Shown: positions 1-60,763 of the stretch, one piece after another
Numbering within the stretch: the stretch's first letter is position 1
How the letters are laid out: each line of letters starts with the position of its first letter
NCBI GenBank assembly: GCA_020160935.1
Contig: JAIUPL010000032.1
Location: 1-60,763 of the forward strand
Length of the DNA stretch: 60,763 nt
Source: Bacteroidota bacterium
GTDB lineage: Bacteria > Bacteroidota > Bacteroidia > Chitinophagales > Saprospiraceae
Direction: 5' to 3'
The notes under the pieces: model-generated
Seen by the model: the letters and a program-made list of their open reading frames with translations, nothing else
What the model was told of the DNA's origin: nothing
Database searches by the model: none
Translations under genes and position numbers: made by a program

Positions 1-102
1 TAGTTTCTTATTTCGTAGGTGAACGTAGCATAGATAGTTGCCAGCAGTTTTGGGATTGGGTACCAAAGGATTACAAGAAGTCTTTTACGTTTTCTGATTT
101 TT
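1..102 (+). mobile_element. Fragment of an IS1-family transposase (InsB part)
   Basis: The first 102 bases are identical, in reverse complement, to 28869-28970 inside the InsB region of the complete IS1-family element at 28647-29419. They read in the + direction as part of the DDE domain (…YFVGERSID…FSDF). Identity stops abruptly at base 102, where the left REP arm begins. The element is therefore cut on its right by the RAYT/REP unit and continues, if at all, to the left of the window. A second copy of the same IS lay here before the rearrangement. Confidence 0.85.
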
Positions 103-199
103 CCGCCCCGTCAGGTCTTCCCCAATCAACCCACTCAACCCAAGCGCAGCGCCGCAGCAGTGTCTCCGACCTGCTGCCAACATACAGTACGATCATCCC
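103..199 (+). repeat. Left REP-type inverted repeat of the RAYT unit
   Basis: This arm of about 97 bp matches, in inverted orientation, the segment at 779-874 on the other side of the transposase gene. Its core is a hairpin with arms GCAGCAG and CTGCTGC around a 10-base loop (TGTCTCCGAC). A related solo copy lies at 4498-4580 in the same orientation, and a shorter one at 1827-1868 in the opposite orientation. In the 4498 copy the stem has changed on both sides (GCCGCAG / CTGCGGC), so pairing is kept. This is the arrangement expected of the structured substrate of a REP-associated tyrosine transposase. Confidence 0.8.
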
Positions 200-205
200 A
201 TATAT

Positions 206-766
206 TTGTACACAAAAAAAGACATGAAACCGCTTCCCATCGAAGGATATACAGCCCTTTACTTCACCACAGCAACCATCAAAGGCTGGAAGCACCTGTT
301 GAAGCCGGATAAGTATAAAACAATGGTAACAGATTCGATGGCCTTTCTGGCGGACCAGCAAGAAGTATGGTTTTATGCTTTTGTGATCATGCCCAACCAC
401 ATCCATTGGATTTGGCAGTTGCAGGGAGAAACGATCTTGTCTAATGTGCAACAACGGATGCTGAAATATGTGGCAGGTCAAATCAGAGTCGATTTACAAA
501 TGCACCATCCGTTGGTATTGGAGCAATTCAAATCGGAAAGAAAGGACAGGGATCACCAGTTTTTCAAAGACCGGCCATTGTCAGTTGCATTGTTCTCTGA
601 AAAAGTGGCCTGGCAGAAAATGAAATACATCCATCAGAACCCGACGCAAGAAAAATGGAAACTGGCGGCCAGGGCGGAAGCGTACGAATATTCATCGGCA
701 TCCTTGTATATTCTTGGCGAGCGGCGCTGGCCTTTTTTGCGACATTTTTGGGATGACATGGATTGA
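206..766 (+). CDS. REP-associated tyrosine transposase (RAYT, Y1/HUH family)
   Basis: The 186-residue protein belongs to the IS200/TnpA_REP-like Y1 transposase superfamily. These enzymes nick single-stranded REP hairpins and join the DNA through a tyrosine. The metal-binding HUH motif is visible as MPNHIHWIW (His65 and His67). A late YIHQNP motif near residue 141 is the usual place of the catalytic tyrosine, and the YEYSSA motif near 160 is typical of the family. The ORF has the full family length. An ATG at 224 (MKPLPIEG) is an alternative start. The gene sits between two inverted REP copies (103-199 and 779-874), the classic REPtron layout, which suggests a domesticated or low-copy enzyme acting on REP rather than an ordinary IS. 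An IS200-type transposase is less likely because there is no IS200-type end and two inverted REPs flank the gene. Confidence 0.88.
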   Translation: MYTKKDMKPLPIEGYTALYFTTATIKGWKHLLKPDKYKTMVTDSMAFLADQQEVWFYAFVIMPNHIHWIWQLQGETILSNVQQRMLKYVAGQIRVDLQMHHPLVLEQFKSERKDRDHQFFKDRPLSVALFSEKVAWQKMKYIHQNPTQEKWKLAARAEAYEYSSASLYILGERRWPFLRHFWDDMD

Positions 767-778
767 AGTATTGGACTT

Positions 779-874
779 GGGACCGTGCTGTACATTGGCA
801 GCAGGTCGGAGACACTGCTGCGGCGCTGCGCTTGGGATTTGTTGAATGGATGGAGAAGACCTGCCGAGGCGGAA
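779..874 (-). repeat. Right REP-type inverted repeat of the RAYT unit
   Basis: This is the inverted counterpart of 103-199. Both arms contain the same GCAGCAG/CTGCTGC hairpin and the same flanking words (CAAGCGCAGCGCCGCAG and AGGTCTTC). The arms differ in scattered positions outside the hairpin. The right arm runs directly into the remaining 3' part of a toxin-like gene at 876, so it marks a junction between unrelated DNA. Confidence 0.8.
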
Positions 875-875
875 A

Positions 876-1148
876 ATGGCTCATGCATTAGATTGGGACG
901 TTGATGAGTCAGTAGATATAACCCCTTGGGTAAACTTTAGCAATGGGGATATTGCTACTAACTCCGAGAAATATGCAACATTTGTAGAAAATCAAATAAG
1001 ATCTGAAAACGATATTCCATTAAGGGAATTTTATGGGGAGGATAATGGAAAACCTGTTGGGCAACTTTTGATTCCAAAAACAAGAATGAGTCTTCACCAA
1101 TCCACTGTCGTACATGGTGTTCCTATTCCATATCTTTACAAAAAATAA
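876..1148 (+). pseudogene. C-terminal stub of a polymorphic-toxin-type metallopeptidase
   Basis: An open frame of about 90 codons begins at the REP junction and ends at 1148. It reads MAHALDWD, then EKYATFVENQIRSENDIPLR. This resembles the end of Rhs/YD-repeat-associated M91-type (NleD-like) metallopeptidase domains, where HExxH is followed by ALD(Y/W)D and later an ENQIR..lPLR motif. Here only the last half of the zinc motif (AHALDWD) remains. The residue in the Glu position now reads Lys because REP sequence has replaced the upstream coding part. Any in-frame ATG here is accidental, so I treat it as a broken gene. The family assignment rests on motif resemblance and needs a profile search. 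Confidence 0.5.
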
Positions 1149-1149
1149 C

Positions 1150-1659
1150 ATGAGAAAAAAAATTAAATTTCTATTGATTTGGGTAATTATTTCTGAGGCT
1201 GCTTTCTCTCAGCAGTTACCCATTGCATATCGATATGCTAATACTGATCTATTCAAAAATGAGTCGGTAGTATTTACAGAAAATTATCACCCTCCTATCA
1301 AGCTTCCTGCTGGCACTAAACTATTTACACCATCTATACAAGATATTATTCAATCTGAGCAAATTCTAATAGAACAGTATAATATATTAATGAAAAAAGA
1401 GGGCTGGCAAGAACAAAAAAACATTAAGAGGAAGTACTATAAGTACAAAAGGCAGTACATAGGATTTTTAGACAGTAAGGGGGATAAAAAAATCATTGTT
1501 AATCTATTAAACTTTAAACGTTGTAAAAAACCGGATGCCAATTATCCAAATTGGGATTCAGAATATTTGGTGGGATTTGGTAGCTATTACGAGAAAAACA
1601 CAAGACGGTATGTAATCAACCTTGATTCAAGGATGATTAGTTTAAATACCTTTGATTAA
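1150..1659 (+). CDS. Small secreted protein, possible immunity partner of the broken toxin
   Basis: The chosen ATG at 1150 follows the toxin stub stop (1148) by one base and gives a 169-residue protein. It has a clear Sec signal peptide (MRKKIKFLLIWVIISEAAFSQ) and then a lysine- and tyrosine-rich mature part (KRKYYKYKRQYIGF, later FGSYYEKNTRRYVINLD). I recognise no family. Its AT-rich composition contrasts with the rest of the window. The tight coupling to a polymorphic-toxin remnant is the normal place for an immunity gene, so an immunity role is the best inference. An export signal would fit neutralisation of a toxin in the periplasm. The in-frame start at 1114 would overlap the stub and lacks a signal peptide. 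Confidence 0.6.
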   Translation: MRKKIKFLLIWVIISEAAFSQQLPIAYRYANTDLFKNESVVFTENYHPPIKLPAGTKLFTPSIQDIIQSEQILIEQYNILMKKEGWQEQKNIKRKYYKYKRQYIGFLDSKGDKKIIVNLLNFKRCKKPDANYPNWDSEYLVGFGSYYEKNTRRYVINLDSRMISLNTFD

Positions 1660-1826
1660 TTTGCAATAGCATTTCCGTTTGGTTAGGTGTTCCCCGCTTG
1701 TCCTACCCGTCGTTGATCGTATCCAAAAATAATTAGGGTCTGCTGAAAAAGTCGGAATTTGGATTAAAGGCAGGGTTTGCGATCGAGTTGGCCCGTCCGG
1801 GTTAGTTCATAGGCGCATAGTTGTAC

Positions 1827-1868
1827 TGTACATTGGCAGCAGGTCGGAGACACTGCTGCGGCTTTGCG
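1827..1868 (-). repeat. Solo REP copy
   Basis: About 42 bp almost identical to the core of the right REP arm (789-831), including the GCAGCAG/CTGCTGC hairpin. It lies just upstream of the gene at 1875. It lacks the outer half of the long arm, so it looks like a partial or solo REP produced by the RAYT at 206-766. Confidence 0.75.
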
Positions 1869-1874
1869 TAACAT

Positions 1875-2384
1875 ATGAAAAGAATTTCTCGCGCAATCGG
1901 CATTTTTTTAGTGATAGTAAGCCTATGGTTCTCTACGCAATGGGCTGTTTCTAACAGTTTTGAATCAAGTGCCGAGTATTTATATGAATTCAGCGAAATC
2001 AGATTCGGCTATTCATTATTCTTTTCGGTTCTTTTCCTCTTATGTACCTTTTTCAACGTAAAAGTGAAAAATGTCATGCTTTTGTTAATATTTACTCTTT
2101 GGCTTATTTCAGGAAGGTATTTCTATTTTAAAGAGTTTTCAACATGCTCAATTGGAACAAGTATTTATTTTTTAGAGGACAATAGATTTGACCTTTGTGG
2201 CCAACCACACGAAGATTACGAAACAGCAATGGCCAATTTAAACTACCAACAATTACCCTTTTGGCGCTTGCGCTTTGTTTATGGCTCTCATGAGAAGATA
2301 ATTTTTATTGGACCCTTTGCCTGGAATTCAACATTGAAGATTCTACTCGATTCTACTATGAAATACAAAGTAAACCCTTTTTAA
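1875..2384 (+). CDS. Small membrane protein of unknown function
   Basis: This 169-residue protein has about three hydrophobic helices. One is near residues 8-27 (IGIFLVIVSLWFSTQW). Another is near 46-64 (YSLFFSVLFLLCTFF), and a third is near 66-84 (VMLLLIFTLWLISG). A soluble C-terminal part contains a GQPHEDYETAMANLNYQQL stretch. I do not recognise a family. It is AT-rich like the preceding 1150-1659 gene, and its ATG starts 6 bases after a solo REP. Its neighbourhood (toxin stub, orphan secreted gene) makes a membrane immunity protein or other accessory remnant plausible, but that is inference only. Confidence 0.55.
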   Translation: MKRISRAIGIFLVIVSLWFSTQWAVSNSFESSAEYLYEFSEIRFGYSLFFSVLFLLCTFFNVKVKNVMLLLIFTLWLISGRYFYFKEFSTCSIGTSIYFLEDNRFDLCGQPHEDYETAMANLNYQQLPFWRLRFVYGSHEKIIFIGPFAWNSTLKILLDSTMKYKVNPF

Positions 2385-2698
2385 CTCAAAAGATAAAATT
2401 AATTTATATATTGCTGGTTTATAGGATATTGTATTTGAATTTCAACCATCCGCTGTCGTTACGACACTACAGGCATCCGAGTACGCAAAGAATGCACCAC
2501 AGGAGGAGTAGAACATTGCGCATGATATTGAAAAAAACAACACACGGTGCCGGTGCAACAGTGGATAAAAATAGTAAATTTGTGCAGTTGCGGCAGTACC
2601 ACTGGAAACCGTATTCTTGCACTCATATATAGCCTGGTTTCGGCCAACTTTTTTTAATATCGGGTAGCAAGTGTTCATTCATCAATAAACCATCAAAC
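2385..2698. other. Intergenic stretch, no convincing gene
   Basis: Short open frames exist on both strands (for example 2411-2632) but they are rich in Arg/His and Ser/Cys runs and have no recognisable motif. A TAAATTTG box at 2575-2582 fits the Bacteroidota -7 consensus and may drive the gene at 2699, although no good TTG partner lies at the usual distance upstream. Confidence 0.4.
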
Positions 2699-4339
2699 AT
2701 GCGCTTTATCATTTCACTGCTATTTTTCTGCACTAATTTTTCCATTTATTTGTCGGCCCAATCTTCCATCACCTGGGGAAAACCCGTGGAAGTCAGTAAA
2801 AAAAGTGGCCTGGAGTCCCTTGCATTTTCGGATAAGGAAGGCACTGTATTGTGGCGATATGAAGTATCTACGTTTGGCAATCTCCACATTTCTACCATTG
2901 AAGCATACGGACCAGACGGAAAGCCGGTCGCGCAGGTAGCCCCGCCGGAAGAATACAACGGAGAGCGAATTATCGGTATTCGGGTTTTTGGCCTGGCAGG
3001 CAAAACCTATCTGTTGTTCGCCGGGAAAAGTGCTATCCAGGCCTGGCAACTGGATCGTAAAACGCTCGCACCTCAAGGCTCGCCCATAAACCTCTTCAAT
3101 CTGCCCTGGGAATATGATAAGCGAGATATGAACCTGTTTCTGCTTCATGAATTCGACAGCGCCTTTAACCACGATACAACAGAGATGGTTCTGACTTTTC
3201 GACGGGTAATGCGTTTGAACAAACAGGATACCACTCACCTGACTGTGTATGCCTTTGGGCCCACGCTTTCACCCTTGTGGGAAAAAGAAATACTGCTGGA
3301 AGGTGATGTAAACCTTACCGGATTTCTTAATCATTTTGTGACGTACGAAAAAGGCGTTGTGGCCATTGCGTCCAAAAAGGCATTGAGCAAGGAGGAATGG
3401 AAAAAAATGCCCAAGGGTGTTCTTCACTTCAGTTTATATCACTACCAGGTCATACTGTTCAAAGATAAGGGCAAAACTGTACAGTATGTACCGGTTTCTC
3501 TGGAAGATGAAGCCTATATCAACAGTATGGATTTGCAGTGGCAGCCTGATGGCTCGCTCTTGTGCATGGGTTCCTACACCCTGAGAAACGAATCGATGGC
3601 CAGTCAGATAGCCTTCGCAGATCGGGGCGACAAACGGCCCGGTTTGTCTATAGAAGTAAATACTGCCACCAAACGTGCGCGTCCTTTGCGCGTCCAATCC
3701 AAAGAGGAATGGGCTTTCGAAGCCGTTCCTGTTGCGGGTATGTATTGTGCAAGAATTTCGCCAGAGGGTCAACTGGTTGCTCGCCCGACATACAGCCCAC
3801 TATTGCCCCTTATATCGAAGAACAAGGCCCGGTATGAAAAGAAATCACAAATCGACTATGAAGACGACAAGGAATTGCATGGATTTGAGCCGGTTTGTAC
3901 CAGCCGGTATACCGATGGGACGGCAGTTATCCTGTTCGAGTGTAAAATGCCCATGAAAAAACTCTACACCAACAAAGACCGTTTTTGCTGCGATATTCTG
4001 GCCGTCGCATTTGATTCGGAGGGCAAGGCTGCATGGGGAAACGTCATCCCCAAATACCAGCGGGACGACAACTGGGTGTACCCTGAAAATGTATCTTTCG
4101 GGCTCATGCATGCGGGCCAACTGCTCCATTTTATCTATCTCGACGACGCCCGCTCCGATGCATCTCTTTACCGGGTCACGCTGAATTCGAAAGGCGAGCT
4201 CTCGGAGCCGGATAAACTGGCAGGGCCGAATTCAATTGCTTTGCCCATGCCCCGATATGGCATCCAGACAGGCCCCGACAGGTTTGTTCTGCCGGCCGGG
4301 CAATCTGATAAATTCCGTATAGGAGTGCTTAAATTGTAA
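2699..4339 (+). CDS. Secreted protein of unknown function, probably beta-rich
   Basis: The 546-residue protein starts with a signal peptide (MRFIISLLFFCTNFSIYLSAQ). The mature part is a series of short beta-type segments, such as GTVLWRYEVS, HISTIEAYGPDGK and LHFIYLDDARSDASLYRV. Together with the length this suggests a beta-propeller-like fold. I see no T9SS sorting domain, lipobox or catalytic motif. It is probably periplasmic or exported. The disrupted reading frame at 4369 starts 30 bases after its stop with another signal peptide, so the two may once have formed an operon. Confidence 0.7.
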   Translation: MRFIISLLFFCTNFSIYLSAQSSITWGKPVEVSKKSGLESLAFSDKEGTVLWRYEVSTFGNLHISTIEAYGPDGKPVAQVAPPEEYNGERIIGIRVFGLAGKTYLLFAGKSAIQAWQLDRKTLAPQGSPINLFNLPWEYDKRDMNLFLLHEFDSAFNHDTTEMVLTFRRVMRLNKQDTTHLTVYAFGPTLSPLWEKEILLEGDVNLTGFLNHFVTYEKGVVAIASKKALSKEEWKKMPKGVLHFSLYHYQVILFKDKGKTVQYVPVSLEDEAYINSMDLQWQPDGSLLCMGSYTLRNESMASQIAFADRGDKRPGLSIEVNTATKRARPLRVQSKEEWAFEAVPVAGMYCARISPEGQLVARPTYSPLLPLISKNKARYEKKSQIDYEDDKELHGFEPVCTSRYTDGTAVILFECKMPMKKLYTNKDRFCCDILAVAFDSEGKAAWGNVIPKYQRDDNWVYPENVSFGLMHAGQLLHFIYLDDARSDASLYRVTLNSKGELSEPDKLAGPNSIALPMPRYGIQTGPDRFVLPAGQSDKFRIGVLKL

Positions 4340-4368
4340 TTCTTCTGGTAATTCTGAAATTGAGTGTT

Positions 4369-4497
4369 ATGAAAAAGCGGAAACATGCGTACACCGTGCT
4401 GATTTTTCTGATAGCGGGAGTAGTTTCATCGCTTCGGGCACAAACGACGATTCATTTTACCCAGGAAAATATAAAAACCATTGAATCTCTTTGGACA
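4369..4497 (+). pseudogene. Secreted-protein gene truncated by a REP copy
   Basis: The ATG at 4369 opens a typical signal peptide (MKKRKHAYTVLIFLIAGVV, then SSLRAQ) followed by about 18 mature residues (TTIHFTQENIKTIESLWT). At 4498 the sequence changes to REP DNA. The frame runs on through the REP (PPSQVFPNQPTQPKRNAAA) and beyond to 4686, but that part is not native coding sequence. The gene has lost nearly all of its mature domain. Which family it belonged to cannot be told. Confidence 0.65.
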
Positions 4498-4580
4498 TTT
4501 CCGCCCAGTCAGGTCTTCCCCAATCAACCCACTCAACCCAAGCGCAACGCCGCCGCAGTGTCTTTGACCTGCGGCTCAGG
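4498..4580 (+). repeat. Solo REP copy with compensatory stem changes
   Basis: About 83 bp matching the left REP arm at 103-185. The hairpin here is GCCGCAG-TGTCTTTGAC-CTGCGGC instead of GCAGCAG-TGTCTCCGAC-CTGCTGC. The A-to-C change in one arm is matched by T-to-G in the other, so base pairing is preserved. The copy interrupts the reading frame that starts at 4369. Confidence 0.78.
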
Positions 4581-4640
4581 GACAGCAGTATTCTGGAATT
4601 GTGGCTTAATTGTGAAGTGTAATACTGCTATACTTTTATT

Positions 4641-4664
4641 CTTGGTGTTAAAAAAAACACCAAG
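4641..4664. repeat. Small A-loop hairpin (CTTGGTG...CACCAAG)
   Basis: A perfect inverted repeat CTTGGTGT / ACACCAAG with an A-rich loop, followed by AACGGCGCGGG. A related hairpin followed by CGCGGCGCC lies at 30315-30339. A half copy (AGCACCAAGAGTAGCGACGG) lies at 29660-29680. It may be a minor dispersed repeat or a terminator-like hairpin. Confidence 0.45.
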
Positions 4665-4738
4665 AACGGCGCGGGAAATCGTGTGAAGGGAAAAAACACC
4701 TGGCGAAGAGGAAAACAACCGAACCTCTTCTCACTTTT

Positions 4739-4746
4739 TACCTTTG
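4739..4746 (+). promoter_or_regulatory. Candidate -7 box for the GNAT gene
   Basis: TACCTTTG matches the Bacteroidota sigma-ABfr -7 consensus TAnnTTTG and lies 22 bases upstream of the ATG at 4768. No clear TTG -33 box is seen at the normal spacing, so this is a partial match. Confidence 0.35.
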
Positions 4747-4767
4747 CAGGCCAACTTTTTTTGAAAA

Positions 4768-5433
4768 ATGCACCCACTCGACAACCCTGCCTGGAATGCC
4801 CTTCACGAATCGCATCGCGCTTACGCGCGCGGGGATGCACAAATTCGTTTGTACCTGCCTGAATTTGCGCCATTTGGCGGCATTCACCCGGAAGCGGACA
4901 AAAGCGCGTTTCAGAACTTATATGTGCCTGACAACGATTTTATTTACCTGATCGGTGACATGCCCGATTTGCCGAGCGGCTATGTGCTGGAAAAACAACT
5001 GGTGTGTCTGCAAATGATTTGTCCTGAACCGATCGATATGGTGGTTTCAGATGCCATTCAAGGACTGACGCAAGACCATGCCCGCGATCTCTCCGCGCTG
5101 GTCAATCTGGTGCAGCCGGGTTATTTCCGGGAAAAAACCAGCCAAATGGGCCAGTATTACGGCATTTATCTGAATGGAATCCTCGCTGCTGTCACTGGCG
5201 AACGCATGCGTATGAACGGCTACACGGAAATCAGCGCGGTGGTGACACATCCGGATTTCACGGGGCGTGGACTGGCTTCACAACTGGTTGCGCACGCTGT
5301 CAATATCAATCTGGCCGCAGGGCAATTGCCATTCCTGCATGTGACCGAAGACAATGTGCGCGCTATTGCCCTGTATGAGAAATTGGGCTTTCAGACCAGG
5401 CGGAAAATGGATTTTTGGAAAATCACGATTTGA
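4768..5433 (+). CDS. GNAT-family N-acetyltransferase
   Basis: The 221-residue protein has the acetyl-CoA binding signature of the GNAT superfamily near residues 155-168 (VVTHPDFTGRGLASQLV). It is followed by HVTEDNVRAIALYEKLGF, the usual motif B with the conserved Asn and Tyr. The N-terminal 100 residues are less conserved and probably form the acceptor-binding half, as in FR47-like members. The acceptor substrate cannot be predicted. The protein is cytoplasmic with no signal peptide. The stop codon lies inside the first of two identical terminator hairpins (5427-5457). Confidence 0.85.
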   Translation: MHPLDNPAWNALHESHRAYARGDAQIRLYLPEFAPFGGIHPEADKSAFQNLYVPDNDFIYLIGDMPDLPSGYVLEKQLVCLQMICPEPIDMVVSDAIQGLTQDHARDLSALVNLVQPGYFREKTSQMGQYYGIYLNGILAAVTGERMRMNGYTEISAVVTHPDFTGRGLASQLVAHAVNINLAAGQLPFLHVTEDNVRAIALYEKLGFQTRRKMDFWKITI

Positions 5434-5511
5434 CAACTTTCCAAAAGTTGTCAAATCTAGGTGTATGATATTGGGTGCTAGATTTGACAACTTTCCAAAA
5501 GTTGTCAAATC
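5427..5511. terminator. Duplicated bidirectional terminator hairpin
   Basis: Two identical 31-bp palindromes lie at 5427-5457 and 5481-5511. Each has 13-base arms (GATTTGACAACTT / AAGTTGTCAAATC) and a 5-base loop. They sit between the convergent genes ending at 5433 (+) and 5516 (-), one for each gene. The first overlaps the last codons of the acetyltransferase. Identity of the two copies suggests recent duplication or gene conversion. Confidence 0.75.
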
Positions 5512-5515
5512 GTGG

Positions 5516-7669
5516 TCATCTCATTTTTACCACCCGCATGTGCCGAACAGGTTTCCCATTTTCCATCAGTTGTGCCCAATAAACGCCGGAGGGCAATTCC
5601 GCCACATCCAGCAGTTCGGCCTGGCCGGTTTGCAGGTGATAGTTTCGGCAAAGTTTGCCTTGCGAATCCGTCAATCGCAGTTCGAATGGGGTATTGGCGT
5701 CGTCAGTCGTTTCAAATAAAACATCCAAGTGCTCAGAAAACGGATTGGGGAACATGGAGAAAGTCACGCCGTCGGAAAGTTCGCTGGTGGCTACTGCCAT
5801 TTCAACCACAAATGCTGCGACCGCCGTACAACCTGCGGCATCGGTAATGGTAACGGTGTACGTGCCATGCACCAGCGCACTGATGGTACTTCCGGAAGCA
5901 TTGTTGCTCCAGTAAAATGTATAGGGAGCAGTACCACCACTGATCGCCTGAAGGCTTACAGCACCATTGCCGTTGTTGGTATCATGCTGAATATCAACGC
6001 TTTCTACAGTAATAGGATTAGGAACCGTTATGACAGTCTGAATCAGGCTGTCGCAGCCGTGGATGGAAGGAATATTCACAGAATAGGTGCCGGAAGAAGA
6101 AACCACCTGTCCGTTTGGAAGCACATACAACTCACCCGGACAAATCGTCACCCCCACTGTGGTAGTGGGAATTTGCGGGTACTGGCTCACAGTCGTCTGA
6201 ACCAGGCTGTCGCAGCCGTGTACGGAAGGAATATTTACGGAATAAGTGCCGGAAGAAGAAATCACCTGCCCGTTTGGAAGCACATACGACTCACCCGGGC
6301 AAATCACCACCTCCACTGTGGTAGTGGGAATTTGCGGGTATAAACCCACAGTCGTCTGAATAACGCTGTCGCAGCCCGATGCTGCTGTTAAGGTGTTTTC
6401 ATAAACACCTGCTGCACTTACCGTCTGCCCATCGGGCAGGGTATAATTGCTACCGGGACAAATAACAGCGTTCTGGTAATTCACTTCGCAATCTTCCCGA
6501 ATATGGAAAAAAGTACGATTGTCCAGGCCCCGAATACCCGCCACGGCGTAGTCATTTCCCTGTGCACTCAGCGGAACGACACTCGTCAGCGACATAGTCG
6601 TAATGGTATTGGGGTTGGGAATTTTTTCATAACAAAGTACCTGCAAAGGGTTGGTCTGCACCCGATACACCCTTGAAGCGCCATAGGTGCCAAAAATATT
6701 GGGCAATGTGATGCGTGCGCCTACCAGCAGGTCGCCATTTTCGAGCAACTGTACATCGCGCCCTTCGTCCCAAAGTGCTTCTCCCCACAAGAGCGAATCC
6801 AGCGGGGCGCCGGTAGCGGCGTCGAAACGCATGAGAAAAATATCGCGGTTTTCAGAGGAGAGTATTCGATCCCCTGTGACCACTACCTGATTGAAGTCGG
6901 GCAGGTACACCATATTGCGAGCCGGGTCGATGGTGAATGGTTTGATCCATTGCTGGTTGCCGTTCATATCGATTTTCAGCAAGGCGGCAGTGGGTAAAAA
7001 TGCGCGGTTGACAGGCATAATAAATCCATCATTCGTGGCGACAATATCGTAGGGCGCTTCGAAGTAGCCGACGTTGTACCATTTTTCCCAAACCGTTTCA
7101 AGGGATGATGTCAATCGCGTCACAACTGTGTTTTGGGGGTTGATGGATGCGCCCACATTGACGCCTGCTGCCAGCGTGTATTCATTGCCGGTGCGTACGA
7201 TACAGGGTTGGAATCGTTCGTTGAGGGTTGTAAATGTCCCCTGTGTGGTCGATCCGAATTTTTTCACCCCGATGGAAGCGTCGATGTTCAGATTGGCATC
7301 TGTTTTTACCACTACCACCTTTCGCAGCGAGTCGTTCGGCACAGTACAGTTGTCGCAGTGGCCCACGGCCACAAAACCGCCGTCGGGGGCTACCACCAGG
7401 TCGTTGAACTGTGATTGACCGCCGATCAGCGCTCCGAATTTTTTTATGTTCAGGGTGTTTCCTTCCGGGTCGACTTTCATTAAATAGGCTTCGCTGTTCC
7501 ACTCTCCGGCGATGACAAAATTGCCATCCTGGGTTGAAGCGATCTTGTATCCACGGTTGATGTCGACAGAAACCTGTCCGTACGGCAAGGTGAGGTTGTG
7601 GCATTGAGCGGCGATCTGTAGAGGAAGGGTAAGGGAAAAAAGCAGCAGGTAAAGAAGTTGTTTTTTCAT
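5516..7669 (-). CDS. Secreted T9SS cargo protein with three tandem ICPG repeats
   Basis: The 717-residue protein has a signal peptide (MKKQLLYLLLFSLTLPLQIAAQ). About 370 residues of beta-propeller-like sequence follow (repeated DGNFVIAGE, DGGFVAVGH, NGDLLVGAR motifs). Near residues 395-555 come three tandem units of about 55 residues with ICPG-x2-Y-x-LP-x-GQ … GCDS-x2-QT. An SprB-like domain follows (SGGTAPYTFYWSNNASG, then GTYTVTITDAAGC). It ends in a type A T9SS sorting domain (FSMFPNPFSEHLDV … LPSGVYWAQL … MRVVKMR). The protein should be exported by Sec, passed through T9SS and attached to the cell surface or released. The last two ICPG units are nearly identical in DNA as well (around 6060-6140 and 6210-6300), which points to recent internal duplication. 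No enzymatic motif was seen. Confidence 0.85.
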   Translation of the reverse strand: MKKQLLYLLLFSLTLPLQIAAQCHNLTLPYGQVSVDINRGYKIASTQDGNFVIAGEWNSEAYLMKVDPEGNTLNIKKFGALIGGQSQFNDLVVAPDGGFVAVGHCDNCTVPNDSLRKVVVVKTDANLNIDASIGVKKFGSTTQGTFTTLNERFQPCIVRTGNEYTLAAGVNVGASINPQNTVVTRLTSSLETVWEKWYNVGYFEAPYDIVATNDGFIMPVNRAFLPTAALLKIDMNGNQQWIKPFTIDPARNMVYLPDFNQVVVTGDRILSSENRDIFLMRFDAATGAPLDSLLWGEALWDEGRDVQLLENGDLLVGARITLPNIFGTYGASRVYRVQTNPLQVLCYEKIPNPNTITTMSLTSVVPLSAQGNDYAVAGIRGLDNRTFFHIREDCEVNYQNAVICPGSNYTLPDGQTVSAAGVYENTLTAASGCDSVIQTTVGLYPQIPTTTVEVVICPGESYVLPNGQVISSSGTYSVNIPSVHGCDSLVQTTVSQYPQIPTTTVGVTICPGELYVLPNGQVVSSSGTYSVNIPSIHGCDSLIQTVITVPNPITVESVDIQHDTNNGNGAVSLQAISGGTAPYTFYWSNNASGSTISALVHGTYTVTITDAAGCTAVAAFVVEMAVATSELSDGVTFSMFPNPFSEHLDVLFETTDDANTPFELRLTDSQGKLCRNYHLQTGQAELLDVAELPSGVYWAQLMENGKPVRHMRVVKMR

Positions 7670-7813
7670 GGCTTCGTTTTGTTGGTTACAAGGAAATTCC
7701 GTTGGCGTATGGGACAGGGCAAAGGTGGGCCTGCGGGCGCGTTCGGAAAATCCCGGAAAAAAGCCATTTTTGAAATCTCACGGTTGTACCGGAAAACGGT
7801 GAGGGAGGGAGTG

Positions 7814-7877
7814 TACTTCGGTGTTCAATATTTTTTTAATTTCGAACACCGAACACTGAATTTCGAACACCGAAGTA
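7814..7877. repeat. Inverted repeat upstream of the outer-membrane protein gene
   Basis: Arms of 13 bases (TACTTCGGTGTTC / GAACACCGAAGTA) enclose further copies of the word TTCGAACACCGAA. It resembles in construction the larger hairpins of this window (short direct repeats folded back), but here it lies between divergent genes, not behind a stop codon. Confidence 0.5.
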
Positions 7878-7908
7878 GGCAAAAATGCAACAACCCCTTC
7901 GGTTCGTT

Positions 7909-7916
7909 TATCTTTG
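7909..7916 (+). promoter_or_regulatory. Candidate -7 box for the gene at 7956
   Basis: TATCTTTG fits TAnnTTTG and lies 40 bases upstream of the ATG. The -33 element is not clear. Confidence 0.4.
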
Positions 7917-7955
7917 TACCTGCCCTCTATTCCCTGTCACATTCAACTAAATTGC

Positions 7956-8861
7956 ATGAAAAGATTTCTTCTCCTTCCATTTATGTCTGTCCTGCTGCAT
8001 GTTGCCGATCTGAGCGCCCAGGGCTGCAGCGACGCCGGCTTTTGCACGCTCAATAATTTCAAACCCAATGCCATCGACACCACAACACCGGCCAATCAGG
8101 TGCGCATCGGGGCTTCCATTGGCGGCGCCGATCATTCCATTACGGTGTTCGGCAACTACCTGGAATACAACCGCAGTTTGGGAAAACGCTTTGGCTTCGA
8201 TGCCAAAATCACTTCCCTGGCGCAGTCGGGCACTGAAACCAGCGCTTTCGGCCTGTCGGATGTGTATGCCAACCTGCATGTCAAGTTTTTGGAAAAATTC
8301 AAACTGAGTGTGGGCGCAAAAATCCCGCTGACCGATGGCAATGCGTTGGAAGATGGCCTTCCGCTGCCCATGGATTACCAGTCGAGCCTGGGCACCTACG
8401 ACCTTATCGTAGGCCTCGCTTATGGCATCAAAGGGCTTCAACTGGCGGCTGCCTTGCAACAACCGCTTACCCAAAACGACAATGCTTTTCTGAGACCATC
8501 CTTACCGGGAGATCATCGGTTTTCATCTTTCCTGTCGACCAACAGGTTTGAAAGAAAGGGCGATGTGCTGTTGCGTGGCGCCATTCCGGTGTCTGCGGGT
8601 AGCAAATTCAAACTGACGCCCAGCCTGTTGCTGATCTACCACCTTGGCAATGACCAATTTACCAATGACCTGGGTCAACAAGAGGAAATCGAAGGCTCGC
8701 AAGGCCTGACGATCAATGCCAATGCGTATGTCGATTATATGCTCAACCAGCACAACGCTCTTCAGTTGAGTCTGGGCGTTCCGCTGCTCGTGCGAGAGGC
8801 GCGGCCGGATGGACTGACACGGTCGTTTGTGATCAACCTGGAGTATAGCGTGAAGTTTTAG
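7956..8861 (+). CDS. Outer-membrane beta-barrel protein
   Basis: The ATG at 7956 gives a 301-residue protein with a signal peptide (MKRFLLLPFMSVLLHVADLSAQ). The rest alternates short amphipathic strands, such as VRIGASIGGADHSITVFGNYLEY, LSVGAKIPLT, YDLIVGLAYG and LQLSLGVPLLVRE. It ends in a strand closing with Phe (FVINLEYSVKF), the usual C-terminal signal of barrels inserted by the BAM complex. It resembles porin/transporter-like barrels of unknown substrate. The upstream in-frame ATG at 7914 lacks a proper signal sequence. A candidate -7 box is at 7909-7916. Confidence 0.75.
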   Translation: MKRFLLLPFMSVLLHVADLSAQGCSDAGFCTLNNFKPNAIDTTTPANQVRIGASIGGADHSITVFGNYLEYNRSLGKRFGFDAKITSLAQSGTETSAFGLSDVYANLHVKFLEKFKLSVGAKIPLTDGNALEDGLPLPMDYQSSLGTYDLIVGLAYGIKGLQLAAALQQPLTQNDNAFLRPSLPGDHRFSSFLSTNRFERKGDVLLRGAIPVSAGSKFKLTPSLLLIYHLGNDQFTNDLGQQEEIEGSQGLTINANAYVDYMLNQHNALQLSLGVPLLVREARPDGLTRSFVINLEYSVKF

Positions 8862-8968
8862 AGCATTTTATCACCATGTTTTTTTAACCACGGAGGACAC
8901 AAACATGCGTCATCCCGATTTTTGATGAAAGCCAGGATTCGGGATTGTGTTTTTTACAGGTAATTCCT

Positions 8969-9123
8969 CGTAGAGTATTTTCCCGCAGATTTACGCAGAT
9001 TTCCCCGCAGATCACCGCAGATCGTAGAGTACACAAATTATTATTAATCAATAGTCTGTGTACTCTACGATCTGCGGTGATCTGCGGGGAAATCTGCGTA
9101 AATCTGCGGGAAACTACTCTACG
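8969..9123. repeat. Long hairpin, CGTAGAGTA/CGCAGAT family
   Basis: Two 67-base arms (8969-9035 and 9057-9123) are almost perfectly complementary around a 21-base AT-rich loop. Each arm is bounded by CGTAGAGTA words and filled with CGCAGAT units spaced about 12 bases apart. It lies between convergent genes ending at 8861 (+) and 9168 (-). A relative with the same outer words but different internal units lies at 27649-27811. It probably acts as a bidirectional terminator or 3'-end hairpin. Confidence 0.85.
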
Positions 9124-9167
9124 GGAAACTACTCTACTTGATCTACAGTGAATAACTTGACCAATTA

Positions 9168-12100
9168 CTACCTCTCATATTTGCCCCAGTTACCATACCG
9201 TGCTTCACCACCCACCTGCAAACACAGAAAATACAGCCCCGCAGGCCAGTTTCCGGTATCAACAGTATGTACCTGACCGGGTTCCAGATTTTCCAGTACG
9301 ACACTCAAAATACGCTGCCCTGCAGTATTCCATATATGCAAGGTGCCTGCAGGCGCAGGATCTCCGGCATAAATGATCTGAAATTGCTCCGAACCCGGAT
9401 TGGGTTGCACCTGGAAATCGAAGGGCTGCCCCTGCGTTCCATCGGCATCTCTTTCTTCTGTGAAATTACCCGTCAGCGTACTGGAAGAAGTGCAGGTTCT
9501 TACTTGACCCGAGCACAGCGATGTGGCAGTCGACACGCTCACCGGATTCGGGTAGGCATTGGCCCAGCAGTAATAAAGCCGCAGGGTTTGTGTACTCCCA
9601 TTAGCGGGCGATACCAGCCATTTAAAACTGCTGCTGCTGACGTATTGCAGATTGGCATTGAAGGTTTGAGTATTGAATGCGCCGCCGTTCAAACTCGAAC
9701 TGGATATGCTGAGCCCATTGACAGGCAGTCCGGAAATGGTAACCTGATCGCTCGCACCGATGTTGGTGACAATCACTTCGTAGTAAAAATCATTTCCGGT
9801 ATTGCACCCGTTGTTGTTGTTGGGCAAGCGCCGGAATGCAGTCATTTGAGGACAAGCGCTGGTAACGGAAATGACCACCGAAGGCGAGTACACGAAGTCG
9901 GAGCAGGTGCTTCTACGCGCGCACCGACGGAAATAGGTGCTTTGCGTAATGGCAGGTGGGTCGTAGGAAAGCGCATTGGCGCCCGGAATATCAACAAAAT
10001 CGGTGTTGAAGGCCGATGATTGCCACTGGTACAAAATGCTTCCGCCCGTACCGCCACTTGCAGGAAAATCGCTTGCGATAACACCCGGATCGAAAGGGCT
10101 GGCTCCACTGCCGGGTGTAGGCTCGATGATACTGCCCGCCTGGGTCACATTCGAACAGGCCGCACACTCAACGAGTGCGATAAATGCCGGATTGCGGCGG
10201 ATCGTGGTGATGATGGTGTTGCCGCATGCACTGCCCGATGCAGCCGTAAATGTTTGTCCCGGATTGGTATCTCCGGTGAAATTTTGCCCTGTCCCTGTCG
10301 AGATTTTATAATTCCCTGTCAGCACTGCCGACCAGTCAATCGATTTATTGAGGTTGATATTGGTGTTTACATTCCCATCGGTGGTGGCTTTCGGCGCCCA
10401 AAAAACAAGGTATGGCTCTGTACCATCCGGCCGGGCAATGATCCACACATTTGCCTCCGCATCTTCTACAAGCGCTTTGTAAAATACATGCTGCCCAAAC
10501 CTGCTTTTTAGATCCAGCATGGAATACCACGAAGGTTTGGGCGTAGCGCCATGCTGTGGCAGGGGAGAGGGCCAGGAACTGTTGGTCGGCTGCGTACCCT
10601 GACGCCAGAATCCGGAACTATAATAAAGTGTTGAATACGAGCCATCTGTGGGCCTCGACTGATCAAAAGCATTGTAAAAAAATACTTTTTCGAAATGAAA
10701 ACGGCTGTGCAGCAACAAACCTCGAATCAGGTATGCAGCCTGCGTTTGTTCGCCGACGCCTGAAACAGGATTGCTGTCGAAGCCATATTCCGACGACCAC
10801 AAACGGGCATCGTTCAGAATGCCGGTCGATGCGTTTTGGTTCGTTCGTAGCCAGGCAGCCAGGTTGCGAATTTGCCATGCCTCCGAAACGGGATTTTCCG
10901 GATACGTCCACGTCGTGGTGCCCGGCAAAAAACTGTACGGGTGACAATCGATGGCGTCAACATCTTTTAAAATATTGCAGTCGCTCACATCGAGGTAATC
11001 GCCGACAAAATCATGCCGTTGCAGGCTGCTTCCGCAGTTCGACACATTGCGCGCTGTGCCACTGCAGTTGTTGTCGCGAAAAGCCTGAAAAGCCCCGATG
11101 ACGAATTTCATTTTCCAGCCACCGGCCGATTTGGGGCCGTATTTCTGGATAAACGCGTTGCGAGCGCCTGTGAGCAGGTTGTGGTAATCCGTTTTTACGG
11201 GATAATCCCACAGTTCATTGCCTACCTGGAAATTGGAAACCAGAACCTGTGCAGGAGTGCCGTTGGCGGGCGCAAACTCGTCGATAAATTTTTTGGTGTA
11301 GTTTTCAAATGAACTGCGGATGCCTGCCGGGCCTGCTGCCGACCAGTCGCTTTCCAGATAAATTTTGTCTTTCCAGGTTTGCGGGCTGTATTGCAGTAGT
11401 TCAATGGCGCCCGTAATATTCGAAAAACCGTGTATGTTGTGGTACAACTGGTAGTAATTCCGGTTGTGTGCCGTATTGGAAGGGGTGCCTTCCGGTTGGG
11501 TGTCTTTTGGTTTGATATTTTGCGCATACAAACCAATAGAGCCGTCAAAATCTTCATCAATGGTGTGGAAATTCCGATACTGCGTGGTCAAAGCAGTAAT
11601 AGGATTGCTCGCGGCATTCAAAAACGAGCGAAATACCAGTCCGCCGTCGTTGACGCCAATCATATCGGCAAAGGTGTATGGGCTGGCCGTATTGAAGGCC
11701 GAATTGATTTGCAGGAGGTCTTCCGCGCTCAGGTTTTTGCCATAATTTTTGTTGGCGAGGCAGGATGCCGTGGCTGTATTTTCCGTTGATATCGAAACGC
11801 CGGTGAAATCGCTGCTGTTACTGCTGCAAAGCCGTTTTACCTGCACCTGATAGGCACCTGCACTCAAATTGTTGATGGAAAATGGTGCTGCTGCGACCGA
11901 CAAGCCACCCGGCGGTATGAACCAGTCGCCACTATCTCCGGCCCGATAACGAATACAATGCGGACCGCTGGAAGTCCAGGAAACCGACAGCCCTGTACCC
12001 GAAGCCGTGGCTGCAATGCCCGTGGCTGCACTGCAGGAACCATTGCTATTGCCAGTGAGATAGGTAATCGCATTACTCCAATTGGAAAAAGAACCATTCG

Positions 12101-12401
12101 AACATACAGAACGAATTTGTACGCTGTACTGGGTATTTTTTTTCAGGCCAGTAAGAGCAAAAGGCGCTGCGCCAGGCTGCTCCACGATGGTTTTGTCGTC
12201 TGGCGTTCCGGCTGACCAATACCTGAACTGGTATCCGTTCACACCCGATACTGCCGACCAGTTGAAGGTCAGCGACTGAGCGGTTTGCGTCGTATGAAGC
12301 CATAGGGACGATGGTGGGCCACACTGCGCCATGGCAGGTGGTGAAGAAATGAAACAGAAAAAGGCGAGTGCTGCATATAGCATGCATGGATGGAGGTTCA
12401 T
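9168..12401 (-). CDS. Secreted GH-A-clan-like glycoside hydrolase with Fn3 modules and T9SS tail
   Basis: From the ATG at 12401 the protein has 1077 residues. It has a signal peptide (MNLHPCMLYAALAFFCF, ending AMAQ) and two Fn3-like modules (about residues 20-115 and 120-210). A long domain follows that looks like a TIM-barrel hydrolase. FQVGNELWDYP would carry the acid/base Glu after Asn. LWSSEYGFDSN, about 140 residues later, would carry the nucleophile Glu, the spacing usual for clan GH-A. Next come an Ig-like segment and a DUF11-like segment (GNDFYYEVIVTNIGASDQVTI). A type A T9SS sorting domain ends the protein (VQPNPGSEQFQIIY … WPAGLYFLCLQVGGEARYG). The GH family and substrate are not resolved. 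The start at 12449 is longer but places 16 residues before the signal peptide. Confidence 0.75.
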   Translation of the reverse strand: MNLHPCMLYAALAFFCFISSPPAMAQCGPPSSLWLHTTQTAQSLTFNWSAVSGVNGYQFRYWSAGTPDDKTIVEQPGAAPFALTGLKKNTQYSVQIRSVCSNGSFSNWSNAITYLTGNSNGSCSAATGIAATASGTGLSVSWTSSGPHCIRYRAGDSGDWFIPPGGLSVAAAPFSINNLSAGAYQVQVKRLCSSNSSDFTGVSISTENTATASCLANKNYGKNLSAEDLLQINSAFNTASPYTFADMIGVNDGGLVFRSFLNAASNPITALTTQYRNFHTIDEDFDGSIGLYAQNIKPKDTQPEGTPSNTAHNRNYYQLYHNIHGFSNITGAIELLQYSPQTWKDKIYLESDWSAAGPAGIRSSFENYTKKFIDEFAPANGTPAQVLVSNFQVGNELWDYPVKTDYHNLLTGARNAFIQKYGPKSAGGWKMKFVIGAFQAFRDNNCSGTARNVSNCGSSLQRHDFVGDYLDVSDCNILKDVDAIDCHPYSFLPGTTTWTYPENPVSEAWQIRNLAAWLRTNQNASTGILNDARLWSSEYGFDSNPVSGVGEQTQAAYLIRGLLLHSRFHFEKVFFYNAFDQSRPTDGSYSTLYYSSGFWRQGTQPTNSSWPSPLPQHGATPKPSWYSMLDLKSRFGQHVFYKALVEDAEANVWIIARPDGTEPYLVFWAPKATTDGNVNTNINLNKSIDWSAVLTGNYKISTGTGQNFTGDTNPGQTFTAASGSACGNTIITTIRRNPAFIALVECAACSNVTQAGSIIEPTPGSGASPFDPGVIASDFPASGGTGGSILYQWQSSAFNTDFVDIPGANALSYDPPAITQSTYFRRCARRSTCSDFVYSPSVVISVTSACPQMTAFRRLPNNNNGCNTGNDFYYEVIVTNIGASDQVTISGLPVNGLSISSSSLNGGAFNTQTFNANLQYVSSSSFKWLVSPANGSTQTLRLYYCWANAYPNPVSVSTATSLCSGQVRTCTSSSTLTGNFTEERDADGTQGQPFDFQVQPNPGSEQFQIIYAGDPAPAGTLHIWNTAGQRILSVVLENLEPGQVHTVDTGNWPAGLYFLCLQVGGEARYGNWGKYER

Positions 12402-12908
12402 AATAAAGCAATTGATGACAAAAGGCAGGCTATCCTGCATCGGTGACACAAGAGAAAATGGACTGAAAATCAGTGGATTAGCAGATTAAAGACATGGGAG
12501 TCACTTCTCGCTGCAGCGGGGCTGCAACGCATGGTCAGGCAAGCAAAAGCGTTGTTGGATCAACATCCCGAAGGCAAAAAGAGTGAACCTTTTCGTCGCG
12601 TTCGAAACCTCGATGCAAAAACATCCTGGATGTGTGCTTATTTTTTGCTTGAACGCGGCGGGCATTTTTGCAGAAAACAAAAATGAAATCGGTCGAGCCG
12701 CTGGAAGGGAAAGAACCGGGCTTTTTAAAACGCCCGGAAAAAAGGATAAACTTATCAGATAATGTTATCCAGATGATTACATGGCAGCGAAAACCATGCC
12801 TAAATATAGGGGCCTCCGCATGTTACACACAAGCGAATTGGAGAGCGAGAATAATTTATTGTGTGTACTACATATTTGTGTAACAAGGAGTTGCAGGAAC
12901 CGGACGGA
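12402..12908. other. Intergenic region between xerC and the GH-A-like gene
   Basis: There is no convincing gene. An imperfect inverted repeat (GTTACACACAA … TTGTGTAAC) at about 12827-12890 follows the xerC stop and could be a terminator. A run of roughly 70 sense codons in the + direction near 12470-12690 has no good start or motif. The upstream promoter of the gene at 12401 should lie here but no strong TAnnTTTG box was identified. Confidence 0.35.
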
Positions 12909-13856
12909 TCACTTGTCCTCGTGTTCTTTCGCGTCCTCGTCGGCCCCTTTGGGGTGCGCCTGTTCGTACACCTGTTGCAGGCGTTCGATGCTGTTGTGCA
13001 TATACACCTGCGTGGCGGCCAGGTTGGAGTGTCCCAGCAGTTCCTTGATCGCATTCAGATCGGCGCCGTTGTTGGAAAGATGGGTAGCGAAAGAGTGGCG
13101 CAATACGTGTGGGCTGCGCTGTTCGATGGTGGTTACAGCCGATAGGTGTTTGTGTACGATGTGATAAATACTTTCCGGGCTGAGGCGTTCGCCTTTTCGG
13201 TTGAGGAAAAGCCAGGGCTCATCGGTAGAAGGGAACATATTGGAACGCGCCTGCATGAAATTTTCCAGCATATCGGCCAGAAAACGGGCAAAAGGCACCA
13301 TGCGTTGTTTGTTGCCTTTACCGCTCACCCGGAACACCATGCGCCCGGGGTCAACATCTGTCAGTTTGAGTGCCGACACTTCGCTGCGGCGCATGCCTGT
13401 CGAATACAGGATTTCCAGCAACAAGCGCTGCATCAGGCCGCCATAGTCGACGCCAAAATCGATGTGGGTGAAAAGTGCCTGCATCTGGTGTTCCTGCACC
13501 ACCACGGGAAGGCGTTTGCCCGTTTTGGGCGCCAGCACCTTTTTCATGGGGTCGGTTTCGAGAAAACCGCGTTTGCGCAAGTATTTGAAGTAGGTTTTCA
13601 GGCACGACAGGCGCCGGTTGACGCTGCGAGGGCTTTGCCCCGATTCGATGAGCGAGACAATCCATGCCCGTATATGCAAATGCCTTAGTTCGGATACCGA
13701 ACCAAGGCATTGCTGCTCCATACAATGAGCAAGAAAGAGTTGTATATCGTTGCGATATGCCGTGAGCGTGTGGGACGATACGCGGCGTTCGAGCGATAAA
13801 TATCGGAAAAACGACTCTTCGTGAAACATGGCAGGCATCGCGCTTTGAAAAGGCAA
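12909..13856 (-). CDS. xerC: Tyrosine recombinase of the XerC/XerD type
   Basis: The 315-residue protein has the SAM-like N-terminal core-binding domain (FFRYLSLERRVSSHTLTAY). Its C-terminal catalytic domain shows all expected residues. These are Arg in GMRRSEV, Lys in SGKGNKQR, HxxR in HVLRHSFATHL, His in LLGHSNLAATQ and the nucleophile Tyr in VYMHNS. Xer recombinases resolve chromosome dimers at dif. The position directly behind rpsU is typical of the housekeeping XerC-like gene in Bacteroidota, so this is probably not a phage integrase. An internal ATG at 13829 (MFHEESFFRYL) is a more standard start. Gene pair: rpsU stop to xerC start is about 54-80 bases, likely one transcript. Confidence 0.88.
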   Translation of the reverse strand: MPFQSAMPAMFHEESFFRYLSLERRVSSHTLTAYRNDIQLFLAHCMEQQCLGSVSELRHLHIRAWIVSLIESGQSPRSVNRRLSCLKTYFKYLRKRGFLETDPMKKVLAPKTGKRLPVVVQEHQMQALFTHIDFGVDYGGLMQRLLLEILYSTGMRRSEVSALKLTDVDPGRMVFRVSGKGNKQRMVPFARFLADMLENFMQARSNMFPSTDEPWLFLNRKGERLSPESIYHIVHKHLSAVTTIEQRSPHVLRHSFATHLSNNGADLNAIKELLGHSNLAATQVYMHNSIERLQQVYEQAHPKGADEDAKEHEDK

Positions 13857-13910
13857 TATTAAGCATTTCCGCTCGAAAGCGGTGCTTCACCTGCTGGTTT
13901 CGCGAACGAA

Positions 13911-14105
13911 TTAATCGTTCTTGTTACCGTACATTTCCTCTTTGTATACCGCCTTCAGGACTTCCGTACGGCGTGTTACAGAGGGTTTGGTGAAGTTCTT
14001 GCGGCGGCGCAGTTCTTTCAGGATGCCGGCCTTTTCAAATTTGCGTTTGTACTTTTTCAGTACCTTGTCCAGTACTTCGCCGTCTTTTACTTCAACGATG
14101 AGCAT
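13911..14105 (-). CDS. rpsU: 30S ribosomal protein bS21
   Basis: The 64-residue protein is highly basic and matches bS21 over its full length (MLIVEVKDGEVLDKVLKKYK … KAGILKELRRRKNFTKPS). bS21 sits near the 3' end of 16S rRNA on the 30S platform. In Bacteroidota it takes part in hiding the anti-Shine-Dalgarno sequence. Its own gene here has a strong AAGGAG site (14113-14118), which most genes in this window lack. This fits the known autogenous control of rpsU in Flavobacterium. It is followed by the xerC-type gene. Confidence 0.95.
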   Translation of the reverse strand: MLIVEVKDGEVLDKVLKKYKRKFEKAGILKELRRRKNFTKPSVTRRTEVLKAVYKEEMYGNKND

Positions 14106-14112
14106 GAAATTT

Positions 14113-14118
14113 CTCCTT
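14113..14118 (-). promoter_or_regulatory. Shine-Dalgarno site of rpsU
   Basis: On the minus strand AAGGAG lies 7 bases before the rpsU ATG (14105). Such sites are rare in this window, as expected for Bacteroidota, whose ribosomes usually sequester the anti-SD. Its presence at rpsU is consistent with translational feedback by bS21 levels. Confidence 0.7.
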
Positions 14119-14157
14119 GTGTTTAATGAAAAAAATATTCTGTTGGATTTCGGGCTG

Positions 14158-14192
14158 CAAAGGTATGTTTTACTTTCGGATTTTTAAAACAA
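14158..14192 (-). promoter_or_regulatory. Candidate rpsU promoter
   Basis: On the minus strand TTG (14190-14192) is followed 24 bases later by TACCTTTG (14158-14165), a TAnnTTTG -7 box. The expected start of transcription would be about 45 bases before the rpsU ATG. The spacer is one base longer than the usual 17-23. Confidence 0.5.
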
Positions 14193-14207
14193 TTTTCTCC
14201 CTGTTTT

Positions 14208-15110
14208 TCAGAAAAAAATCTCCTGGGCCACGCGGAATGTATTGGCATGGGCTTCCACAATATCGGATATGCGGGGTGAATAGCCGCCTCCCATGCTGGC
14301 TACTACGGGCAGGCGGTTGTTTTTGCAGTGCTGAAACACCATTCGGTCGCGCTCGCGGCAGCCGGCCCTGCTTACCGCCAGTCGGCCGAGTTTGTCCGAT
14401 TCCAGGATATCGACGCCGCTTTGAAAAAACACAAAATCGGGCTGCACTTCGTCCAGCAAACGCGGCAGGGTATTGCCCAGCACTTTGAGGTAAGCAGCGT
14501 CGTCCATCCCGTCGGGCAAGCCGATGTCGAGGTCTGATTGTTCCTTTCGCAGCGGATAATTCTTTTCTCCGTGCATAGAAAAGGTGAACACGCGTGGTTC
14601 ATTCAGGAAAATCGAAGCCGTTCCGTTGCCCTGGTGTACATCGAGGTCGACAATCAGGATTTTTGAGGCCAACTGATTGTTTAACAGGTAGTTAGCCGCC
14701 ACAGCCTGGTCGTTGAAACAACAAAACCCTTCGCCCCTGTTGGCAAAAGCATGGTGTGTGCCGCCAGCAATATTCATGGCGCAGCCGAATTCCAGGGCAT
14801 GCAGGGCGCACTCCAGCGTACCGCGAGAGATATGCCTTCCGCGCTGTACAAAACGTTCGTTGATCGGAAACCCGATGGCCCTGATTTCCTGCGGTGTGAG
14901 TTGCACGGCATTCATGCGTGCCCACCAGTCGGTCGTATGGGTGAGCAGCGCCACTTCTTCTTCCAGCAGTTGGGGATGAAAAAAATGCTCGTCGGTTACA
15001 GTGCCTTCGTACAGGAGTTGTTCGGGCAGCAACTCGTATTTGGCCATCGGGAAACGATGTCCTTCCGGCAATTCGTACTTGTACACAGGTGACCAGGCGA
15101 TCTTGAGCAT
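14208..15110 (-). CDS. Histone deacetylase-family hydrolase
   Basis: From the ATG at 15110 (MLKIAWSPVYKYELP) the protein has 300 residues, normal for small bacterial HDAC-like amidohydrolases. Zinc and catalytic motifs are present: GGTHHAFANRGEGFCCFND (the His pair), DLDVHQGNGTA (Asp and His zinc ligands) and FFQSGVDILESD (second Asp). These enzymes remove acyl groups from lysine or small amines. The natural substrate here is unknown. The reading frame continues upstream to 15218, but that part (RGRMPSVRFRSPF) looks non-native. The upstream neighbour at 15240 is divergent. Confidence 0.88.
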   Translation of the reverse strand: MLKIAWSPVYKYELPEGHRFPMAKYELLPEQLLYEGTVTDEHFFHPQLLEEEVALLTHTTDWWARMNAVQLTPQEIRAIGFPINERFVQRGRHISRGTLECALHALEFGCAMNIAGGTHHAFANRGEGFCCFNDQAVAANYLLNNQLASKILIVDLDVHQGNGTASIFLNEPRVFTFSMHGEKNYPLRKEQSDLDIGLPDGMDDAAYLKVLGNTLPRLLDEVQPDFVFFQSGVDILESDKLGRLAVSRAGCRERDRMVFQHCKNNRLPVVASMGGGYSPRISDIVEAHANTFRVAQEIFF

Positions 15111-15239
15111 GCGGGAAAAAATAAAGCACCCAAAACGTTGGAAAGGTAACACTTGTTCGAAAAAAGGGCTTCGAAAACGGACACTTGGCATTCTACCCCG
15201 GCTGCTTACCTTGCGCAATCAATTCAAATTTTTTCCTGT

Positions 15240-16697
15240 ATGAAAACATTTCACATTGTGAAAAAGTGGTACGAAGCAAAAGCCTGTTTGCTTGGTTTTA
15301 TGGTGCTGTTGTCCAACACATCTGGCTTGCTGTCGCAAGCGCCGCCGCCTGTTCCGACCCCGCAACAATTAGCCTGGCACGATACCGAATTCTACCTGTT
15401 TTTCCATTTCGGCCCCAACACCTTTACCAATGTGGAATGGGGACATGGCACCGAGCCGGAAGACGTATTCAACCCGTCGGCGCTCGACTGCGACCAATGG
15501 TGCAGGGTAGCCAAACAGGCAGGCGCAAGGGGCGTGATTATTACGGCCAAGCACCACGATGGTTTTTGCCTCTGGCCCTCGAAATTCTCCACCCATACCG
15601 TGCGGGAAAGCAAATGGCGCAATGGAAAGGGCGATGTCATTCGGGAATTGTCGGACGCCTGCCGCCGCAACGGCCTTTTGTTTGGCGTGTACCTGAGTCC
15701 CTGGGATCGCAACCACCCGCAATACGGTACACCTGCCTACAACGATGTGTACGTGCAGACGATGACCGAACTGCTCACATCTTACGGCGATCTGTTTGAA
15801 ATCTGGTGGGACGGCGCCAACGGAGAAGGCCCCAACGGTAAAAAACAGGTGTACGACTTTCATCGCTTCGAGCGGGTAGCGGCCCAATTGCAACCCAATG
15901 CAGTGATTTTCAGTGATATAGGCCCGGGGTGCCGCTGGGTCGGCAATGAACGCGGATTGATCCTGAGCGAAACCAACTGGTGTATGCTGGACACGGCGGG
16001 TTTTCAGCGTGGACTGGGTGCACCTTCCAACGACACCCTGAACCGTGGCAACGAAAACGGCGCGCTCTGGCTGCCTGCCGAATGCGATGTGAGCATCCGC
16101 CCGGGCTGGTTTTACCACGCCGAAGAAGACAACAAGGTGAAATCACCTGAAACACTCTGGAATATTTACCTGCAATCGGTGGGCAGGGGCGCCAACCTCA
16201 TCCTCAACGTGCCGCCGGACCGTCGGGGACGCATCCACGAGCAGGATTCGCTTGCGCTCATGGCATTTGGCGAAAAATGCAGGAAAGCATTTGCACACAA
16301 CCTCGCCAAAGGAAAAAAGGTGTGGACTCCCCATCGGGTGTGCGCCTTTACACCCAAAAAATACCGCTCCTTTGTGCTGGATGGCGACCGATCTACATTT
16401 GAAAAAATCACCTCTCCCAACAAAAGTGTTGTGATCGACCTGGGCAAAAAGAAGAAGTTCAACACCTTGCTTGTGCGCGAAGCCATTTCACAGGGGCAAG
16501 CCGTTCAGTCTTTTTCCATAGAAGTGCCTGATGGAAAAGGCTGGCGGGAAATAGCGCGGTCCAGCACCATCGGCGCCCGCAAAATCCTGCAATTTCCTGA
16601 GGTAAAGGCACGCCAAATCCGCATCCGCATTCTCGCATCCAAAAGAGAAGCAGCATTGAGCGAAGTGGAAGTCTATCAGGTGGAAGAGGTACGATGA
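15240..16697 (+). CDS. Secreted alpha-L-fucosidase (GH29)
   Basis: The ATG at 15240 gives 485 residues with an N-terminal hydrophobic signal (AKACLLGFMVLLSNTSGLLSQ). GH29 motifs follow in order: FYLFFHFGPNTFTNVEWGHG, GARGVIITAKHHDGFCLWPS, LLFGVYLSPWDRNHP and LFEIWWDGANG. The Asp of the WWDG motif is the predicted nucleophile. The C-terminal part (about 365-485) resembles an F5/8 type C carbohydrate-binding domain (SVVIDLGKKKKFNTLLVREAI). It should release terminal fucose from glycans in the periplasm or at the surface. Some enzymes of this shape prefer beta-galactose or have other specificities. No T9SS tail is present. Confidence 0.88.
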   Translation: MKTFHIVKKWYEAKACLLGFMVLLSNTSGLLSQAPPPVPTPQQLAWHDTEFYLFFHFGPNTFTNVEWGHGTEPEDVFNPSALDCDQWCRVAKQAGARGVIITAKHHDGFCLWPSKFSTHTVRESKWRNGKGDVIRELSDACRRNGLLFGVYLSPWDRNHPQYGTPAYNDVYVQTMTELLTSYGDLFEIWWDGANGEGPNGKKQVYDFHRFERVAAQLQPNAVIFSDIGPGCRWVGNERGLILSETNWCMLDTAGFQRGLGAPSNDTLNRGNENGALWLPAECDVSIRPGWFYHAEEDNKVKSPETLWNIYLQSVGRGANLILNVPPDRRGRIHEQDSLALMAFGEKCRKAFAHNLAKGKKVWTPHRVCAFTPKKYRSFVLDGDRSTFEKITSPNKSVVIDLGKKKKFNTLLVREAISQGQAVQSFSIEVPDGKGWREIARSSTIGARKILQFPEVKARQIRIRILASKREAALSEVEVYQVEEVR

Positions 16698-16999
16698 ACG
16701 GTCATCAGGGGTAATCCCGGTTCACAATCTAAAGCACATCATTCACCCGGTCCGGTTTCGGCCTTATCGCCAGACAATCCATAGGAGGCCGAAATAAACA
16801 GGGTCAGAAAAATGATAAAATAAGCGATCATGACAGATTAGACGGGTTAGAGGATGAAACAATTACAAAAAAGCGGGGCTAAGGAAACTTGAAAACCGCT
16901 TTCTTATTGTGGTTTTTTGAAAAAGATACGAAAAGTTAACCCGGGTTGGATTGGGGACTGTTTCAAAAACTGGCTGAAAGTTAGTTTTTTTAACAATAA
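16698..16999. other. Intergenic region between convergent genes
   Basis: The only candidate coding sequence is the 30-codon ORF at 16739-16831. The rest shows weak inverted repeats only (AACCGCTTTC … GTTTTTTGAAAAAG around 16890-16930). No strong terminator hairpin of the type seen elsewhere in the window was found. Confidence 0.35.
16739..16831 (-). CDS. Possible 30-residue membrane micropeptide
   Basis: The minus-strand ATG at 16831 opens 30 codons reading MIAYFIIFLTLFISASYGLS and then GDKAETGPGE. This is one hydrophobic helix followed by a short polar tail. The shape is like that of small accessory subunits of membrane transporters. It is not recognised. Its stop lies 42 bases beyond the fucosidase stop on the opposite strand. 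Short hydrophobic frames can arise by chance, so support is weak. Confidence 0.35.
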   Translation of the reverse strand: MIAYFIIFLTLFISASYGLSGDKAETGPGE

Positions 17000-17650
17000 T
17001 CAAAACATCCACGCACTTTGAAAATAAAGGCTGTGGCTGTTCCACGCACTTTTGCCGGGAGCAGGATCCCAATCGCGCGGGTCGTACATATATCCAATGG
17101 ACCGTACATATCGCACGGTAAAACACAGGTGCCGATTAGCAAAAAAATTGGCGCCCAACATAAAACTGACGTCGTTTTTTTTCAGGTAATCGGGTGCAAT
17201 GACACGGATGGCACTCAGATCGTCATTTACTTTGGTTCCCAATAAACGAGCGTAAGATAATCCTCCATTAAAAGACACTCTGTAGTAATCGGGCTCGTCG
17301 CCATCTCCTTCTACCAGCCAGTCCTTGTAATGCCATTGCACAGGCACTTCGAGGTAATTGGTGGTAAGCGAAAAAAAGTAATTGAATTCGTCTTTGATCA
17401 GTTCGCTTTGGGAACCGCGTTGCGAAAAAAGGAATTCTACACTGGCTTCTGTCCTGCCTTTGAGCCTTGCAATGGCCCGCAACCCGGTTTGCAAACCGAG
17501 TTTGTTGTAGCCTGCAGAATTGTCGCCGTCGATTTGCGAAGCGGTGAGCCCCAAAATAATACCCGCCCGGAAACGCTGTTGGCCCAACGCTTGAGTGGAG
17601 GTGAAACAAAAAACAGAGGCAATAACAAGTACCGGCAGAAGACCTTTCAT
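17000..17650 (-). CDS. PorT-like outer-membrane beta-barrel protein
   Basis: The ATG at 17650 gives a 216-residue protein with a signal peptide (MKGLLPVLVIASVFCFTST … ALGQ). Next comes the RAGIILGLTASQIDGDNSAGY start seen in PorT-type outer membrane barrels (beta-barrel domain of the PF13568 type). Barrel strands with FNGGLSYARLLG and MLGANFFANRHLCFTVRYVRS follow. It ends in FQSAWMF with a terminal Phe. It is expected in the outer membrane with unknown function. The longer frame from 17755 adds 35 residues without a signal. Confidence 0.75.
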   Translation of the reverse strand: MKGLLPVLVIASVFCFTSTQALGQQRFRAGIILGLTASQIDGDNSAGYNKLGLQTGLRAIARLKGRTEASVEFLFSQRGSQSELIKDEFNYFFSLTTNYLEVPVQWHYKDWLVEGDGDEPDYYRVSFNGGLSYARLLGTKVNDDLSAIRVIAPDYLKKNDVSFMLGANFFANRHLCFTVRYVRSIGYMYDPRDWDPAPGKSAWNSHSLYFQSAWMF

Positions 17651-17804
17651 AATATCAGATTTTGGATACTTTTGCGAGTGATAATTCCAAATCGAGGGCG
17701 AAGATACAGTACAAAGGACAGCATGTTTCGGATTTCGTTTCGGAAACGACTTCAAATGTCCAAACTTCTTTTTACACCCTGGTCCAATTCTTACACTTTT
17801 AACC

Positions 17805-18080
17805 GTGCGCTATACCCAGACCACACTCAAAAAAATAGAGGAACTCTTCGGGGAACTGGACTATTCGATTCGCTATGAGAAAGGCAATTTTCAAAGCGGA
17901 TACTGCCTCGTTGAAAATCGCAGAATCGCAGTAGTCAATCGTTTTTTTGACACGGAAGCCCGTATCAACTGCCTTATGGATATTTTGTCCAGCCTGGAAT
18001 TTGACCTGGAACACCTGAGCGACAAATCACGCGAACTCATTGAAAAGTGGAAGAAAGCGAATGAGGGGAATGATGAATGA
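17805..18080 (+). CDS. Conserved small protein of unknown function
   Basis: This 91-residue protein starts with GTG at 17805 (MRYTQTTLKKIEELFGELDY). It is mostly helical and charged, with a central GNFQSGYCLVENRRIAVVN beta segment and a C-terminal helix (LSDKSRELIEKWKKANEG). Such proteins are common in Bacteroidota next to nucleotide or phosphonate-type hydrolases, but I cannot name a function. The stop is four bases before the MBL gene, so the two are probably translated together. Confidence 0.65.
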   Translation: MRYTQTTLKKIEELFGELDYSIRYEKGNFQSGYCLVENRRIAVVNRFFDTEARINCLMDILSSLEFDLEHLSDKSRELIEKWKKANEGNDE

Positions 18081-18083
18081 TGA

Positions 18084-18848
18084 ATGATGAAAATAACGCT
18101 GCTCGGAACCGGTACCTCTCAAGGCGTTCCCGTCATCGGGTGCGGCTGTGAGGTATGTAAATCGACCGATGCGCGCGACAAACGCCTGCGTTCTTCAGCG
18201 CTTGTTTCTGCCGGGGAGGCGAATATTCTGATCGATGCCGGCCCCGATTTCCGCCAGCAAATGCTGCGCGCTGGTGTAACGCACCTCGATGCGATTGTGC
18301 TCACCCATGAACACAACGATCATGTGATCGGGCTCGACGACATTCGTCCCCTGAATTTCAGAAGCGGACAACCCATGCGGGTATTTGCATTGCCACGGGT
18401 GGCCTCGGAAGTGAAAAAGCGGTTCGAATATATTTTTGGCGAGCCGATTCCGGGTTTACCTCGGATAGAATTGATTGAAATCGAACCGGATCGTCCGCTG
18501 GAGATAAAAGGGCTGCACATCGTTCCAATTGGAGTTCAACATGGCCGATTGCCGATTCTTGGATACAGGTTTGATACATTGACCTATCTTACGGATGTAA
18601 AAACCCTGCTGCCATCGGAAATGCAGAAAATATCCGGCACTAAATATCTCATTACCAGCGCATTGCACCATGAATGGCACCCGACGCATATGAACCTGCA
18701 GGAGGCGCTTGCATTGGTGAAGCAGGTTGGGCCCGAACAGGCGTGGCTCACCCACATCAGCCATCACATGGGCCTGGCTGCCGTGGCTGGCCCGACGTTG
18801 CCGCCGGGTGTTTCGCTGGCATTCGACGGGCTGGAAATCGCTTTCTGA
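18084..18848 (+). CDS. MBL-fold metal-dependent hydrolase (PhnP-like)
   Basis: The 254-residue protein has the metallo-beta-lactamase fold. The di-metal motif HxHxDH is seen in LTHEHNDHVIGLDD near residue 75, and a further His lies in SALHHEWHPTHMN and THISHHMG. The N-terminal GTGTSQGVPVIGCGCEVCKS stretch has the Cys cluster of PhnP-type phosphodiesterases. It likely hydrolyses a cyclic phosphate or similar phosphodiester in the cytoplasm. It starts four bases after the 91-residue protein, in a short operon. A small direct repeat (GAATGATGAATGATGAA) spans the junction. Confidence 0.85.
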   Translation: MMKITLLGTGTSQGVPVIGCGCEVCKSTDARDKRLRSSALVSAGEANILIDAGPDFRQQMLRAGVTHLDAIVLTHEHNDHVIGLDDIRPLNFRSGQPMRVFALPRVASEVKKRFEYIFGEPIPGLPRIELIEIEPDRPLEIKGLHIVPIGVQHGRLPILGYRFDTLTYLTDVKTLLPSEMQKISGTKYLITSALHHEWHPTHMNLQEALALVKQVGPEQAWLTHISHHMGLAAVAGPTLPPGVSLAFDGLEIAF

Positions 18849-18887
18849 AATAATTCCACTCACCAGTATTCATTCAAATATCAATCG

Positions 18888-19961
18888 ATGCAAGGAATAT
18901 CCGTGCCACAAGAAAGAGAGACGTTTTTCTGGGCTGACCGGCTGCGGAATATCGCTACTGTGCTGGTCATTGCAATTCACATTGCAGCACCCATTGCACA
19001 CGCCTATCCCAATGTGGATACCTGGTGGTGGTGGGCTGGCAACTGGTGGAATTCACTCGGGCGCCCTGCCGTTCCGTTGTTTGTGATGCTGAGCGGATAC
19101 CTGTTGCTCAGCAAGGATTACCCCTTGCCGGTATTCCTGAAAAAACGGTTTGCCCGCATCATTATACCTGCCCTGTTCTGGATGGGCGTCTACCTGTTGT
19201 ACAGTTTTATTGCCAAAGGAACGCCGTCTACGGTCTGGGAAGTGGTAAAAAGTATTGTATCCGGGCCGGTGCATTACCACCTGTGGTTCATTTATCTCAT
19301 CATCGGTCTTTATCTGATATATCCGATTCTGCGCGCCTGGGTAAAAACGGCCACTGAACAGGAGTTGCTGTATTTTTTGATCCTTTGCGCTTTTTGTACC
19401 TGGGTGTACAAAATACTGTATGTGTTTGCAAATCTGTCGATTGGTATCTATTTCGAACTGTTTACCAATAATGCAGGCTATTTTGTGCTGGGTTTTTACC
19501 TGGGGAATAAACCCGCTGCCGATGAATCCAAACCCGGCCGACCCTGGGCATTTTCGCAACGCCAACTGGGGTATATCGGACTTGCGCTCATCATTGCAGG
19601 CACTGTGGCAACCGCGCTGCTTTCATACTGGTTCAGCCACAGCAAAGGCCAGAATTTCACTTTTTTCTACGACTACCTCACGCCCAATGTGTCGCTTTCG
19701 GCCATTGGCTGGTTTTTGTTTGTCAAATACACCTGCAATGCCCGTCCCCTGATTGATATTGAAAAAGATTTTGCAGCAGCCAGTTTCGGTATTTATCTTG
19801 CACACGTTTTGGTCATCGATTGGTGGGCCCAATGCGGCTACTGGCACAGCAAGGAACCACCATTCAAGGGAATTCCAATTCTAATCGGTTTGGTAACCAT
19901 CATGTCGTTTATGATGATTGCTTTTTTGAGGACGATGCCGGGAGGTAAGAAGATTACTTGA
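18888..19961 (+). CDS. Membrane acyltransferase (Acyltransferase_3/WecH-like)
   Basis: The 357-residue integral membrane protein has about ten predicted helices. Its N-terminal WADRLRNIATVLVIAIHIAAP has the conserved Arg and His of the acyltransferase 3 family, and RPAVPLFVMLSGYLLL is the second family motif. These enzymes move acetyl or other acyl groups onto surface polysaccharides. The acceptor is unknown. It is immediately followed by the long hairpin at 19963-20097, which probably ends its transcript. Confidence 0.85.
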   Translation: MQGISVPQERETFFWADRLRNIATVLVIAIHIAAPIAHAYPNVDTWWWWAGNWWNSLGRPAVPLFVMLSGYLLLSKDYPLPVFLKKRFARIIIPALFWMGVYLLYSFIAKGTPSTVWEVVKSIVSGPVHYHLWFIYLIIGLYLIYPILRAWVKTATEQELLYFLILCAFCTWVYKILYVFANLSIGIYFELFTNNAGYFVLGFYLGNKPAADESKPGRPWAFSQRQLGYIGLALIIAGTVATALLSYWFSHSKGQNFTFFYDYLTPNVSLSAIGWFLFVKYTCNARPLIDIEKDFAAASFGIYLAHVLVIDWWAQCGYWHSKEPPFKGIPILIGLVTIMSFMMIAFLRTMPGGKKIT

Positions 19962-19962
19962 G

Positions 19963-20097
19963 AGTCCTGAGTCGTAAGTCCTGAGTCCTGAGTCTGTAGT
20001 GTTGACCTACTTACCTTCGGCTTTCTCATATAGGGAAGCCCCAAAAAAGGTTGGTCAACTCTACGGACTCAGGACTCAGGACTTACGACTCTGGACT
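19963..20097. repeat. Long hairpin, AGTCCTGAGTC family
   Basis: The arms are 45 bases (19963-20007 and 20053-20097) with about three mismatches. The arm reads as heptamer-like units (AGTCCTG, AGTCGTA, AGTCCTG, AGTCCTG, AGTC), followed by GTAGNGTTGACC next to the loop. It begins two bases after the acyltransferase stop. Related sequence lies at 53250-53280 and 56660-56792. It probably acts as a terminator or 3'-end hairpin. Confidence 0.85.
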
Positions 20098-20129
20098 TCC
20101 ACCTAAAAGTACGGTCGATATGAAAACAT

Positions 20130-22106
20130 ATGAAACAACTCCTTTTTCGCAGCCTGATCCTGGTTTTGGGATATGTGTGCTGCACTTCGACCGTCGAGGC
20201 TCAATCATTTGCCAAAGCGTATAAACGCTACTACCTGAAGCAGGATTACCCGCCTTCGGTACTCGTTTTTCAACGATACCGCCATCATCCCAAATACGGG
20301 CCGGCGGCAATTTTTCTCATCGATAAAATCAGTTTGCGCACCGAGCGCAGTTTGCCGGGGTTGCTGGCCCTCAATACCGATCTGATACAGGCAGACAGCG
20401 CCTGGCGGACGCTTCCGAAGCGGCGCGCAAGGCGGCTTTTGCGCAAATACGGTGTGGATACACTCGCCATAGCCGAATTGCGGATGCAGGCGCAAAAATG
20501 GGCCATGGCAGGTGTGCGCTCAAACGGCTCCATTGCTGCTCTCGATTCCTTGCTTAATAGGTGGCAGCAGGTGATGCCTGCTTTGCAAACGGAACTGGAT
20601 TCTACCCGTTTTCAGGTCGTAAATGGGCAGTTGCAATCCGACGATTATGCAACCATGACAGCCATCGTTCATCGGCATCTGGGATGGGTTTATCCTGCAA
20701 ATTACAGGCTGTCGAGGCAGATGTATAACCAACTTTGGCCCGCATTTCAACAGAAATACTCCTTGTGCGAACTCAACAAGTACGTCAAAGATCATCCTTC
20801 CAGTTTTGTAGCACGCGACTGCTGGCAGGAAGAGGTGCGGCAGTTGCTTTGCAAGGGGGAACTGGCTCCCATGCTCGATTTTGTAGGCAGTAACCAATGG
20901 ACGGCTATGGAAACCGTGCTGCTCAATGCCATTTTTTCGCTTGAAAATGAAGATGCTACCCTGCGCCTGACGTCTGCGCAATATGCTGTTTTGCAAGACT
21001 TGCGACAACGCGCCACCCTGCGCGAACAATTGCGCAGTGGCAAAGCACGCCGTGATACCACAGCCATGCTGGAAAGCGCCCTGTACTATATCTCGCACTA
21101 TGCGCCGCGGTATTCCGCGTTCCGATTGCTGGAGGAAACCCTGCAGTTTTGTACCACGGAAGAATTGTACGACAGCGCGACCCGGCTATTAACGGATGCC
21201 AGGCCCTATTTTACTGATACCTTGCCAAAAGGATGTAATTCCAATTTTGATTACCAGATCAGGGCAAAACCATACATAGACGGATTGTTGCCCGTTTTCC
21301 AGAAAAAAGACCCGGAAATAAAGGAAACCTGGCTGGAAACGATCAATACGGAAGACAATGAAGAGACAAACCCCGTGCTGGATACGGCACAAAGTGTGCT
21401 GTATTTTGCCGCCTCCGGCAGAACGACCCAACAGCAGGGAATGGATATTTTTTACAGCCGCAAGGAATCGTCCGGCTGGTCGGCGCCCGTTCTCGTAGAA
21501 TCGCTTTCCGGTCCCGGCGATCAGATGCCATTATCGCTGACAGCCGACGGGAAAACCATGCTTTTGCAATCCAATGGCGCGTTGTTTCTGAGTCAACAAC
21601 AAAAAGGCGTCTGGAGGGCGCCTAAACCAATCGCTCTTTCCGGATTGGGACTCATCGGGAAAGCCGTGCTTTCTGCCGACGGCGCCACCATGATTTTGGA
21701 AGGTGCTTATACAGCAGGTGGCGTGCTCGATGCGCCGGATATGGATTTGTTTATTTCCCGCCGCGATGCCAATGGGCAGTGGAGCGACCCGCAAGGCCTG
21801 GGCTCCGATATTAATACGGATGGCAATGAAGGCAGCCCGTTTCTGTCGGCCGATGGACGACGATTGTATTTCACCAGTACCGAATATCCGGGGCTGGGGC
21901 AATCCGATGTGTTTGTATCGGAACGCAAGGGCGACGACTGGATACTCGACTGGTCGAGGCCGCTCAACATGGGCAAAAAAATAAACGGAATTTACCAACA
22001 TGCGGGCTTTGGGCATGTTTCGGCGGATGGAAAACGGATGTTTTTTACCCGCTACAACCGTGATCGAGAAAAAGGAAACATCTGGATGTTGGAAATTGAG
22101 GACTAA
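20130..22106 (+). CDS. Secreted protein with C-terminal PD40 (WD40-like) propeller
   Basis: The 658-residue protein has a signal peptide (MKQLLFRSLILVLGYVCCTSTVEAQ with a Cys pair). An alpha-helical middle follows (about 30-380; YKRYYLKQDYPPSVLVFQRY and other tetratricopeptide-like helices). The C-terminal part (about 410-650) has repeated PD40 units, such as DTAQSVLYFAASG, SLTADGKTMLLQS, SPFLSADGRRLYFTST and HVSADGKRMFFTRY. Such proteins in Bacteroidota are often periplasmic and linked to the envelope; some belong to the T9SS (PorE/PorW-like) set, but no OmpA domain is present here. It forms an operon with the gene at 22116, ten bases downstream. Confidence 0.75.
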   Translation: MKQLLFRSLILVLGYVCCTSTVEAQSFAKAYKRYYLKQDYPPSVLVFQRYRHHPKYGPAAIFLIDKISLRTERSLPGLLALNTDLIQADSAWRTLPKRRARRLLRKYGVDTLAIAELRMQAQKWAMAGVRSNGSIAALDSLLNRWQQVMPALQTELDSTRFQVVNGQLQSDDYATMTAIVHRHLGWVYPANYRLSRQMYNQLWPAFQQKYSLCELNKYVKDHPSSFVARDCWQEEVRQLLCKGELAPMLDFVGSNQWTAMETVLLNAIFSLENEDATLRLTSAQYAVLQDLRQRATLREQLRSGKARRDTTAMLESALYYISHYAPRYSAFRLLEETLQFCTTEELYDSATRLLTDARPYFTDTLPKGCNSNFDYQIRAKPYIDGLLPVFQKKDPEIKETWLETINTEDNEETNPVLDTAQSVLYFAASGRTTQQQGMDIFYSRKESSGWSAPVLVESLSGPGDQMPLSLTADGKTMLLQSNGALFLSQQQKGVWRAPKPIALSGLGLIGKAVLSADGATMILEGAYTAGGVLDAPDMDLFISRRDANGQWSDPQGLGSDINTDGNEGSPFLSADGRRLYFTSTEYPGLGQSDVFVSERKGDDWILDWSRPLNMGKKINGIYQHAGFGHVSADGKRMFFTRYNRDREKGNIWMLEIED

Positions 22107-22115
22107 GGCTTACTT

Positions 22116-24233
22116 TTGAAAAAAAAACTGCTTATGCGCCCCTGTTTATTCATTTTGCTATTCTTGCTGAGCCTTGCTGCATCTGCTCAAAGCCTGCTTA
22201 CCGTAACTCCTTCCGACCAACCGCCTTATGACCCAAACGCATTAATCGACAATTTCTTTACCGGCGCTGGTATCGATGTGTTGAATGTTCAATTTGCAGG
22301 CAAGCCGGAGGCGGTAGGATTTTTCTCGGATGGCGCTGCTGCCGTAGGGATTGATCGCGGTTTGATCCTCACTACCGGCCGGGTTGCAACCAATGGAACC
22401 GACTTTGGCGCTGAAGAAACAGGGGCCATGTTTGCTTCCACGAACAACGCCAGCAATGCGCAATCGTATCCTTTGCAGAATGTGTCGAGCGCGCCTTTAT
22501 ATGATGTTGTGTATTACAAAATTACATTCCGGCCCAGCAGCGATTCTATTCGCTTTCGATATGTATTTGCCTCGGAAGAATACCCCGAATATGCCTGTTC
22601 TTCCTTTAATGACATTTTCGGATTTTTCCTGAGCGGCCCCAAACCCGGCGGCGAACAATACAGTGATTTTAACATCGCTTTGGTTCCCAATACCAATCTT
22701 CCGGTGGCCATCAACAACGTCCATCCTTTTAACGATGCTTACCCCGATTGCCCTCCTTTTAATATCCAGTACTATATCAACAATAACCTCAGTAACAATC
22801 AACCTGCTTATGATGGCCTCACCACGCCATTTATAGCAGAAGCGGCTGTTATTCCATGTGAGACATACGAAATGACGATTGCATTGGCCGATGCCAGCGA
22901 CGGAGTCTTTGACACAGGGGTGTTTTTGGAAGGCAACAGTTTTGGCGGCGCCATCGATATTCAGGCTTCTTTCAATCCGGGTGAAAATGCTATTCCGGAA
23001 AACGCCACCGGCGATACTATCGATATTGCATTGACCGACATTCCAGCCAGCGCATTGCCCCTGACCATCACGATTGGCGGAGAAGCAGAAAACGGTATCG
23101 ATTTTCTTCCCATAGACCCTTTGTATACAATTTCTACTGCCGACACCTTGCTGCATTTGGTTTTTCAGCCGGTCCCTGATACCCTCGTGGAAGGACTTGA
23201 AACCATTTTGATCAATGTTTCTGGCCCGGGCTGCCTTGCCCGACAGTTTACGGTTTTCCTCGCCGACCCGGATTCCAGTATGTTGCAAGGAAACATTTAT
23301 GAATATGCCCTGGTGGGTGGAACTGCACATCTGGATGCTATCCCGACGAGTTACTCGGGGCAGAACCGCACGTTTTCCAATACCAACTACTTCCAAATCG
23401 ATCCTGTGAATGCACTGATTTCATCGCCAGTTGCGGTCAACCTTCCTTTTAGCAACCTGAACACGGTGAAAGTCATCCAGTCGGTTTGTATGAATATTGA
23501 ACATAGCTGGGACGATGACCTCAAAGTATTTTTGATAGCGCCGGATGAGCGTTTTGTAGAACTCACTTCGAACAATGGTGGCAATGGCGATAATTACACT
23601 GGCACCTGCTTCTCCCCGGAAGCCACCCAGCCGATCAATTTCCCGGGACCTTTTGCCCCGGCCGACGCTGCGCCTTTCACGGGCGAATTTCAGGTGGAGG
23701 GCGAGTGGAGCGATATTTTGAATGCGCCGGTCAATGGTGAGTGGAAACTGGGCTTGGTGGACGAAAATGCTGGTTTTGTGGGCGGTTTGATCGACTGGAA
23801 CATTACATTTTCTCTATCAGAAGTGGGTAACTTCAAATTTCTGTGGAGCACTGGCGACACCACCCAAACCATCGATGTGAGTACGCCGGGCACTTATACG
23901 GTGCTGGTGAGCAATGCAGTGAGCCACTTTGAGCGGACATTTATCGTAAGTGATGAAGTGAACAGTGTGGAAGAGCAAAATGCAGCCGCTTCATCTCTTC
24001 AGATTTGGCCCAACCCCGCCCGAGATCAGGTGAACCTGTCGTGGGATAAAAACCTGAAGGTGCAAAACATTCAGGTGATCGACCGCTTTGGCAGGGTTGT
24101 CATGGATGAAAACACGCCTGCCGCCGCGGCGTCACATACCATGCGAACCGCAGGTCTGGCTGCCGGAACGTATTTCATTGCACTGAAAACGGCTTCGGGC
24201 ACCATAGCGCGAAAATTGACCAGAGAGAAATGA
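22116..24233 (+). CDS. Secreted T9SS protein with choice-of-anchor L and proprotein-convertase P-like domains
   Basis: The 705-residue protein starts at TTG 22116 (MKKKLLMRP). An ATG at 22134 would also keep a signal peptide (MRPCLFILLFLLSLAASAQ). Next comes a choice-of-anchor L domain (GFFSDGAAAVGIDRGLILTTG, then FRYVFASEEYPEYACSSFND). A Calx-beta-like segment follows around 290-380. A P/Homo B-like domain spans about 420-570 (MNIEHSWDDDLKVFLIAP … GEWKLGLVDENAGF … GLIDWNITF). It ends in a type A T9SS sorting domain (LQIWPNPARDQVNLSW … GLAAGTYFIALKTASG). It is likely a surface adhesion or processing-related protein. It shares the anchor-L module with the giant protein at 33960-41546. Confidence 0.85.
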   Translation: MKKKLLMRPCLFILLFLLSLAASAQSLLTVTPSDQPPYDPNALIDNFFTGAGIDVLNVQFAGKPEAVGFFSDGAAAVGIDRGLILTTGRVATNGTDFGAEETGAMFASTNNASNAQSYPLQNVSSAPLYDVVYYKITFRPSSDSIRFRYVFASEEYPEYACSSFNDIFGFFLSGPKPGGEQYSDFNIALVPNTNLPVAINNVHPFNDAYPDCPPFNIQYYINNNLSNNQPAYDGLTTPFIAEAAVIPCETYEMTIALADASDGVFDTGVFLEGNSFGGAIDIQASFNPGENAIPENATGDTIDIALTDIPASALPLTITIGGEAENGIDFLPIDPLYTISTADTLLHLVFQPVPDTLVEGLETILINVSGPGCLARQFTVFLADPDSSMLQGNIYEYALVGGTAHLDAIPTSYSGQNRTFSNTNYFQIDPVNALISSPVAVNLPFSNLNTVKVIQSVCMNIEHSWDDDLKVFLIAPDERFVELTSNNGGNGDNYTGTCFSPEATQPINFPGPFAPADAAPFTGEFQVEGEWSDILNAPVNGEWKLGLVDENAGFVGGLIDWNITFSLSEVGNFKFLWSTGDTTQTIDVSTPGTYTVLVSNAVSHFERTFIVSDEVNSVEEQNAAASSLQIWPNPARDQVNLSWDKNLKVQNIQVIDRFGRVVMDENTPAAAASHTMRTAGLAAGTYFIALKTASGTIARKLTREK

Positions 24234-24280
24234 GGTTTTGAGTAAAAAACACCCCGTTTTGGTACAGTAGTGCGATCAGT

Positions 24281-24316
24281 TGTTTCGGGCATGTCAATTT
24301 TTGATATGCCCGAAAC
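24281..24316. terminator. Hairpin between the 22116 and 24335 genes
   Basis: Perfect 12-base arms (TGTTTCGGGCAT / ATGCCCGAAACA) flank a 12-base T-rich loop. It lies 48 bases after the stop at 24233 and 19 bases before the next ATG, so it may terminate the upstream operon or act as a leader structure for the barrel gene. Confidence 0.55.
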
Positions 24317-24334
24317 ACTTAAATTCTGATCGTC

Positions 24335-24949
24335 ATGAAAAAAGTACTGTTTATCCTCGCCACTGTTTTCACCGGATATATCGCACAGGCACAGGTTCAA
24401 TCGTTTGGCCCTACCGCCGGTTTCAACTATGCCTGGCTTTCCGACCTGAGCAATGCTTCCGGCCGCCCTTCCTTCAACGCAGGTTTTACCTACAATTACA
24501 GCATTCTGGAAAGTGCCGGTATCGGCATTGAAGCCCGTTATTCCGAAGAAGGTGTAAAACAGGATATCGGCAATGCCACGCTGACCACCAAACTGAACTA
24601 CATCCGTGTTCCGCTTAAATTCCAGTATTTCTTTGGAAAACTCGGACAGGATTTTCGCCCGAAAGTATTTGTGGGCCCTTCTTTCGGTTTTCTGGTAGGA
24701 GGTAAATCCGAAATCCGTTCCGGCGAAACCACCACCACCATCAATTCAAAAGACGTATATGAAGGCTTCGACGCAGGGCTCCATGCCGGCGCGGGATTCA
24801 ACTACCGGCTGGCCGAGCGCACCTGGCTCAATTTCGACGTAGCCTACACGCATGGACTGATCGACGTGGCCGGCTCCAAAAGCGGCTCCGATGCACAAAA
24901 CCGCCTGGTCAACGTGAACCTGGGTGTCGCATTCGGTTTTGGCGAATAA
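24335..24949 (+). CDS. PorT-like outer-membrane beta-barrel protein
   Basis: The 204-residue protein has a clean signal peptide (MKKVLFILATVFTGYIAQAQ) and the pattern of small Bacteroidota barrels: GPTAGFNYAWLSD, GIGIEARYSEEGVKQD, LNYIRVPLKFQYFF, VFVGPSFGFLVGGKSE and a final VNVNLGVAFGFGE. The YIRVPLKFQY motif is typical of this outer membrane beta-barrel family. Function is unknown. A convergent hairpin (25026-25143) follows. Confidence 0.8.
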   Translation: MKKVLFILATVFTGYIAQAQVQSFGPTAGFNYAWLSDLSNASGRPSFNAGFTYNYSILESAGIGIEARYSEEGVKQDIGNATLTTKLNYIRVPLKFQYFFGKLGQDFRPKVFVGPSFGFLVGGKSEIRSGETTTTINSKDVYEGFDAGLHAGAGFNYRLAERTWLNFDVAYTHGLIDVAGSKSGSDAQNRLVNVNLGVAFGFGE

Positions 24950-25025
24950 AACAAGCAACTCAACATATTTTTAATGCCGTCGCATGCATGGCATATGGCT
25001 TATCCCAAATTTTTCCTACTTAAAT

Positions 25026-25143
25026 GACGCCAAACGCCCCTTGTCTTCCTGTCGGGAACCGTCCACTCTACGACGCGTAACAGCATATTTTCCCCTCGTA
25101 GAGAGGACGGTTCCCGACAGGAAGACAAGGGGCGTTTGGCGTC
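25026..25143. repeat. Long hairpin between convergent genes
   Basis: The arms of about 49 bases (25026-25074 and 25095-25143) are near-perfect complements. The outer part begins GACGCCAAACGCCCCTTGTC and the inner part ends with CTCTACGA words like those bounding the hairpins at 8969 and 27649. It lies between genes ending at 24949 (+) and 25238 (-). Confidence 0.85.
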
Positions 25144-25237
25144 TTTAAGGTGCGAAAAATTGTAGAGAATTGGAAATCAACCTGTAAAGATCAAAACGGA
25201 TGACTCATTTTTTAGAGGTAAGAAGTGAGAGGTGAGA

Positions 25238-27571
25238 TTAGGGACGGGAGAGGTCTTTGTAACTGATGAGTTGGATGCCATTTTTTTCGATGAACTGGCG
25301 TATGTCGGGGTCGGTAAACAAATCCGTTACGCCTTGTCGGTCCGAAGCCACATTTTCATATCCGATATGATGAATGGCCTGCAATTCGGCGCCATCCATG
25401 CCAGGATGATCGAGGAACATATACGTCTGACCGGGCTCCAGTTTTTTCAGTGATTGCAGAAAACTTTGCTTTTTTTCGGCAAATGTCTGGTGCGGGCCAT
25501 CGTAACCAACCCATTTGAAAGTTCCTTCGCCGCCTTCGAGGGGAAGTTTGTATTCAGCGGCGAGTTTTTGAGCCAGGGCTTTCACTTCGGGCGACAGGTT
25601 TGCGCAGCCCATGTGCGCGGAAAGGTGGCTCACCTGCGGCAGGGTGCGAAGCGCTGTTTCAATTTGAGCGCGGAATTCCTTTTCAATATCCTCTAATTTC
25701 CACGGGTTTTCCGAAATGGACTGCCCGGGGTAGTTTTTATTTGGAAAAATCATGGGAAAGAAATAGCCATCGGCATTTCTCAGGCTGGCGGCAGGAGTAA
25801 GTGGGCGCCACTTTACATTGTCCCATTCGCTGGTAAGCGCCAGGTGTACGCCTGCATCGATGCCGGGGTTGGCTTGCAGCATGCGCACCGCTTCCGGGAA
25901 CCAGGGAGAAGGAACCAGCACTTCAATGGAAGTCTGAATGCCTTCTTTGGAGGCTTTGAGCAGGGCCTCATTACCGGAATGCGAAAATCCCATATCGTCG
26001 CCCCGAATGATCAGGCGGGGTGGGGCAGGCGAGGCTGCCGCCATCGTTCCTTTGAGGGTTGTTACCGTTTTTTTGTCATAACTGCTTTGAATAGCCACAT
26101 CCAGGCTGTTCTGATCAAACTTGCAGGTAAAAACCTCTGTGTGTGGACTTTCGTAATAGCGCAGGGTCAATTCCAGTGTTTTATCATCGGACCAGCGCCA
26201 GGCGCCCGCAATTTTGGAAGGCGGGAGTCCGGCGAAATGCCCTTTGGCGAGTTGAACGAGGTTGGGGCCAAGTTTGGCGGTTTCGCCGAATGCCCATTTG
26301 CCCGAACCGAATGGCAGGGTGTAGGTTTTGTCGGCCATTTGAATGCTCGCCTCGCACACATCGTTCTTCCAGTTGAACGACATGGAGCGGATAAATTGCT
26401 CGTTGGGCGAAACCGCGTAGGTTTTACCGGCAATACTTTTTTGAATGGCCGAAGCCTTGCTTTTTGCAGGTACAGGCAGTGCCAGCGCGGCCAGTTTTTG
26501 TTTCAATGCTGCTGTACTTTTGGCATCGGCAGGGAGTGCAGTGGGCTGTATGGCCGGGAACAGGTATTTCCACACCAGGTTAAATTCATCCTGCATATTT
26601 GGTGATTCCGATGTGATGGCAATCACCGCATCCTGATCGGGCAGGACGATAATAAACTGCCCGAAAGCGCCGTCGCCCCGGAATGAATTATTCCTGCTCC
26701 GCCACATCTGGTAACAATACCCCTGTTCCCAGTCGCTGGAGTCGCGTTTCGATTGCGGCATATCGGGGTGCTGGATGATTTTGGCGGTGCTGGCTTCTTG
26801 AACCCAGGCAGCAGGTAGTACCTGCTTGCCATTCCAGACTCCTTTTTGCAGAAACAACTGCCCGAAACGGGCCATATCTTCTGTTTTGATGCGCAGGCCC
26901 CAGCCGCCCGTGTTGATGTTGTCGGGCGTCGTTTCCCAATCCATGCCCGTGATACCCAGCGGTGCGAATAAACGGGGCGTCAGGTAGTCGATGATTTTTT
27001 CGCCAGTCACTTTTTGTACAATGGCAGACAACATGTACGTTGCCAACGAGTTGTACAGGAATTTGCTGCCGGGCTGGTTCAAAATAGGAGTGGCCAGAAA
27101 TGCTTTGGTCCAGTTGTCGGCACTGCGAATGACGGGGGTCGGATCGGGCTCCTGGCCGGCGGTCATGCTTAGCAGGTCGCGCACGCGCAGGGCTGCAAGG
27201 TTGGCGCTGACATTGTCGGGCAATTGATCTGGAAAAAACGACACTACCTTATCTTCTACATTCAATTTGCCTTCATGCACTGCCAGGCCGACCGCCGATG
27301 CCGTAAAACTCTTGCTGCAGGAGTACATCGTATGCTTCAGATCGGCGCGATAGGGCGCCCACCATCCCTCAGCAATCACTTTACCGTGGCGCAGAAACAT
27401 GATACTGTGCATTTCGTGCGGACTTTTTTCTGCCGCTTCGAGGAATTGCAGGATGTTTTTGGAAGAAACACCCTCCGCTTCGGGCGTGCTGCGGGGGAGC
27501 GTGGTTTGGGTGATTGTGCTGCCGAGGAACAGCAAAAATGCAGGGAGGAGAAGGGCGAATTTGCGAATCAT
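25238..27571 (-). CDS. Secreted fusion of a class C beta-lactamase-like serine hydrolase and a ChbG/YdjC-type deacetylase
   Basis: The 777-residue protein begins with a signal peptide (MIRKFALLLPAFLLFLGSTI). The first domain (about 25-350) is a penicillin-binding-protein-like serine hydrolase. SCSK (Ser84, Lys87) gives the SxxK motif and YNS near 175 is the second motif. A DUF3471-like beta domain follows (about 360-510). The last 260 residues form a YdjC/ChbG-type carbohydrate deacetylase with RGDDMGFSHSGNEAL (metal Asp), DAGVHLALTSEW and HLSAHMG. ChbG removes acetyl groups from chitooligosaccharides, so the fusion may act on amino sugars of peptidoglycan or chitin. One continuous frame links the domains, and I saw no frameshift. 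The fusion itself is unusual. Confidence 0.85.
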   Translation of the reverse strand: MIRKFALLLPAFLLFLGSTITQTTLPRSTPEAEGVSSKNILQFLEAAEKSPHEMHSIMFLRHGKVIAEGWWAPYRADLKHTMYSCSKSFTASAVGLAVHEGKLNVEDKVVSFFPDQLPDNVSANLAALRVRDLLSMTAGQEPDPTPVIRSADNWTKAFLATPILNQPGSKFLYNSLATYMLSAIVQKVTGEKIIDYLTPRLFAPLGITGMDWETTPDNINTGGWGLRIKTEDMARFGQLFLQKGVWNGKQVLPAAWVQEASTAKIIQHPDMPQSKRDSSDWEQGYCYQMWRSRNNSFRGDGAFGQFIIVLPDQDAVIAITSESPNMQDEFNLVWKYLFPAIQPTALPADAKSTAALKQKLAALALPVPAKSKASAIQKSIAGKTYAVSPNEQFIRSMSFNWKNDVCEASIQMADKTYTLPFGSGKWAFGETAKLGPNLVQLAKGHFAGLPPSKIAGAWRWSDDKTLELTLRYYESPHTEVFTCKFDQNSLDVAIQSSYDKKTVTTLKGTMAAASPAPPRLIIRGDDMGFSHSGNEALLKASKEGIQTSIEVLVPSPWFPEAVRMLQANPGIDAGVHLALTSEWDNVKWRPLTPAASLRNADGYFFPMIFPNKNYPGQSISENPWKLEDIEKEFRAQIETALRTLPQVSHLSAHMGCANLSPEVKALAQKLAAEYKLPLEGGEGTFKWVGYDGPHQTFAEKKQSFLQSLKKLEPGQTYMFLDHPGMDGAELQAIHHIGYENVASDRQGVTDLFTDPDIRQFIEKNGIQLISYKDLSRP

Positions 27572-27648
27572 GCACGGAATTTTTTATACAGAACAAGGTA
27601 TGCGAAATTCCGGATTTTTTTTTGGGGGGGGCGGCAGATATTGCAGAA

Positions 27649-27811
27649 CGTAGAGTAGTTTCCCGCAGAACTCGCAGATTTACCCGCAGAACTCGCAGAA
27701 CGTAGAGTACACTTAGAGTACACATTTTGATCGCTTTGAAAAAATAGGCGTACTCTACGTTCTGCGAGTTCTGCGGGTAAATCTGCGAGTTCTGCGGGAA
27801 ACTACTCTACG
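27649..27811. repeat. Long hairpin, CGTAGAGTA/CGCAGAACT family
   Basis: The 62-base arms (27649-27710 and 27750-27811) are perfect complements. They share the outer words CGTAGAGTAGTTTCCCGCAG and CGTAGAGTAC with the hairpin at 8969-9123, but the inner units are CGCAGAACT rather than CGCAGAT. It lies between the starts and ends of two minus-strand genes (stop of 27832 and ATG of 27571). So it follows a stop codon here too. Confidence 0.88.
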
Positions 27812-27831
27812 GGATACTACGCTGCGAAAAA

Positions 27832-28635
27832 TCATTCCCCAGCCACCGCATCAATCACCACCCACGGAATACTCAAACGCAGCCCTCCGAACCGCCGGGC
27901 CTGCTCGTTGAGGCGCGTCTCCAGGGCATCAAAAATTTCTTCTTCCCGGCCTTTCGGCAGGATTTTAATCCAGGAATCCATAAATGCCATGCGTATCAAA
28001 AAATGGTGCAGCATGGCCGTGCCGTCGGCGTAGCGATAGTTGAATTGGTCGTGTTCGAGGCGGCGGATCATGAAGCCATTAGCACGCAGCAAATCAAGGA
28101 TGGCATCCAACGGCGGGCGTTTTTCCTGAATATGCCGATGCATGGCTGCCACCGATTCATACAGATGCAATGCGGATAAAATGCTTTCCAGTTCGCTGTA
28201 CATCTCGAACATCGATTTATCGAGGTTCATGGTCATCACAAACTGCCCGCCGGGTTTCAGCACGCGCGCACACTCCGACAATACCTGCGAAATATCCTGC
28301 ACATTATTGATGCCGTTGTTGCTGACAATCAGGTCGATACTGCTGTCATCTAGCGGAATTTTTTCAGCAGGCGCTTCGATAATGCGCACATTGTCAATGC
28401 GATATGCGTCGAGTTTTACTTGTGTGCGCTCTACGCCTGGTTTCCACGGGTCGATGCCATACACAGTGGAAGTACTGCCCAAGCGCATGGCGAGTTCGGT
28501 GAGCGGGAAGCCCATTCCGAAGCCAATATCGAGTGCAGTAATACCTCGCTTGTATTCGACGCAGTCCAGCAGTTTCAGGCCGAATGGCGCCGACCAGAGC
28601 GGCGTCTCGTCGAGCACATGCGCCAGTTGGTCCAC
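27832..28635 (-). pseudogene. Class I SAM-dependent methyltransferase, N-terminus cut by IS1
   Basis: About 267 codons encode a methyltransferase with SAM motif I (GITALDIGFGMGFPLTELAM), motif II acid (YGIDPWKPG) and motif IV-like DLIVSNNGINNV, followed by the RVLKPGGQFVM strand. The substrate is unknown. The frame is open upstream of the apparent GTG start (28635) as KFDVDQL and runs straight into the end of the IS1-family element at 28647. The native start and promoter have therefore been removed or displaced. Only a few residues may be missing, since the fold looks complete, so it could still be functional if read from an IS-borne promoter. I list it as broken because no native start remains. 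Confidence 0.7.
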
Positions 28636-28653
28636 GTCGAATTTTTGGTAGTG

Positions 28654-29366
28654 TCAACTTATGAGTGAAGCATTGTAATTGTAAATGAATAATTTGAGGT
28701 ATAATTGATGCATTTCATCGCTTTTAGAAAAGGATAGTGTTTTGCGGACAAACCGACAAATGCGCTGCCGTAAGGTACAATTCCAACGCTCTACATGACA
28801 GGTTTCACCACTTTCCTTTCCTACACTTTGATGTTTGCCATTATCAATAACCGCTATATAAGCCTCCCAAAAATCAGAAAACGTAAAAGACTTCTTGTAA
28901 TCCTTTGGTACCCAATCCCAAAACTGCTGGCAACTATCTATGCTACGTTCACCTACGAAATAAGAAACTACCTGGCGAGTTCGACGGCATAAAGCGATCC
29001 AAATCCAGCGTTTAAAGGCTTTGCAATAGACAAATGACCACAATTCATCTAACTCTAATACATCCCCTTTGCGCCATGGAAGCAGGGTTGTTATGATGTC
29101 GGGGAGTCTTTCCGCTTTTTTTTAATCCAGTTCAGAGCCGTTTGATGAGAGATGCCAAATGTACGGCTTAACCCTCTAGACGAGGAGCGCTCCTGTGCCG
29201 CCCGAATCACCGTCTCTTTGAATTCCTCCGAAGGAAGTCTGCTTTGAAAAACACCACCAAATCCACAAGATTTGCACTTATATTTGGGATTGCCTACGCC
29301 GTTTGTACCGTTTTTGACGATCTGATTTGACCCGCATTTGTGACAACATTTTTGCTCCGTAACCAT
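28654..29366 (-). CDS. insAB': IS1-family transposase InsAB' made by -1 frameshifting
   Basis: InsA is read first and the ribosome must slip -1 on a run of eight A (minus strand, 29116-29123) to enter the InsB frame. The fused product reads through NWIKKKAERLPDIITTLLPW and then ELDELWSFVYCKAFKRW. The catalytic DDE residues are visible as D in DELWSFV, D in FSDFWEAY and E in CHVERWNCTLRQR, followed by the IS1-typical RKTLSFSKS. The 129-codon InsB frame (28654-29043) has no upstream start of its own. This arrangement is that of classic IS1, where low-level frameshifting limits transposition. I see no premature stop, so the copy may be active. Confidence 0.82.
29091..29366 (-). CDS. insA: InsA, zinc-finger/HTH DNA-binding protein of IS1
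   Basis: The ATG at 29366 (MVTEQKCCHKCGSNQIVKNG) gives 91 residues with a CxxC … CxxC zinc ribbon (CHKCG and CKSC) and a helix-turn-helix (SRGLSRTFGISHQTALNWIK). InsA alone binds the inverted repeats and represses transposition. Fused to InsB it forms the transposase. The ORF can be extended to 29405 but that part lies in the terminal repeat. Confidence 0.82.
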   Translation of the reverse strand: MVTEQKCCHKCGSNQIVKNGTNGVGNPKYKCKSCGFGGVFQSRLPSEEFKETVIRAAQERSSSRGLSRTFGISHQTALNWIKKKRKDSPTS

Positions 29367-29702
29367 AAGAAAATCCTTTTTATCACAAAAATACAAATCA
29401 CTCACATATTTACACTACCAAAAATAAAAAGCGTGTACATTTGGGTTGATTAGACCTAACACATATACAATGATAGGAAACCAAGATTATCTGAGTGTAA
29501 TAGTAGGCGAATTGGCTGGAATGTCAGATGTCAGTCCTCGGTTTTCCATTGTTGCTGGCCATGCCCTTACACCTTACTTGGTATTCCCACTCCATCAAAG
29601 AATAGCAGTATCCTCCGTCACAATCAAGCCTTTGCACTATCAGTGCGATTGATGTTGAAAAAAAGCACCAAGAGTAGCGACGGAGCCAAAAACCACGATC
29701 CC

Positions 29703-30257
29703 ATGAAGAATAGTATTTTTATAATTTTACTCACATTTATCATCATTAAATGTTCTGATTGGAACACAAAACCCCTTGTCAAGTGTAGCCAATCACATAC
29801 CATTTGGCACTATGCTCTAAAAGACTCTTTAATTATTCAATTTGAAATAGATTCAATATTTCATTTAACCAACCTAAAGAGTATCTGGGATGGTAGTACG
29901 GCGTCTTATGGTTATGAATATCAAAATTCTTCACTAATCATAAGTTATTACCCTTTACCTACATTCGGTAATATGCTTATGTATGAAAGGGTTATTTCGT
30001 CTCAACGAACCAAGATAAAAGATGCTTACCCAGAGAGGACGATAACTAAATCTGAACGTCTTATTTTGGGAACACTTGATGGTGTATATACAGTGAGTAA
30101 TGATAGCAAAATAAAGGAGATTACTTACCAAGGTGTGGATCAAAAAAATCAGATAGGGGTTCATATATTATTTACGATGCCTGTCGATACCAGTGATTTT
30201 GAATTAATATTGAGAGAATTAATATATTCCATGAAATTTTATAAAAAGAATGGCTAG
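29703..30257 (+). CDS. AT-rich lipoprotein of unknown function
   Basis: The 184-residue product starts MKNSIFIILLTFIIIKC. The Cys at 17 follows a strong hydrophobic run, so a lipoprotein signal is likely. The mature part is beta-rich (SLIIQFEIDSIFHLTNLKSIW, then GVHILFTMPVDTSDFELI). No family was recognised. Composition is clearly more AT-rich than neighbours, like the orphan genes at 1150 and 1875, and the gene stands alone between the IS1 element and recN. It could be a displaced immunity lipoprotein, but that is speculation. A longer frame from 29643 adds 20 residues without a signal. Confidence 0.55.
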   Translation: MKNSIFIILLTFIIIKCSDWNTKPLVKCSQSHTIWHYALKDSLIIQFEIDSIFHLTNLKSIWDGSTASYGYEYQNSSLIISYYPLPTFGNMLMYERVISSQRTKIKDAYPERTITKSERLILGTLDGVYTVSNDSKIKEITYQGVDQKNQIGVHILFTMPVDTSDFELILRELIYSMKFYKKNG

Positions 30258-30314
30258 AGACTCCCCCGTTGCTTGGTCTTACTGCTCCATTATTTTTGGC
30301 ATCCTATCACCGTT

Positions 30315-30339
30315 CTTGGTGTTTTTTTTCAGCACCAAG
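30315..30339. repeat. Small hairpin (CTTGGTG...CACCAAG)
   Basis: CTTGGTG and CACCAAG arms with a T-rich loop, followed by CGCGGCGCC. It is related to the hairpin at 4641-4664. It lies behind the AT-rich lipoprotein gene and could serve as its terminator. Confidence 0.45.
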
Positions 30340-30438
30340 CGCGGCGCCGCCCTTTATTTTCAAAGCCGCCAAGATTTATCCACCCAACTATTTTTAAAAC
30401 AAAATATGTCAACACTACCGTTTTTTTCTTTTTAGCCC

Positions 30439-30446
30439 TACATTTG
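30439..30446 (+). promoter_or_regulatory. Candidate -7 box for recN
   Basis: TACATTTG fits TAnnTTTG and lies 29 bases before the recN ATG. The -33 region is T-rich without a clear TTG. Confidence 0.38.
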
Positions 30447-30474
30447 CCGGCAAAACGCTTTCCTCCGCCCAAAT

Positions 30475-32130
30475 ATGCTGAAACGCCTCCACATCCGCAA
30501 CTATGCGCTGATTGACGAAATCGAGATTCACTTCTCCGAGCGGCTTACCATCATTACCGGCGAAACCGGAGCGGGCAAATCCATCCTGCTGGGCGCGCTC
30601 GGACTGGTGATGGGCGAACGCGCCGATACCAAGGTGTTTTACAACGACAGCGAAAAATGTGTGGTAGAGGCTTATTTCGACGTGTCTGCCTACGATTTGA
30701 AGGAGTTTTTTGAGGAAAACGAACTGGATTACGACGCCGAGGTAGTCATTCGCCGCGAACTCTCCCCTACCGGCAAAAGCCGTGCTTTCGTAAACGACAC
30801 GCCCGCCAACAACCAGGTGCTGCAGCGCCTCACCGAAGCGCTGGTCGACCTGCACCAGCAATTCGATACGCTGGATATTCACAACGTGAATTTTCAATTG
30901 CGCATGATCGATGCACTGGCCGACAATGCATTGATTCTCAAGGACTATCAGCAGCAATACAAGCAATACGCCTCCGACAAAAAACGCCTCGCACAACTCC
31001 GCGAACGCAGCGCCAGTGGCGCCCGCGAAATGGAATTTCTGCGCTTCCAACTCGAAGAATTCCACAAGGCCGAATTGCAGGAACACGAACAGGAGCAACT
31101 CGAAAGCGAACTCGCCCGCCTCAGCAGCGCCGAAGACATCAAACGCACCTACGGCGCCGCTTACAATTACCTGCTCGAATCGGAACAGAACATCATCGGC
31201 CAGTTGCAGGAAATCAGCCGCAGCATGGCCAGCACACGCAAAATCACGCCCGCACTCGGCGAACTCGGCGAACGCCTCGATGCGGTGCTCATCGACCTGG
31301 AAGAACTGGCCAAAGACTGCGACCGCATCGCCGAACAAACCGAATACGACCCGCAGCGCATCGCAGAAATACAGGAACGCCTCAACGTCATTTACAAACT
31401 GCAAAAAAAACACGGTTTAAGCAGCGTGGCCGAACTGCTGCAAATGCAGGCAAGCCTCGAAGAGCAAACGGCCGGCTACACGCACCTGGATGCGGAAATA
31501 GCCGAACTGGAGCAGTCGATCTCCCAGCAGGAAACGCGACTGACCCATATCGCCGCTACCCTAAGCGAGCGCCGTAAAAGCACCACCGAGCCGTTCGAAA
31601 CGCGTATTCACGACATGCTGCACCAGTTGTCGATGCCGCATGCCCGCCTCAAAGTGGAAATCCGCGACCTCGATACGCTGACGGCTACGGGCTCCGACGA
31701 CGTGCAATTCCTGTTCGCCTCCAATGTCGGCAGCCGCTTTCTGCCTATCAAGGATGTGGCGTCGGGCGGCGAACTTTCCCGCCTGACGCTGTGTACCAAG
31801 AGCCTGGTGGCCGACGCCATCCCGCTGCCGACCCTGATTTTTGACGAGATCGACACAGGCATCAGCGGCGATGTTTCCCTGAAAATGGGATTGATACTCA
31901 AGGAATTGAGCGACCGACACCAGGTGGTCAGTATCACGCATACACCGCAGATTGCTGCGCGCGCCGACGCACATTACTTTGTGTACAAAAAAGTGGCCGA
32001 CAACCGCACGCTCACCAATATCCGCCTGCTCAATCAGGAAGAACGCATTCGCTCGCTGGCCGTCATGCTGAGTGGCAACCCGCCCAGCGACGCGGCTATT
32101 GCCACGGCAGAAGAACTCGTGCGCGGATAA
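30475..32130 (+). CDS. recN: DNA repair protein RecN
   Basis: The 551-residue SMC-like ATPase helps to repair double-strand breaks. Walker A is TGETGAGKS near residue 30, the ABC signature is SGGELSRLTL near 437 and Walker B is PTLIFDEIDTGISG near 460. Between them lies a long coiled coil (about 150-380, rich in Gln, Glu and Arg, for example QQYKQYASDKKRLAQLRERS). The length is normal for the family. Neighbours downstream are a methyltransferase and era in the same direction, 33 and 14 bases apart, forming a probable operon. Confidence 0.95.
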   Translation: MLKRLHIRNYALIDEIEIHFSERLTIITGETGAGKSILLGALGLVMGERADTKVFYNDSEKCVVEAYFDVSAYDLKEFFEENELDYDAEVVIRRELSPTGKSRAFVNDTPANNQVLQRLTEALVDLHQQFDTLDIHNVNFQLRMIDALADNALILKDYQQQYKQYASDKKRLAQLRERSASGAREMEFLRFQLEEFHKAELQEHEQEQLESELARLSSAEDIKRTYGAAYNYLLESEQNIIGQLQEISRSMASTRKITPALGELGERLDAVLIDLEELAKDCDRIAEQTEYDPQRIAEIQERLNVIYKLQKKHGLSSVAELLQMQASLEEQTAGYTHLDAEIAELEQSISQQETRLTHIAATLSERRKSTTEPFETRIHDMLHQLSMPHARLKVEIRDLDTLTATGSDDVQFLFASNVGSRFLPIKDVASGGELSRLTLCTKSLVADAIPLPTLIFDEIDTGISGDVSLKMGLILKELSDRHQVVSITHTPQIAARADAHYFVYKKVADNRTLTNIRLLNQEERIRSLAVMLSGNPPSDAAIATAEELVRG

Positions 32131-32162
32131 TCCTTCATTTTTTTTCCATAACCTGAATTATC

Positions 32163-32768
32163 GTGTCGAATCACCTGAACGAATCATACTGGGAAACCCG
32201 CTGGCAAAACGCCGAAACGCGCTGGGATTTACACGCCGTTTCGCCGCCATTAGCCGCTTATATCGATCAGATTCCGGCCTCACAACGGCACCTGCGCATT
32301 CTCATTCCAGGCTGCGGCAATGGTTATGAAGCCATTTACCTGCTGCAAAAAGGATTTACGCAGGTGACGATGCTCGATATTGCGCCTACTGCGGTCGAAC
32401 AACTGCGCCGGCGACTCGACGCGGAAGTGCCTGACTGGCAGGGTTCGCTCCGTTTAATTTGCGGTGATTTTTTTGAACAGGAAGGGCCGTACGATTTGAT
32501 ACTCGAACAGACTTTCTTTTGCGCCCTGTCGCCCACTTTGCGCAGAGATTATGTGTTGAAAATGAGCGAATTACTGGCCTCAGGCGGCAAACTGGCCGGT
32601 TTGTTATTCGACGTACATTTTGAAGGCGGCCCGCCATTCGGAGGCCATCGCGAAGAATACATTCCCTTGTTCGAAGCCAGTCTCCACATACTTACCATGG
32701 AACCATGTTACAATTCCGCAGCACCCAGGGCCGGTTCGGAATTGTTTTTTATAGCAGAAAAACGATAA
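32163..32768 (+). CDS. Thiopurine-methyltransferase-like SAM-dependent methyltransferase
   Basis: The 201-residue protein starts with GTG at 32163 (MSNHLNESYWETRWQNAETRWD). WETRW with NAETRWDLH is the TPMT-family N-terminal pattern, ILIPGCGNGYEAIYL is SAM motif I, and DLILEQTFFCALSP is the typical later motif. TPMT-family enzymes methylate sulfur or selenium compounds. The physiological substrate here is unknown. It lies between recN and era. Confidence 0.82.
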   Translation: MSNHLNESYWETRWQNAETRWDLHAVSPPLAAYIDQIPASQRHLRILIPGCGNGYEAIYLLQKGFTQVTMLDIAPTAVEQLRRRLDAEVPDWQGSLRLICGDFFEQEGPYDLILEQTFFCALSPTLRRDYVLKMSELLASGGKLAGLLFDVHFEGGPPFGGHREEYIPLFEASLHILTMEPCYNSAAPRAGSELFFIAEKR

Positions 32769-32781
32769 ACACAGCAGCCAC

Positions 32782-33690
32782 ATGTCCGAAACGCCCACTT
32801 TTCGCTCCGGTTTTGTCAACATCATCGGCCGGCCCAATGCCGGAAAATCGACGCTGATGAATGCACTGGTGGGCGAACGCATGAGCATCATCACCCACAA
32901 ACCGCAAACCACCCGCCACCGTATCATCGGTATCCTGACGGGCGAACATTTTCAGATCGTGTTTTCCGACACGCCCGGTTATGTCAAATCGCCGTCGTAC
33001 AAGATGCACACGGCCATGAACAAATTTGTGGAAGGCACCGTGGAAGATGCCGACCTCATGCTGTTCGTATTCGATCTGACGGAAGAACTCGACGACGAAA
33101 ATCCAGTGATCGAAGTGCTCAAAAAGGTGGAAGCGCCCGTGCTGCTCATCCTCAATAAAAAAGACCTGGTGGCCGATCAACGCGCAGAAGATGTGACAGG
33201 CTGGTGGAAAAAACGCATCAAATTTGTCGATTCCATTGCTATTTCTGCCCTAAAAGGCAATGAAAGCGCCGGTTTGCTGGATAAAATCGTCGGTTTTCTG
33301 CCGGAAGGCCCACCTTATTATCCGGTAGACCAACTCACCGACCGGCCCGAACGTTTTTTTGTGGGTGAAATCATCCGCGAAAAAATCCTGCTGAATTACA
33401 GCGACGAAATCCCCTACTCTACCGAGGTTGCTATCGAATCATTTCAGGATTCCAGCACGACCAAGGGTGAGGCCATTGCACGCATTCAGGCCACCATTTT
33501 TGTGATGCGCGACACACAAAAAGCCATCATCCTGGGCAAGGGCGGCACAGCAATCAAAAAACTCGGCTCCGACGCCCGCGCCGATATCGAGCGGTTTTTG
33601 CAAACAAAAGTATTTCTTGAACTCACCGTGAAGGTGCGCGATAACTGGCGCGACGATGAAAGCGCGCTCCAGCGTTTCGGGTATTTGTGA
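32782..33690 (+). CDS. era: GTPase Era
   Basis: The 302-residue ribosome-assembly GTPase has G1 GRPNAGKST, G2 around KPQTTRHRI, G3 DTPGYV and G4 NKKD. A C-terminal type 2 KH domain has IILGKGGTAIKKLGSDARAD and ends VRDNWRDDESALQRFGYL. It binds the 3' end of 16S rRNA during 30S maturation. The gene is complete with normal length. A large hairpin (33709-33922) follows the stop. Confidence 0.95.
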   Translation: MSETPTFRSGFVNIIGRPNAGKSTLMNALVGERMSIITHKPQTTRHRIIGILTGEHFQIVFSDTPGYVKSPSYKMHTAMNKFVEGTVEDADLMLFVFDLTEELDDENPVIEVLKKVEAPVLLILNKKDLVADQRAEDVTGWWKKRIKFVDSIAISALKGNESAGLLDKIVGFLPEGPPYYPVDQLTDRPERFFVGEIIREKILLNYSDEIPYSTEVAIESFQDSSTTKGEAIARIQATIFVMRDTQKAIILGKGGTAIKKLGSDARADIERFLQTKVFLELTVKVRDNWRDDESALQRFGYL

Positions 33691-33708
33691 TTTGGGAGGT
33701 TTGCATTG

Positions 33709-33922
33709 GTGAGGCTTGCGCCTCCCGTTTTATTTGGGATTGGGCGGATGAAGCGGATGAAGCGGATTTTTTGGCCTGCCGGCCATTTTTTGATTACCCT
33801 GTTATTTTACAAAATCTTCTAAAAGAAGAAAAATCCCAAAATTTGGCCGACAGGCCAAAAAATCCGCCTTATCCGCTTCATCCGCCCAATCCCAAAAAAA
33901 CGGGAGGCGGAAGCCTCTCCCA
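33709..33922. repeat. Long hairpin with GCGGATGAA units
   Basis: The arms of about 77 bases (from 33709 and from about 33844) are near-complementary around a loop of about 58 bases. The left arm contains GGGATTGGGCGGATGAAGCG followed by GATGAAGCGGATTTTTTGG, a 9-base direct repeat. A GGAAGCCTCTCCCATCTTGCA unit, shortened here by one base when repeated, occurs twice at the right end (33909-33957). It separates the convergent genes era (+) and the giant protein (-). The hairpin at 46098 has a related inner part (GGGATTTTGCGGATTTTGCG). Confidence 0.85.
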
Positions 33923-33959
33923 TCTTGCAGGCGGAAGCCTCTCCCATCTTGCAGGCACC

Positions 33960-36900
33960 TTACTTCACCAGCGTAATATCCCCCGCTTTTAAAATCAGGC
34001 GCCCGTCAATAATTTCCACAACGGCATAGTAGGTAAACACGGCAGGATCCATGATTTTACCTTTATATCGTCCGTTCCAGCCGAACTGTGGGTCGTTGGG
34101 CGGGAAATTTTCCGCTGCGAACACCATATTTCCCCAACGGTCGAAGATGTAGAACTTTTTGACCATGTTGATCTGGTTTGCATTGGCAAACACCAGTACA
34201 ATATCGTTTTTGTTGTTGTCGTCCCAGGGAGAAAAAGCATTGGGGATGTACACATGCGGCTCGTCATCCACCCTTACCAATACGCTATCCATGGCAAAAC
34301 AACCGTCTTTACCATACAATGTAACCACATAATTGGTCGATATGGTCGGGGCGACGGTAGGATGAAGCAAGTCCAGAATACTGGTACCATCAAACGACAA
34401 GCCGGTAACAGGCGTCCACACCACGGTGTCGATCAGGGCCAGGGGATAACCTGCCACTATGGCCTGAATATCCTGCGACTGTCCGATTTCCAGGTCAATT
34501 ACCGGAACCACATCGATGTTGGGGTCTGGGTAGTCGGGCAAATCAACTACTTTCCTGAAGGTACACCCGTTGGCATCTCGAATGAGCAATTCGTATTGTC
34601 CGGCTGGCAGGTTTTCAAATTCTGGAACCGATTCAAAAGTTTTTCCATCATCAATCGAATACATGAAGGGGCCTATTCCGCCAATGATTTCCTGAAAAAA
34701 CACGACGCCATCGTTGTCCCGACAAGAAGGCGGCGTCACATCCACAATCATATTGGCGGGAATATTGGTTTCTTCCAGCACCTGAACGGAATCAGTCCTG
34801 CTGCAGCCGGTATCTTCGTCGAGTACGGTAAGCCAATACGTACCAGGCTGATTTACAATGGGATGCAAGGTGAGCGTGCCACTTACGAAATGCCCGTTCG
34901 TGGTAGACCAGGAGAAAGTTGTACCTGAAGTGGTGGCTGATGCCTGAAGCGTCACCTGTTTTACGGTACAAGTGAGTTTAGGCGCTGTTCCGGCATCTGC
35001 ATTCGGTAGAGCAAGTTGTGCGGATACACTGGAGCCGGCACTACTGGTACAACCATTTTGAAGGTCGGTAACCGTCACGAGGTAATCACCCGTAGCATCC
35101 ACCACGATGCTGGCAGTGGTGGTATCGCCTACAATACTGCCATTCACGGTGCTCCAGGCGTATTCAAAAATGGTAGAACCATTTCCCGAACTGGCGATAC
35201 TGTGTACAGGTACTTCTACTTGGAGGCATGTCAGGCTTTCCGGAAGCGGAATGACGACCGAGGGAGCGAGGGTGTCTTTTTCAATAAACACTTCATCTGT
35301 TCGCACACATCCATTGGTGGTATCTGTTACCATCAATTGATATGTCCCTGCATCTGAAATCATGGGCATGAGTGTATTCGAACCACTCATAATGATGCCG
35401 TCGTCGGTTGTCCATTCATATTGAAACTGGCTGCCAGTGGAAGAACCGGCGCCATTTAGTTGGAGCGTCGTTAGCGAACACGTCAATTCCTGGCTCCCTC
35501 CTGCTTCCGCTACGGGGAATTTGCGTATTTCCAGCACCTGGGTGTACGCCACTGTAGTACAACCATTCAGGGTATTGGTAACGGTCACATCATAAATGCC
35601 GTGTGCATCCACCAGCACATGCGCAGAGTCGCCCACTTCTACAAAATTGCCATCCACCGTATTCCACGCAAACAAGGGTGCGCCGGCGTTCGTACTTACG
35701 GACAGTGGAATCAAGGTTTGTTGGCAGGTCAGCGTATCGGGTGTGGTGATAATGGCGTCGGGGGGCGTTTGGTCGGAGATTACTTCGATGGAATCCATGT
35801 TCAGGCACCCATTTTCCAGATTGAGCACAAAAACCTGATAAGTGCCTGCGCTGGTGACAAATGGATGGGCCGTAAAACCCCCTCCGATGATAAAACCACC
35901 ATTTTGGGGAATCCATTGGTAGGCATGCGTGCCGGGCGTGAGCACTTCCACTCCCAGATTGAGCACCTGGGTAATACAATTGAGTGCATAACCTGTATCG
36001 ACGACCAGTTCCGGAATGGTAATGTTCTGTGTAACAACGACACTGTCGATCGTAACACAGTTGTTCGTCTGATCGGTTACTTGTAGCACATAGGTGCCCG
36101 GCTGGTTCACCACGGGAGAAAGTGTACCCGGGCCAGAAGTGATAAAGCCCCCGTTTTGGGCCGTCCACGACACGATATATGGAAAACCGGAACTGGTTCC
36201 GTTTGCATTGATACCTACATGGGTACGGGCGCAGGTGAGTTGCAGCGGGTCCGCAATCATAGTGACAGGTTCATTGTTCAATTTCTGAATATAAACGCTG
36301 TCAGAAGCCAAACAACCATTTAAAAGATTGCGAACTGTCAAGAAATAGTTGCCTCCTGCATTCACCACCGGGTTAAGAATATCCTGTGCCGAAAGGAAGT
36401 GTCCGGTATCAGTCGTCCATTCATACACCAATCCGGCGCCCTGGCTCGCAGTGGCATCTATGGTATCGACGGGTATGCTGCAATCCAGCAGGAACGGGGC
36501 GCCCGCATCTGCCTGTGGCAGGTTAAAATCAGGGCTTACCTGTACCTCGTCGGCAGATGTACAGCCATTTATTGCATTGACAACCAATAAATTGTAAACA
36601 CCCGCACTATCTACCGTCAAAGCAGGCGTAGCAGGGTTTGTCACAATTCCCGGCCCTGTCCAGGTATAAGTCAGGTAGGGGAATACAGGCGCATTGGGGT
36701 TGCCGATCTGCACCTGCGGCGCGGCACAATTGAGAACAATATCTGCTCCTGCCTGTGCCAAAGGCGCCAGTGTATCCTGTGCCACCACAATGGTTTTGGT
36801 GGTGATACAACCATTGTTTGTGTTGGTAATCAATAAGGTGTAATCACCCGGAGCATTGGCCTCAATCTGGGTAGGCTGAGGCCCTGCTACGACGCCCGGG

Positions 36901-39900
36901 CCTGTCCATTGGTACATAAAATTATTTCCGGTACTGGAGCCTCCTGCATCGATGGGCACCTGAGTTACCAAACAGGTCAGGGTATCTGTTGGGGCGATCA
37001 GCACCAGCGGGCTGTTCGGGTCGACGCCGATGAGTACCTGATCGCTTGCGGTACAGCCATTTGCCATGTTGGTAACCAGAATCTGGTAGGTGCCTGCCTG
37101 ATCGATAGACGGCTGTAGTATATTGGGGGTAGAAATAAAATGCCCGGTATTATCGGTAGTCCATGTGTATGAGAAATTTGTACCCGAACTGGAACCCGTA
37201 CCGTCGAGTGTTAAAAACGGCAATGTACACAAGAGAATTTCATCGGGGCCGGCTTCTGCCAGCGGGGCTACCGTATCGAGTGATACCTCCACCGTCATCG
37301 AGGCAGAACAAAAATTGTTGTTGTTGGTCACCACCAGCGTGTACGGGCCCGGCTGACCAACTGTTGCCAGCAAGGTTCCTTGCCCTGCTATGACAGGCCC
37401 GGCCGAACTGCTCCACACATACGTCATCCCCGCACCGGTTTGGGAACCGGTAGCATCCAGTTGAACGGTGTGATTGGCACAGGAAAGCGCGGGAGGTGGA
37501 AGAATAGAAATATCCGGGTCTTCGGCATTGCTGTACACGGTTGTAGTGGCTGTCGACTGGCAGCCAGTCTGTATATTCGTTACTGTGAGGATATATTCCG
37601 CTGGCTGTGAAACAATGGGATGGAGTGTTTGCCCCCCTGCCAGAATACCATTGCCGGAAGTGGACGCCCAGGCATAACTGTACCCCGTTCCGCTGCTGGA
37701 ACCTGCGCCACTCAACTGAACGGTAAGATGAAGACAATCCAGCGAATCGTTTGAAAGCGCTACGGCGGTGGGCAACTGTTCATTTTGTTGCACAATCACG
37801 GAGTCAATGCCCATGCAGCCATTGGCGGGGTTAAATACCGTCAGATAGTACGTTCCAGCAGCATCTACAACAACGGCAGGTGCAGCAGGATCGGACAGAA
37901 TATTTCCACCGGAAACGGCAGCCCAGGAATAGGTATAGGCAGGATTAGCAAGCGGATCGCCCAGCAGCAAACTATCCACATTGCAAGTCAGCAAACCCGA
38001 ACTCCCGGCATCTGTGATGGGCGAATCAGACTCATCTTCAATCAAAATGGAAGCGGTGGACGAACACAGATTCTCTCCATTCAGCAAATACAGTGTATAC
38101 AAACCCGGAGCATCGACTTGTGGTGTGAGTGTATTGGTACCATTCATAAAATGCCCGGTACCCGATGTCGACCAAGTTAAAGTAGTCGAATTCCCCACAA
38201 TAGATGCCGTTCCATCCAGCGTCACTACGTGGTTGCTGCAATTGAGTTCGCCGATGGCCGTTACCAGTGCTAATGGTTCCACATAATTTTGTGCAACGGA
38301 AACGCTTACTGTATCGGCACAACCATTTTGACCAAAGACAACTACAAAACTATAAGTACCTGGTTCTGTTACGGTTACATCTGACGTGTCGGTATTGGAA
38401 GAGAATTGACCATCCATCGTACTCCAGTGGTAACTTACCCCGGTTGAAGGAGTGGAACTGCCATTCAGGGCAATTTCGCTCAACGTACAGGTAAACGAAT
38501 CGGGCATGGCCACGAAGGCTTCCGGAGCAAGCATATTTTCATTAACTACCACTTCATCATTGCTCGTACACCCATTCAAGATATTGGTTATCTGCAAGGT
38601 GTAGGCGCCCGCTGCAGTCGCCAAGGCCTGCACACTGTTTTGCCCTTCCTGAATACTGCCGCCACCGGATGCAGTCCATTGATATAAAAATTCATTTCCC
38701 TGTGAAGACCCCGAACCATCGAGCAAGGCCTGGGTGACGATACAATTCAGTTCCTGATCGGGACCGGCATTGGCATTCGGGTAATCCACGATAGACACCT
38801 GTTGTACGGCAATCGACTGACTACACCCGTTGTGGTTGTTGCGCACCGTCAGGGTGTAAGTGCCAGCCGCCGTAACCAGTGGATTCAAGGTTGTATTACC
38901 CGATAAAATATTGCCTCCATTGGAGGCTGTCCATAAATAGGAGAAATCGGCTCCGGCAGACGAACCCGCTCCATTCAGCGGCACACTGAGGGTAGTGCAG
39001 GAAAGCGGTGCTGTGGTCTGTGCCATGGCTACCGGAGTGGTAAAATCACCTGCGACAGTGGCAGATGCCGTCGTGCTACACCCTGCAGCATCGGTTACTG
39101 TTACAGTATAAGTTCCGGCAACCAGGGTTTGCGGGTCCTCGCTGCTGGTGTTATTGTTCCATGAAAACTGATAGGCGGTCGTGCCTCCCTGGACATCCAG
39201 GTCTATACTTCCTCCCGAGGGATGGTCACAATTGGTGCCTTGTACCTGAGCAACCGTGGCCGTGAGTTCAAGCGGCTCTTCAATGGTATAGGTATGCAAG
39301 GCCCTGCAGCCCATCGCATCCGTCACGGTCAGACTATAGACGCCCGCTTGCAGGCCTGTCGCCAGCGGCGCATCGTCCGGAATAGTCTGCGGACCACTCC
39401 AGTTGTAGGTGTATGGTCCTTGCCCACCTTGCACCTGCGGTACAATACTGCCATTGCTCAACCCGGCACATTGCACAGGCGTCACATCTGTAGCAATATC
39501 GATAAAAGCCTCTGTCACAATGAGCGTTCCGGATGCCTGACCTGTACAGGAGCCACTGCTGACGCCGGTGAGTTCATAAATGCCCGGCTGGGTAACCAAC
39601 ATTCTGAAAGGGCTGCCAGGAATATTCGTGATCGGGGGTTGTGGCATGCCATCCAGGGTGTAGTTGATGGTATAGGGTGGCGTACCCTGCAACAGCACGG
39701 TAATACTGTCGGCCTGACCGAAACACAATTGCGGGGCAGGGCTTTGCAGTTGTGCTGTCAGCGGCGCTATCACTTCTACCGAGCCGCTGGCCACGGCGGT
39801 GTTCTGGCATTGGTCGGTTACGGTAACGGTGTAGGTCTGGTCGGTGGTCACGGCCGCGGTAATAACAGGATCAGATTGTCCGTCCGACCATTCATACGTA

Positions 39901-41546
39901 AACGGTCCGGCGCCACCTTGCACATTCACACCGATGGTAGCAGAACCGGGATCGCAAATCGTCACATTTTCGACCGTGGCTTGCATGGGCAGCACATCCA
40001 GAATAGTGAGTACTTCTTCCGGGCGGGAGCAATTGCACAAATTGGCCAGCATCACTCGGATGGTTTCCGGATTTTCAGGAAGTGCATCTGCAAGGATATT
40101 GACCGGAATGATCACTTGTTGCTGGCCTGCCGGAATGGTTACCGATGCCGGAATACCGTTGTAGTCGGCGCCCGAAGCGGCTGTACCCGATACGGTATAG
40201 TTCACCGTCAGGGGCGCGCCAAGATTGCCGCCCACCCGGCGGAACACCAGCGAAACATTGTTGCAGTTTTCATACGCTTCTTCTGCATTGGCCACGCCAT
40301 CGACGACCCATTGCACGGAAGCATTGCTGCCTGCATTGAATGATCCGGCTTTAAGGAATACCGCCGAATCGAAAATGCCATCGGCCACGTCGGCAATTTT
40401 CAGTTTGATGTGATAGGTTTTACAGGTTTGGAGGTTGGCGCGTACGGTGATCTTTCGGGTGTAGCCGTCGAACTGTATCTGATTGACAACCGGCGAGGTA
40501 GAACCATTCTGGCCGCAAAGCGTGCCTGTTGCTGGTGTATTGTTGACGAAATAGGCAGAATTGGAAAGGTGATTTACGTTGTTGATGGCAACATAGGTAT
40601 TGGTGGAGGGCACCAGCGCTATGTTTTCGGCGCCATTAAATGGGCCGGAAATACCCGGACCGGAAATGAAAAACCCGAATGCGTCATTAAAAGGCGACCC
40701 TACATATTCGCAGTATTCTTCGGAAGCGAACACAAAATCGAAGGAAACGGACGATTGTGTCGGTCTGAAATCAAATTCCAGATAGGCCATATCATAGGTG
40801 TCGCCACCGGCAGAGAGGATGCCCAGGTCGCTGTCGGGCGTGTAATTCCCCCAGCCCTGATCGGCATCGTCCTCGGTATTGGGCCCGAGGCATACATTGG
40901 CATTGCCTGTTGCCATTACCACTCCGTCCGAAAACCCGATATTCGATTGGCCATTGCTGAAAGTTCCGATCTGGGTGGGCTGGCCATGGTATTGCACATT
41001 GGTGACGTCGAAGCATTGGCCTCCGATCAGCACATCCCGGATCAGGGTACTGGGCGCTACGCCAGGCGTAACCGAAATTTCGCCGGCAGAAGTACGCAAG
41101 TATTCCTGCAAGGTGCGTTTTTTGCAGGTCTGACAAATCAGCGACACATAATGCGCTGGCGGATCGTCGGGATTCCAACTACAAGGATATTCAAACGAGA
41201 AATGCACTTCGGAAGAAACAGCCTTAAAAACGAGTTCGTGCAGCGAATCGTTGTTGCTCAGCACCTGTACTTCAGGCGACAGCACCTGCATGGACGGCTG
41301 ACAAAGTCCCGACACGGGGTCGGCCGGAATTTTCAGGAGGTAAGTTTCCCCCGGAATCAGGTTTTGGAAAATGACCGATTGCTGAGGGCTGTTCACCCGC
41401 ATCACCTGGCGTTGTTGATACCCATCGAGCATGATGGGGCCAGAAGCAAGTTGCTCTGGTAATAAATCCTGAGCAGATAATCGGAAGCAGGATGAAGTCA
41501 GTAAAAGGGCAATGCCAAACGGCAGTGACGTAAAAGAGATACGCAT
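33960..41546 (-). CDS. Giant T9SS type B surface protein with 17 Ig/PKD-like repeats
   Basis: From the ATG at 41546 the protein has 2528 residues with a signal peptide (MRISFTSLPFGIALLLTSS). A choice-of-anchor L domain follows at about 170-420 (FVFASEEYCEYVGSPFND), then a Calx-beta-like region at about 430-530. SprB-type repeats cover 545-860 (GGQGPYTYNWSG, VTDAMGC). Then come 17 tandem units of about 84 residues (about 850-2275). Each starts with a TC/NC…V.L.G.GSS pattern and ends with AGTY.L.VTN..NGC. A final SprB-like unit and a type B T9SS sorting domain end the protein (VYIPNAFSPWDDNNKND … YIFDRWGNMVF … GDITLVK). It is probably a surface adhesin or gliding-related filament. The upstream start at 41594 is less likely. 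A weak relationship to the 22116 protein is seen in the anchor-L module. Confidence 0.9.
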   Translation of the reverse strand: MRISFTSLPFGIALLLTSSCFRLSAQDLLPEQLASGPIMLDGYQQRQVMRVNSPQQSVIFQNLIPGETYLLKIPADPVSGLCQPSMQVLSPEVQVLSNNDSLHELVFKAVSSEVHFSFEYPCSWNPDDPPAHYVSLICQTCKKRTLQEYLRTSAGEISVTPGVAPSTLIRDVLIGGQCFDVTNVQYHGQPTQIGTFSNGQSNIGFSDGVVMATGNANVCLGPNTEDDADQGWGNYTPDSDLGILSAGGDTYDMAYLEFDFRPTQSSVSFDFVFASEEYCEYVGSPFNDAFGFFISGPGISGPFNGAENIALVPSTNTYVAINNVNHLSNSAYFVNNTPATGTLCGQNGSTSPVVNQIQFDGYTRKITVRANLQTCKTYHIKLKIADVADGIFDSAVFLKAGSFNAGSNASVQWVVDGVANAEEAYENCNNVSLVFRRVGGNLGAPLTVNYTVSGTAASGADYNGIPASVTIPAGQQQVIIPVNILADALPENPETIRVMLANLCNCSRPEEVLTILDVLPMQATVENVTICDPGSATIGVNVQGGAGPFTYEWSDGQSDPVITAAVTTDQTYTVTVTDQCQNTAVASGSVEVIAPLTAQLQSPAPQLCFGQADSITVLLQGTPPYTINYTLDGMPQPPITNIPGSPFRMLVTQPGIYELTGVSSGSCTGQASGTLIVTEAFIDIATDVTPVQCAGLSNGSIVPQVQGGQGPYTYNWSGPQTIPDDAPLATGLQAGVYSLTVTDAMGCRALHTYTIEEPLELTATVAQVQGTNCDHPSGGSIDLDVQGGTTAYQFSWNNNTSSEDPQTLVAGTYTVTVTDAAGCSTTASATVAGDFTTPVAMAQTTAPLSCTTLSVPLNGAGSSAGADFSYLWTASNGGNILSGNTTLNPLVTAAGTYTLTVRNNHNGCSQSIAVQQVSIVDYPNANAGPDQELNCIVTQALLDGSGSSQGNEFLYQWTASGGGSIQEGQNSVQALATAAGAYTLQITNILNGCTSNDEVVVNENMLAPEAFVAMPDSFTCTLSEIALNGSSTPSTGVSYHWSTMDGQFSSNTDTSDVTVTEPGTYSFVVVFGQNGCADTVSVSVAQNYVEPLALVTAIGELNCSNHVVTLDGTASIVGNSTTLTWSTSGTGHFMNGTNTLTPQVDAPGLYTLYLLNGENLCSSTASILIEDESDSPITDAGSSGLLTCNVDSLLLGDPLANPAYTYSWAAVSGGNILSDPAAPAVVVDAAGTYYLTVFNPANGCMGIDSVIVQQNEQLPTAVALSNDSLDCLHLTVQLSGAGSSSGTGYSYAWASTSGNGILAGGQTLHPIVSQPAEYILTVTNIQTGCQSTATTTVYSNAEDPDISILPPPALSCANHTVQLDATGSQTGAGMTYVWSSSAGPVIAGQGTLLATVGQPGPYTLVVTNNNNFCSASMTVEVSLDTVAPLAEAGPDEILLCTLPFLTLDGTGSSSGTNFSYTWTTDNTGHFISTPNILQPSIDQAGTYQILVTNMANGCTASDQVLIGVDPNSPLVLIAPTDTLTCLVTQVPIDAGGSSTGNNFMYQWTGPGVVAGPQPTQIEANAPGDYTLLITNTNNGCITTKTIVVAQDTLAPLAQAGADIVLNCAAPQVQIGNPNAPVFPYLTYTWTGPGIVTNPATPALTVDSAGVYNLLVVNAINGCTSADEVQVSPDFNLPQADAGAPFLLDCSIPVDTIDATASQGAGLVYEWTTDTGHFLSAQDILNPVVNAGGNYFLTVRNLLNGCLASDSVYIQKLNNEPVTMIADPLQLTCARTHVGINANGTSSGFPYIVSWTAQNGGFITSGPGTLSPVVNQPGTYVLQVTDQTNNCVTIDSVVVTQNITIPELVVDTGYALNCITQVLNLGVEVLTPGTHAYQWIPQNGGFIIGGGFTAHPFVTSAGTYQVFVLNLENGCLNMDSIEVISDQTPPDAIITTPDTLTCQQTLIPLSVSTNAGAPLFAWNTVDGNFVEVGDSAHVLVDAHGIYDVTVTNTLNGCTTVAYTQVLEIRKFPVAEAGGSQELTCSLTTLQLNGAGSSTGSQFQYEWTTDDGIIMSGSNTLMPMISDAGTYQLMVTDTTNGCVRTDEVFIEKDTLAPSVVIPLPESLTCLQVEVPVHSIASSGNGSTIFEYAWSTVNGSIVGDTTTASIVVDATGDYLVTVTDLQNGCTSSAGSSVSAQLALPNADAGTAPKLTCTVKQVTLQASATTSGTTFSWSTTNGHFVSGTLTLHPIVNQPGTYWLTVLDEDTGCSRTDSVQVLEETNIPANMIVDVTPPSCRDNDGVVFFQEIIGGIGPFMYSIDDGKTFESVPEFENLPAGQYELLIRDANGCTFRKVVDLPDYPDPNIDVVPVIDLEIGQSQDIQAIVAGYPLALIDTVVWTPVTGLSFDGTSILDLLHPTVAPTISTNYVVTLYGKDGCFAMDSVLVRVDDEPHVYIPNAFSPWDDNNKNDIVLVFANANQINMVKKFYIFDRWGNMVFAAENFPPNDPQFGWNGRYKGKIMDPAVFTYYAVVEIIDGRLILKAGDITLVK

Positions 41547-42056
41547 ACGAAGTCGGGCTTGATTAAAAGAGTATAGTTTCACATGTATGTTCACTATTCA
41601 AAGGCTGGGAAACCCTGAATATGCCACCCGACACAATTTCCGTCAGGGCAGGTGGCGATCCCTTTACAAGGTGCAGAATTCACCTTGAGAACCGGAAAAC
41701 GCTTGCTTTACGTCAAAAACAGAAACGGATTAAAAAAAATCCTGTCATTTCCTTCTTGCAATGAAAGGAGGTTTGCAACGGGGCGCCTTAGGACACACAA
41801 GGTTAGAAAAAATTTACAGTTTATTTCCAGATACAATAGCATTTTAGTCCGCTGCTTGTCGAAAAGAGCGATTTCAATTATACAAATTCGTGCCAAATGT
41901 TGCAGGACGCCCCTCTGCATGGATTCCGTGCTTCGCAAGCCAACTTTTTCTGCAAAACCTGCACAGGGGGTTGTTTGCGAGAAACAGACACTGTAAGTTT
42001 GCAGCGCCTTAAACGAAAAGGGCGTTTTTTTCATTCACTTTTACACTCAATGGATA
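41547..42056. other. Divergent intergenic region between the giant protein and corA
   Basis: There is no credible gene. It holds the leader of the giant protein on the minus strand and the corA promoter at 41971-42001. An ORF of about 108 codons on the minus strand (41708-42034) has no motif and an unusual composition. Confidence 0.4.
41971..42001 (+). promoter_or_regulatory. Promoter of corA (Bacteroidota type)
   Basis: TTG at 41971-41973 is separated by 20 bases from TAAGTTTG (41994-42001). This matches the TTG-N17-23-TAnnTTTG pattern very well. Transcription should begin about 42008, some 50 bases upstream of the GTG start at 42057. Confidence 0.62.
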
Positions 42057-43007
42057 GTGATCCGTTACTTTATACGCGAAAAACGGCGACTCGTGGAACT
42101 CAACGAGTTGGAGCCTGGCTGTTGGGTGCATCTCGCTCCGCCCTTCACGCCTGACGAACTGGAGGATATTGCCCGCCGGTTTGAATTCGACCCTGTATTT
42201 CTGACTGACTCGCTCGATCTGGATGAACGCGCTCGTTATGAACGCGATGAAGACGTGCGCTTCGTCCTGATCAATACACCCGTCAAAAACCGCAATGGAC
42301 AGGGTGAAAACGAAGCCTATTTCATCACCGTGCCGATCGGTATTATCCTGACCATCGAGCATGTGGTGACCATTTCGGCGTTTGAAACGCCTGTGCTGGA
42401 AAAATTCCTGGAAAACAATGTGCGTAATTTCGACCCCGCCGATGAAAAACGTTTCATCCTGCAGGTGCTAGAACAGAATGTGTACCATTTCCTGTCCTGC
42501 CTGAAAACGCTCAATCTGCGCCGCAACCGCATCGAAAAAGAACTGATGAACAGCAGCCGCAACTCCGACCTCAAGCAGTTGCTGGCCATCGAAAAAAGCC
42601 TGGTATACTTCGTTAACTCGCTCAATGCCAACGAGTTGTTGAAAATGAAGATGAAACGTACCGACTTCCTGCACATCAATGGAGATGAAGACCTGACGGA
42701 TCTGTTCGAAGACATTATCATCGACAACTCGCAGGCCTTGTCGATGTCCAATGTGTACACCACCATCCTCAACGGCACGATGGATGCCTATTCCAGCATT
42801 ATTTCCAACAACCTGAACCTGGTGATTCACCGACTCACCGTGGTGACCGTGGTGCTGATGGTGCCGACGCTGATTTCATCGTTTTTCGGCATGAACATAC
42901 CCAATGGCATTCCCAACCACCCCATGGCGTTTTACCTCACCGTGTTGTTGTCTGCGGTAGTAACAGGGCTGCTGTACTGGTTTATGCAGCGCAAAAAAAT
43001 GCTGTGA
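42057..43007 (+). CDS. corA: CorA-type divalent metal transporter
   Basis: The 316-residue protein starts with GTG (MIRYFIREKRRLVELNELEP). It has the large cytoplasmic N-terminal domain and two C-terminal membrane helices. The signature SSFFGMNIPNG carries the GMN selectivity loop between helices VVTVVLMVPTLI and YLTVLLSAVVTGLLYWF. It transports Mg2+ and possibly Co2+ or Ni2+ through the inner membrane as a pentamer. It is convergent with the dockerin-like gene ten bases downstream. Confidence 0.92.
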   Translation: MIRYFIREKRRLVELNELEPGCWVHLAPPFTPDELEDIARRFEFDPVFLTDSLDLDERARYERDEDVRFVLINTPVKNRNGQGENEAYFITVPIGIILTIEHVVTISAFETPVLEKFLENNVRNFDPADEKRFILQVLEQNVYHFLSCLKTLNLRRNRIEKELMNSSRNSDLKQLLAIEKSLVYFVNSLNANELLKMKMKRTDFLHINGDEDLTDLFEDIIIDNSQALSMSNVYTTILNGTMDAYSSIISNNLNLVIHRLTVVTVVLMVPTLISSFFGMNIPNGIPNHPMAFYLTVLLSAVVTGLLYWFMQRKKML

Positions 43008-43016
43008 AAGGCGTAC

Positions 43017-43925
43017 TTATTGATTTCCCGTTGCCGAGCCGTTTACATCTCCGATTTTGATACCGCGAAATTCAAAAGGACTGAAATCCAACGGGTTGTC
43101 ACTTTGTGTTACCGTTATTTTTTCGGGAAATGGTTCGTGAAACGGGTCATCCGGAAATGGAAACACATAGTTGTACGGCACAAAACGCCAGGATTTCCCG
43201 TGTGGTAATGCATTGTCGATTCCGAGAATAAGTCTCCGCAAAAGAATGAGATCGTTGAGGGTCACTTTCCCGTCCATATTGGAATCTGCTGCGAGTATTT
43301 TATAAGGCGAATCGAGCATTTCCATGCCAAGGATATGTTTGTGTATCAGAACCAGGTCATAAGTGGTCACGCCATTGAGTGGGTTATCATTTTTGAATGG
43401 TTTTACCTCAAAATTATCACCCACATGCAGGTATTGGTCGCTTCCCAGGGTACCGGATTCGGGTATCAGGTATGAAAATGTGTCGACCAGGCAACTGGAG
43501 CCATTGATTTGAAACCCTGCTTCTTGCCAGATATCGCCCCCGCGTACATGAAACTGCAATTGAGCAACCTCTCCGGCGTAATTTACATAGAACTGCACCA
43601 TGCACATGGCTGCATTGCCTGCTTCATCACGTGCCCAGATTTCGAGCCGCAGCTCCTTTTCCCAATCGATCACAGCATTCGGACTATCCTCCGGAAAACC
43701 TTGGCCCGTACATGCTTTCCGAATGCCCAGTTCGATCTGTTCTGCAGCCGTTTGATTGTCGTACAGGGTATCAATAAAATCTGCTGCCCATACCGTCATG
43801 GGGCTGTTTTCGACCAGCAAAGTGGATGGCGCCGTGCAAAGGAGAACGGGGGCAAGGGTATCTGTTTGAGCCTGAAGGGAAACGAAGTGAATAAAAAGGA
43901 ACAGCAGGGTAAATAGAACTTTCAT
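43017..43925 (-). CDS. Secreted protein with a dockerin-like EF-hand pair
   Basis: The 302-residue protein has a signal peptide (MKVLFTLLFLFIHFVSLQAQ). The first half has HYR-like text (TAPSTLLVENSPMTVWAADF … EIWARDEAGNAAMCMVQFYV). The C-terminal half contains two dockerin-type calcium segments, NGVTTYDLVLIHKHILGMEM and DSNMDGKVTLNDLILLRRLI, followed by a linker and IGDVNGSA at the end. In Bacteroidota such duplicated dockerin-like modules occur in exported proteins without a true cellulosome. The IGDVNG at the end looks like a third EF-hand half separated by about 65 residues. No T9SS tail was found. Confidence 0.75.
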   Translation of the reverse strand: MKVLFTLLFLFIHFVSLQAQTDTLAPVLLCTAPSTLLVENSPMTVWAADFIDTLYDNQTAAEQIELGIRKACTGQGFPEDSPNAVIDWEKELRLEIWARDEAGNAAMCMVQFYVNYAGEVAQLQFHVRGGDIWQEAGFQINGSSCLVDTFSYLIPESGTLGSDQYLHVGDNFEVKPFKNDNPLNGVTTYDLVLIHKHILGMEMLDSPYKILAADSNMDGKVTLNDLILLRRLILGIDNALPHGKSWRFVPYNYVFPFPDDPFHEPFPEKITVTQSDNPLDFSPFEFRGIKIGDVNGSATGNQ

Positions 43926-44051
43926 AAATTCGGGATTTATACTAGACTTTATTTTCCTCCAAAAATATGAAAAAAAGCGCCTTCTGTCGGTAAAATATCC
44001 ACCTTTGACCTTTACCTGACGAACTTGCCCTGCAACTGATTATTTCTCCAT

Positions 44052-45593
44052 ATGAAACGCCTCTCCCCTCCCCTGCTTATCCTCTTGTCCTTTGTAGCCA
44101 TCAAAGTATTGGTTCATTTGCTCACTGCCAACGGGCTGGGGTTTCAAAGAGACGAGTTTTTATACCTGGCCCTGGGGCGTCACCTCGACTGGGGATACTG
44201 GTCGAACCCGCCGTTTATCGGTTTGGCGGGCTGGTTTACCCAGACTTGCCTGGGCGACTCACTCTTCGCTACCAGGCTGCCGTCTGCCCTGGCCGGTGGC
44301 ACGCTGCTGTGGCTTACAGGTAGTATGGTGCAAGAATTGGGAGGCGGGCGTTTTGCCCAATGGATTTGTGGACTGGCCATGCTGTTTTCGGTAGCCTGGT
44401 TGCGTGCATTTTCCATGCTGCAACCCGTACCTTTTGACATTTTGTGCTGGACAATTTTGTCTTTTTTAACGCTGAAATGGCTAAAAACCGGCGATACGCG
44501 CTGGTGGTGGTGGATTGGCGCTGCAGCAGGTATTGGTTTTCTGATCAAATACACGCTGGTGTTCTGGGCTGCTGCATTCTTCTTGGCTTTGTTGCTTACC
44601 CCGCAACGCAGGGTGTTGCTGACACCGGCGCCCTGGAAAGCCGCCGGCGTGGCCGTGCTGTTGATATTGCCCAATCTTCTTTGGCAGTGGCACTATAACT
44701 TCCCGGTGAAGGCACACATGGAAGAACTCGCACGCGAACAACTTACCCATGTACAGCCGCTGAATTTTCTGGTCGATCAGTTGCTCATGCAGGGCCCTGC
44801 TGGTGTGCTGATCTGGCTGGCCGGGTTGATCTTTCTGCTGCTTGCACCGCTTATGAAACCCTATCGTTTTTTGGGCTGGTTTTATGTGTCTATCCTGTTG
44901 ATTTTCCTCGTATTGAATGGCAAAAGTTATTACACCCTTGGGGCATATCCGGTGCTGACGGCCGCAGGCGCTGTGTATTGGGAACGCGCCTTGAAGCGCA
45001 ACTGGTCGCAGGTAGTACTGACGTTTGCCCTGCTCCTTCCCGGAATATTCTTTTTTCCAACGGGCATTCCGGTATGGCCCACAGAACGACTTTCCGGTTA
45101 TTTCAAAGGCCTGACGGAAAAAGGCATCGAAGCCACCCGCTGGGAGGACGGCAAACTGCATGATTTGCCACAGGATTATGCCGATATGCTGGGTTGGGAT
45201 GAACTGGTGAACGTTGTAGACTCGGCCGTGACAGTGGCAGGCAGTGAGCCCTACGTCATTTATGGGGAAAACTACGGCCAGGCCGGTGCGGTGTGCCACT
45301 TACGCCCCGAACATCGTGCGCATACCTACAGTTTTGCAGATTCCTATCGGCTCTGGGCCCCGGAACACCTGCCCAATGCACCCAAAGCATTGATCTACAT
45401 CAACGACGAAATAGGCGATGATGTAAAAGCACTTTTTGCAAGTATCACAGAAGTCGGGGCCATCCGCAATCCGTTGGCAATTGAATACGGCACGAAGGTC
45501 TGGCTTTGTCGGGAGCCGCGCAGCGATATGAGCGCTTTCTGGGCCGAACGGGTGCAGTACGTTCGCAGGCAATTTGGCATCCCCATGCACTGA
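44052..45593 (+). CDS. Membrane glycosyltransferase, GT39/ArnT-like
   Basis: The 513-residue protein is largely hydrophobic with roughly ten membrane helices. FQRDEFLYLALGRHLDWGYWSN, with its acidic DE pair in the first periplasmic loop, is typical of GT39/ArnT/PMT transferases that use polyprenyl-phosphate sugars. The motif NPPFIGLAGW follows. The C-terminal 150 residues are soluble. These enzymes add sugars to proteins, lipids or lipid A in the periplasm. The exact acceptor cannot be predicted. The gene stands alone. Confidence 0.82.
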   Translation: MKRLSPPLLILLSFVAIKVLVHLLTANGLGFQRDEFLYLALGRHLDWGYWSNPPFIGLAGWFTQTCLGDSLFATRLPSALAGGTLLWLTGSMVQELGGGRFAQWICGLAMLFSVAWLRAFSMLQPVPFDILCWTILSFLTLKWLKTGDTRWWWWIGAAAGIGFLIKYTLVFWAAAFFLALLLTPQRRVLLTPAPWKAAGVAVLLILPNLLWQWHYNFPVKAHMEELAREQLTHVQPLNFLVDQLLMQGPAGVLIWLAGLIFLLLAPLMKPYRFLGWFYVSILLIFLVLNGKSYYTLGAYPVLTAAGAVYWERALKRNWSQVVLTFALLLPGIFFFPTGIPVWPTERLSGYFKGLTEKGIEATRWEDGKLHDLPQDYADMLGWDELVNVVDSAVTVAGSEPYVIYGENYGQAGAVCHLRPEHRAHTYSFADSYRLWAPEHLPNAPKALIYINDEIGDDVKALFASITEVGAIRNPLAIEYGTKVWLCREPRSDMSAFWAERVQYVRRQFGIPMH

Positions 45594-45773
45594 CCATTTT
45601 TCCGGGCACAACATTTTTACATCCTAGTCAGGTACGATCAGAACGCCGCCTGACCTGCTCTGCTGCGCGCCTTGCTGTACCGGGAATGGGGAAATCACAC
45701 CCCGTTTTTTACTTCAGAATCCCCAAGTGCCTGAATCCTTCCACTCATTTTTTAACCAGCCAACACCTCTACC

Positions 45774-46097
45774 ATGAAGAAGTTAGCACTGAGTATCACT
45801 ACTGCCGTTCTTATGTTGTTTGCCGCTCCGGGCGTTCAGGCCGCTACAGGCGTCCCTCCGACCACTACCTCCTCTTCTTCGGCTCCGGCGCCGGAAGCAG
45901 CACGTGCCGAAGCCCTCAAAACACGTTTGCATGAAATTAAAAACACCGACAAATCCAACATGAGCGCTGCCGAGAAAAAACAACTGCGCAAGGAAAAAAA
46001 GGCTGTCAAAAAGGAATTGCGTGCCGTAAGCGGTGGCGTATACATTTCTGCCGGCGCCCTGATCGTCATTCTGCTCGTGCTGCTGATTTTGACTTAA
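45774..46097 (+). CDS. Small exported membrane-anchored protein
   Basis: The 107-residue product has a signal peptide (MKKLALSITTAVLMLFAAPG … VQAA), a Thr/Ser/Pro-rich spacer, and a charged helical segment rich in Lys, Arg and Glu (about 50-80). A C-terminal hydrophobic helix (VYISAGALIVILLVLLILT) ends the protein. It is probably anchored in the inner membrane with a short periplasmic helix. I recognise no function. Similar small proteins are frequent in Bacteroidota. Confidence 0.7.
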   Translation: MKKLALSITTAVLMLFAAPGVQAATGVPPTTTSSSSAPAPEAARAEALKTRLHEIKNTDKSNMSAAEKKQLRKEKKAVKKELRAVSGGVYISAGALIVILLVLLILT

Positions 46098-46223
46098 GAG
46101 GATTTTTGTTCGGCTTCGCCTCACGGGGTGGGGCTTGGGATTTTGCGGATTTTGCGGATAAAATGGATTTATTTATTTATCCGCAAAATCCCAAATTCCC
46201 CCGGTGAGGCGAAGCCGAACCTC
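46098..46223. repeat. Long hairpin with TTTTGCGGA units
   Basis: It begins one base after the stop of the gene at 45774-46097. The outer arms match (GTTCGGCTTCGCCTCAC / GTGAGGCGAAGCCGAAC) and the inner arms match (TTGGGATTTTGCGGAT / ATCCGCAAAATCCCAA), with a 9-base direct repeat TTTTGCGGA. The inner part resembles that at 33709-33922. Probable terminator. Confidence 0.83.
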
Positions 46224-46287
46224 TATCTTCCAATAATCTGGCAGACACACATCAATTCATTTTCCCCATCATTCACCCCCTCACACT

Positions 46288-46407
46288 ATGAACAATATTT
46301 TCAGAGGACTGATCGCAGGCTATGGCGCTACCAAACTGGGTGGCGGATGCCTCGGCACCGTACTGGTTTTTATCATTATCTGGGTACTGCTCGGATATTG
46401 CAATTGA
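46288..46407 (+). CDS. 39-residue membrane micropeptide
   Basis: ATG 46288 to TGA 46407 encodes MNNIFRGLIAGYGATKLGGG followed by CLGTVLVFIIIWVLLGYCN. It is a single membrane helix with a Gly-rich N-terminal part. The ORF lies between the small exported gene and the GH130 gene, 24 bases upstream of the latter's ATG. The codon use and clean hydrophobic profile make it plausible. Such short GYGATKLGGG proteins are seen in Bacteroidota but have no known function. Confidence 0.55.
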   Translation: MNNIFRGLIAGYGATKLGGGCLGTVLVFIIIWVLLGYCN

Positions 46408-46431
46408 TACCCTCCACTAAATTTGATCCGG

Positions 46432-47478
46432 ATGACAGTATCCAAACTGGAAGTAAACAAACTGGGCATTATCCTCCAGAAAACAGACCTGATTTTTGAA
46501 AATGCGGGTGTGTTGAACCCTGCTGTCATGCAGGAAGGCGATACGGTGCATGTTTTTTACCGGGCCGTGCGCAAAGGCAACTACTCCACCATCGGCTACT
46601 GCCGCCTGGAAGGCCCCTTGACCCTTGCCGAGCGCTACGATATGCCCGTTGTACTGCCACAGGGAGAACGGGAAATACACGGAGTGGAAGACCCGCGTAT
46701 CACAAAAATAGATGGCGTGTATTACCTCACCTACACGGCTTTCGACGGGGTAAACGTATTTGGCGCCTATGCTACTTCCACGGAATTGCCGTATTTTGAA
46801 AAACAGGGGATTCTGACGCCCGTGATAAGTTGCGAGGATTTCCTGAGGCTGGCACAAACCCGGTTTCCACTCAACGAGAAGTACCTGCGTTTTAACGGGC
46901 ATTATAGCCACACTATGAACAAAAACACCCTGCTATGGGACAAAAACGTGGTGCTTTTTCCCCGAAGAATTGGTGGCAAACTTTTTTTCATGCATCGTAT
47001 CAAGCCCGATGTTCAAATCGCTTCCGTCGAGGATACCAGCGAATTGACCCCGGCTTTCTGGGAGCATTATTTCCTTCATTTTCATGACTATATCGCACTG
47101 TCGCCACAGTACAGGCATGAAATCAGTTACATCGGTGGCGGTTGTCCGCCTATTGAAACCGAGCATGGCTGGCTGGTCATTTATCACGGTGTGCATGATA
47201 CCGCATCAGGATATAAATATGTGGCCTGCGCCGCTTTGCTGGACCTGGAAAATCCGCTCAGAGAAATAGCCCGGCTGCCATATGCCCTGTTTAAACCCGA
47301 GCACCCCTGGGAGTTGAAAGGAGAAGTGGACAACGTGTGTTTTCCTACGGGCACCACCTTGTTCGGCGATACCTTGTATATCTATTATGGTGCTGCAGAT
47401 GAGCGTATTGCCTGCGCTTCCGTGCGCCTGTCTGCGCTTATTTCAGAATTGTTAATCAACAGAAAGGACCATGAATAA
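46432..47478 (+). CDS. GH130-family mannoside phosphorylase or beta-mannosidase
   Basis: The 348-residue protein has the five-bladed propeller motifs of GH130. Seen are NPAVMQEGDTVHVFYRAV, HGVEDPRITKIDGVYYLTYT (with the catalytic-type Asp in GVEDPR), MHRIKPDVQIAS, YIGGGCPPIETEHGWLVIYHG and GEVDNVCFPTG. Family members are either beta-1,4-mannosyl phosphorylases or beta-1,2-mannoside-active enzymes; the exact activity cannot be told. A TTG at 46423 is an alternative start. No signal peptide is seen, so it acts in the cytoplasm. The last eight bases overlap the start of the next gene (47471), which shows translational coupling with the GT4 fusion. Confidence 0.85.
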   Translation: MTVSKLEVNKLGIILQKTDLIFENAGVLNPAVMQEGDTVHVFYRAVRKGNYSTIGYCRLEGPLTLAERYDMPVVLPQGEREIHGVEDPRITKIDGVYYLTYTAFDGVNVFGAYATSTELPYFEKQGILTPVISCEDFLRLAQTRFPLNEKYLRFNGHYSHTMNKNTLLWDKNVVLFPRRIGGKLFFMHRIKPDVQIASVEDTSELTPAFWEHYFLHFHDYIALSPQYRHEISYIGGGCPPIETEHGWLVIYHGVHDTASGYKYVACAALLDLENPLREIARLPYALFKPEHPWELKGEVDNVCFPTGTTLFGDTLYIYYGAADERIACASVRLSALISELLINRKDHE

Positions 47479-49798
47479 CGAAATGATCGCCGGCTTTACT
47501 GCCACCACCCATCAGGATGCCATTCCGCACACTGAACGTAAAAAACAAGTTGCTCAGCCCGCAGTCCAACTGCCTGAGATTCTGTTTATTACCTCTTACC
47601 CTCCCCGTGAATGCGGCATCGCTACCTACTCCCAGGACCTGATAAAGGCGCTGCGCGATCAATTCGACCAATCTTTTTCCCTGCGCATTTGCGCGCTGGA
47701 AGCCGGACAGATGAACTACGAGTACCCTGAAGATGTAAAATTCACCCTCGATACGCACGATCCGGCTCAATATCGCGCCCTGGCGGCTTCCATCAACAAG
47801 GATCCTCAAATCCAGAGCGTGCTGATTCAGCATGAATTCGGGTTCTTCCATCAGGCCGGAGAAGACGTGTTTTTGCAGTTTCTGTACAGTTTGTCCAAAC
47901 CGGTCGTCGTGGTGTTTCACACCGTACTGCCCAACCCGAATGATAACCTGCGCACCCATACCCGCAGTATTGCAACGGCTTCGGATGCCCTGATCGTTAT
48001 GACTGCCAATGCTGCCAATATTCTGCGGGAGCATTATGGAGTGGCCGGAAATAAAATCGAGGTCATCCCGCATGGCACCCACCTCGTGCCGCACCTGGAT
48101 AAAAATGAACTCAAGGAAAAATATGGCATCGCAGGAAGAAAGGTGCTGTCCACTTTTGGTTTGCTGAGTTCTGGCAAAAGTATTGAAACCACGCTCGACG
48201 CTTTACCAGCCATCGTATCGCAACATCCGGAGGTTGTTTTTCTGGTCATCGGGAAAACGCACCCTGGTGTGGTGAAGGTGGAAGGTGAGCGCTATCGGGA
48301 CATGCTCAAGGCCAGGGTGCAGGAAATGGGTCTGGAGCAACACATCCGTTTCGTCAACCGCTATCTGTCGCTGGAAGAACTGCTGGAGTATTTGCAACTC
48401 ACTGATATTTACCTGTTTACGTCGAAAGACCCGCACCAGGCAGTGAGCGGCACTTTTTCCTATGCCATGAGTTGCGGATGCCCTATTGTGTCCACGCCTA
48501 TTCCGCATGCGAAGGAAATGTTGAGCAACGACAACAGCATTTTGATCGATTTCGAGCATTCCAAACAACTGGCCGAAGCCGTCAACAGGCTCCTGGGCGA
48601 CGAGCACCTGCGCACAGAATTCAGCAACAATATCCTCCAGCGCATCGTGCCCACTGCATGGGAAAACTCTGCCATTGCGCATGCCATGCTGATGAGCGAA
48701 ATTGGGCTGAAACATGCGACAGGAACGTCCTTTCCCCTACAATTCCGCATCCCGGATTTCAACCTCGCCCATTTGAAAAAAATGACGACGCCAACCGGGA
48801 TCATACAGTTTTGCAAAATCAATCAGCCAGACCTTTCTTCCGGCTACACGCTCGACGACAATGCACGGGCCATGATCGCAACCTGTATGTATTACGAATT
48901 GCACAAAAAAAGCGAGGGGCTGGAAATGCTTCGAACGTACCTGGATTTTGTGGGCTACTGCCAGCAACCCGACGGGCGTTTTCTGAATTATGTGGATGAA
49001 AACGGGGCCTTTACGCCTCAAAACAACGAAACCAACCTGGAGGACGCCAATGGACGCGCCATCTGGGCCCTCGGTTATGTCATTTCAAGGGGCGCCTTGC
49101 TGCCTGCCGACATTACGTCCAAAGCGGAGCAAACCATGCAGCGTGCATTTACAAGCCTGCAACATATCCACTCCACACGCGCTATGGCATTCATTATCAA
49201 AGGTTTGTATTACTGCAACCTGTATAAAGAATCGCAGCAGTACACGCATCTTGTCGATGTGCTCGCTGCAAGAATGGCTGCCATGTATCACAACGAGTCG
49301 GATGCAGATTGGAACTGGTACGAACCATATCTGACTTACGCCAATGCTGTTTTGCCGGAAGCCATGCTTTGCGCCTGGGTTGCTACGGGTAAAATGGAAT
49401 ACAGGCAGGTGGCACGCAGCAGTTTTGATTTTCTGCATCGACATATTTTTACGGAAAACGGCATACGAGCCATTTCCAATAAATCGTGGATGAAAAAAGG
49501 GGAAGAACCCGAATGGCATGGCGAACAACCCATCGACATCGCTTATGCCGCGCTGGCTCTCTTTACCTTTTTCCAGGTGTTCCGTTCGCATGAATATGCC
49601 GATAAACTGAAAACGGCCTTCAACTGGTTTCTGGGACAAAATCACCTACGCCACATCCTGTACAACCCCTGCACGGGCGGTTGCTTCGATGGGTTGGAGG
49701 CCACGCATGTCAACCTGAACCAGGGCGCCGAGTCGACGGTCAGTTACCTGTTGGCGCGGTGTACAATGGAGAAATATGAGCGGCTGTATGGCAAGTAA
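47471..49798 (+). CDS. GT4 glycosyltransferase fused to an (alpha/alpha)6 glycosidase-like domain
   Basis: The 775-residue protein has an N-terminal GT4 module (about 35-400). It starts with LPEILFITSYPPRECGIATY, has IEVIPHGTHL at the domain hinge and the STFGLLSSGKSIETTLDALP motif, and ends with the acceptor-site pattern DPHQAVSGTFSYAMSCGCPI. The C-terminal module (about 435-775) is all-helical with repeated GYTLDDNARAMIATCMYYEL, EDANGRAIWALGYVI and TYANAVLPEAMLCAW. This is the shape of an (alpha/alpha)6 barrel such as GH88/105/127-type folds, but the family is not assigned. Translation is coupled to the GH130 gene. The pair may build or recycle mannose-containing oligosaccharides. A terminator hairpin follows at 49863. 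Confidence 0.82.
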   Translation: MNNEMIAGFTATTHQDAIPHTERKKQVAQPAVQLPEILFITSYPPRECGIATYSQDLIKALRDQFDQSFSLRICALEAGQMNYEYPEDVKFTLDTHDPAQYRALAASINKDPQIQSVLIQHEFGFFHQAGEDVFLQFLYSLSKPVVVVFHTVLPNPNDNLRTHTRSIATASDALIVMTANAANILREHYGVAGNKIEVIPHGTHLVPHLDKNELKEKYGIAGRKVLSTFGLLSSGKSIETTLDALPAIVSQHPEVVFLVIGKTHPGVVKVEGERYRDMLKARVQEMGLEQHIRFVNRYLSLEELLEYLQLTDIYLFTSKDPHQAVSGTFSYAMSCGCPIVSTPIPHAKEMLSNDNSILIDFEHSKQLAEAVNRLLGDEHLRTEFSNNILQRIVPTAWENSAIAHAMLMSEIGLKHATGTSFPLQFRIPDFNLAHLKKMTTPTGIIQFCKINQPDLSSGYTLDDNARAMIATCMYYELHKKSEGLEMLRTYLDFVGYCQQPDGRFLNYVDENGAFTPQNNETNLEDANGRAIWALGYVISRGALLPADITSKAEQTMQRAFTSLQHIHSTRAMAFIIKGLYYCNLYKESQQYTHLVDVLAARMAAMYHNESDADWNWYEPYLTYANAVLPEAMLCAWVATGKMEYRQVARSSFDFLHRHIFTENGIRAISNKSWMKKGEEPEWHGEQPIDIAYAALALFTFFQVFRSHEYADKLKTAFNWFLGQNHLRHILYNPCTGGCFDGLEATHVNLNQGAESTVSYLLARCTMEKYERLYGK

Positions 49799-49862
49799 GA
49801 GCGCAAAAAACAGGCAACATTGTGCCCGTTTTTATCAAAACATCAAAAGGTCGGTTGGTAGA

Positions 49863-49900
49863 AAATACAATGCCCTACCTTTCGGCAGGACATTGTATTT
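49863..49900. terminator. Bidirectional terminator hairpin
   Basis: AAATACAATGCCCT pairs with AGGACATTGTATTT around a short loop. It lies between the convergent stops at 49798 (+) and 49930 (-) and is followed on both sides by A/T runs. Confidence 0.7.
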
Positions 49901-49929
49901 AAAACTAAAAACTTATTCTCTTATTCTTC

Positions 49930-51531
49930 TCAACGCTGGATCACCAGCGGCAATGTCTGTTTGTTGGCTTGTACAGTGTACACGCCAGATGGAAGGTCGC
50001 CAAGCGGAATGCTGTATTGCGCCACAGGATTGTCCCATTTCAACTCTTTCACAGTGCGGCCTAGTACGTCTGTAACGACGATACGGGAGAATGATGCATT
50101 TTTGCTCAAAAGCGTTGCCTCGCTGTTGGCCGGGTTGGGAAAGAGATTCCATCCGGTTTCGACAAATTCCTCCGGGGCTTCTGTAAGGGCGCTGCATTCT
50201 GATTCCACATCAAGCAGGCAGTTGTCGAAGGTATTGCGAATGGCCTGGGTAATTTCCTGAGGCCCCTGTGTTTGTTCATAGTGTGTTGCTCCCGGAACGT
50301 AATCATAGTGGTATGCTACGATAATTTCGTTGGCAGCGCCTGAGTTAAGTACAAATGGGCCCATGGTCATCAGACCGCGGCGTTTGCCGGGGGTATTTCC
50401 CAATGCGATCTCAGTACCTGGTTCGTTGTTGGCTGGATTTCCAGGGAAAGCGAATGCACCGACAGGTGAAGCCGTACCATCAGGCAAACGGCCTTTCAAA
50501 AGATTATATAACTCAGAGGGCGACATTCCAGAGGGGTCTGGTACAGCAAGCGCGCTTTGAAGGCCCAGTTCGACAGAGGCGATATCAGATATAGGCGACA
50601 ATGGCCCACGCAGCAGGGTAACACCCACGGCAGGTGTTTGCCCTTCCAACCCGTTTTCATCCTGCGCATCGCCATTATAGGCATACATCAGTTGAGAAGC
50701 AGGCTGGGTGCCTATGTAATCGTCCTGGTCATTGCCGATGGCAAAATCCGTGTAAATGCCTACGAAGCAGGAATCCAGCGGCACTTCGCCCTGGTATATC
50801 AACATATAGCGCACAAAAACGGTTTTATCCAGCGTCGGGGTATTCACCTGAAAAACCTGGGTTTGCACTTCCAGGCCCATAGCCTGCATCCCGGAAGGAT
50901 GTGATGTGGCCAGTACGTCATTCGACGCCGTGTAAGCCAGTTCTGCCACCTGAAGTTGTAGCGGGCACCCCCTGATCTCCACGACAGGATATTCGCCATT
51001 GTTCGGATCATAATGAGCATCTTCGCTCTGGTCGAAATAGCCGCAAAATGTCTGCGACGTGAAAGGAAGGAATGCGTCGGGCGCATTGTACTGGCTAAAA
51101 AAGTAGTTTCCCTTACAAGGAAAGGAAAATATGGCGGACTGCGGCATATCAATCACGCCATTGTCGGCATAATCGGCTAAGTGAGTTGCTATTTCGGAGC
51201 ATTTCACTGCCCATACGCGGTGAAGGTTCCCTTCCGGTTGATTCGTCACCCTGGAAAGTACCCCGGGCTGAAAATCCGTGGTGTTCAGCCGATTGATGGC
51301 GCCGCGCAGGTTGCCACCGGGATCGATGCCAGCGATCCACAATCCCGCACCTTTGATGAGGCTGGTTTCGGGCAATTCGGTTCCCTGGGGTATGAATTGA
51401 CCATTTTCAAACATAGTACTGTTTGTGCTAACACCTGCTTTTACCAGGTTGGATTGCAGGATGTAGTCTTGTGCTTGCCCGGAGGCGGCCAACAAGAGTA
51501 GCAGGCTAGTAAGTGTTACAAGATTTTTCAT
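49930..51531 (-). CDS. Secreted T9SS type A protein of unknown function
   Basis: The ATG at 51531 gives a 533-residue protein with a signal peptide (MKNLVTLTSLLLLLAASGQAQ). The middle is beta-rich without repeats. IKGAGLWIAGIDPGGNLRGA and a later YMLIYQGEVPLDSCFVGIYT resemble the conserved N-terminal module of many Bacteroidota exported proteins. It ends in a type A sorting domain (WNLFPNPANSEATLL … VTDVLGRTVKELKW … LPSGVYTVQANKQTLPLVIQR). It is expected at the cell surface or released. No enzymatic motif is visible. The frame continues to 51645 but without a signal. Confidence 0.8.
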   Translation of the reverse strand: MKNLVTLTSLLLLLAASGQAQDYILQSNLVKAGVSTNSTMFENGQFIPQGTELPETSLIKGAGLWIAGIDPGGNLRGAINRLNTTDFQPGVLSRVTNQPEGNLHRVWAVKCSEIATHLADYADNGVIDMPQSAIFSFPCKGNYFFSQYNAPDAFLPFTSQTFCGYFDQSEDAHYDPNNGEYPVVEIRGCPLQLQVAELAYTASNDVLATSHPSGMQAMGLEVQTQVFQVNTPTLDKTVFVRYMLIYQGEVPLDSCFVGIYTDFAIGNDQDDYIGTQPASQLMYAYNGDAQDENGLEGQTPAVGVTLLRGPLSPISDIASVELGLQSALAVPDPSGMSPSELYNLLKGRLPDGTASPVGAFAFPGNPANNEPGTEIALGNTPGKRRGLMTMGPFVLNSGAANEIIVAYHYDYVPGATHYEQTQGPQEITQAIRNTFDNCLLDVESECSALTEAPEEFVETGWNLFPNPANSEATLLSKNASFSRIVVTDVLGRTVKELKWDNPVAQYSIPLGDLPSGVYTVQANKQTLPLVIQR

Positions 51532-51584
51532 AATTAAAACAGTTTGGTTAACACTGTAAAAGAACCTGGCATTGGCCGCGTTGG

Positions 51585-51592
51585 CAAACGTA
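51585..51592 (-). promoter_or_regulatory. Candidate -7 box for the T9SS gene at 51531
   Basis: The minus strand reads TACGTTTG, a TAnnTTTG match, 53 bases upstream of the ATG. No clear TTG partner lies at the normal distance. Confidence 0.4.
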
Positions 51593-51951
51593 ATTTTTGG
51601 ATAAGTCAGGTTCTTGAATAGGTGGGTGGGAAGCGCAAAAGACAATTTTCATAGTCTAAACTTGATAATTAAAAAAGGCAACTATACCCTCAAAAAAAAC
51701 ATCCAACCGCCTGCATCACAAAACGCGTTATTTGCAATAGTCAGGTTTCAAAAACCGGTCTGCAGGTGTATGCAGCGGTTCGTTCTGATAGAATCAGAAA
51801 GCCCTTGTTGAAATGAATACTGGTATACACCCTGTTTTTGCTGAAACACCATAGTCAGCGCCTCCTCCGTGTTGCAAAACAGTTACTTTTATATGCACAC
51901 TTTTCTAATTTTTTCGGAGGTCGTTTTTTCAAAAAAAATTACCAACACGAG

Positions 51952-52036
51952 TTATCCACAATGTTGATAAAATAGGTATTTTTTCTTAACATTGATAATC
52001 AGTTATTTATGAAAGTTATCAACATTGTGTGGATAA
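51952..52036. promoter_or_regulatory. Symmetric array of four DnaA-box-like sites
   Basis: TTATCCACA at 51952-51960 is a perfect DnaA box, followed by TGTTGATAA (51962-51970, reverse of TTATCAACA). On the other side TTATCAACA (52016-52024) is followed by TGTGGATAA (52028-52036, reverse of TTATCCACA). The two pairs form a large inverted repeat with a 45-base AT-rich centre. It lies about 230 bases upstream of the nrdB ATG and directly upstream of a possible promoter at 52066. DnaA is known to control nrdAB in E. coli, so a cell-cycle control site is plausible. A secondary origin is the alternative. Confidence 0.65.
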
Positions 52037-52261
52037 TTATACTGTAAAAACATCGAAACAGCCTTTACTTTCGCTACCCTGAAAACAAACCTAATACCCC
52101 TTCCCGCCTCCGTAAAAGTTCCGACATGATAAACACAGGATTGACACCCGGCCCCAAAGCCGACAGGAAAGTGTCGTCCTTAAAATGTTGTGATCCAGGC
52201 ACTTAATCGAAGCAACTTCTTTCTTCAATCCAATAATACTACAGATAAACGAATCAACATC

Positions 52262-53248
52262 ATGGAACAGAAAACCGCCGGCTACGAGCCTATTCTTGCT
52301 GAAAACCCGGACCGTTTTGTTATCCTCCCGATCAACTACGAAGAGATCTGGAAAATGTATAAAACCGAGGTGGCTTCCTTCTGGACAGCAGAAGAGGTAG
52401 ACCTGAACCCCGACCTGGTGGACTGGGAGCACAAACTCAATGACGACGAGCGCCATTTTATCAAACACGTGCTGGCATTTTTCGCGGCATCGGATGGCAT
52501 CGTCAATGAAAACCTGGTGCTCAACTTCATGCGCGAGGTGCAAATTCCCGAAGCCCGCTGTTTCTATGGCTTTCAGGTGGCCATCGAGAATATCCACGCC
52601 GAGATGTACTCGCTCCTCATCGACACCTATATTAAAGACCCGAAGGAAAAACACTTCCTGTTTCACGCGCTGCAAAACCTGCCCTGCGTGACCAAAAAAG
52701 GCGAATGGGCCCTTCGCTGGATCGAGGAAGCCCCCTCGTTTGCACACCGCCTCATCGCTTTCGCCGCCGTGGAAGGCATCTTTTTCTCCGGCTCGTTCTG
52801 CTCCATTTACTGGCTGAAAAAACGCGGCCTCATGCCCGGCCTCACGTTCAGCAACGAACTCATCAGCCGCGACGAAGGCCTGCACTGCGACTTCGCCTGC
52901 CTGCTGTATTCCATGATGCAAAACAAACTCGATCCGAAAGAAATCGAAGCCATCATCACCGAGGCCGTAGAATTTGAAAAGGAATTTATCACTGACGCCT
53001 TGCCCGTGTCGCTCATCGGCATGAACGCCGATATGATGAGCCAGTATATTGAATTCGTAGCCGACCGCCTGCTCGTCGCACTCGGAAACCCGAAAGTGTA
53101 CAACACCTCCAACCCGTTCCCATGGATGGATATGATCTCGATTCAGGGTAAAACCAATTTCTTCGAAAAACGCGTGGGCGACTACCAAAAAGCCGGCGTC
53201 ATGGGCAAACGGGAAGACCAGGTGTTCAGCATGGAAGCGGATTTCTAA
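52262..53248 (+). CDS. nrdB: Class Ia ribonucleotide reductase small subunit (R2, eukaryote-like)
   Basis: The ATG at 52262 ([20 protein letters not shown]) gives 328 residues. Metal-site motifs of R2 are all present. FWTAEEVDL and [20 protein letters not shown] provide the first Asp/Glu/His ligands. [20 protein letters not shown] holds the radical Tyr and more ligands. [15 protein letters not shown] provides the last Glu/His. The wording is close to eukaryotic R2, including [20 protein letters not shown] and the C-terminal FSMEADF, the tail that docks on R1. With NrdA it makes dNTPs. It is separated from nrdA by a small secreted-protein gene and two repeat-rich gaps. Confidence 0.95.
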
Positions 53249-53249
53249 A

Positions 53250-53378
53250 GTCCTGAGTCCTGAGTCCTAAGTCCTGAGTCGCCCGTAGAGCCCTGAAGGG
53301 GCGTACACAATAGCCCAGGGCAACGCCCTGGGTGTTCGATAATCAGGGCAACGCACTGGGTGTTCGACAACCAGGGTG
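53250..53378. repeat. Repeat cluster: AGTCCTG heptamers plus GCCCAGGGC hairpins
   Basis: It starts two bases after the nrdB stop with an AGTCCTGAGTCCTGAGTCCT-type heptamer run, the same family as 19963. An AGCCCTGAAGGGGCGT hairpin and a GCCCAGGGCAACGCCCTGGG palindrome follow. Two further imperfect copies (CAGGGCAACGCACTGGGTGTT and CCAGGGTGTTC) come after it. The last part recurs at 54096-54147. Probable 3'-end hairpins of nrdB. Confidence 0.78.
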
Positions 53379-53439
53379 TTCAAATGCCAAAATTCATCCA
53401 AAATTCAATACCCATTTACCCAACAAGCACCATTATACC

Positions 53440-54051
53440 ATGAACCGACCCATCCATCTGATCTTCCTGCTGCTGCTGCTCGCCACCTCCTCTGCCGGCG
53501 CGCAATCCAGACAGGACAGCCTCGACCTGATCCGCGATTTGGACATCTACCGACGCATATCGCTTCGGATTGACTATGATTCGCTGATGTTCTTCATGCC
53601 GCCGGAAACATTCAACATCGTACCCAAAGAAGACCTCAAAGAACAACTGCGCAGCGCATTTGAAAACGAGATGCTGGCAATCCGTTTCGAATCATTCGAA
53701 TACAAACCGGTTTCTCGTGTCGGCAAAACCGGCGAACACCTGTTCGCCACCGTCCCATACGATGCCGCCATGACCATGATACTGGCCGACACCAGCGAGG
53801 CCGCTACCGTCGGTATGATCCTCATGGCCATGAAAGTGCAATTCGGCTCGGACAATGTGACGCAAAACCCCGACAAAAGCATGCTCATCAAAACACCTGA
53901 AAAGCAAATGATCGCCATCAAAAGTCCGAACCATAATTCCTGGAAATTTATTGAAGACAAAAGGGTAGGTGGCGCCCCTGGCGACGAAGAAGTCCAGCAA
54001 TTTATAGATATGGTGCTGCCGAAAGAAGTGCTGGAGGCCACGAAAAAGTAG
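53440..54051 (+). CDS. Secreted protein of unknown function within the nrd cluster
   Basis: The ATG at 53440 gives 203 residues with a signal peptide (MNRPIHLIFLLLLLATSSAGA). The mature part is mixed alpha/beta (ISLRIDYDSLMFFMPPETFN, then LEHLF-like turns and VGMILMAMKVQFGSDN). No family was recognised. It lies between nrdB and nrdA in the same direction, but with repeat-rich gaps on both sides. A common transcript is uncertain and its link to nucleotide reduction is probably only positional. Confidence 0.65.
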   Translation: MNRPIHLIFLLLLLATSSAGAQSRQDSLDLIRDLDIYRRISLRIDYDSLMFFMPPETFNIVPKEDLKEQLRSAFENEMLAIRFESFEYKPVSRVGKTGEHLFATVPYDAAMTMILADTSEAATVGMILMAMKVQFGSDNVTQNPDKSMLIKTPEKQMIAIKSPNHNSWKFIEDKRVGGAPGDEEVQQFIDMVLPKEVLEATKK

Positions 54052-54053
54052 GA

Positions 54054-54147
54054 CTGTTAACAGTCAACAGTCGTCAGTCAACAGTCATCAGTCGAAAAGC
54101 CCTGAAAGGGCGTATTCAATAGCCCAGGGCAACGCCCTGGGTGTTCG
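54054..54147. repeat. AACAGTC-type heptamers plus GCCCAGGGC palindrome
   Basis: It starts two bases after the stop of the 53440 gene. AACAGTCAACAGTCGTCAGTC-like units (period about 7) are followed by an AGCCCTGAAAGGGCGT hairpin and GCCCAGGGCAACGCCCTGGG with TGTTCG. The second half is nearly identical to 53287-53340. Confidence 0.75.
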
Positions 54148-54213
54148 TAAAAAAAATTCACCCCCACATTCCACCCGGTCACAAAACAAACTATTGAACA
54201 TTATCCTACTCAT

Positions 54214-56658
54214 ATGATGCAAGTAATCAAACGTTCCGGCCAGCGCGAAGAAGTGTCCTTCGACAAAATCACGGCCCGACTCAGAAAAATGTCCTACGGC
54301 CTCGATACAGGCTTTGTCAACATCATCGAAGTATCGAAAAAGGTCATCATGGGCCTGTACGACGGTGTTACCACTGTCGAACTCGACAACCTGGCAGCGG
54401 AAACAGCCGCCACCATGGCCACTATTCACCCCGACTATGCGCTGTTGGCGGCCCGCATCGCCGTGAGCAACCTGCACAAGGAAACCGACAAGTCGTTTTC
54501 CAAAACCATGGACGCGCTGTACCACTACGTCGACCCGAAAACCGGCGAACGCGCCGGCCTCATCAGCGACGACACGCACAAAATCATTCAGAAACACCGC
54601 ACCAAACTCGATTCAGCGATCATCTACGACCGCGATTTTGAGTTTGACTACTTCGGTTTCAAAACCCTCGAACGCTCCTACCTCATGCGGATGAACGGCA
54701 GCGTGGTGGAACGCCCGCAACACCTGTTTATGCGCGTAGCCGTCGGCATCCACGGGGAAGACATCGACGCGGCGGTAGAGACCTACAACCTCATGTCGGA
54801 GCGCTGGTTTATCCACGCCACCCCTACCCTCTTCAATGCGGGTTCGCCGAAACCACAAATGTCGTCCTGCTTCCTGCTCAGCATGACGGAGGACAGCATT
54901 GCCGGTATTTTTGAAACCCTGTCGCGCTGCGCCCTCATCAGCCAGAGCGCCGGCGGTATCGGCCTCAGCATCCACAACATCCGCGCTACGGGCTCCTACA
55001 TCAAAGGCACGGGCGGCACCTCTAACGGCATCATTCCGATGCTGCGCGTATTCAACGACGCAGCCCGCTACGTGGATCAGGGCGGCGGCAAACGCAAAGG
55101 CGCTTTCGCCGTGTACCTCGAACCCTGGCACGCCGACGTATTCGAATTCCTCGAACTGAAAAAGAACCACGGCAAAGAGGAAATGCGCGCCCGCGACCTG
55201 TTCTACGCCATGTGGATCAGCGATTTGTTCATGGAACGCGTAAAAGCCGACGCCGACTGGTCGCTGTTCGACCCGAACGAAGCGCCTGGCCTGTTCGACG
55301 TATATGGCGCCAAATTCGAAGCCTTGTACCACCAGTACGAGCAGGAAGGCCGTGCCCGCAAATCGGTGAAAGCCCGCGACCTGTGGAACGCCATTCTGGA
55401 AAGCCAGACGGAATCCGGTACGCCGTACATCCTGTACAAAGACGCCGCCAACGCCAAGAGCAACCAGCAGAACCTGGGTACTATCCGCTCGTCTAACCTC
55501 TGCACCGAAATCATCGAGTACACCTCGCCCGACGAGGTAGCCGTGTGCAACCTGGCCTCGCTGGCGCTGCCTAAATTTGTGATCAACGGCAAATTCGACT
55601 TCGATAAACTGGTGGAAATCACCCGCGTCGTGACCCGCAACCTCAACAAGGTGATCGACGTCAACTACTACCCCATTCCGCAGGCCCACACCTCCAACAT
55701 GCGCCACCGCCCCATCGGCCTCGGCGTACAAGGGCTGGCCGATGCATTCATCCTGCTGGGTATGCCCTTCGACAGCGATGAAGCCAAACAACTCAACCGC
55801 GATATTTTCGAGGCCATTTACTACGCAGCCGTATCGGAAAGTGCCGCTCTGGCCGAAAAACTCGGCCCTTACCAGAGTTTTGCCGGCTCGCCCATGAGCA
55901 AGGGCATGTTCCAGTTCGACCTCTGGGGCGTGCAGCCGTCCGATCGCTGGGACTGGAACAGCCTGCGCGAACGGGTGAAAAAAGTGGGTCTGCGCAACTC
56001 CCTGCTCGTGGCGCCTATGCCCACGGCCAGCACCAGCCAGATCCTGGGCAACAACGAATGTTTCGAGCCGTACACCTCCAACCTGTACACGCGCCGCACA
56101 CTCGCCGGCGAGCACATCGTGGTGAACAAACACCTCATGCGCGACCTGGTGCGCCTGGGCCTCTGGAACGAGGAAATGCGCGAAGCCATCATGGCCGCCA
56201 ACGGCTCCATCCAGGGCATCGAAGACATCCCGCAGGAGGTGCGTAACATCTACAAAACGGCCTACGAAATCAGCCAGAAAGTGATCATCGACATGAGTGC
56301 CGACCGTGGCGCCTTCATCTGCCAGAGCCAGTCGCTCAATGTGTTTATGGAAGCGCCTACGTTCGCCAAACTCTCGTCCATGCACTTCTACGCCTGGCAG
56401 AAAGGCCTCAAAACGGGCATGTACTACCTGCGCTCCAAAGCGGCGACGGACCCGATCAAGTTTACGCTGAGCCAGAAACACCAGCAGAAGTTTGTGAACC
56501 AGGGGGCCGAAAAAGTGGTGGAAACACCCGCCGCCCCTGTGATGCAAAGCGCTGCCGTGACGCAAAACGCGCCGCAAATGTCGGCACTGGATGTAGAGGC
56601 TGTGGCTGGTAAAGTGTGCAGTATTGATAACCCGGATTGCGAGGCATGCTCCGCATAG
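54214..56658 (+). CDS. nrdA: Class Ia ribonucleotide reductase large subunit (R1, eukaryote-like)
   Basis: The 814-residue catalytic subunit reduces NDPs to dNDPs. The N-terminal ATP-cone is present ([20 protein letters not shown]), so dATP overall control is likely. Active-site motifs are SSCFLLSM (first redox Cys), NLCTEIIEY (Asn, thiyl-radical Cys and Glu) and [11 protein letters not shown]. The C-terminal tail carries the redox pair in [10 protein letters not shown]. The sequence follows the eukaryotic R1 pattern over nearly its full length (for example [20 protein letters not shown] and [19 protein letters not shown]). This NrdAe-type is known from Bacteroidota. A spacer of low complexity (about 755-795) precedes the tail. 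A repeat hairpin follows the stop after one base. Confidence 0.96.
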
Positions 56659-56659
56659 C

Positions 56660-56792
56660 AGTCCTAAGTCGTGAGTCCTAAGTCCTGAGTCCGTAGCGTA
56701 CACGTACAAAAGCCTCGTCATGTGGTGTACGCTACGAAGACTCAGGACTTACGACTCAGGACTCAGGACTCAGGACTCAGGACTCAGGACTT
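56660..56792. repeat. Long hairpin, AGTCCTGAGTC family, behind nrdA
   Basis: The left arm begins AGTCCTAAGTCGTGAGTCCT and ends in GTAGCGTACAC at 56703. The right arm starts GTGTACGCTACGAAGACTCA at 56725. The right arm is extended by extra ACTCAGG heptamers (up to 56792), so the two sides differ in unit number. This points to slippage or expansion of the heptamer. It is the third member after 19963 and 53250. Confidence 0.83.
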
Positions 56793-56800
56793 AAAAAAAA

Positions 56801-57159
56801 CAACCGCCGGCGACGTTGCCGACACCGAAGCCTCTTCTTTTTAGCAATTCCTCCGCTATAGACACCTTTCCCACACTTTGGGCTGGTGGAGGGGATGGCG
56901 CTAGGCGGTTGGTTTTTAGCATTTATTTTATAAAATCAAAAAAGGCTATATTTTTTGAGTGAATTCAAAAAATATAGCCTTTTTATTTTAAAATTTTCAT
57001 TTTATATCCGTATTTTTGTCTATTCAATAATCACCCACGTTTGGCAAAAGCAGATGATTAGGTATTGCTTGGAATAACCTCAATGCGGAGCCACTGCATT
57101 TAACCTGACGTTAGCAGCAAGATCTACTCGGAACAACGAATACTAAAAAACTAATAAAT
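56801..57159. other. Junction region leading into the AT-rich island
   Basis: It holds a strong hairpin (56938-56985), an imperfect outer fold CAACCGCC … GGCGGTTG (56801-56922) and a CGTTAGC word at 57108. There is no gene. A GCCGGCGACGTTGCCGACACC segment near 56806-56826 resembles GCTGGCGAGGTTGGCAGAACC at 60609-60629, so related sequence sits at both edges of the island. From about 56920 the base composition becomes clearly AT-rich. Confidence 0.5.
56938..56985. terminator. Strong hairpin with A/T tails
   Basis: AAAAAGGCTATATTTTTTGA pairs with TTCAAAAAATATAGCCTTTTT around a short loop, followed by more T. This is the most terminator-like hairpin of the window and separates the nrd region from the island. 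Confidence 0.7.
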
Positions 57160-57873
57160 ATGGCAAGATGTACAGCACCAATATATGGACATCGCACAGC
57201 AAGTGCGGCAGCAGCCTGCCCCGCATGTAGTAATCGCTACAGTAATAGTTACAACTCACCTTACTCTAATCCCTACTCATCGTCGTATTCAACGGTAAGC
57301 AGTTCTAGTAGTAGGAGTAGAGGCGCTGGCAGAACTTCAAAACCTCGGTGGTCACGAGCAAGCTCACCAGTTTATTATACGCCTGCTGAGGTCCACGCTC
57401 TCACGCCCATTCGTCGCACAGTCGAAAATCTTGCTACGCATTCTGAACTTCGCGACGTTTTTCTCTGTCACGCCTGGGAAGATAGACAGGGTATTGCTAA
57501 GGAACTTCATGATTTACTTGTGTCAAATGGTGTTTCAGTCTGGTTCAGCGAGAAGGATGTGGCACTCGGTGTGCCATTAATGAGGGCCATTGACAAGGGC
57601 TTAGTCAACTCGCGAATTGGACTTGTCTTAGTAACTCCTGCACTTCTTCAACGCCTCCCACAAGAGGGCATTGCTGACAAAGAACTTTCGGCGTTACTAG
57701 CACGTGAGCAACTCGTTCCTATCGTCCATAACACGACATATGAGGCTCTCCGGGAAGTTAGCCCATTGCTCGCATCGCGGAGCGGCTTAAGTACCGCTGA
57801 AGAGTCAATCGCAGACGTTGCGGCCAAACTTGCCGAACTGGTTGCTTTCGAGCCAACCTGTGAAAATGAATAA
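57160..57873 (+). CDS. TIR-domain protein with N-terminal zinc-ribbon-like segment
   Basis: The 237-residue protein has a short N-terminal Cys/His segment (MARCTAPIYGHRTASAAAAC, then PAC). A Ser/Tyr-rich linker (about 24-60) follows. The C-terminal TIR domain (about 95-235) has DVFLCHAWEDRQGIAKELH at its start and VSVWFSEKDVALGVPLMRAI, whose Glu in SEKD is the usual NADase residue. Bacterial TIR proteins cut NAD+ or make signal nucleotides during phage defence. The N-terminal segment probably binds zinc. Effector or sensor partners are unknown, though the next gene has an effector-associated domain-like tail. It is the first gene of the AT-rich island and starts 49 bases after a GTTAGC word. 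Confidence 0.85.
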   Translation: MARCTAPIYGHRTASAAAACPACSNRYSNSYNSPYSNPYSSSYSTVSSSSSRSRGAGRTSKPRWSRASSPVYYTPAEVHALTPIRRTVENLATHSELRDVFLCHAWEDRQGIAKELHDLLVSNGVSVWFSEKDVALGVPLMRAIDKGLVNSRIGLVLVTPALLQRLPQEGIADKELSALLAREQLVPIVHNTTYEALREVSPLLASRSGLSTAEESIADVAAKLAELVAFEPTCENE

Positions 57874-57887
57874 CCGTGAATAATTCT

Positions 57888-57914
57888 GCCCGTTTGTGCA
57901 AAGGATGTCCATCC
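57888..57914 (+). repeat. Cassette-end motif, copy 1
   Basis: A GCCCGTTTGTGCAAAGGATG-type motif ending TCCATCC, 15 bases after the TIR gene stop. It aligns with the motifs at 58929, 59872 and 60549 (consensus roughly CCCGCTTGCGCCGAGGCTGT, then CCATCC). Confidence 0.55.
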
Positions 57915-58056
57915 TCGCATCTTTAGCCTAACATAGAAACAGATGTGACGGTGTGCATGCAATGCTAAGAATTGAACAGAGGGCCTGGAGAGGTAGAAAT
58001 TTACTACGAACAGAATCCCAACAAAATCAACATTAAACTTTTTTGATAAATCAATT

Positions 58057-58800
58057 ATGAAAGATATAGAGCCTAAAATCAAACCCCTGTATAGGGATTT
58101 AAAAGAATTAAATATTGGTATATATTTAGCATCGACTGATTTTGACAGATATGCTATAATAAGTGGAATTGAAGACATCTGGATTAAAGCAATTGAAGCA
58201 TATGACAGAGAAAGTTCAGTGATATTTATTACTACGACTGATATGACTCCTTGGGATAGAGAAGAAGCACTTAGGATTTTAATGAATTGGACGATTCGAT
58301 CTTCACAACCAGATTTTAATTCTATTCTGTTTACAATATTATCTGGTTTTATTGAATGGAATAATAAATTAATTTCATTAGAAAAAATCTATGAAGACTT
58401 AAAATTAGCAGGCTTCCCTCATAGTAAAATAGAGGCATTATCCAAGGTACACTCTAATCGGCAAGATATAATAAAAAACATAAACCTATCATTTGAAAAA
58501 ATAGAGGTATCCAGTAAGGTGCAAGATGATTCAAAATCTAAAAAGTTTATTGAATCAAAAAAAACAGCATGGATTGAACAAATTGCTAAAGGAGATGTAG
58601 AGGCAACTTTAGATGACATTAAAAATTATGCACAAGAAAAAAAAGACAATAATATTATTAAACTGATAATAAACTTATCGTCTAGGTGGTATAGAAACAA
58701 GCAATCATATAATAAAGGTTTAATAAAAAATGAGGAAAAAGAAATGGAAATTAATAAAGTTAATGAGGCCTTAGTTGATTTAATAATAATTCTAACATAG
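58057..58800 (+). CDS. Protein with an EAD11-like C-terminal domain
   Basis: The 247-residue AT-rich gene product is mostly helical. The N-terminal 150 residues are unrecognised (IGIYLASTDFDRYAIISGIE, RIL.NWTIRSSQPDFN). The last 75 residues read WIEQIAKGDVEATLDDIKNY, then SSRWYRNKQSYNKGLI and NEEKEMEINKVNEALVDLI. This matches the pattern of effector-associated domain 11 (EAD11), a helical adaptor of bacterial conflict systems that pairs with matching EADs on NACHT, TIR or protease effectors. Here it sits next to a TIR gene but on a separate protein. No enzymatic domain is visible, so it may be an adaptor or sensor. The assignment rests on pattern recognition and needs a profile search. Confidence 0.6.
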   Translation: MKDIEPKIKPLYRDLKELNIGIYLASTDFDRYAIISGIEDIWIKAIEAYDRESSVIFITTTDMTPWDREEALRILMNWTIRSSQPDFNSILFTILSGFIEWNNKLISLEKIYEDLKLAGFPHSKIEALSKVHSNRQDIIKNINLSFEKIEVSSKVQDDSKSKKFIESKKTAWIEQIAKGDVEATLDDIKNYAQEKKDNNIIKLIINLSSRWYRNKQSYNKGLIKNEEKEMEINKVNEALVDLIIILT

Positions 58801-59152
58801 TACAACTAACCTGCTACTCTGCTTACACATAGGTTATTAATCGGCAGTCCAAAGCCCAAAAACAGTCTACAGTCTAAGGAACTCAATCTTACAAAATGAA
58901 AAAATCTGCAAAAAAGAAGAAAAATAATCCCGCTGGCGCTATGGCTGTCTACCCTTACCTCTCACGGCGCTGGCGCGCGGCTGTGCCGCGTGACAACTTG
59001 CATCATCTACGCTTGTAGTTTTAGCATAGACCGAACTGTAATACATTTGAAAACCAACAGATTTATCAGTATTTTATCAAACAGAAGATGTCTCGCGGCC
59101 AATGCCGCGTGCCATCCAGCCCTCTCATCCAAACACCATCATAAACAAAAAA
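58801..59152. other. Intergenic region with cassette-end motif and GC-rich hairpins
   Basis: It contains the motif at 58929-58954 and short GC-rich inverted repeats (CGGCGCTGGCGCGCGGCTG, and TCTCGCGGCCAATGCCGCGTG around 59091). A 40-codon frame (58896-59018; MKKSAKKKKNNPAGAMAVYP) overlaps the motif and is probably not a gene. A region between two cassettes or the remains of a lost one. Confidence 0.45.
58929..58954 (+). repeat. Cassette-end motif, copy 2
   Basis: CCCGCTGGCGCTATGGCTGT then CTACCC. It keeps the CCCGCT.GCGC..(A/T)GGCTGTC pattern of copy 4. It lies 129 bases behind the stop of the 58057 gene. Confidence 0.55.
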
Positions 59153-59833
59153 ATGGAACATACTTTTTTAAATCGATTAAATGACATTTTCAACAATCAT
59201 GGTATTGAAGATGGTCTGGAAATGGAAATTGCGAACAGAGGACTCAGAGTGTCGCAGGTTACCCCGGGCAAAACCATTCTCTTTATCGGTCATAACCCTT
59301 CTTTCAGAATAGGAGATCAACCGGGAGGGGAATGCTTGTATTGTCCGATAATCAATGACAGTTATTTTAGCCATTACTTCAAATTTGCAGAATCCATTCA
59401 ACAGCAAGACAACTGGAATTACCTGGACTTATTTTATTATCGTCACACGGAACAGGCATTTACAGGTTCGGATTCGGGTTGGGTTTCTTTTCTCTGTCGG
59501 CAGTTAATTGTTACACAAGATATTATAGAAAGCCTTCAACCAAAAATCATCGTGATATGCAACACGGCTGCGGCAAAATATACGGGGCTACATGCCTCTC
59601 CTGATCGATCGCATGGAGTTTGGATGGGCTACAAATTCGAATGGGATGATAATCTGGGGGCAGACAGAATAAAAGGAGTCGAATCCAGCCTGGGAAGGGT
59701 TCCTGAACTCAAAACGACGAAATTGATGAATGTGCCCGTATTATTTTCGGGCTTCAATCAATATAAATCTGTTCATGACCGGAAGCGTTTGGAATGGCAC
59801 ATTAGATATGTTATTCGAAATGGAATAGAATGA
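59153..59833 (+). CDS. UDG-fold-like protein of unknown function
   Basis: The ATG at 59153 gives 226 residues. KTILFIGHNPSFRIGDQPGG near residue 40-60 and NVPVLFSGFNQYKSVHDRKR near the C-terminus resemble the two catalytic loops of the uracil-DNA-glycosylase superfamily (GxNPS and the later SxFN/H loop). LQPKIIVICNTAAAKYTG in between fits a central strand followed by an Asn. If real, it could act on DNA bases or nucleotide derivatives. Not all UDG-fold proteins are glycosylases. It is the third gene of the island. Confidence 0.6.
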   Translation: MEHTFLNRLNDIFNNHGIEDGLEMEIANRGLRVSQVTPGKTILFIGHNPSFRIGDQPGGECLYCPIINDSYFSHYFKFAESIQQQDNWNYLDLFYYRHTEQAFTGSDSGWVSFLCRQLIVTQDIIESLQPKIIVICNTAAAKYTGLHASPDRSHGVWMGYKFEWDDNLGADRIKGVESSLGRVPELKTTKLMNVPVLFSGFNQYKSVHDRKRLEWHIRYVIRNGIE

Positions 59834-59871
59834 TTGAATCATGGATTCGTTAGCGTGCTGGTTGACAGGCT

Positions 59872-59898
59872 GCCACTTGCACCGAGGTTGTATACAAC
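59872..59898 (+). repeat. Cassette-end motif, copy 3
   Basis: GCCACTTGCACCGAGGTTGT then ATACAAC. It shares CTTGC.CCGAGG.TGT with copy 4 at 60549. It follows the stop at 59833 after 38 bases, with a CGTTAGC word at 59848 in between. Confidence 0.55.
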
Positions 59899-59934
59899 TT
59901 TAAATCTGAACTTTGCAAATCAAAGAAAATAAAA

Positions 59935-60543
59935 ATGGATAAGATTGATGTACCATTAGCCGTATTTACAAGTAATATTGAATCACTCATATCAATTTAT
60001 AACGACAGTGAAAAAATTAGACAACTTAAGAAAAAAGAACTTGAAGATAGCTTAAATGTAAAATCATGGTCTGACAAAGAGTTTAATGAGTATAGTCACT
60101 ATGCATTTCACTTTGATTGGTTGCTATTACAATCTTTATTTGTATCTGCTTTTTCGTATTTTGAAAATTATATGGAAAGTATAGCAAAGTTCATCGAAAG
60201 CACGGGAGAACAGAAAATCAAGATTAAAGATATTAAAGGAGATGGGATTCTGGATACGTATAGAAAATACTTGTATTTGATTGGCAATGTAGAGAAGGCA
60301 AGTAATGGAAAAAAAGAATGGCAAAAATTGAATGACTTTAAAAAAGTGCGAAATATCATCACTCATGCTTATGGTAAATTAGATAAAGAATTTGAAATTC
60401 TAAAAAAGCATGACATTTACTATGGGCCGAGCAAACGTATGATAAGGATAAAAAACATCAATTTTGTGAAGGATTTTGTTGTAACGTCTACTTCATATAT
60501 GAATGAAATAGCGATAGAAGTGAAAAAAATATATGGAGGTTAA
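59935..60543 (+). CDS. HEPN-like protein
   Basis: The 202-residue helical protein contains RNIITH in DFKKVRNIITHAYGKLDKEF (about 142-160), which matches the Rx4-6H signature of HEPN ribonucleases of the MAE_28990/RiboL-PSP-like groups. The N-terminal helices (LLLQSLFVSAFSYFENYMES) also fit. HEPN proteins are typical RNA-cutting toxins or defence effectors, usually regulated by a partner. No obvious antitoxin such as MNT is adjacent. AT-rich composition matches the island. Confidence 0.65.
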   Translation: MDKIDVPLAVFTSNIESLISIYNDSEKIRQLKKKELEDSLNVKSWSDKEFNEYSHYAFHFDWLLLQSLFVSAFSYFENYMESIAKFIESTGEQKIKIKDIKGDGILDTYRKYLYLIGNVEKASNGKKEWQKLNDFKKVRNIITHAYGKLDKEFEILKKHDIYYGPSKRMIRIKNINFVKDFVVTSTSYMNEIAIEVKKIYGG

Positions 60544-60548
60544 CAATA

Positions 60549-60574
60549 CCCGCTTGCGCCGAGGCTGTCCATCC
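60549..60574 (+). repeat. Cassette-end motif, copy 4
   Basis: CCCGCTTGCGCCGAGGCTGT then CCATCC, six bases after the stop of the HEPN-like gene (TAACAATACCCG), the best-preserved copy. A GATGGCGCTGGCGAGGTTGG segment at 60602-60621 may pair with it imperfectly. Confidence 0.58.
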
Positions 60575-60634
60575 GCCAGCAAAATAACCAAACATAAAAA
60601 CGATGGCGCTGGCGAGGTTGGCAGAACCCAAATT

Positions 60635-60763
60635 GGTAGTGTTCAGATTTCTGTGTCAGGTCTATTTTTTTGACCTTAAAACCGACCATCAAATGTCCAA
60701 GCGAGCCGAAGTTTACGGAGGCGTAGCAGGACTTTGATGGTCGGTTTTAAGGTCAAAAAAATA
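60635..60763. mobile_element. Possible IS end followed by a long hairpin
   Basis: GGTAGTGTTCAGATTTCTGT at 60635 then GTCA resembles the terminal repeats of IS256-family elements. From 60664 the sequence folds into a hairpin with arms of about 33 bases: GACCTTAAAACCGACCATCA pairs with TGATGGTCGGTTTTAAGGTC, around a loop of about 30 bases. The window ends at the outer edge of the right arm, so it cannot be told whether a transposase follows. Confidence 0.35.

Follow-up and report, generated by a model that had tools for sequence, protein, structure and literature searches.

The window, i.e., the whole stretch of 60,763 nucleotides analyzed here, corresponds to contig 6 of a genome assembly of 5.84 Mb and 51 contigs (GC 49%). 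By ribonucleotide reductase, its nearest named genomes are mostly Saprospiraceae or Bacteroidetes MAGs. Two genes of the window carry a Por_Secre_tail, the type IX secretion tail, and on both grounds the genome was treated as that of a Saprospiraceae-type Bacteroidota. Positions 25238–27571 form a single open frame with matches to beta-lactamase-like and YdjC-like domains, and positions 57160–58800 hold a TIR-domain gene followed by a gene with an effector-associated domain (EAD11), a pair that is possibly defense-related. A search of the window against Rfam at the gathering score returned no match, and a tRNA/tmRNA search of it found none.

A preliminary description of this DNA had listed seven long hairpins at gene ends, most of them with arms built from short direct repeats. 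A repeat search and a script recovered all seven and added two more (Table 1). The nine hairpins comprise 31 to 77 pairs, compared with chance maxima of 21, 18, and 14 pairs in three dinucleotide shuffles. None is located inside a called gene; four lie in convergent gaps, four in tandem gaps, and one at the edge. Tandem Repeats Finder (TRF) periods in the window are 7, 9–11, 14–15, and 22, and, with both strands counted, the shared word CGTAGAGTA was found at 8 places in the window and at 52 in the genome sample described below. The relative G324, used for comparison, is the genome of locus L065, a Saprospiraceae MAG that is largely colinear with the window; its median DNA identity to the window genome is 86% in the coding flanks of gaps, and the amino-acid identity is 91% (52 genes).

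Table 1. Hairpins and single-arm arrays of the window, with the state of the same site in a relative
Feature	Position	Family or unit	Setting	Same site in a relative
Hairpin, 37-nt arms	5424–5514		Convergent gap; left arm starts within the end of the upstream gene; not among the seven first listed	No hairpin (G324)
Hairpin, 83-nt arms, 93%	8960–9132	CGTAGAGTA/CGCAGAT	Convergent gap	Hairpin of another family
Single-arm array	18068–18091	GAATGAT	Gene junction	152-pair hairpin; gap at 18080 is 3 nt here, 411 nt in G324
Hairpin, 72-nt arms, 79% over full length; core 48 nt, 92%	19954–20106	AGTCCTG	Tandem gap; directly 3' of stop codon at 19961	Same family, AGTCCTG (G324)
Hairpin, 73-nt arms, 88%	25008–25161	No short units by eye	Convergent gap	Gap at 24949 is 288 nt here, 0 nt in G324
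Hairpin, 67-nt arms, 97%	27649–27811	CGTAGAGTA/CGCAGAACT	Just 3' of the stop of minus-strand gene 27832–28635	Absent in G324; gap at 27571 is 260 nt here, 44 nt there
Hairpin, inner arms 33729–33900 (64 nt, 91%)	33705–33923	GCGGATGAA	Convergent gap	Single arm remains (G324)
Hairpin, 43-nt arms, 36 pairs	46108–46220	GGATTTTGC/GTTCGGCTTCGCC	11 nt 3' of stop codon at 46097	
Single-arm array	53249–53280	AGTCCTG	Starts one base after the nrdB stop codon; then short REP-like palindromes	
Single-arm array	54059–54093	AACAGTC	3' of stop codon at 54051	
Hairpin, 44-nt arm, 41 pairs	56660–56793	AGTCCTG	2 nt after the nrdA stop at 56658	
Hairpin, 31-nt arms, 100%	60663–60763		Contig end; not among the seven first listed	

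Placement and unit families in the genome

The genome sample consisted of 40 stretches outside the window (766,159 bases, with contig starts over-represented), in which genes were called with a home-made gene caller. Hairpins of at least 25 pairs were detected by pairing, so that decayed ones are under-counted. The sample contained 143 hairpins in 766 kb, against 0 in one shuffle per stretch, and extrapolation gives about a thousand long hairpins for the genome. The family proposed in the preliminary description depended on such hairpins being common beyond the window, as they are, and on their being tied to gene ends. Hairpins occupy 47 of 87 convergent, 75 of 358 tandem, and 10 of 91 divergent gaps; among gaps of at least 110 nt, the values are 47 of 59, 74 of 203, and 10 of 82, respectively. 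No sampled hairpin lies inside a called gene, and 9 are at stretch edges. From the stop codon to the hairpin the median distance is 4 nt, with 93 of 132 at 20 nt or less (sample and window), while the corresponding median from start codons is 62.5 nt. The tie to gene ends seen in the sample was repeated in stretches of five related genomes (22 of 41 convergent, 35 of 196 tandem, and 4 of 41 divergent gaps), where the hairpins keep less closely to the stop codon (median distance 8.5, upper quartile 106). The probability that the hairpins are assembly or amplification artefacts (inverted chimeras) is negligible: some do lie near contig ends, such as that at 60663–60763, but hairpins are bound to gene ends and absent from the interior of called genes, and independently assembled relatives have them at the same gene ends.

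The distribution among relatives is uneven. Few hairpins were found in other genomes of the genus when at least 30 pairs were required: 2 in G007 and 1 in G009 (100 kb each), and none in G002 (35 kb) or G011 (20 kb). Among 80 Bacteroidota loci examined at the same cut-off, L064–L074 hold 8 hairpins in 137 kb, and the others 8 in 1.05 Mb.

Grouping the 152 hairpins of sample and window by the similarity of their arms gave 19 families and 11 singletons. Units of about 7 nt among the families listed are AGTTATG, AGTCCTG, GTGTTTT, CAAGGGG, GATTTAA, and GTGAGAG; further families listed carry GGTTGATGAG, GCGGATTTT, or CGTAGAGTA with CGCAGAACT, and others are without short units. A strict period test was passed by 69 of 146 arms (sample and window) versus 4 of 146 shuffled ones, mostly with a period of 7, 8, or 14. 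About half of the elements therefore have arms built from arrays of 6–16-nt units; the preliminary description, which saw such units in most arms, is overstated in this respect, and the hairpin at 25008–25161 and others do not conform to it. Likewise, the shared outer words are present, but they mark several families rather than a single one. Units resemble each other less (0.66) than the two arms do (0.92), which holds in 64 of 69 arms. Conversely, of 262 intergenic arrays, 150 have an inverted partner within 300 nt, compared with 3 of 262 at randomly chosen places and none of 18 coding arrays; 112 have no such partner at this threshold, and the window, too, has three unpaired arrays.

Base composition is also asymmetric. 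When read inward, the arms are rich in G and poor in C (5402 versus 2355; more G than C in 120 of 152), so that each strand enters the hairpin via a G/T-rich arm. Stop codons within the units close all three frames within 30 nt in 80 of 292 arms read inward versus 34 read outward; the mean number of frames closed by arm stops is 1.66 versus 1.44 in shuffles, a modest effect.

Arm-to-arm changes and turnover between species

In ten families of at least five copies, departures from the consensus were found at 241 positions in both arms versus 188 in one arm, where about 0.6 both-arm cases are expected if the arms vary independently; of 6913 cells, 1770 without consensus and 500 misaligned ones were dropped, and copies from one ancestor count more than once. 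Since the largest family is a chained mixture of several units, the comparison was repeated without it, giving 136 both-arm versus 150 one-arm positions (0.53 expected, 90 hairpins). Between species, 10 orthologous pairs provided 483 positions, counted only in columns inside both stems: 410 are unchanged, 20 changed in both arms, 42 changed in one arm, and 11 are broken in both, with about 0.3 both-arm changes expected under independence by the same formula. Without the pair L024 5318, which was aligned in five blocks, the counts are 14 both-arm versus 33 one-arm. Within a hairpin, found as it is by pairing, arm mismatch is 7.5%, as opposed to a between-species difference of 40.6% at fourfold sites. 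The preliminary description had suggested an element that grows by copying units while keeping its arms complementary. Both-arm changes far above independence bear out that complementarity is kept during sequence change, and symmetric growth has occurred at least once, in L024 5318, where a segment of about 50 nt is doubled in both arms of the relative's hairpin.

The arms of one hairpin were also set against other copies. Gaps were rarer between a hairpin's own two arms (23 of 146 cases) than between nearest copies (39 of 125). The best match of an arm is its own partner in 88 of 131 cases, with 11 ties, and another copy of the family in 32, which speaks against the claim of arm-to-arm copying in its strongest form. 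These arm changes behave like those of inverted repeats homogenized at the DNA level, as judged from copies within the genome and from related species. Arm matching shows no dependence on loop length (rho −0.04, p = 0.65), and inner stems are slightly worse matched than outer ones (225 versus 170 mismatches of 2280); neither observation favors local fold-back. Insertion of a new symmetric copy at the same position could likewise pass for both-arm change.

The sites themselves turn over between species. Sixty of the 76 gaps considered, from the window and three stretches of the sample, have a mapped counterpart in G324: 10 have a hairpin of the same family in both genomes, 1 of partly the same family (L011 9086, with 19 nt in common above chance), and 3 of different families, while 8 have a hairpin only here, 1 only in G324, and 37 in neither. 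L024 10803 was left out of the same-family pairs, its alignment being at chance level. Other places in G324, about 30, carry the CGTAGAGTA/CGCAGAACT family. The CGTAGAGTA/CGCAGA hairpin family has also spread strongly in this genome, to at least about 30 places over tens of contigs.

The nrdA end was compared by eye in the window and its 12 nearest loci, the best 12 of 80; 40 loci were scanned for hairpins. A hairpin of at least 26 pairs lies within a few bases of the stop codon in 7 of the 13. Its unit is AGTCCTG in the window and L065, AGTGATG/AGTTATG in L064, ACGGTAC in L066, GAATGAT in L071, AGTTATG in L072, and AGTGAAG in L074. No hairpin of this size is present at the nrdA end of L067–L070, L073, and L075; the array of L070 is a direct repeat and stands outside the hairpin count. 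The AGTCCTG pattern was found in 2 of 42 genomes of the genus, including the window's own, with 186 and 215 hits; the second, G331, has the same contig positions as G324 and was treated as the same genome. With the own genome included in each case, 12 of 42 genomes of the genus have the GTTGATGAGG pattern, and 10 of 295 genomes of the class have the AGTTATG pattern. Collectively, the set is real: abundant, lineage-specific gene-end palindromes with concerted arms, which occupy the majority of long convergent gaps, belong to many dispersed families, and turn over between species.

Transcription ends and mobility

Pairing that is kept in the transcript would give more G–U than A–C pairs among sense-strand mismatches. 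Tandem hairpins have 83 GU versus 88 AC mismatches, and the five relatives 53 versus 45 (p = 0.48; G324 alone, 23 versus 14). Ordinary terminators of the same genome gave 16 versus 3 (p = 0.004), so the test is able to show a G–U preference. Transversions account for 117 of 241 both-arm and 83 of 188 one-arm changes in the ten families, for 71 of 136 and 75 of 150 without the largest family, and for 15 of 20 both-arm changes between species in the orthologous pairs. Together, mismatch types and transversions fit DNA copying from arm to arm, although the copying could instead occur when a copy is made and inserted.

A T-tract, defined as at least six T in eight positions within 12 nt of the hairpin, follows 3 of 80 tandem hairpins and is present at 4 of 104 convergent flanks. 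The tandem value means that these are not classical intrinsic terminators, in agreement with the preliminary description, which had set them apart from ordinary terminators. U-tracts are often absent at terminators according to one study (PMC8355165). At convergent ends, a canonical terminator was found in 7 of 100 cases with a long hairpin versus 11 of 44 without (p = 0.005), the background in shuffles being 4 of 206; tandem ends show no difference (4 of 74 with a hairpin versus 15 of 202 without). A role as two-way transcription stops is plausible from these patterns. An explanation by function alone, in which RNA hairpins acting as bidirectional terminators or 3' end protectors are kept paired by selection and compensatory mutations, would accommodate the gene-end placement, the fewer canonical terminators at hairpin-bearing convergent ends, and the relatives with different units at the same site. 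It nevertheless appears improbable: G–U does not exceed A–C as it does in ordinary terminators, both-arm transversions are not rare, T-tracts are nearly missing, and selection blind to single mismatches would not keep 60 pairs at 93%.

Another explanation is that the hairpins are mobile palindromes of a non-autonomous, MITE- or REPIN-like kind that depend on an enzyme acting in trans. In this view, the arms agree because each copy is recent and was transposed as a whole, and sites are occupied or empty depending on insertion at gene ends that tolerate it. Indeed, dispersed copies are near-identical, occupied and empty sites exist between species, families abundant in two genomes are absent from 40 others of the genus, and the genome has two matches to Y1 transposase. 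Yet inspection by eye of nine occupied/empty sites recognized no target-site duplication, many unrelated unit families would have to be active simultaneously, and the origin of both-arm differences between copies would still need to be accounted for. The linked transposase that the preliminary description had proposed to look for did not emerge either, as the palindromes within 1.5 kb of the two Y1 matches are of other sequences; the Y1 transposase (RAYT) was consequently rejected as a linked driver, although it may act in trans. Mobility of this kind is, on balance, somewhat unlikely.

The Y1 neighborhoods have palindromes of their own. The Y1 gene at C42 has short REP-like palindromes (GCCCTGAAAGGGC, GGGCAACGCCC) at a distance of about 130 nt (L144 9580–9680). 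The same palindromes stand beside single-arm arrays of the window (53290–53330 and about 54099–54111) and are rare, with 6 and 8 hits in the 766-kb sample. The second Y1 match (C29:2332–2577; L010 1898–3045) has GTTGGCGAGGACGCCAAC palindromes on both sides. Plasmids gave no match to one AGTCCTG hairpin.

Two further causes were considered. Loss of the palindrome nuclease SbcD was rejected as a simple cause, since G008 and G012 pass the TIGR00619 cut-off yet contain 5 hairpins in 35 kb and 8 in 56 kb, respectively, in stretches mostly chosen around Y1 genes. This model has no match in G000, at least a weak match in 15 of 20 genomes, and a match above the cut-off in 4 of 20; the hairpin-poor G007 and G009 are below it. 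Fold-back inversions without Mre11 are reportedly the topic of one study. As for an origin of the arms by inverted copying of the host's coding ends, pairing extends at least 5 nt into the gene at 15 of 77 junctions versus 0.08 expected, but in the longest cases the gene tails mostly look like an array or element themselves, which makes the direction of copying ambiguous.

The explanation that we favor, with moderate confidence, is that these are palindromic repeat elements of gene ends, in which DNA-level copying passes sequence between the arms and which plausibly replace terminators. One arm would act as the DNA template from which its partner is made. This could happen by quasipalindrome template switching, in which a nascent strand folds back at the palindrome, or during copying of the element to another site, where a single arm would give rise to a whole new palindrome. 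Units that one arm gained by slippage would in this way reach its partner; the palindrome would grow on both sides alike, and mismatches would disappear. Gene ends would tolerate such elements and probably use them as two-way transcription stops. A more far-reaching version is possible but held only tentatively: a genome-scale, self-templating gene-end system in which fold-back copying renews and enlarges the arms, the palindrome outlasts its sequence as lineages exchange one unit word for another, and such elements partly took over from intrinsic terminators at convergent genes of the genus.

Comparison with known systems

A search of titles and abstract openings, with subscription literature mostly outside it, found no published account of such gene-end hairpins. 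Short tandemly repeated repetitive sequences of cyanobacteria are, like many of the arrays here, intergenic heptanucleotide arrays. The TAACTGA repeats of Beggiatoaceae and some Bacteroidetes (PMC4679880) are likewise intergenic heptamer arrays with a patchy distribution; however, those repeats are direct and mostly upstream of start codons, with one inverted case among 170 sets. REP/REPIN sequences with RAYT (PMC3733652) are high-copy intergenic palindromes near coding ends that sometimes supply stop codons, but they measure 20–40 bp and carry a GTAG or CGTC tag, whereas the present arms are 30–140 nt long and often arrays, and no flanking transposase was seen. The motif GTAG[AC]GTRYAC does occur in 24 of 152 hairpins; their arms are long, and other families lack the tag. 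Membership in REP/REPIN is therefore not supported, as tag and short palindrome do not coincide and no copies flank the two Y1 transposase matches within 1.5 kb.

The origin and upkeep of long paired stems is an old question, for which template switching is one proposed answer. In the accessible parts of the relevant reports (PMC8604942, PMC7202029, PMC8794818), template switching homogenizes inverted-repeat arms, which become alike as they do here, and one event can create perfect stems; those reports deal mainly with short stems or single events, whereas here long stems stand at a large share of gene ends, and such a process would be read from sequence patterns. Arms altering together agree with template switching, while better matching with shorter spacers was not seen. 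With about a thousand hairpins (extrapolated) and relatives at several distances, both-arm change, unit growth, and loss become countable. If the hairpins also end transcription, they would form a terminator class upheld by a mutational process and not by selection on each base pair.

Long arms with paired substitutions, for which repeat conversion was proposed, are also known from the perfect inverted repeats of Nematomorpha mitochondria (PMC6649704). Those repeats lie inside mitochondrial coding genes, and short-unit arrays are unmentioned in the accessible part of that report, in contrast to the arrays at gene ends found here. The P6b stem-loop of the Nostoc trnL intron (PMC4476775) has a stem of 7-nt repeats with two alternative motif classes at one site, where class is replaced by class and repeats are gained on both sides of the stem, as in the present elements. 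The Nostoc case concerns one site in a self-splicing intron, whereas here many gene ends and many unit families are involved.
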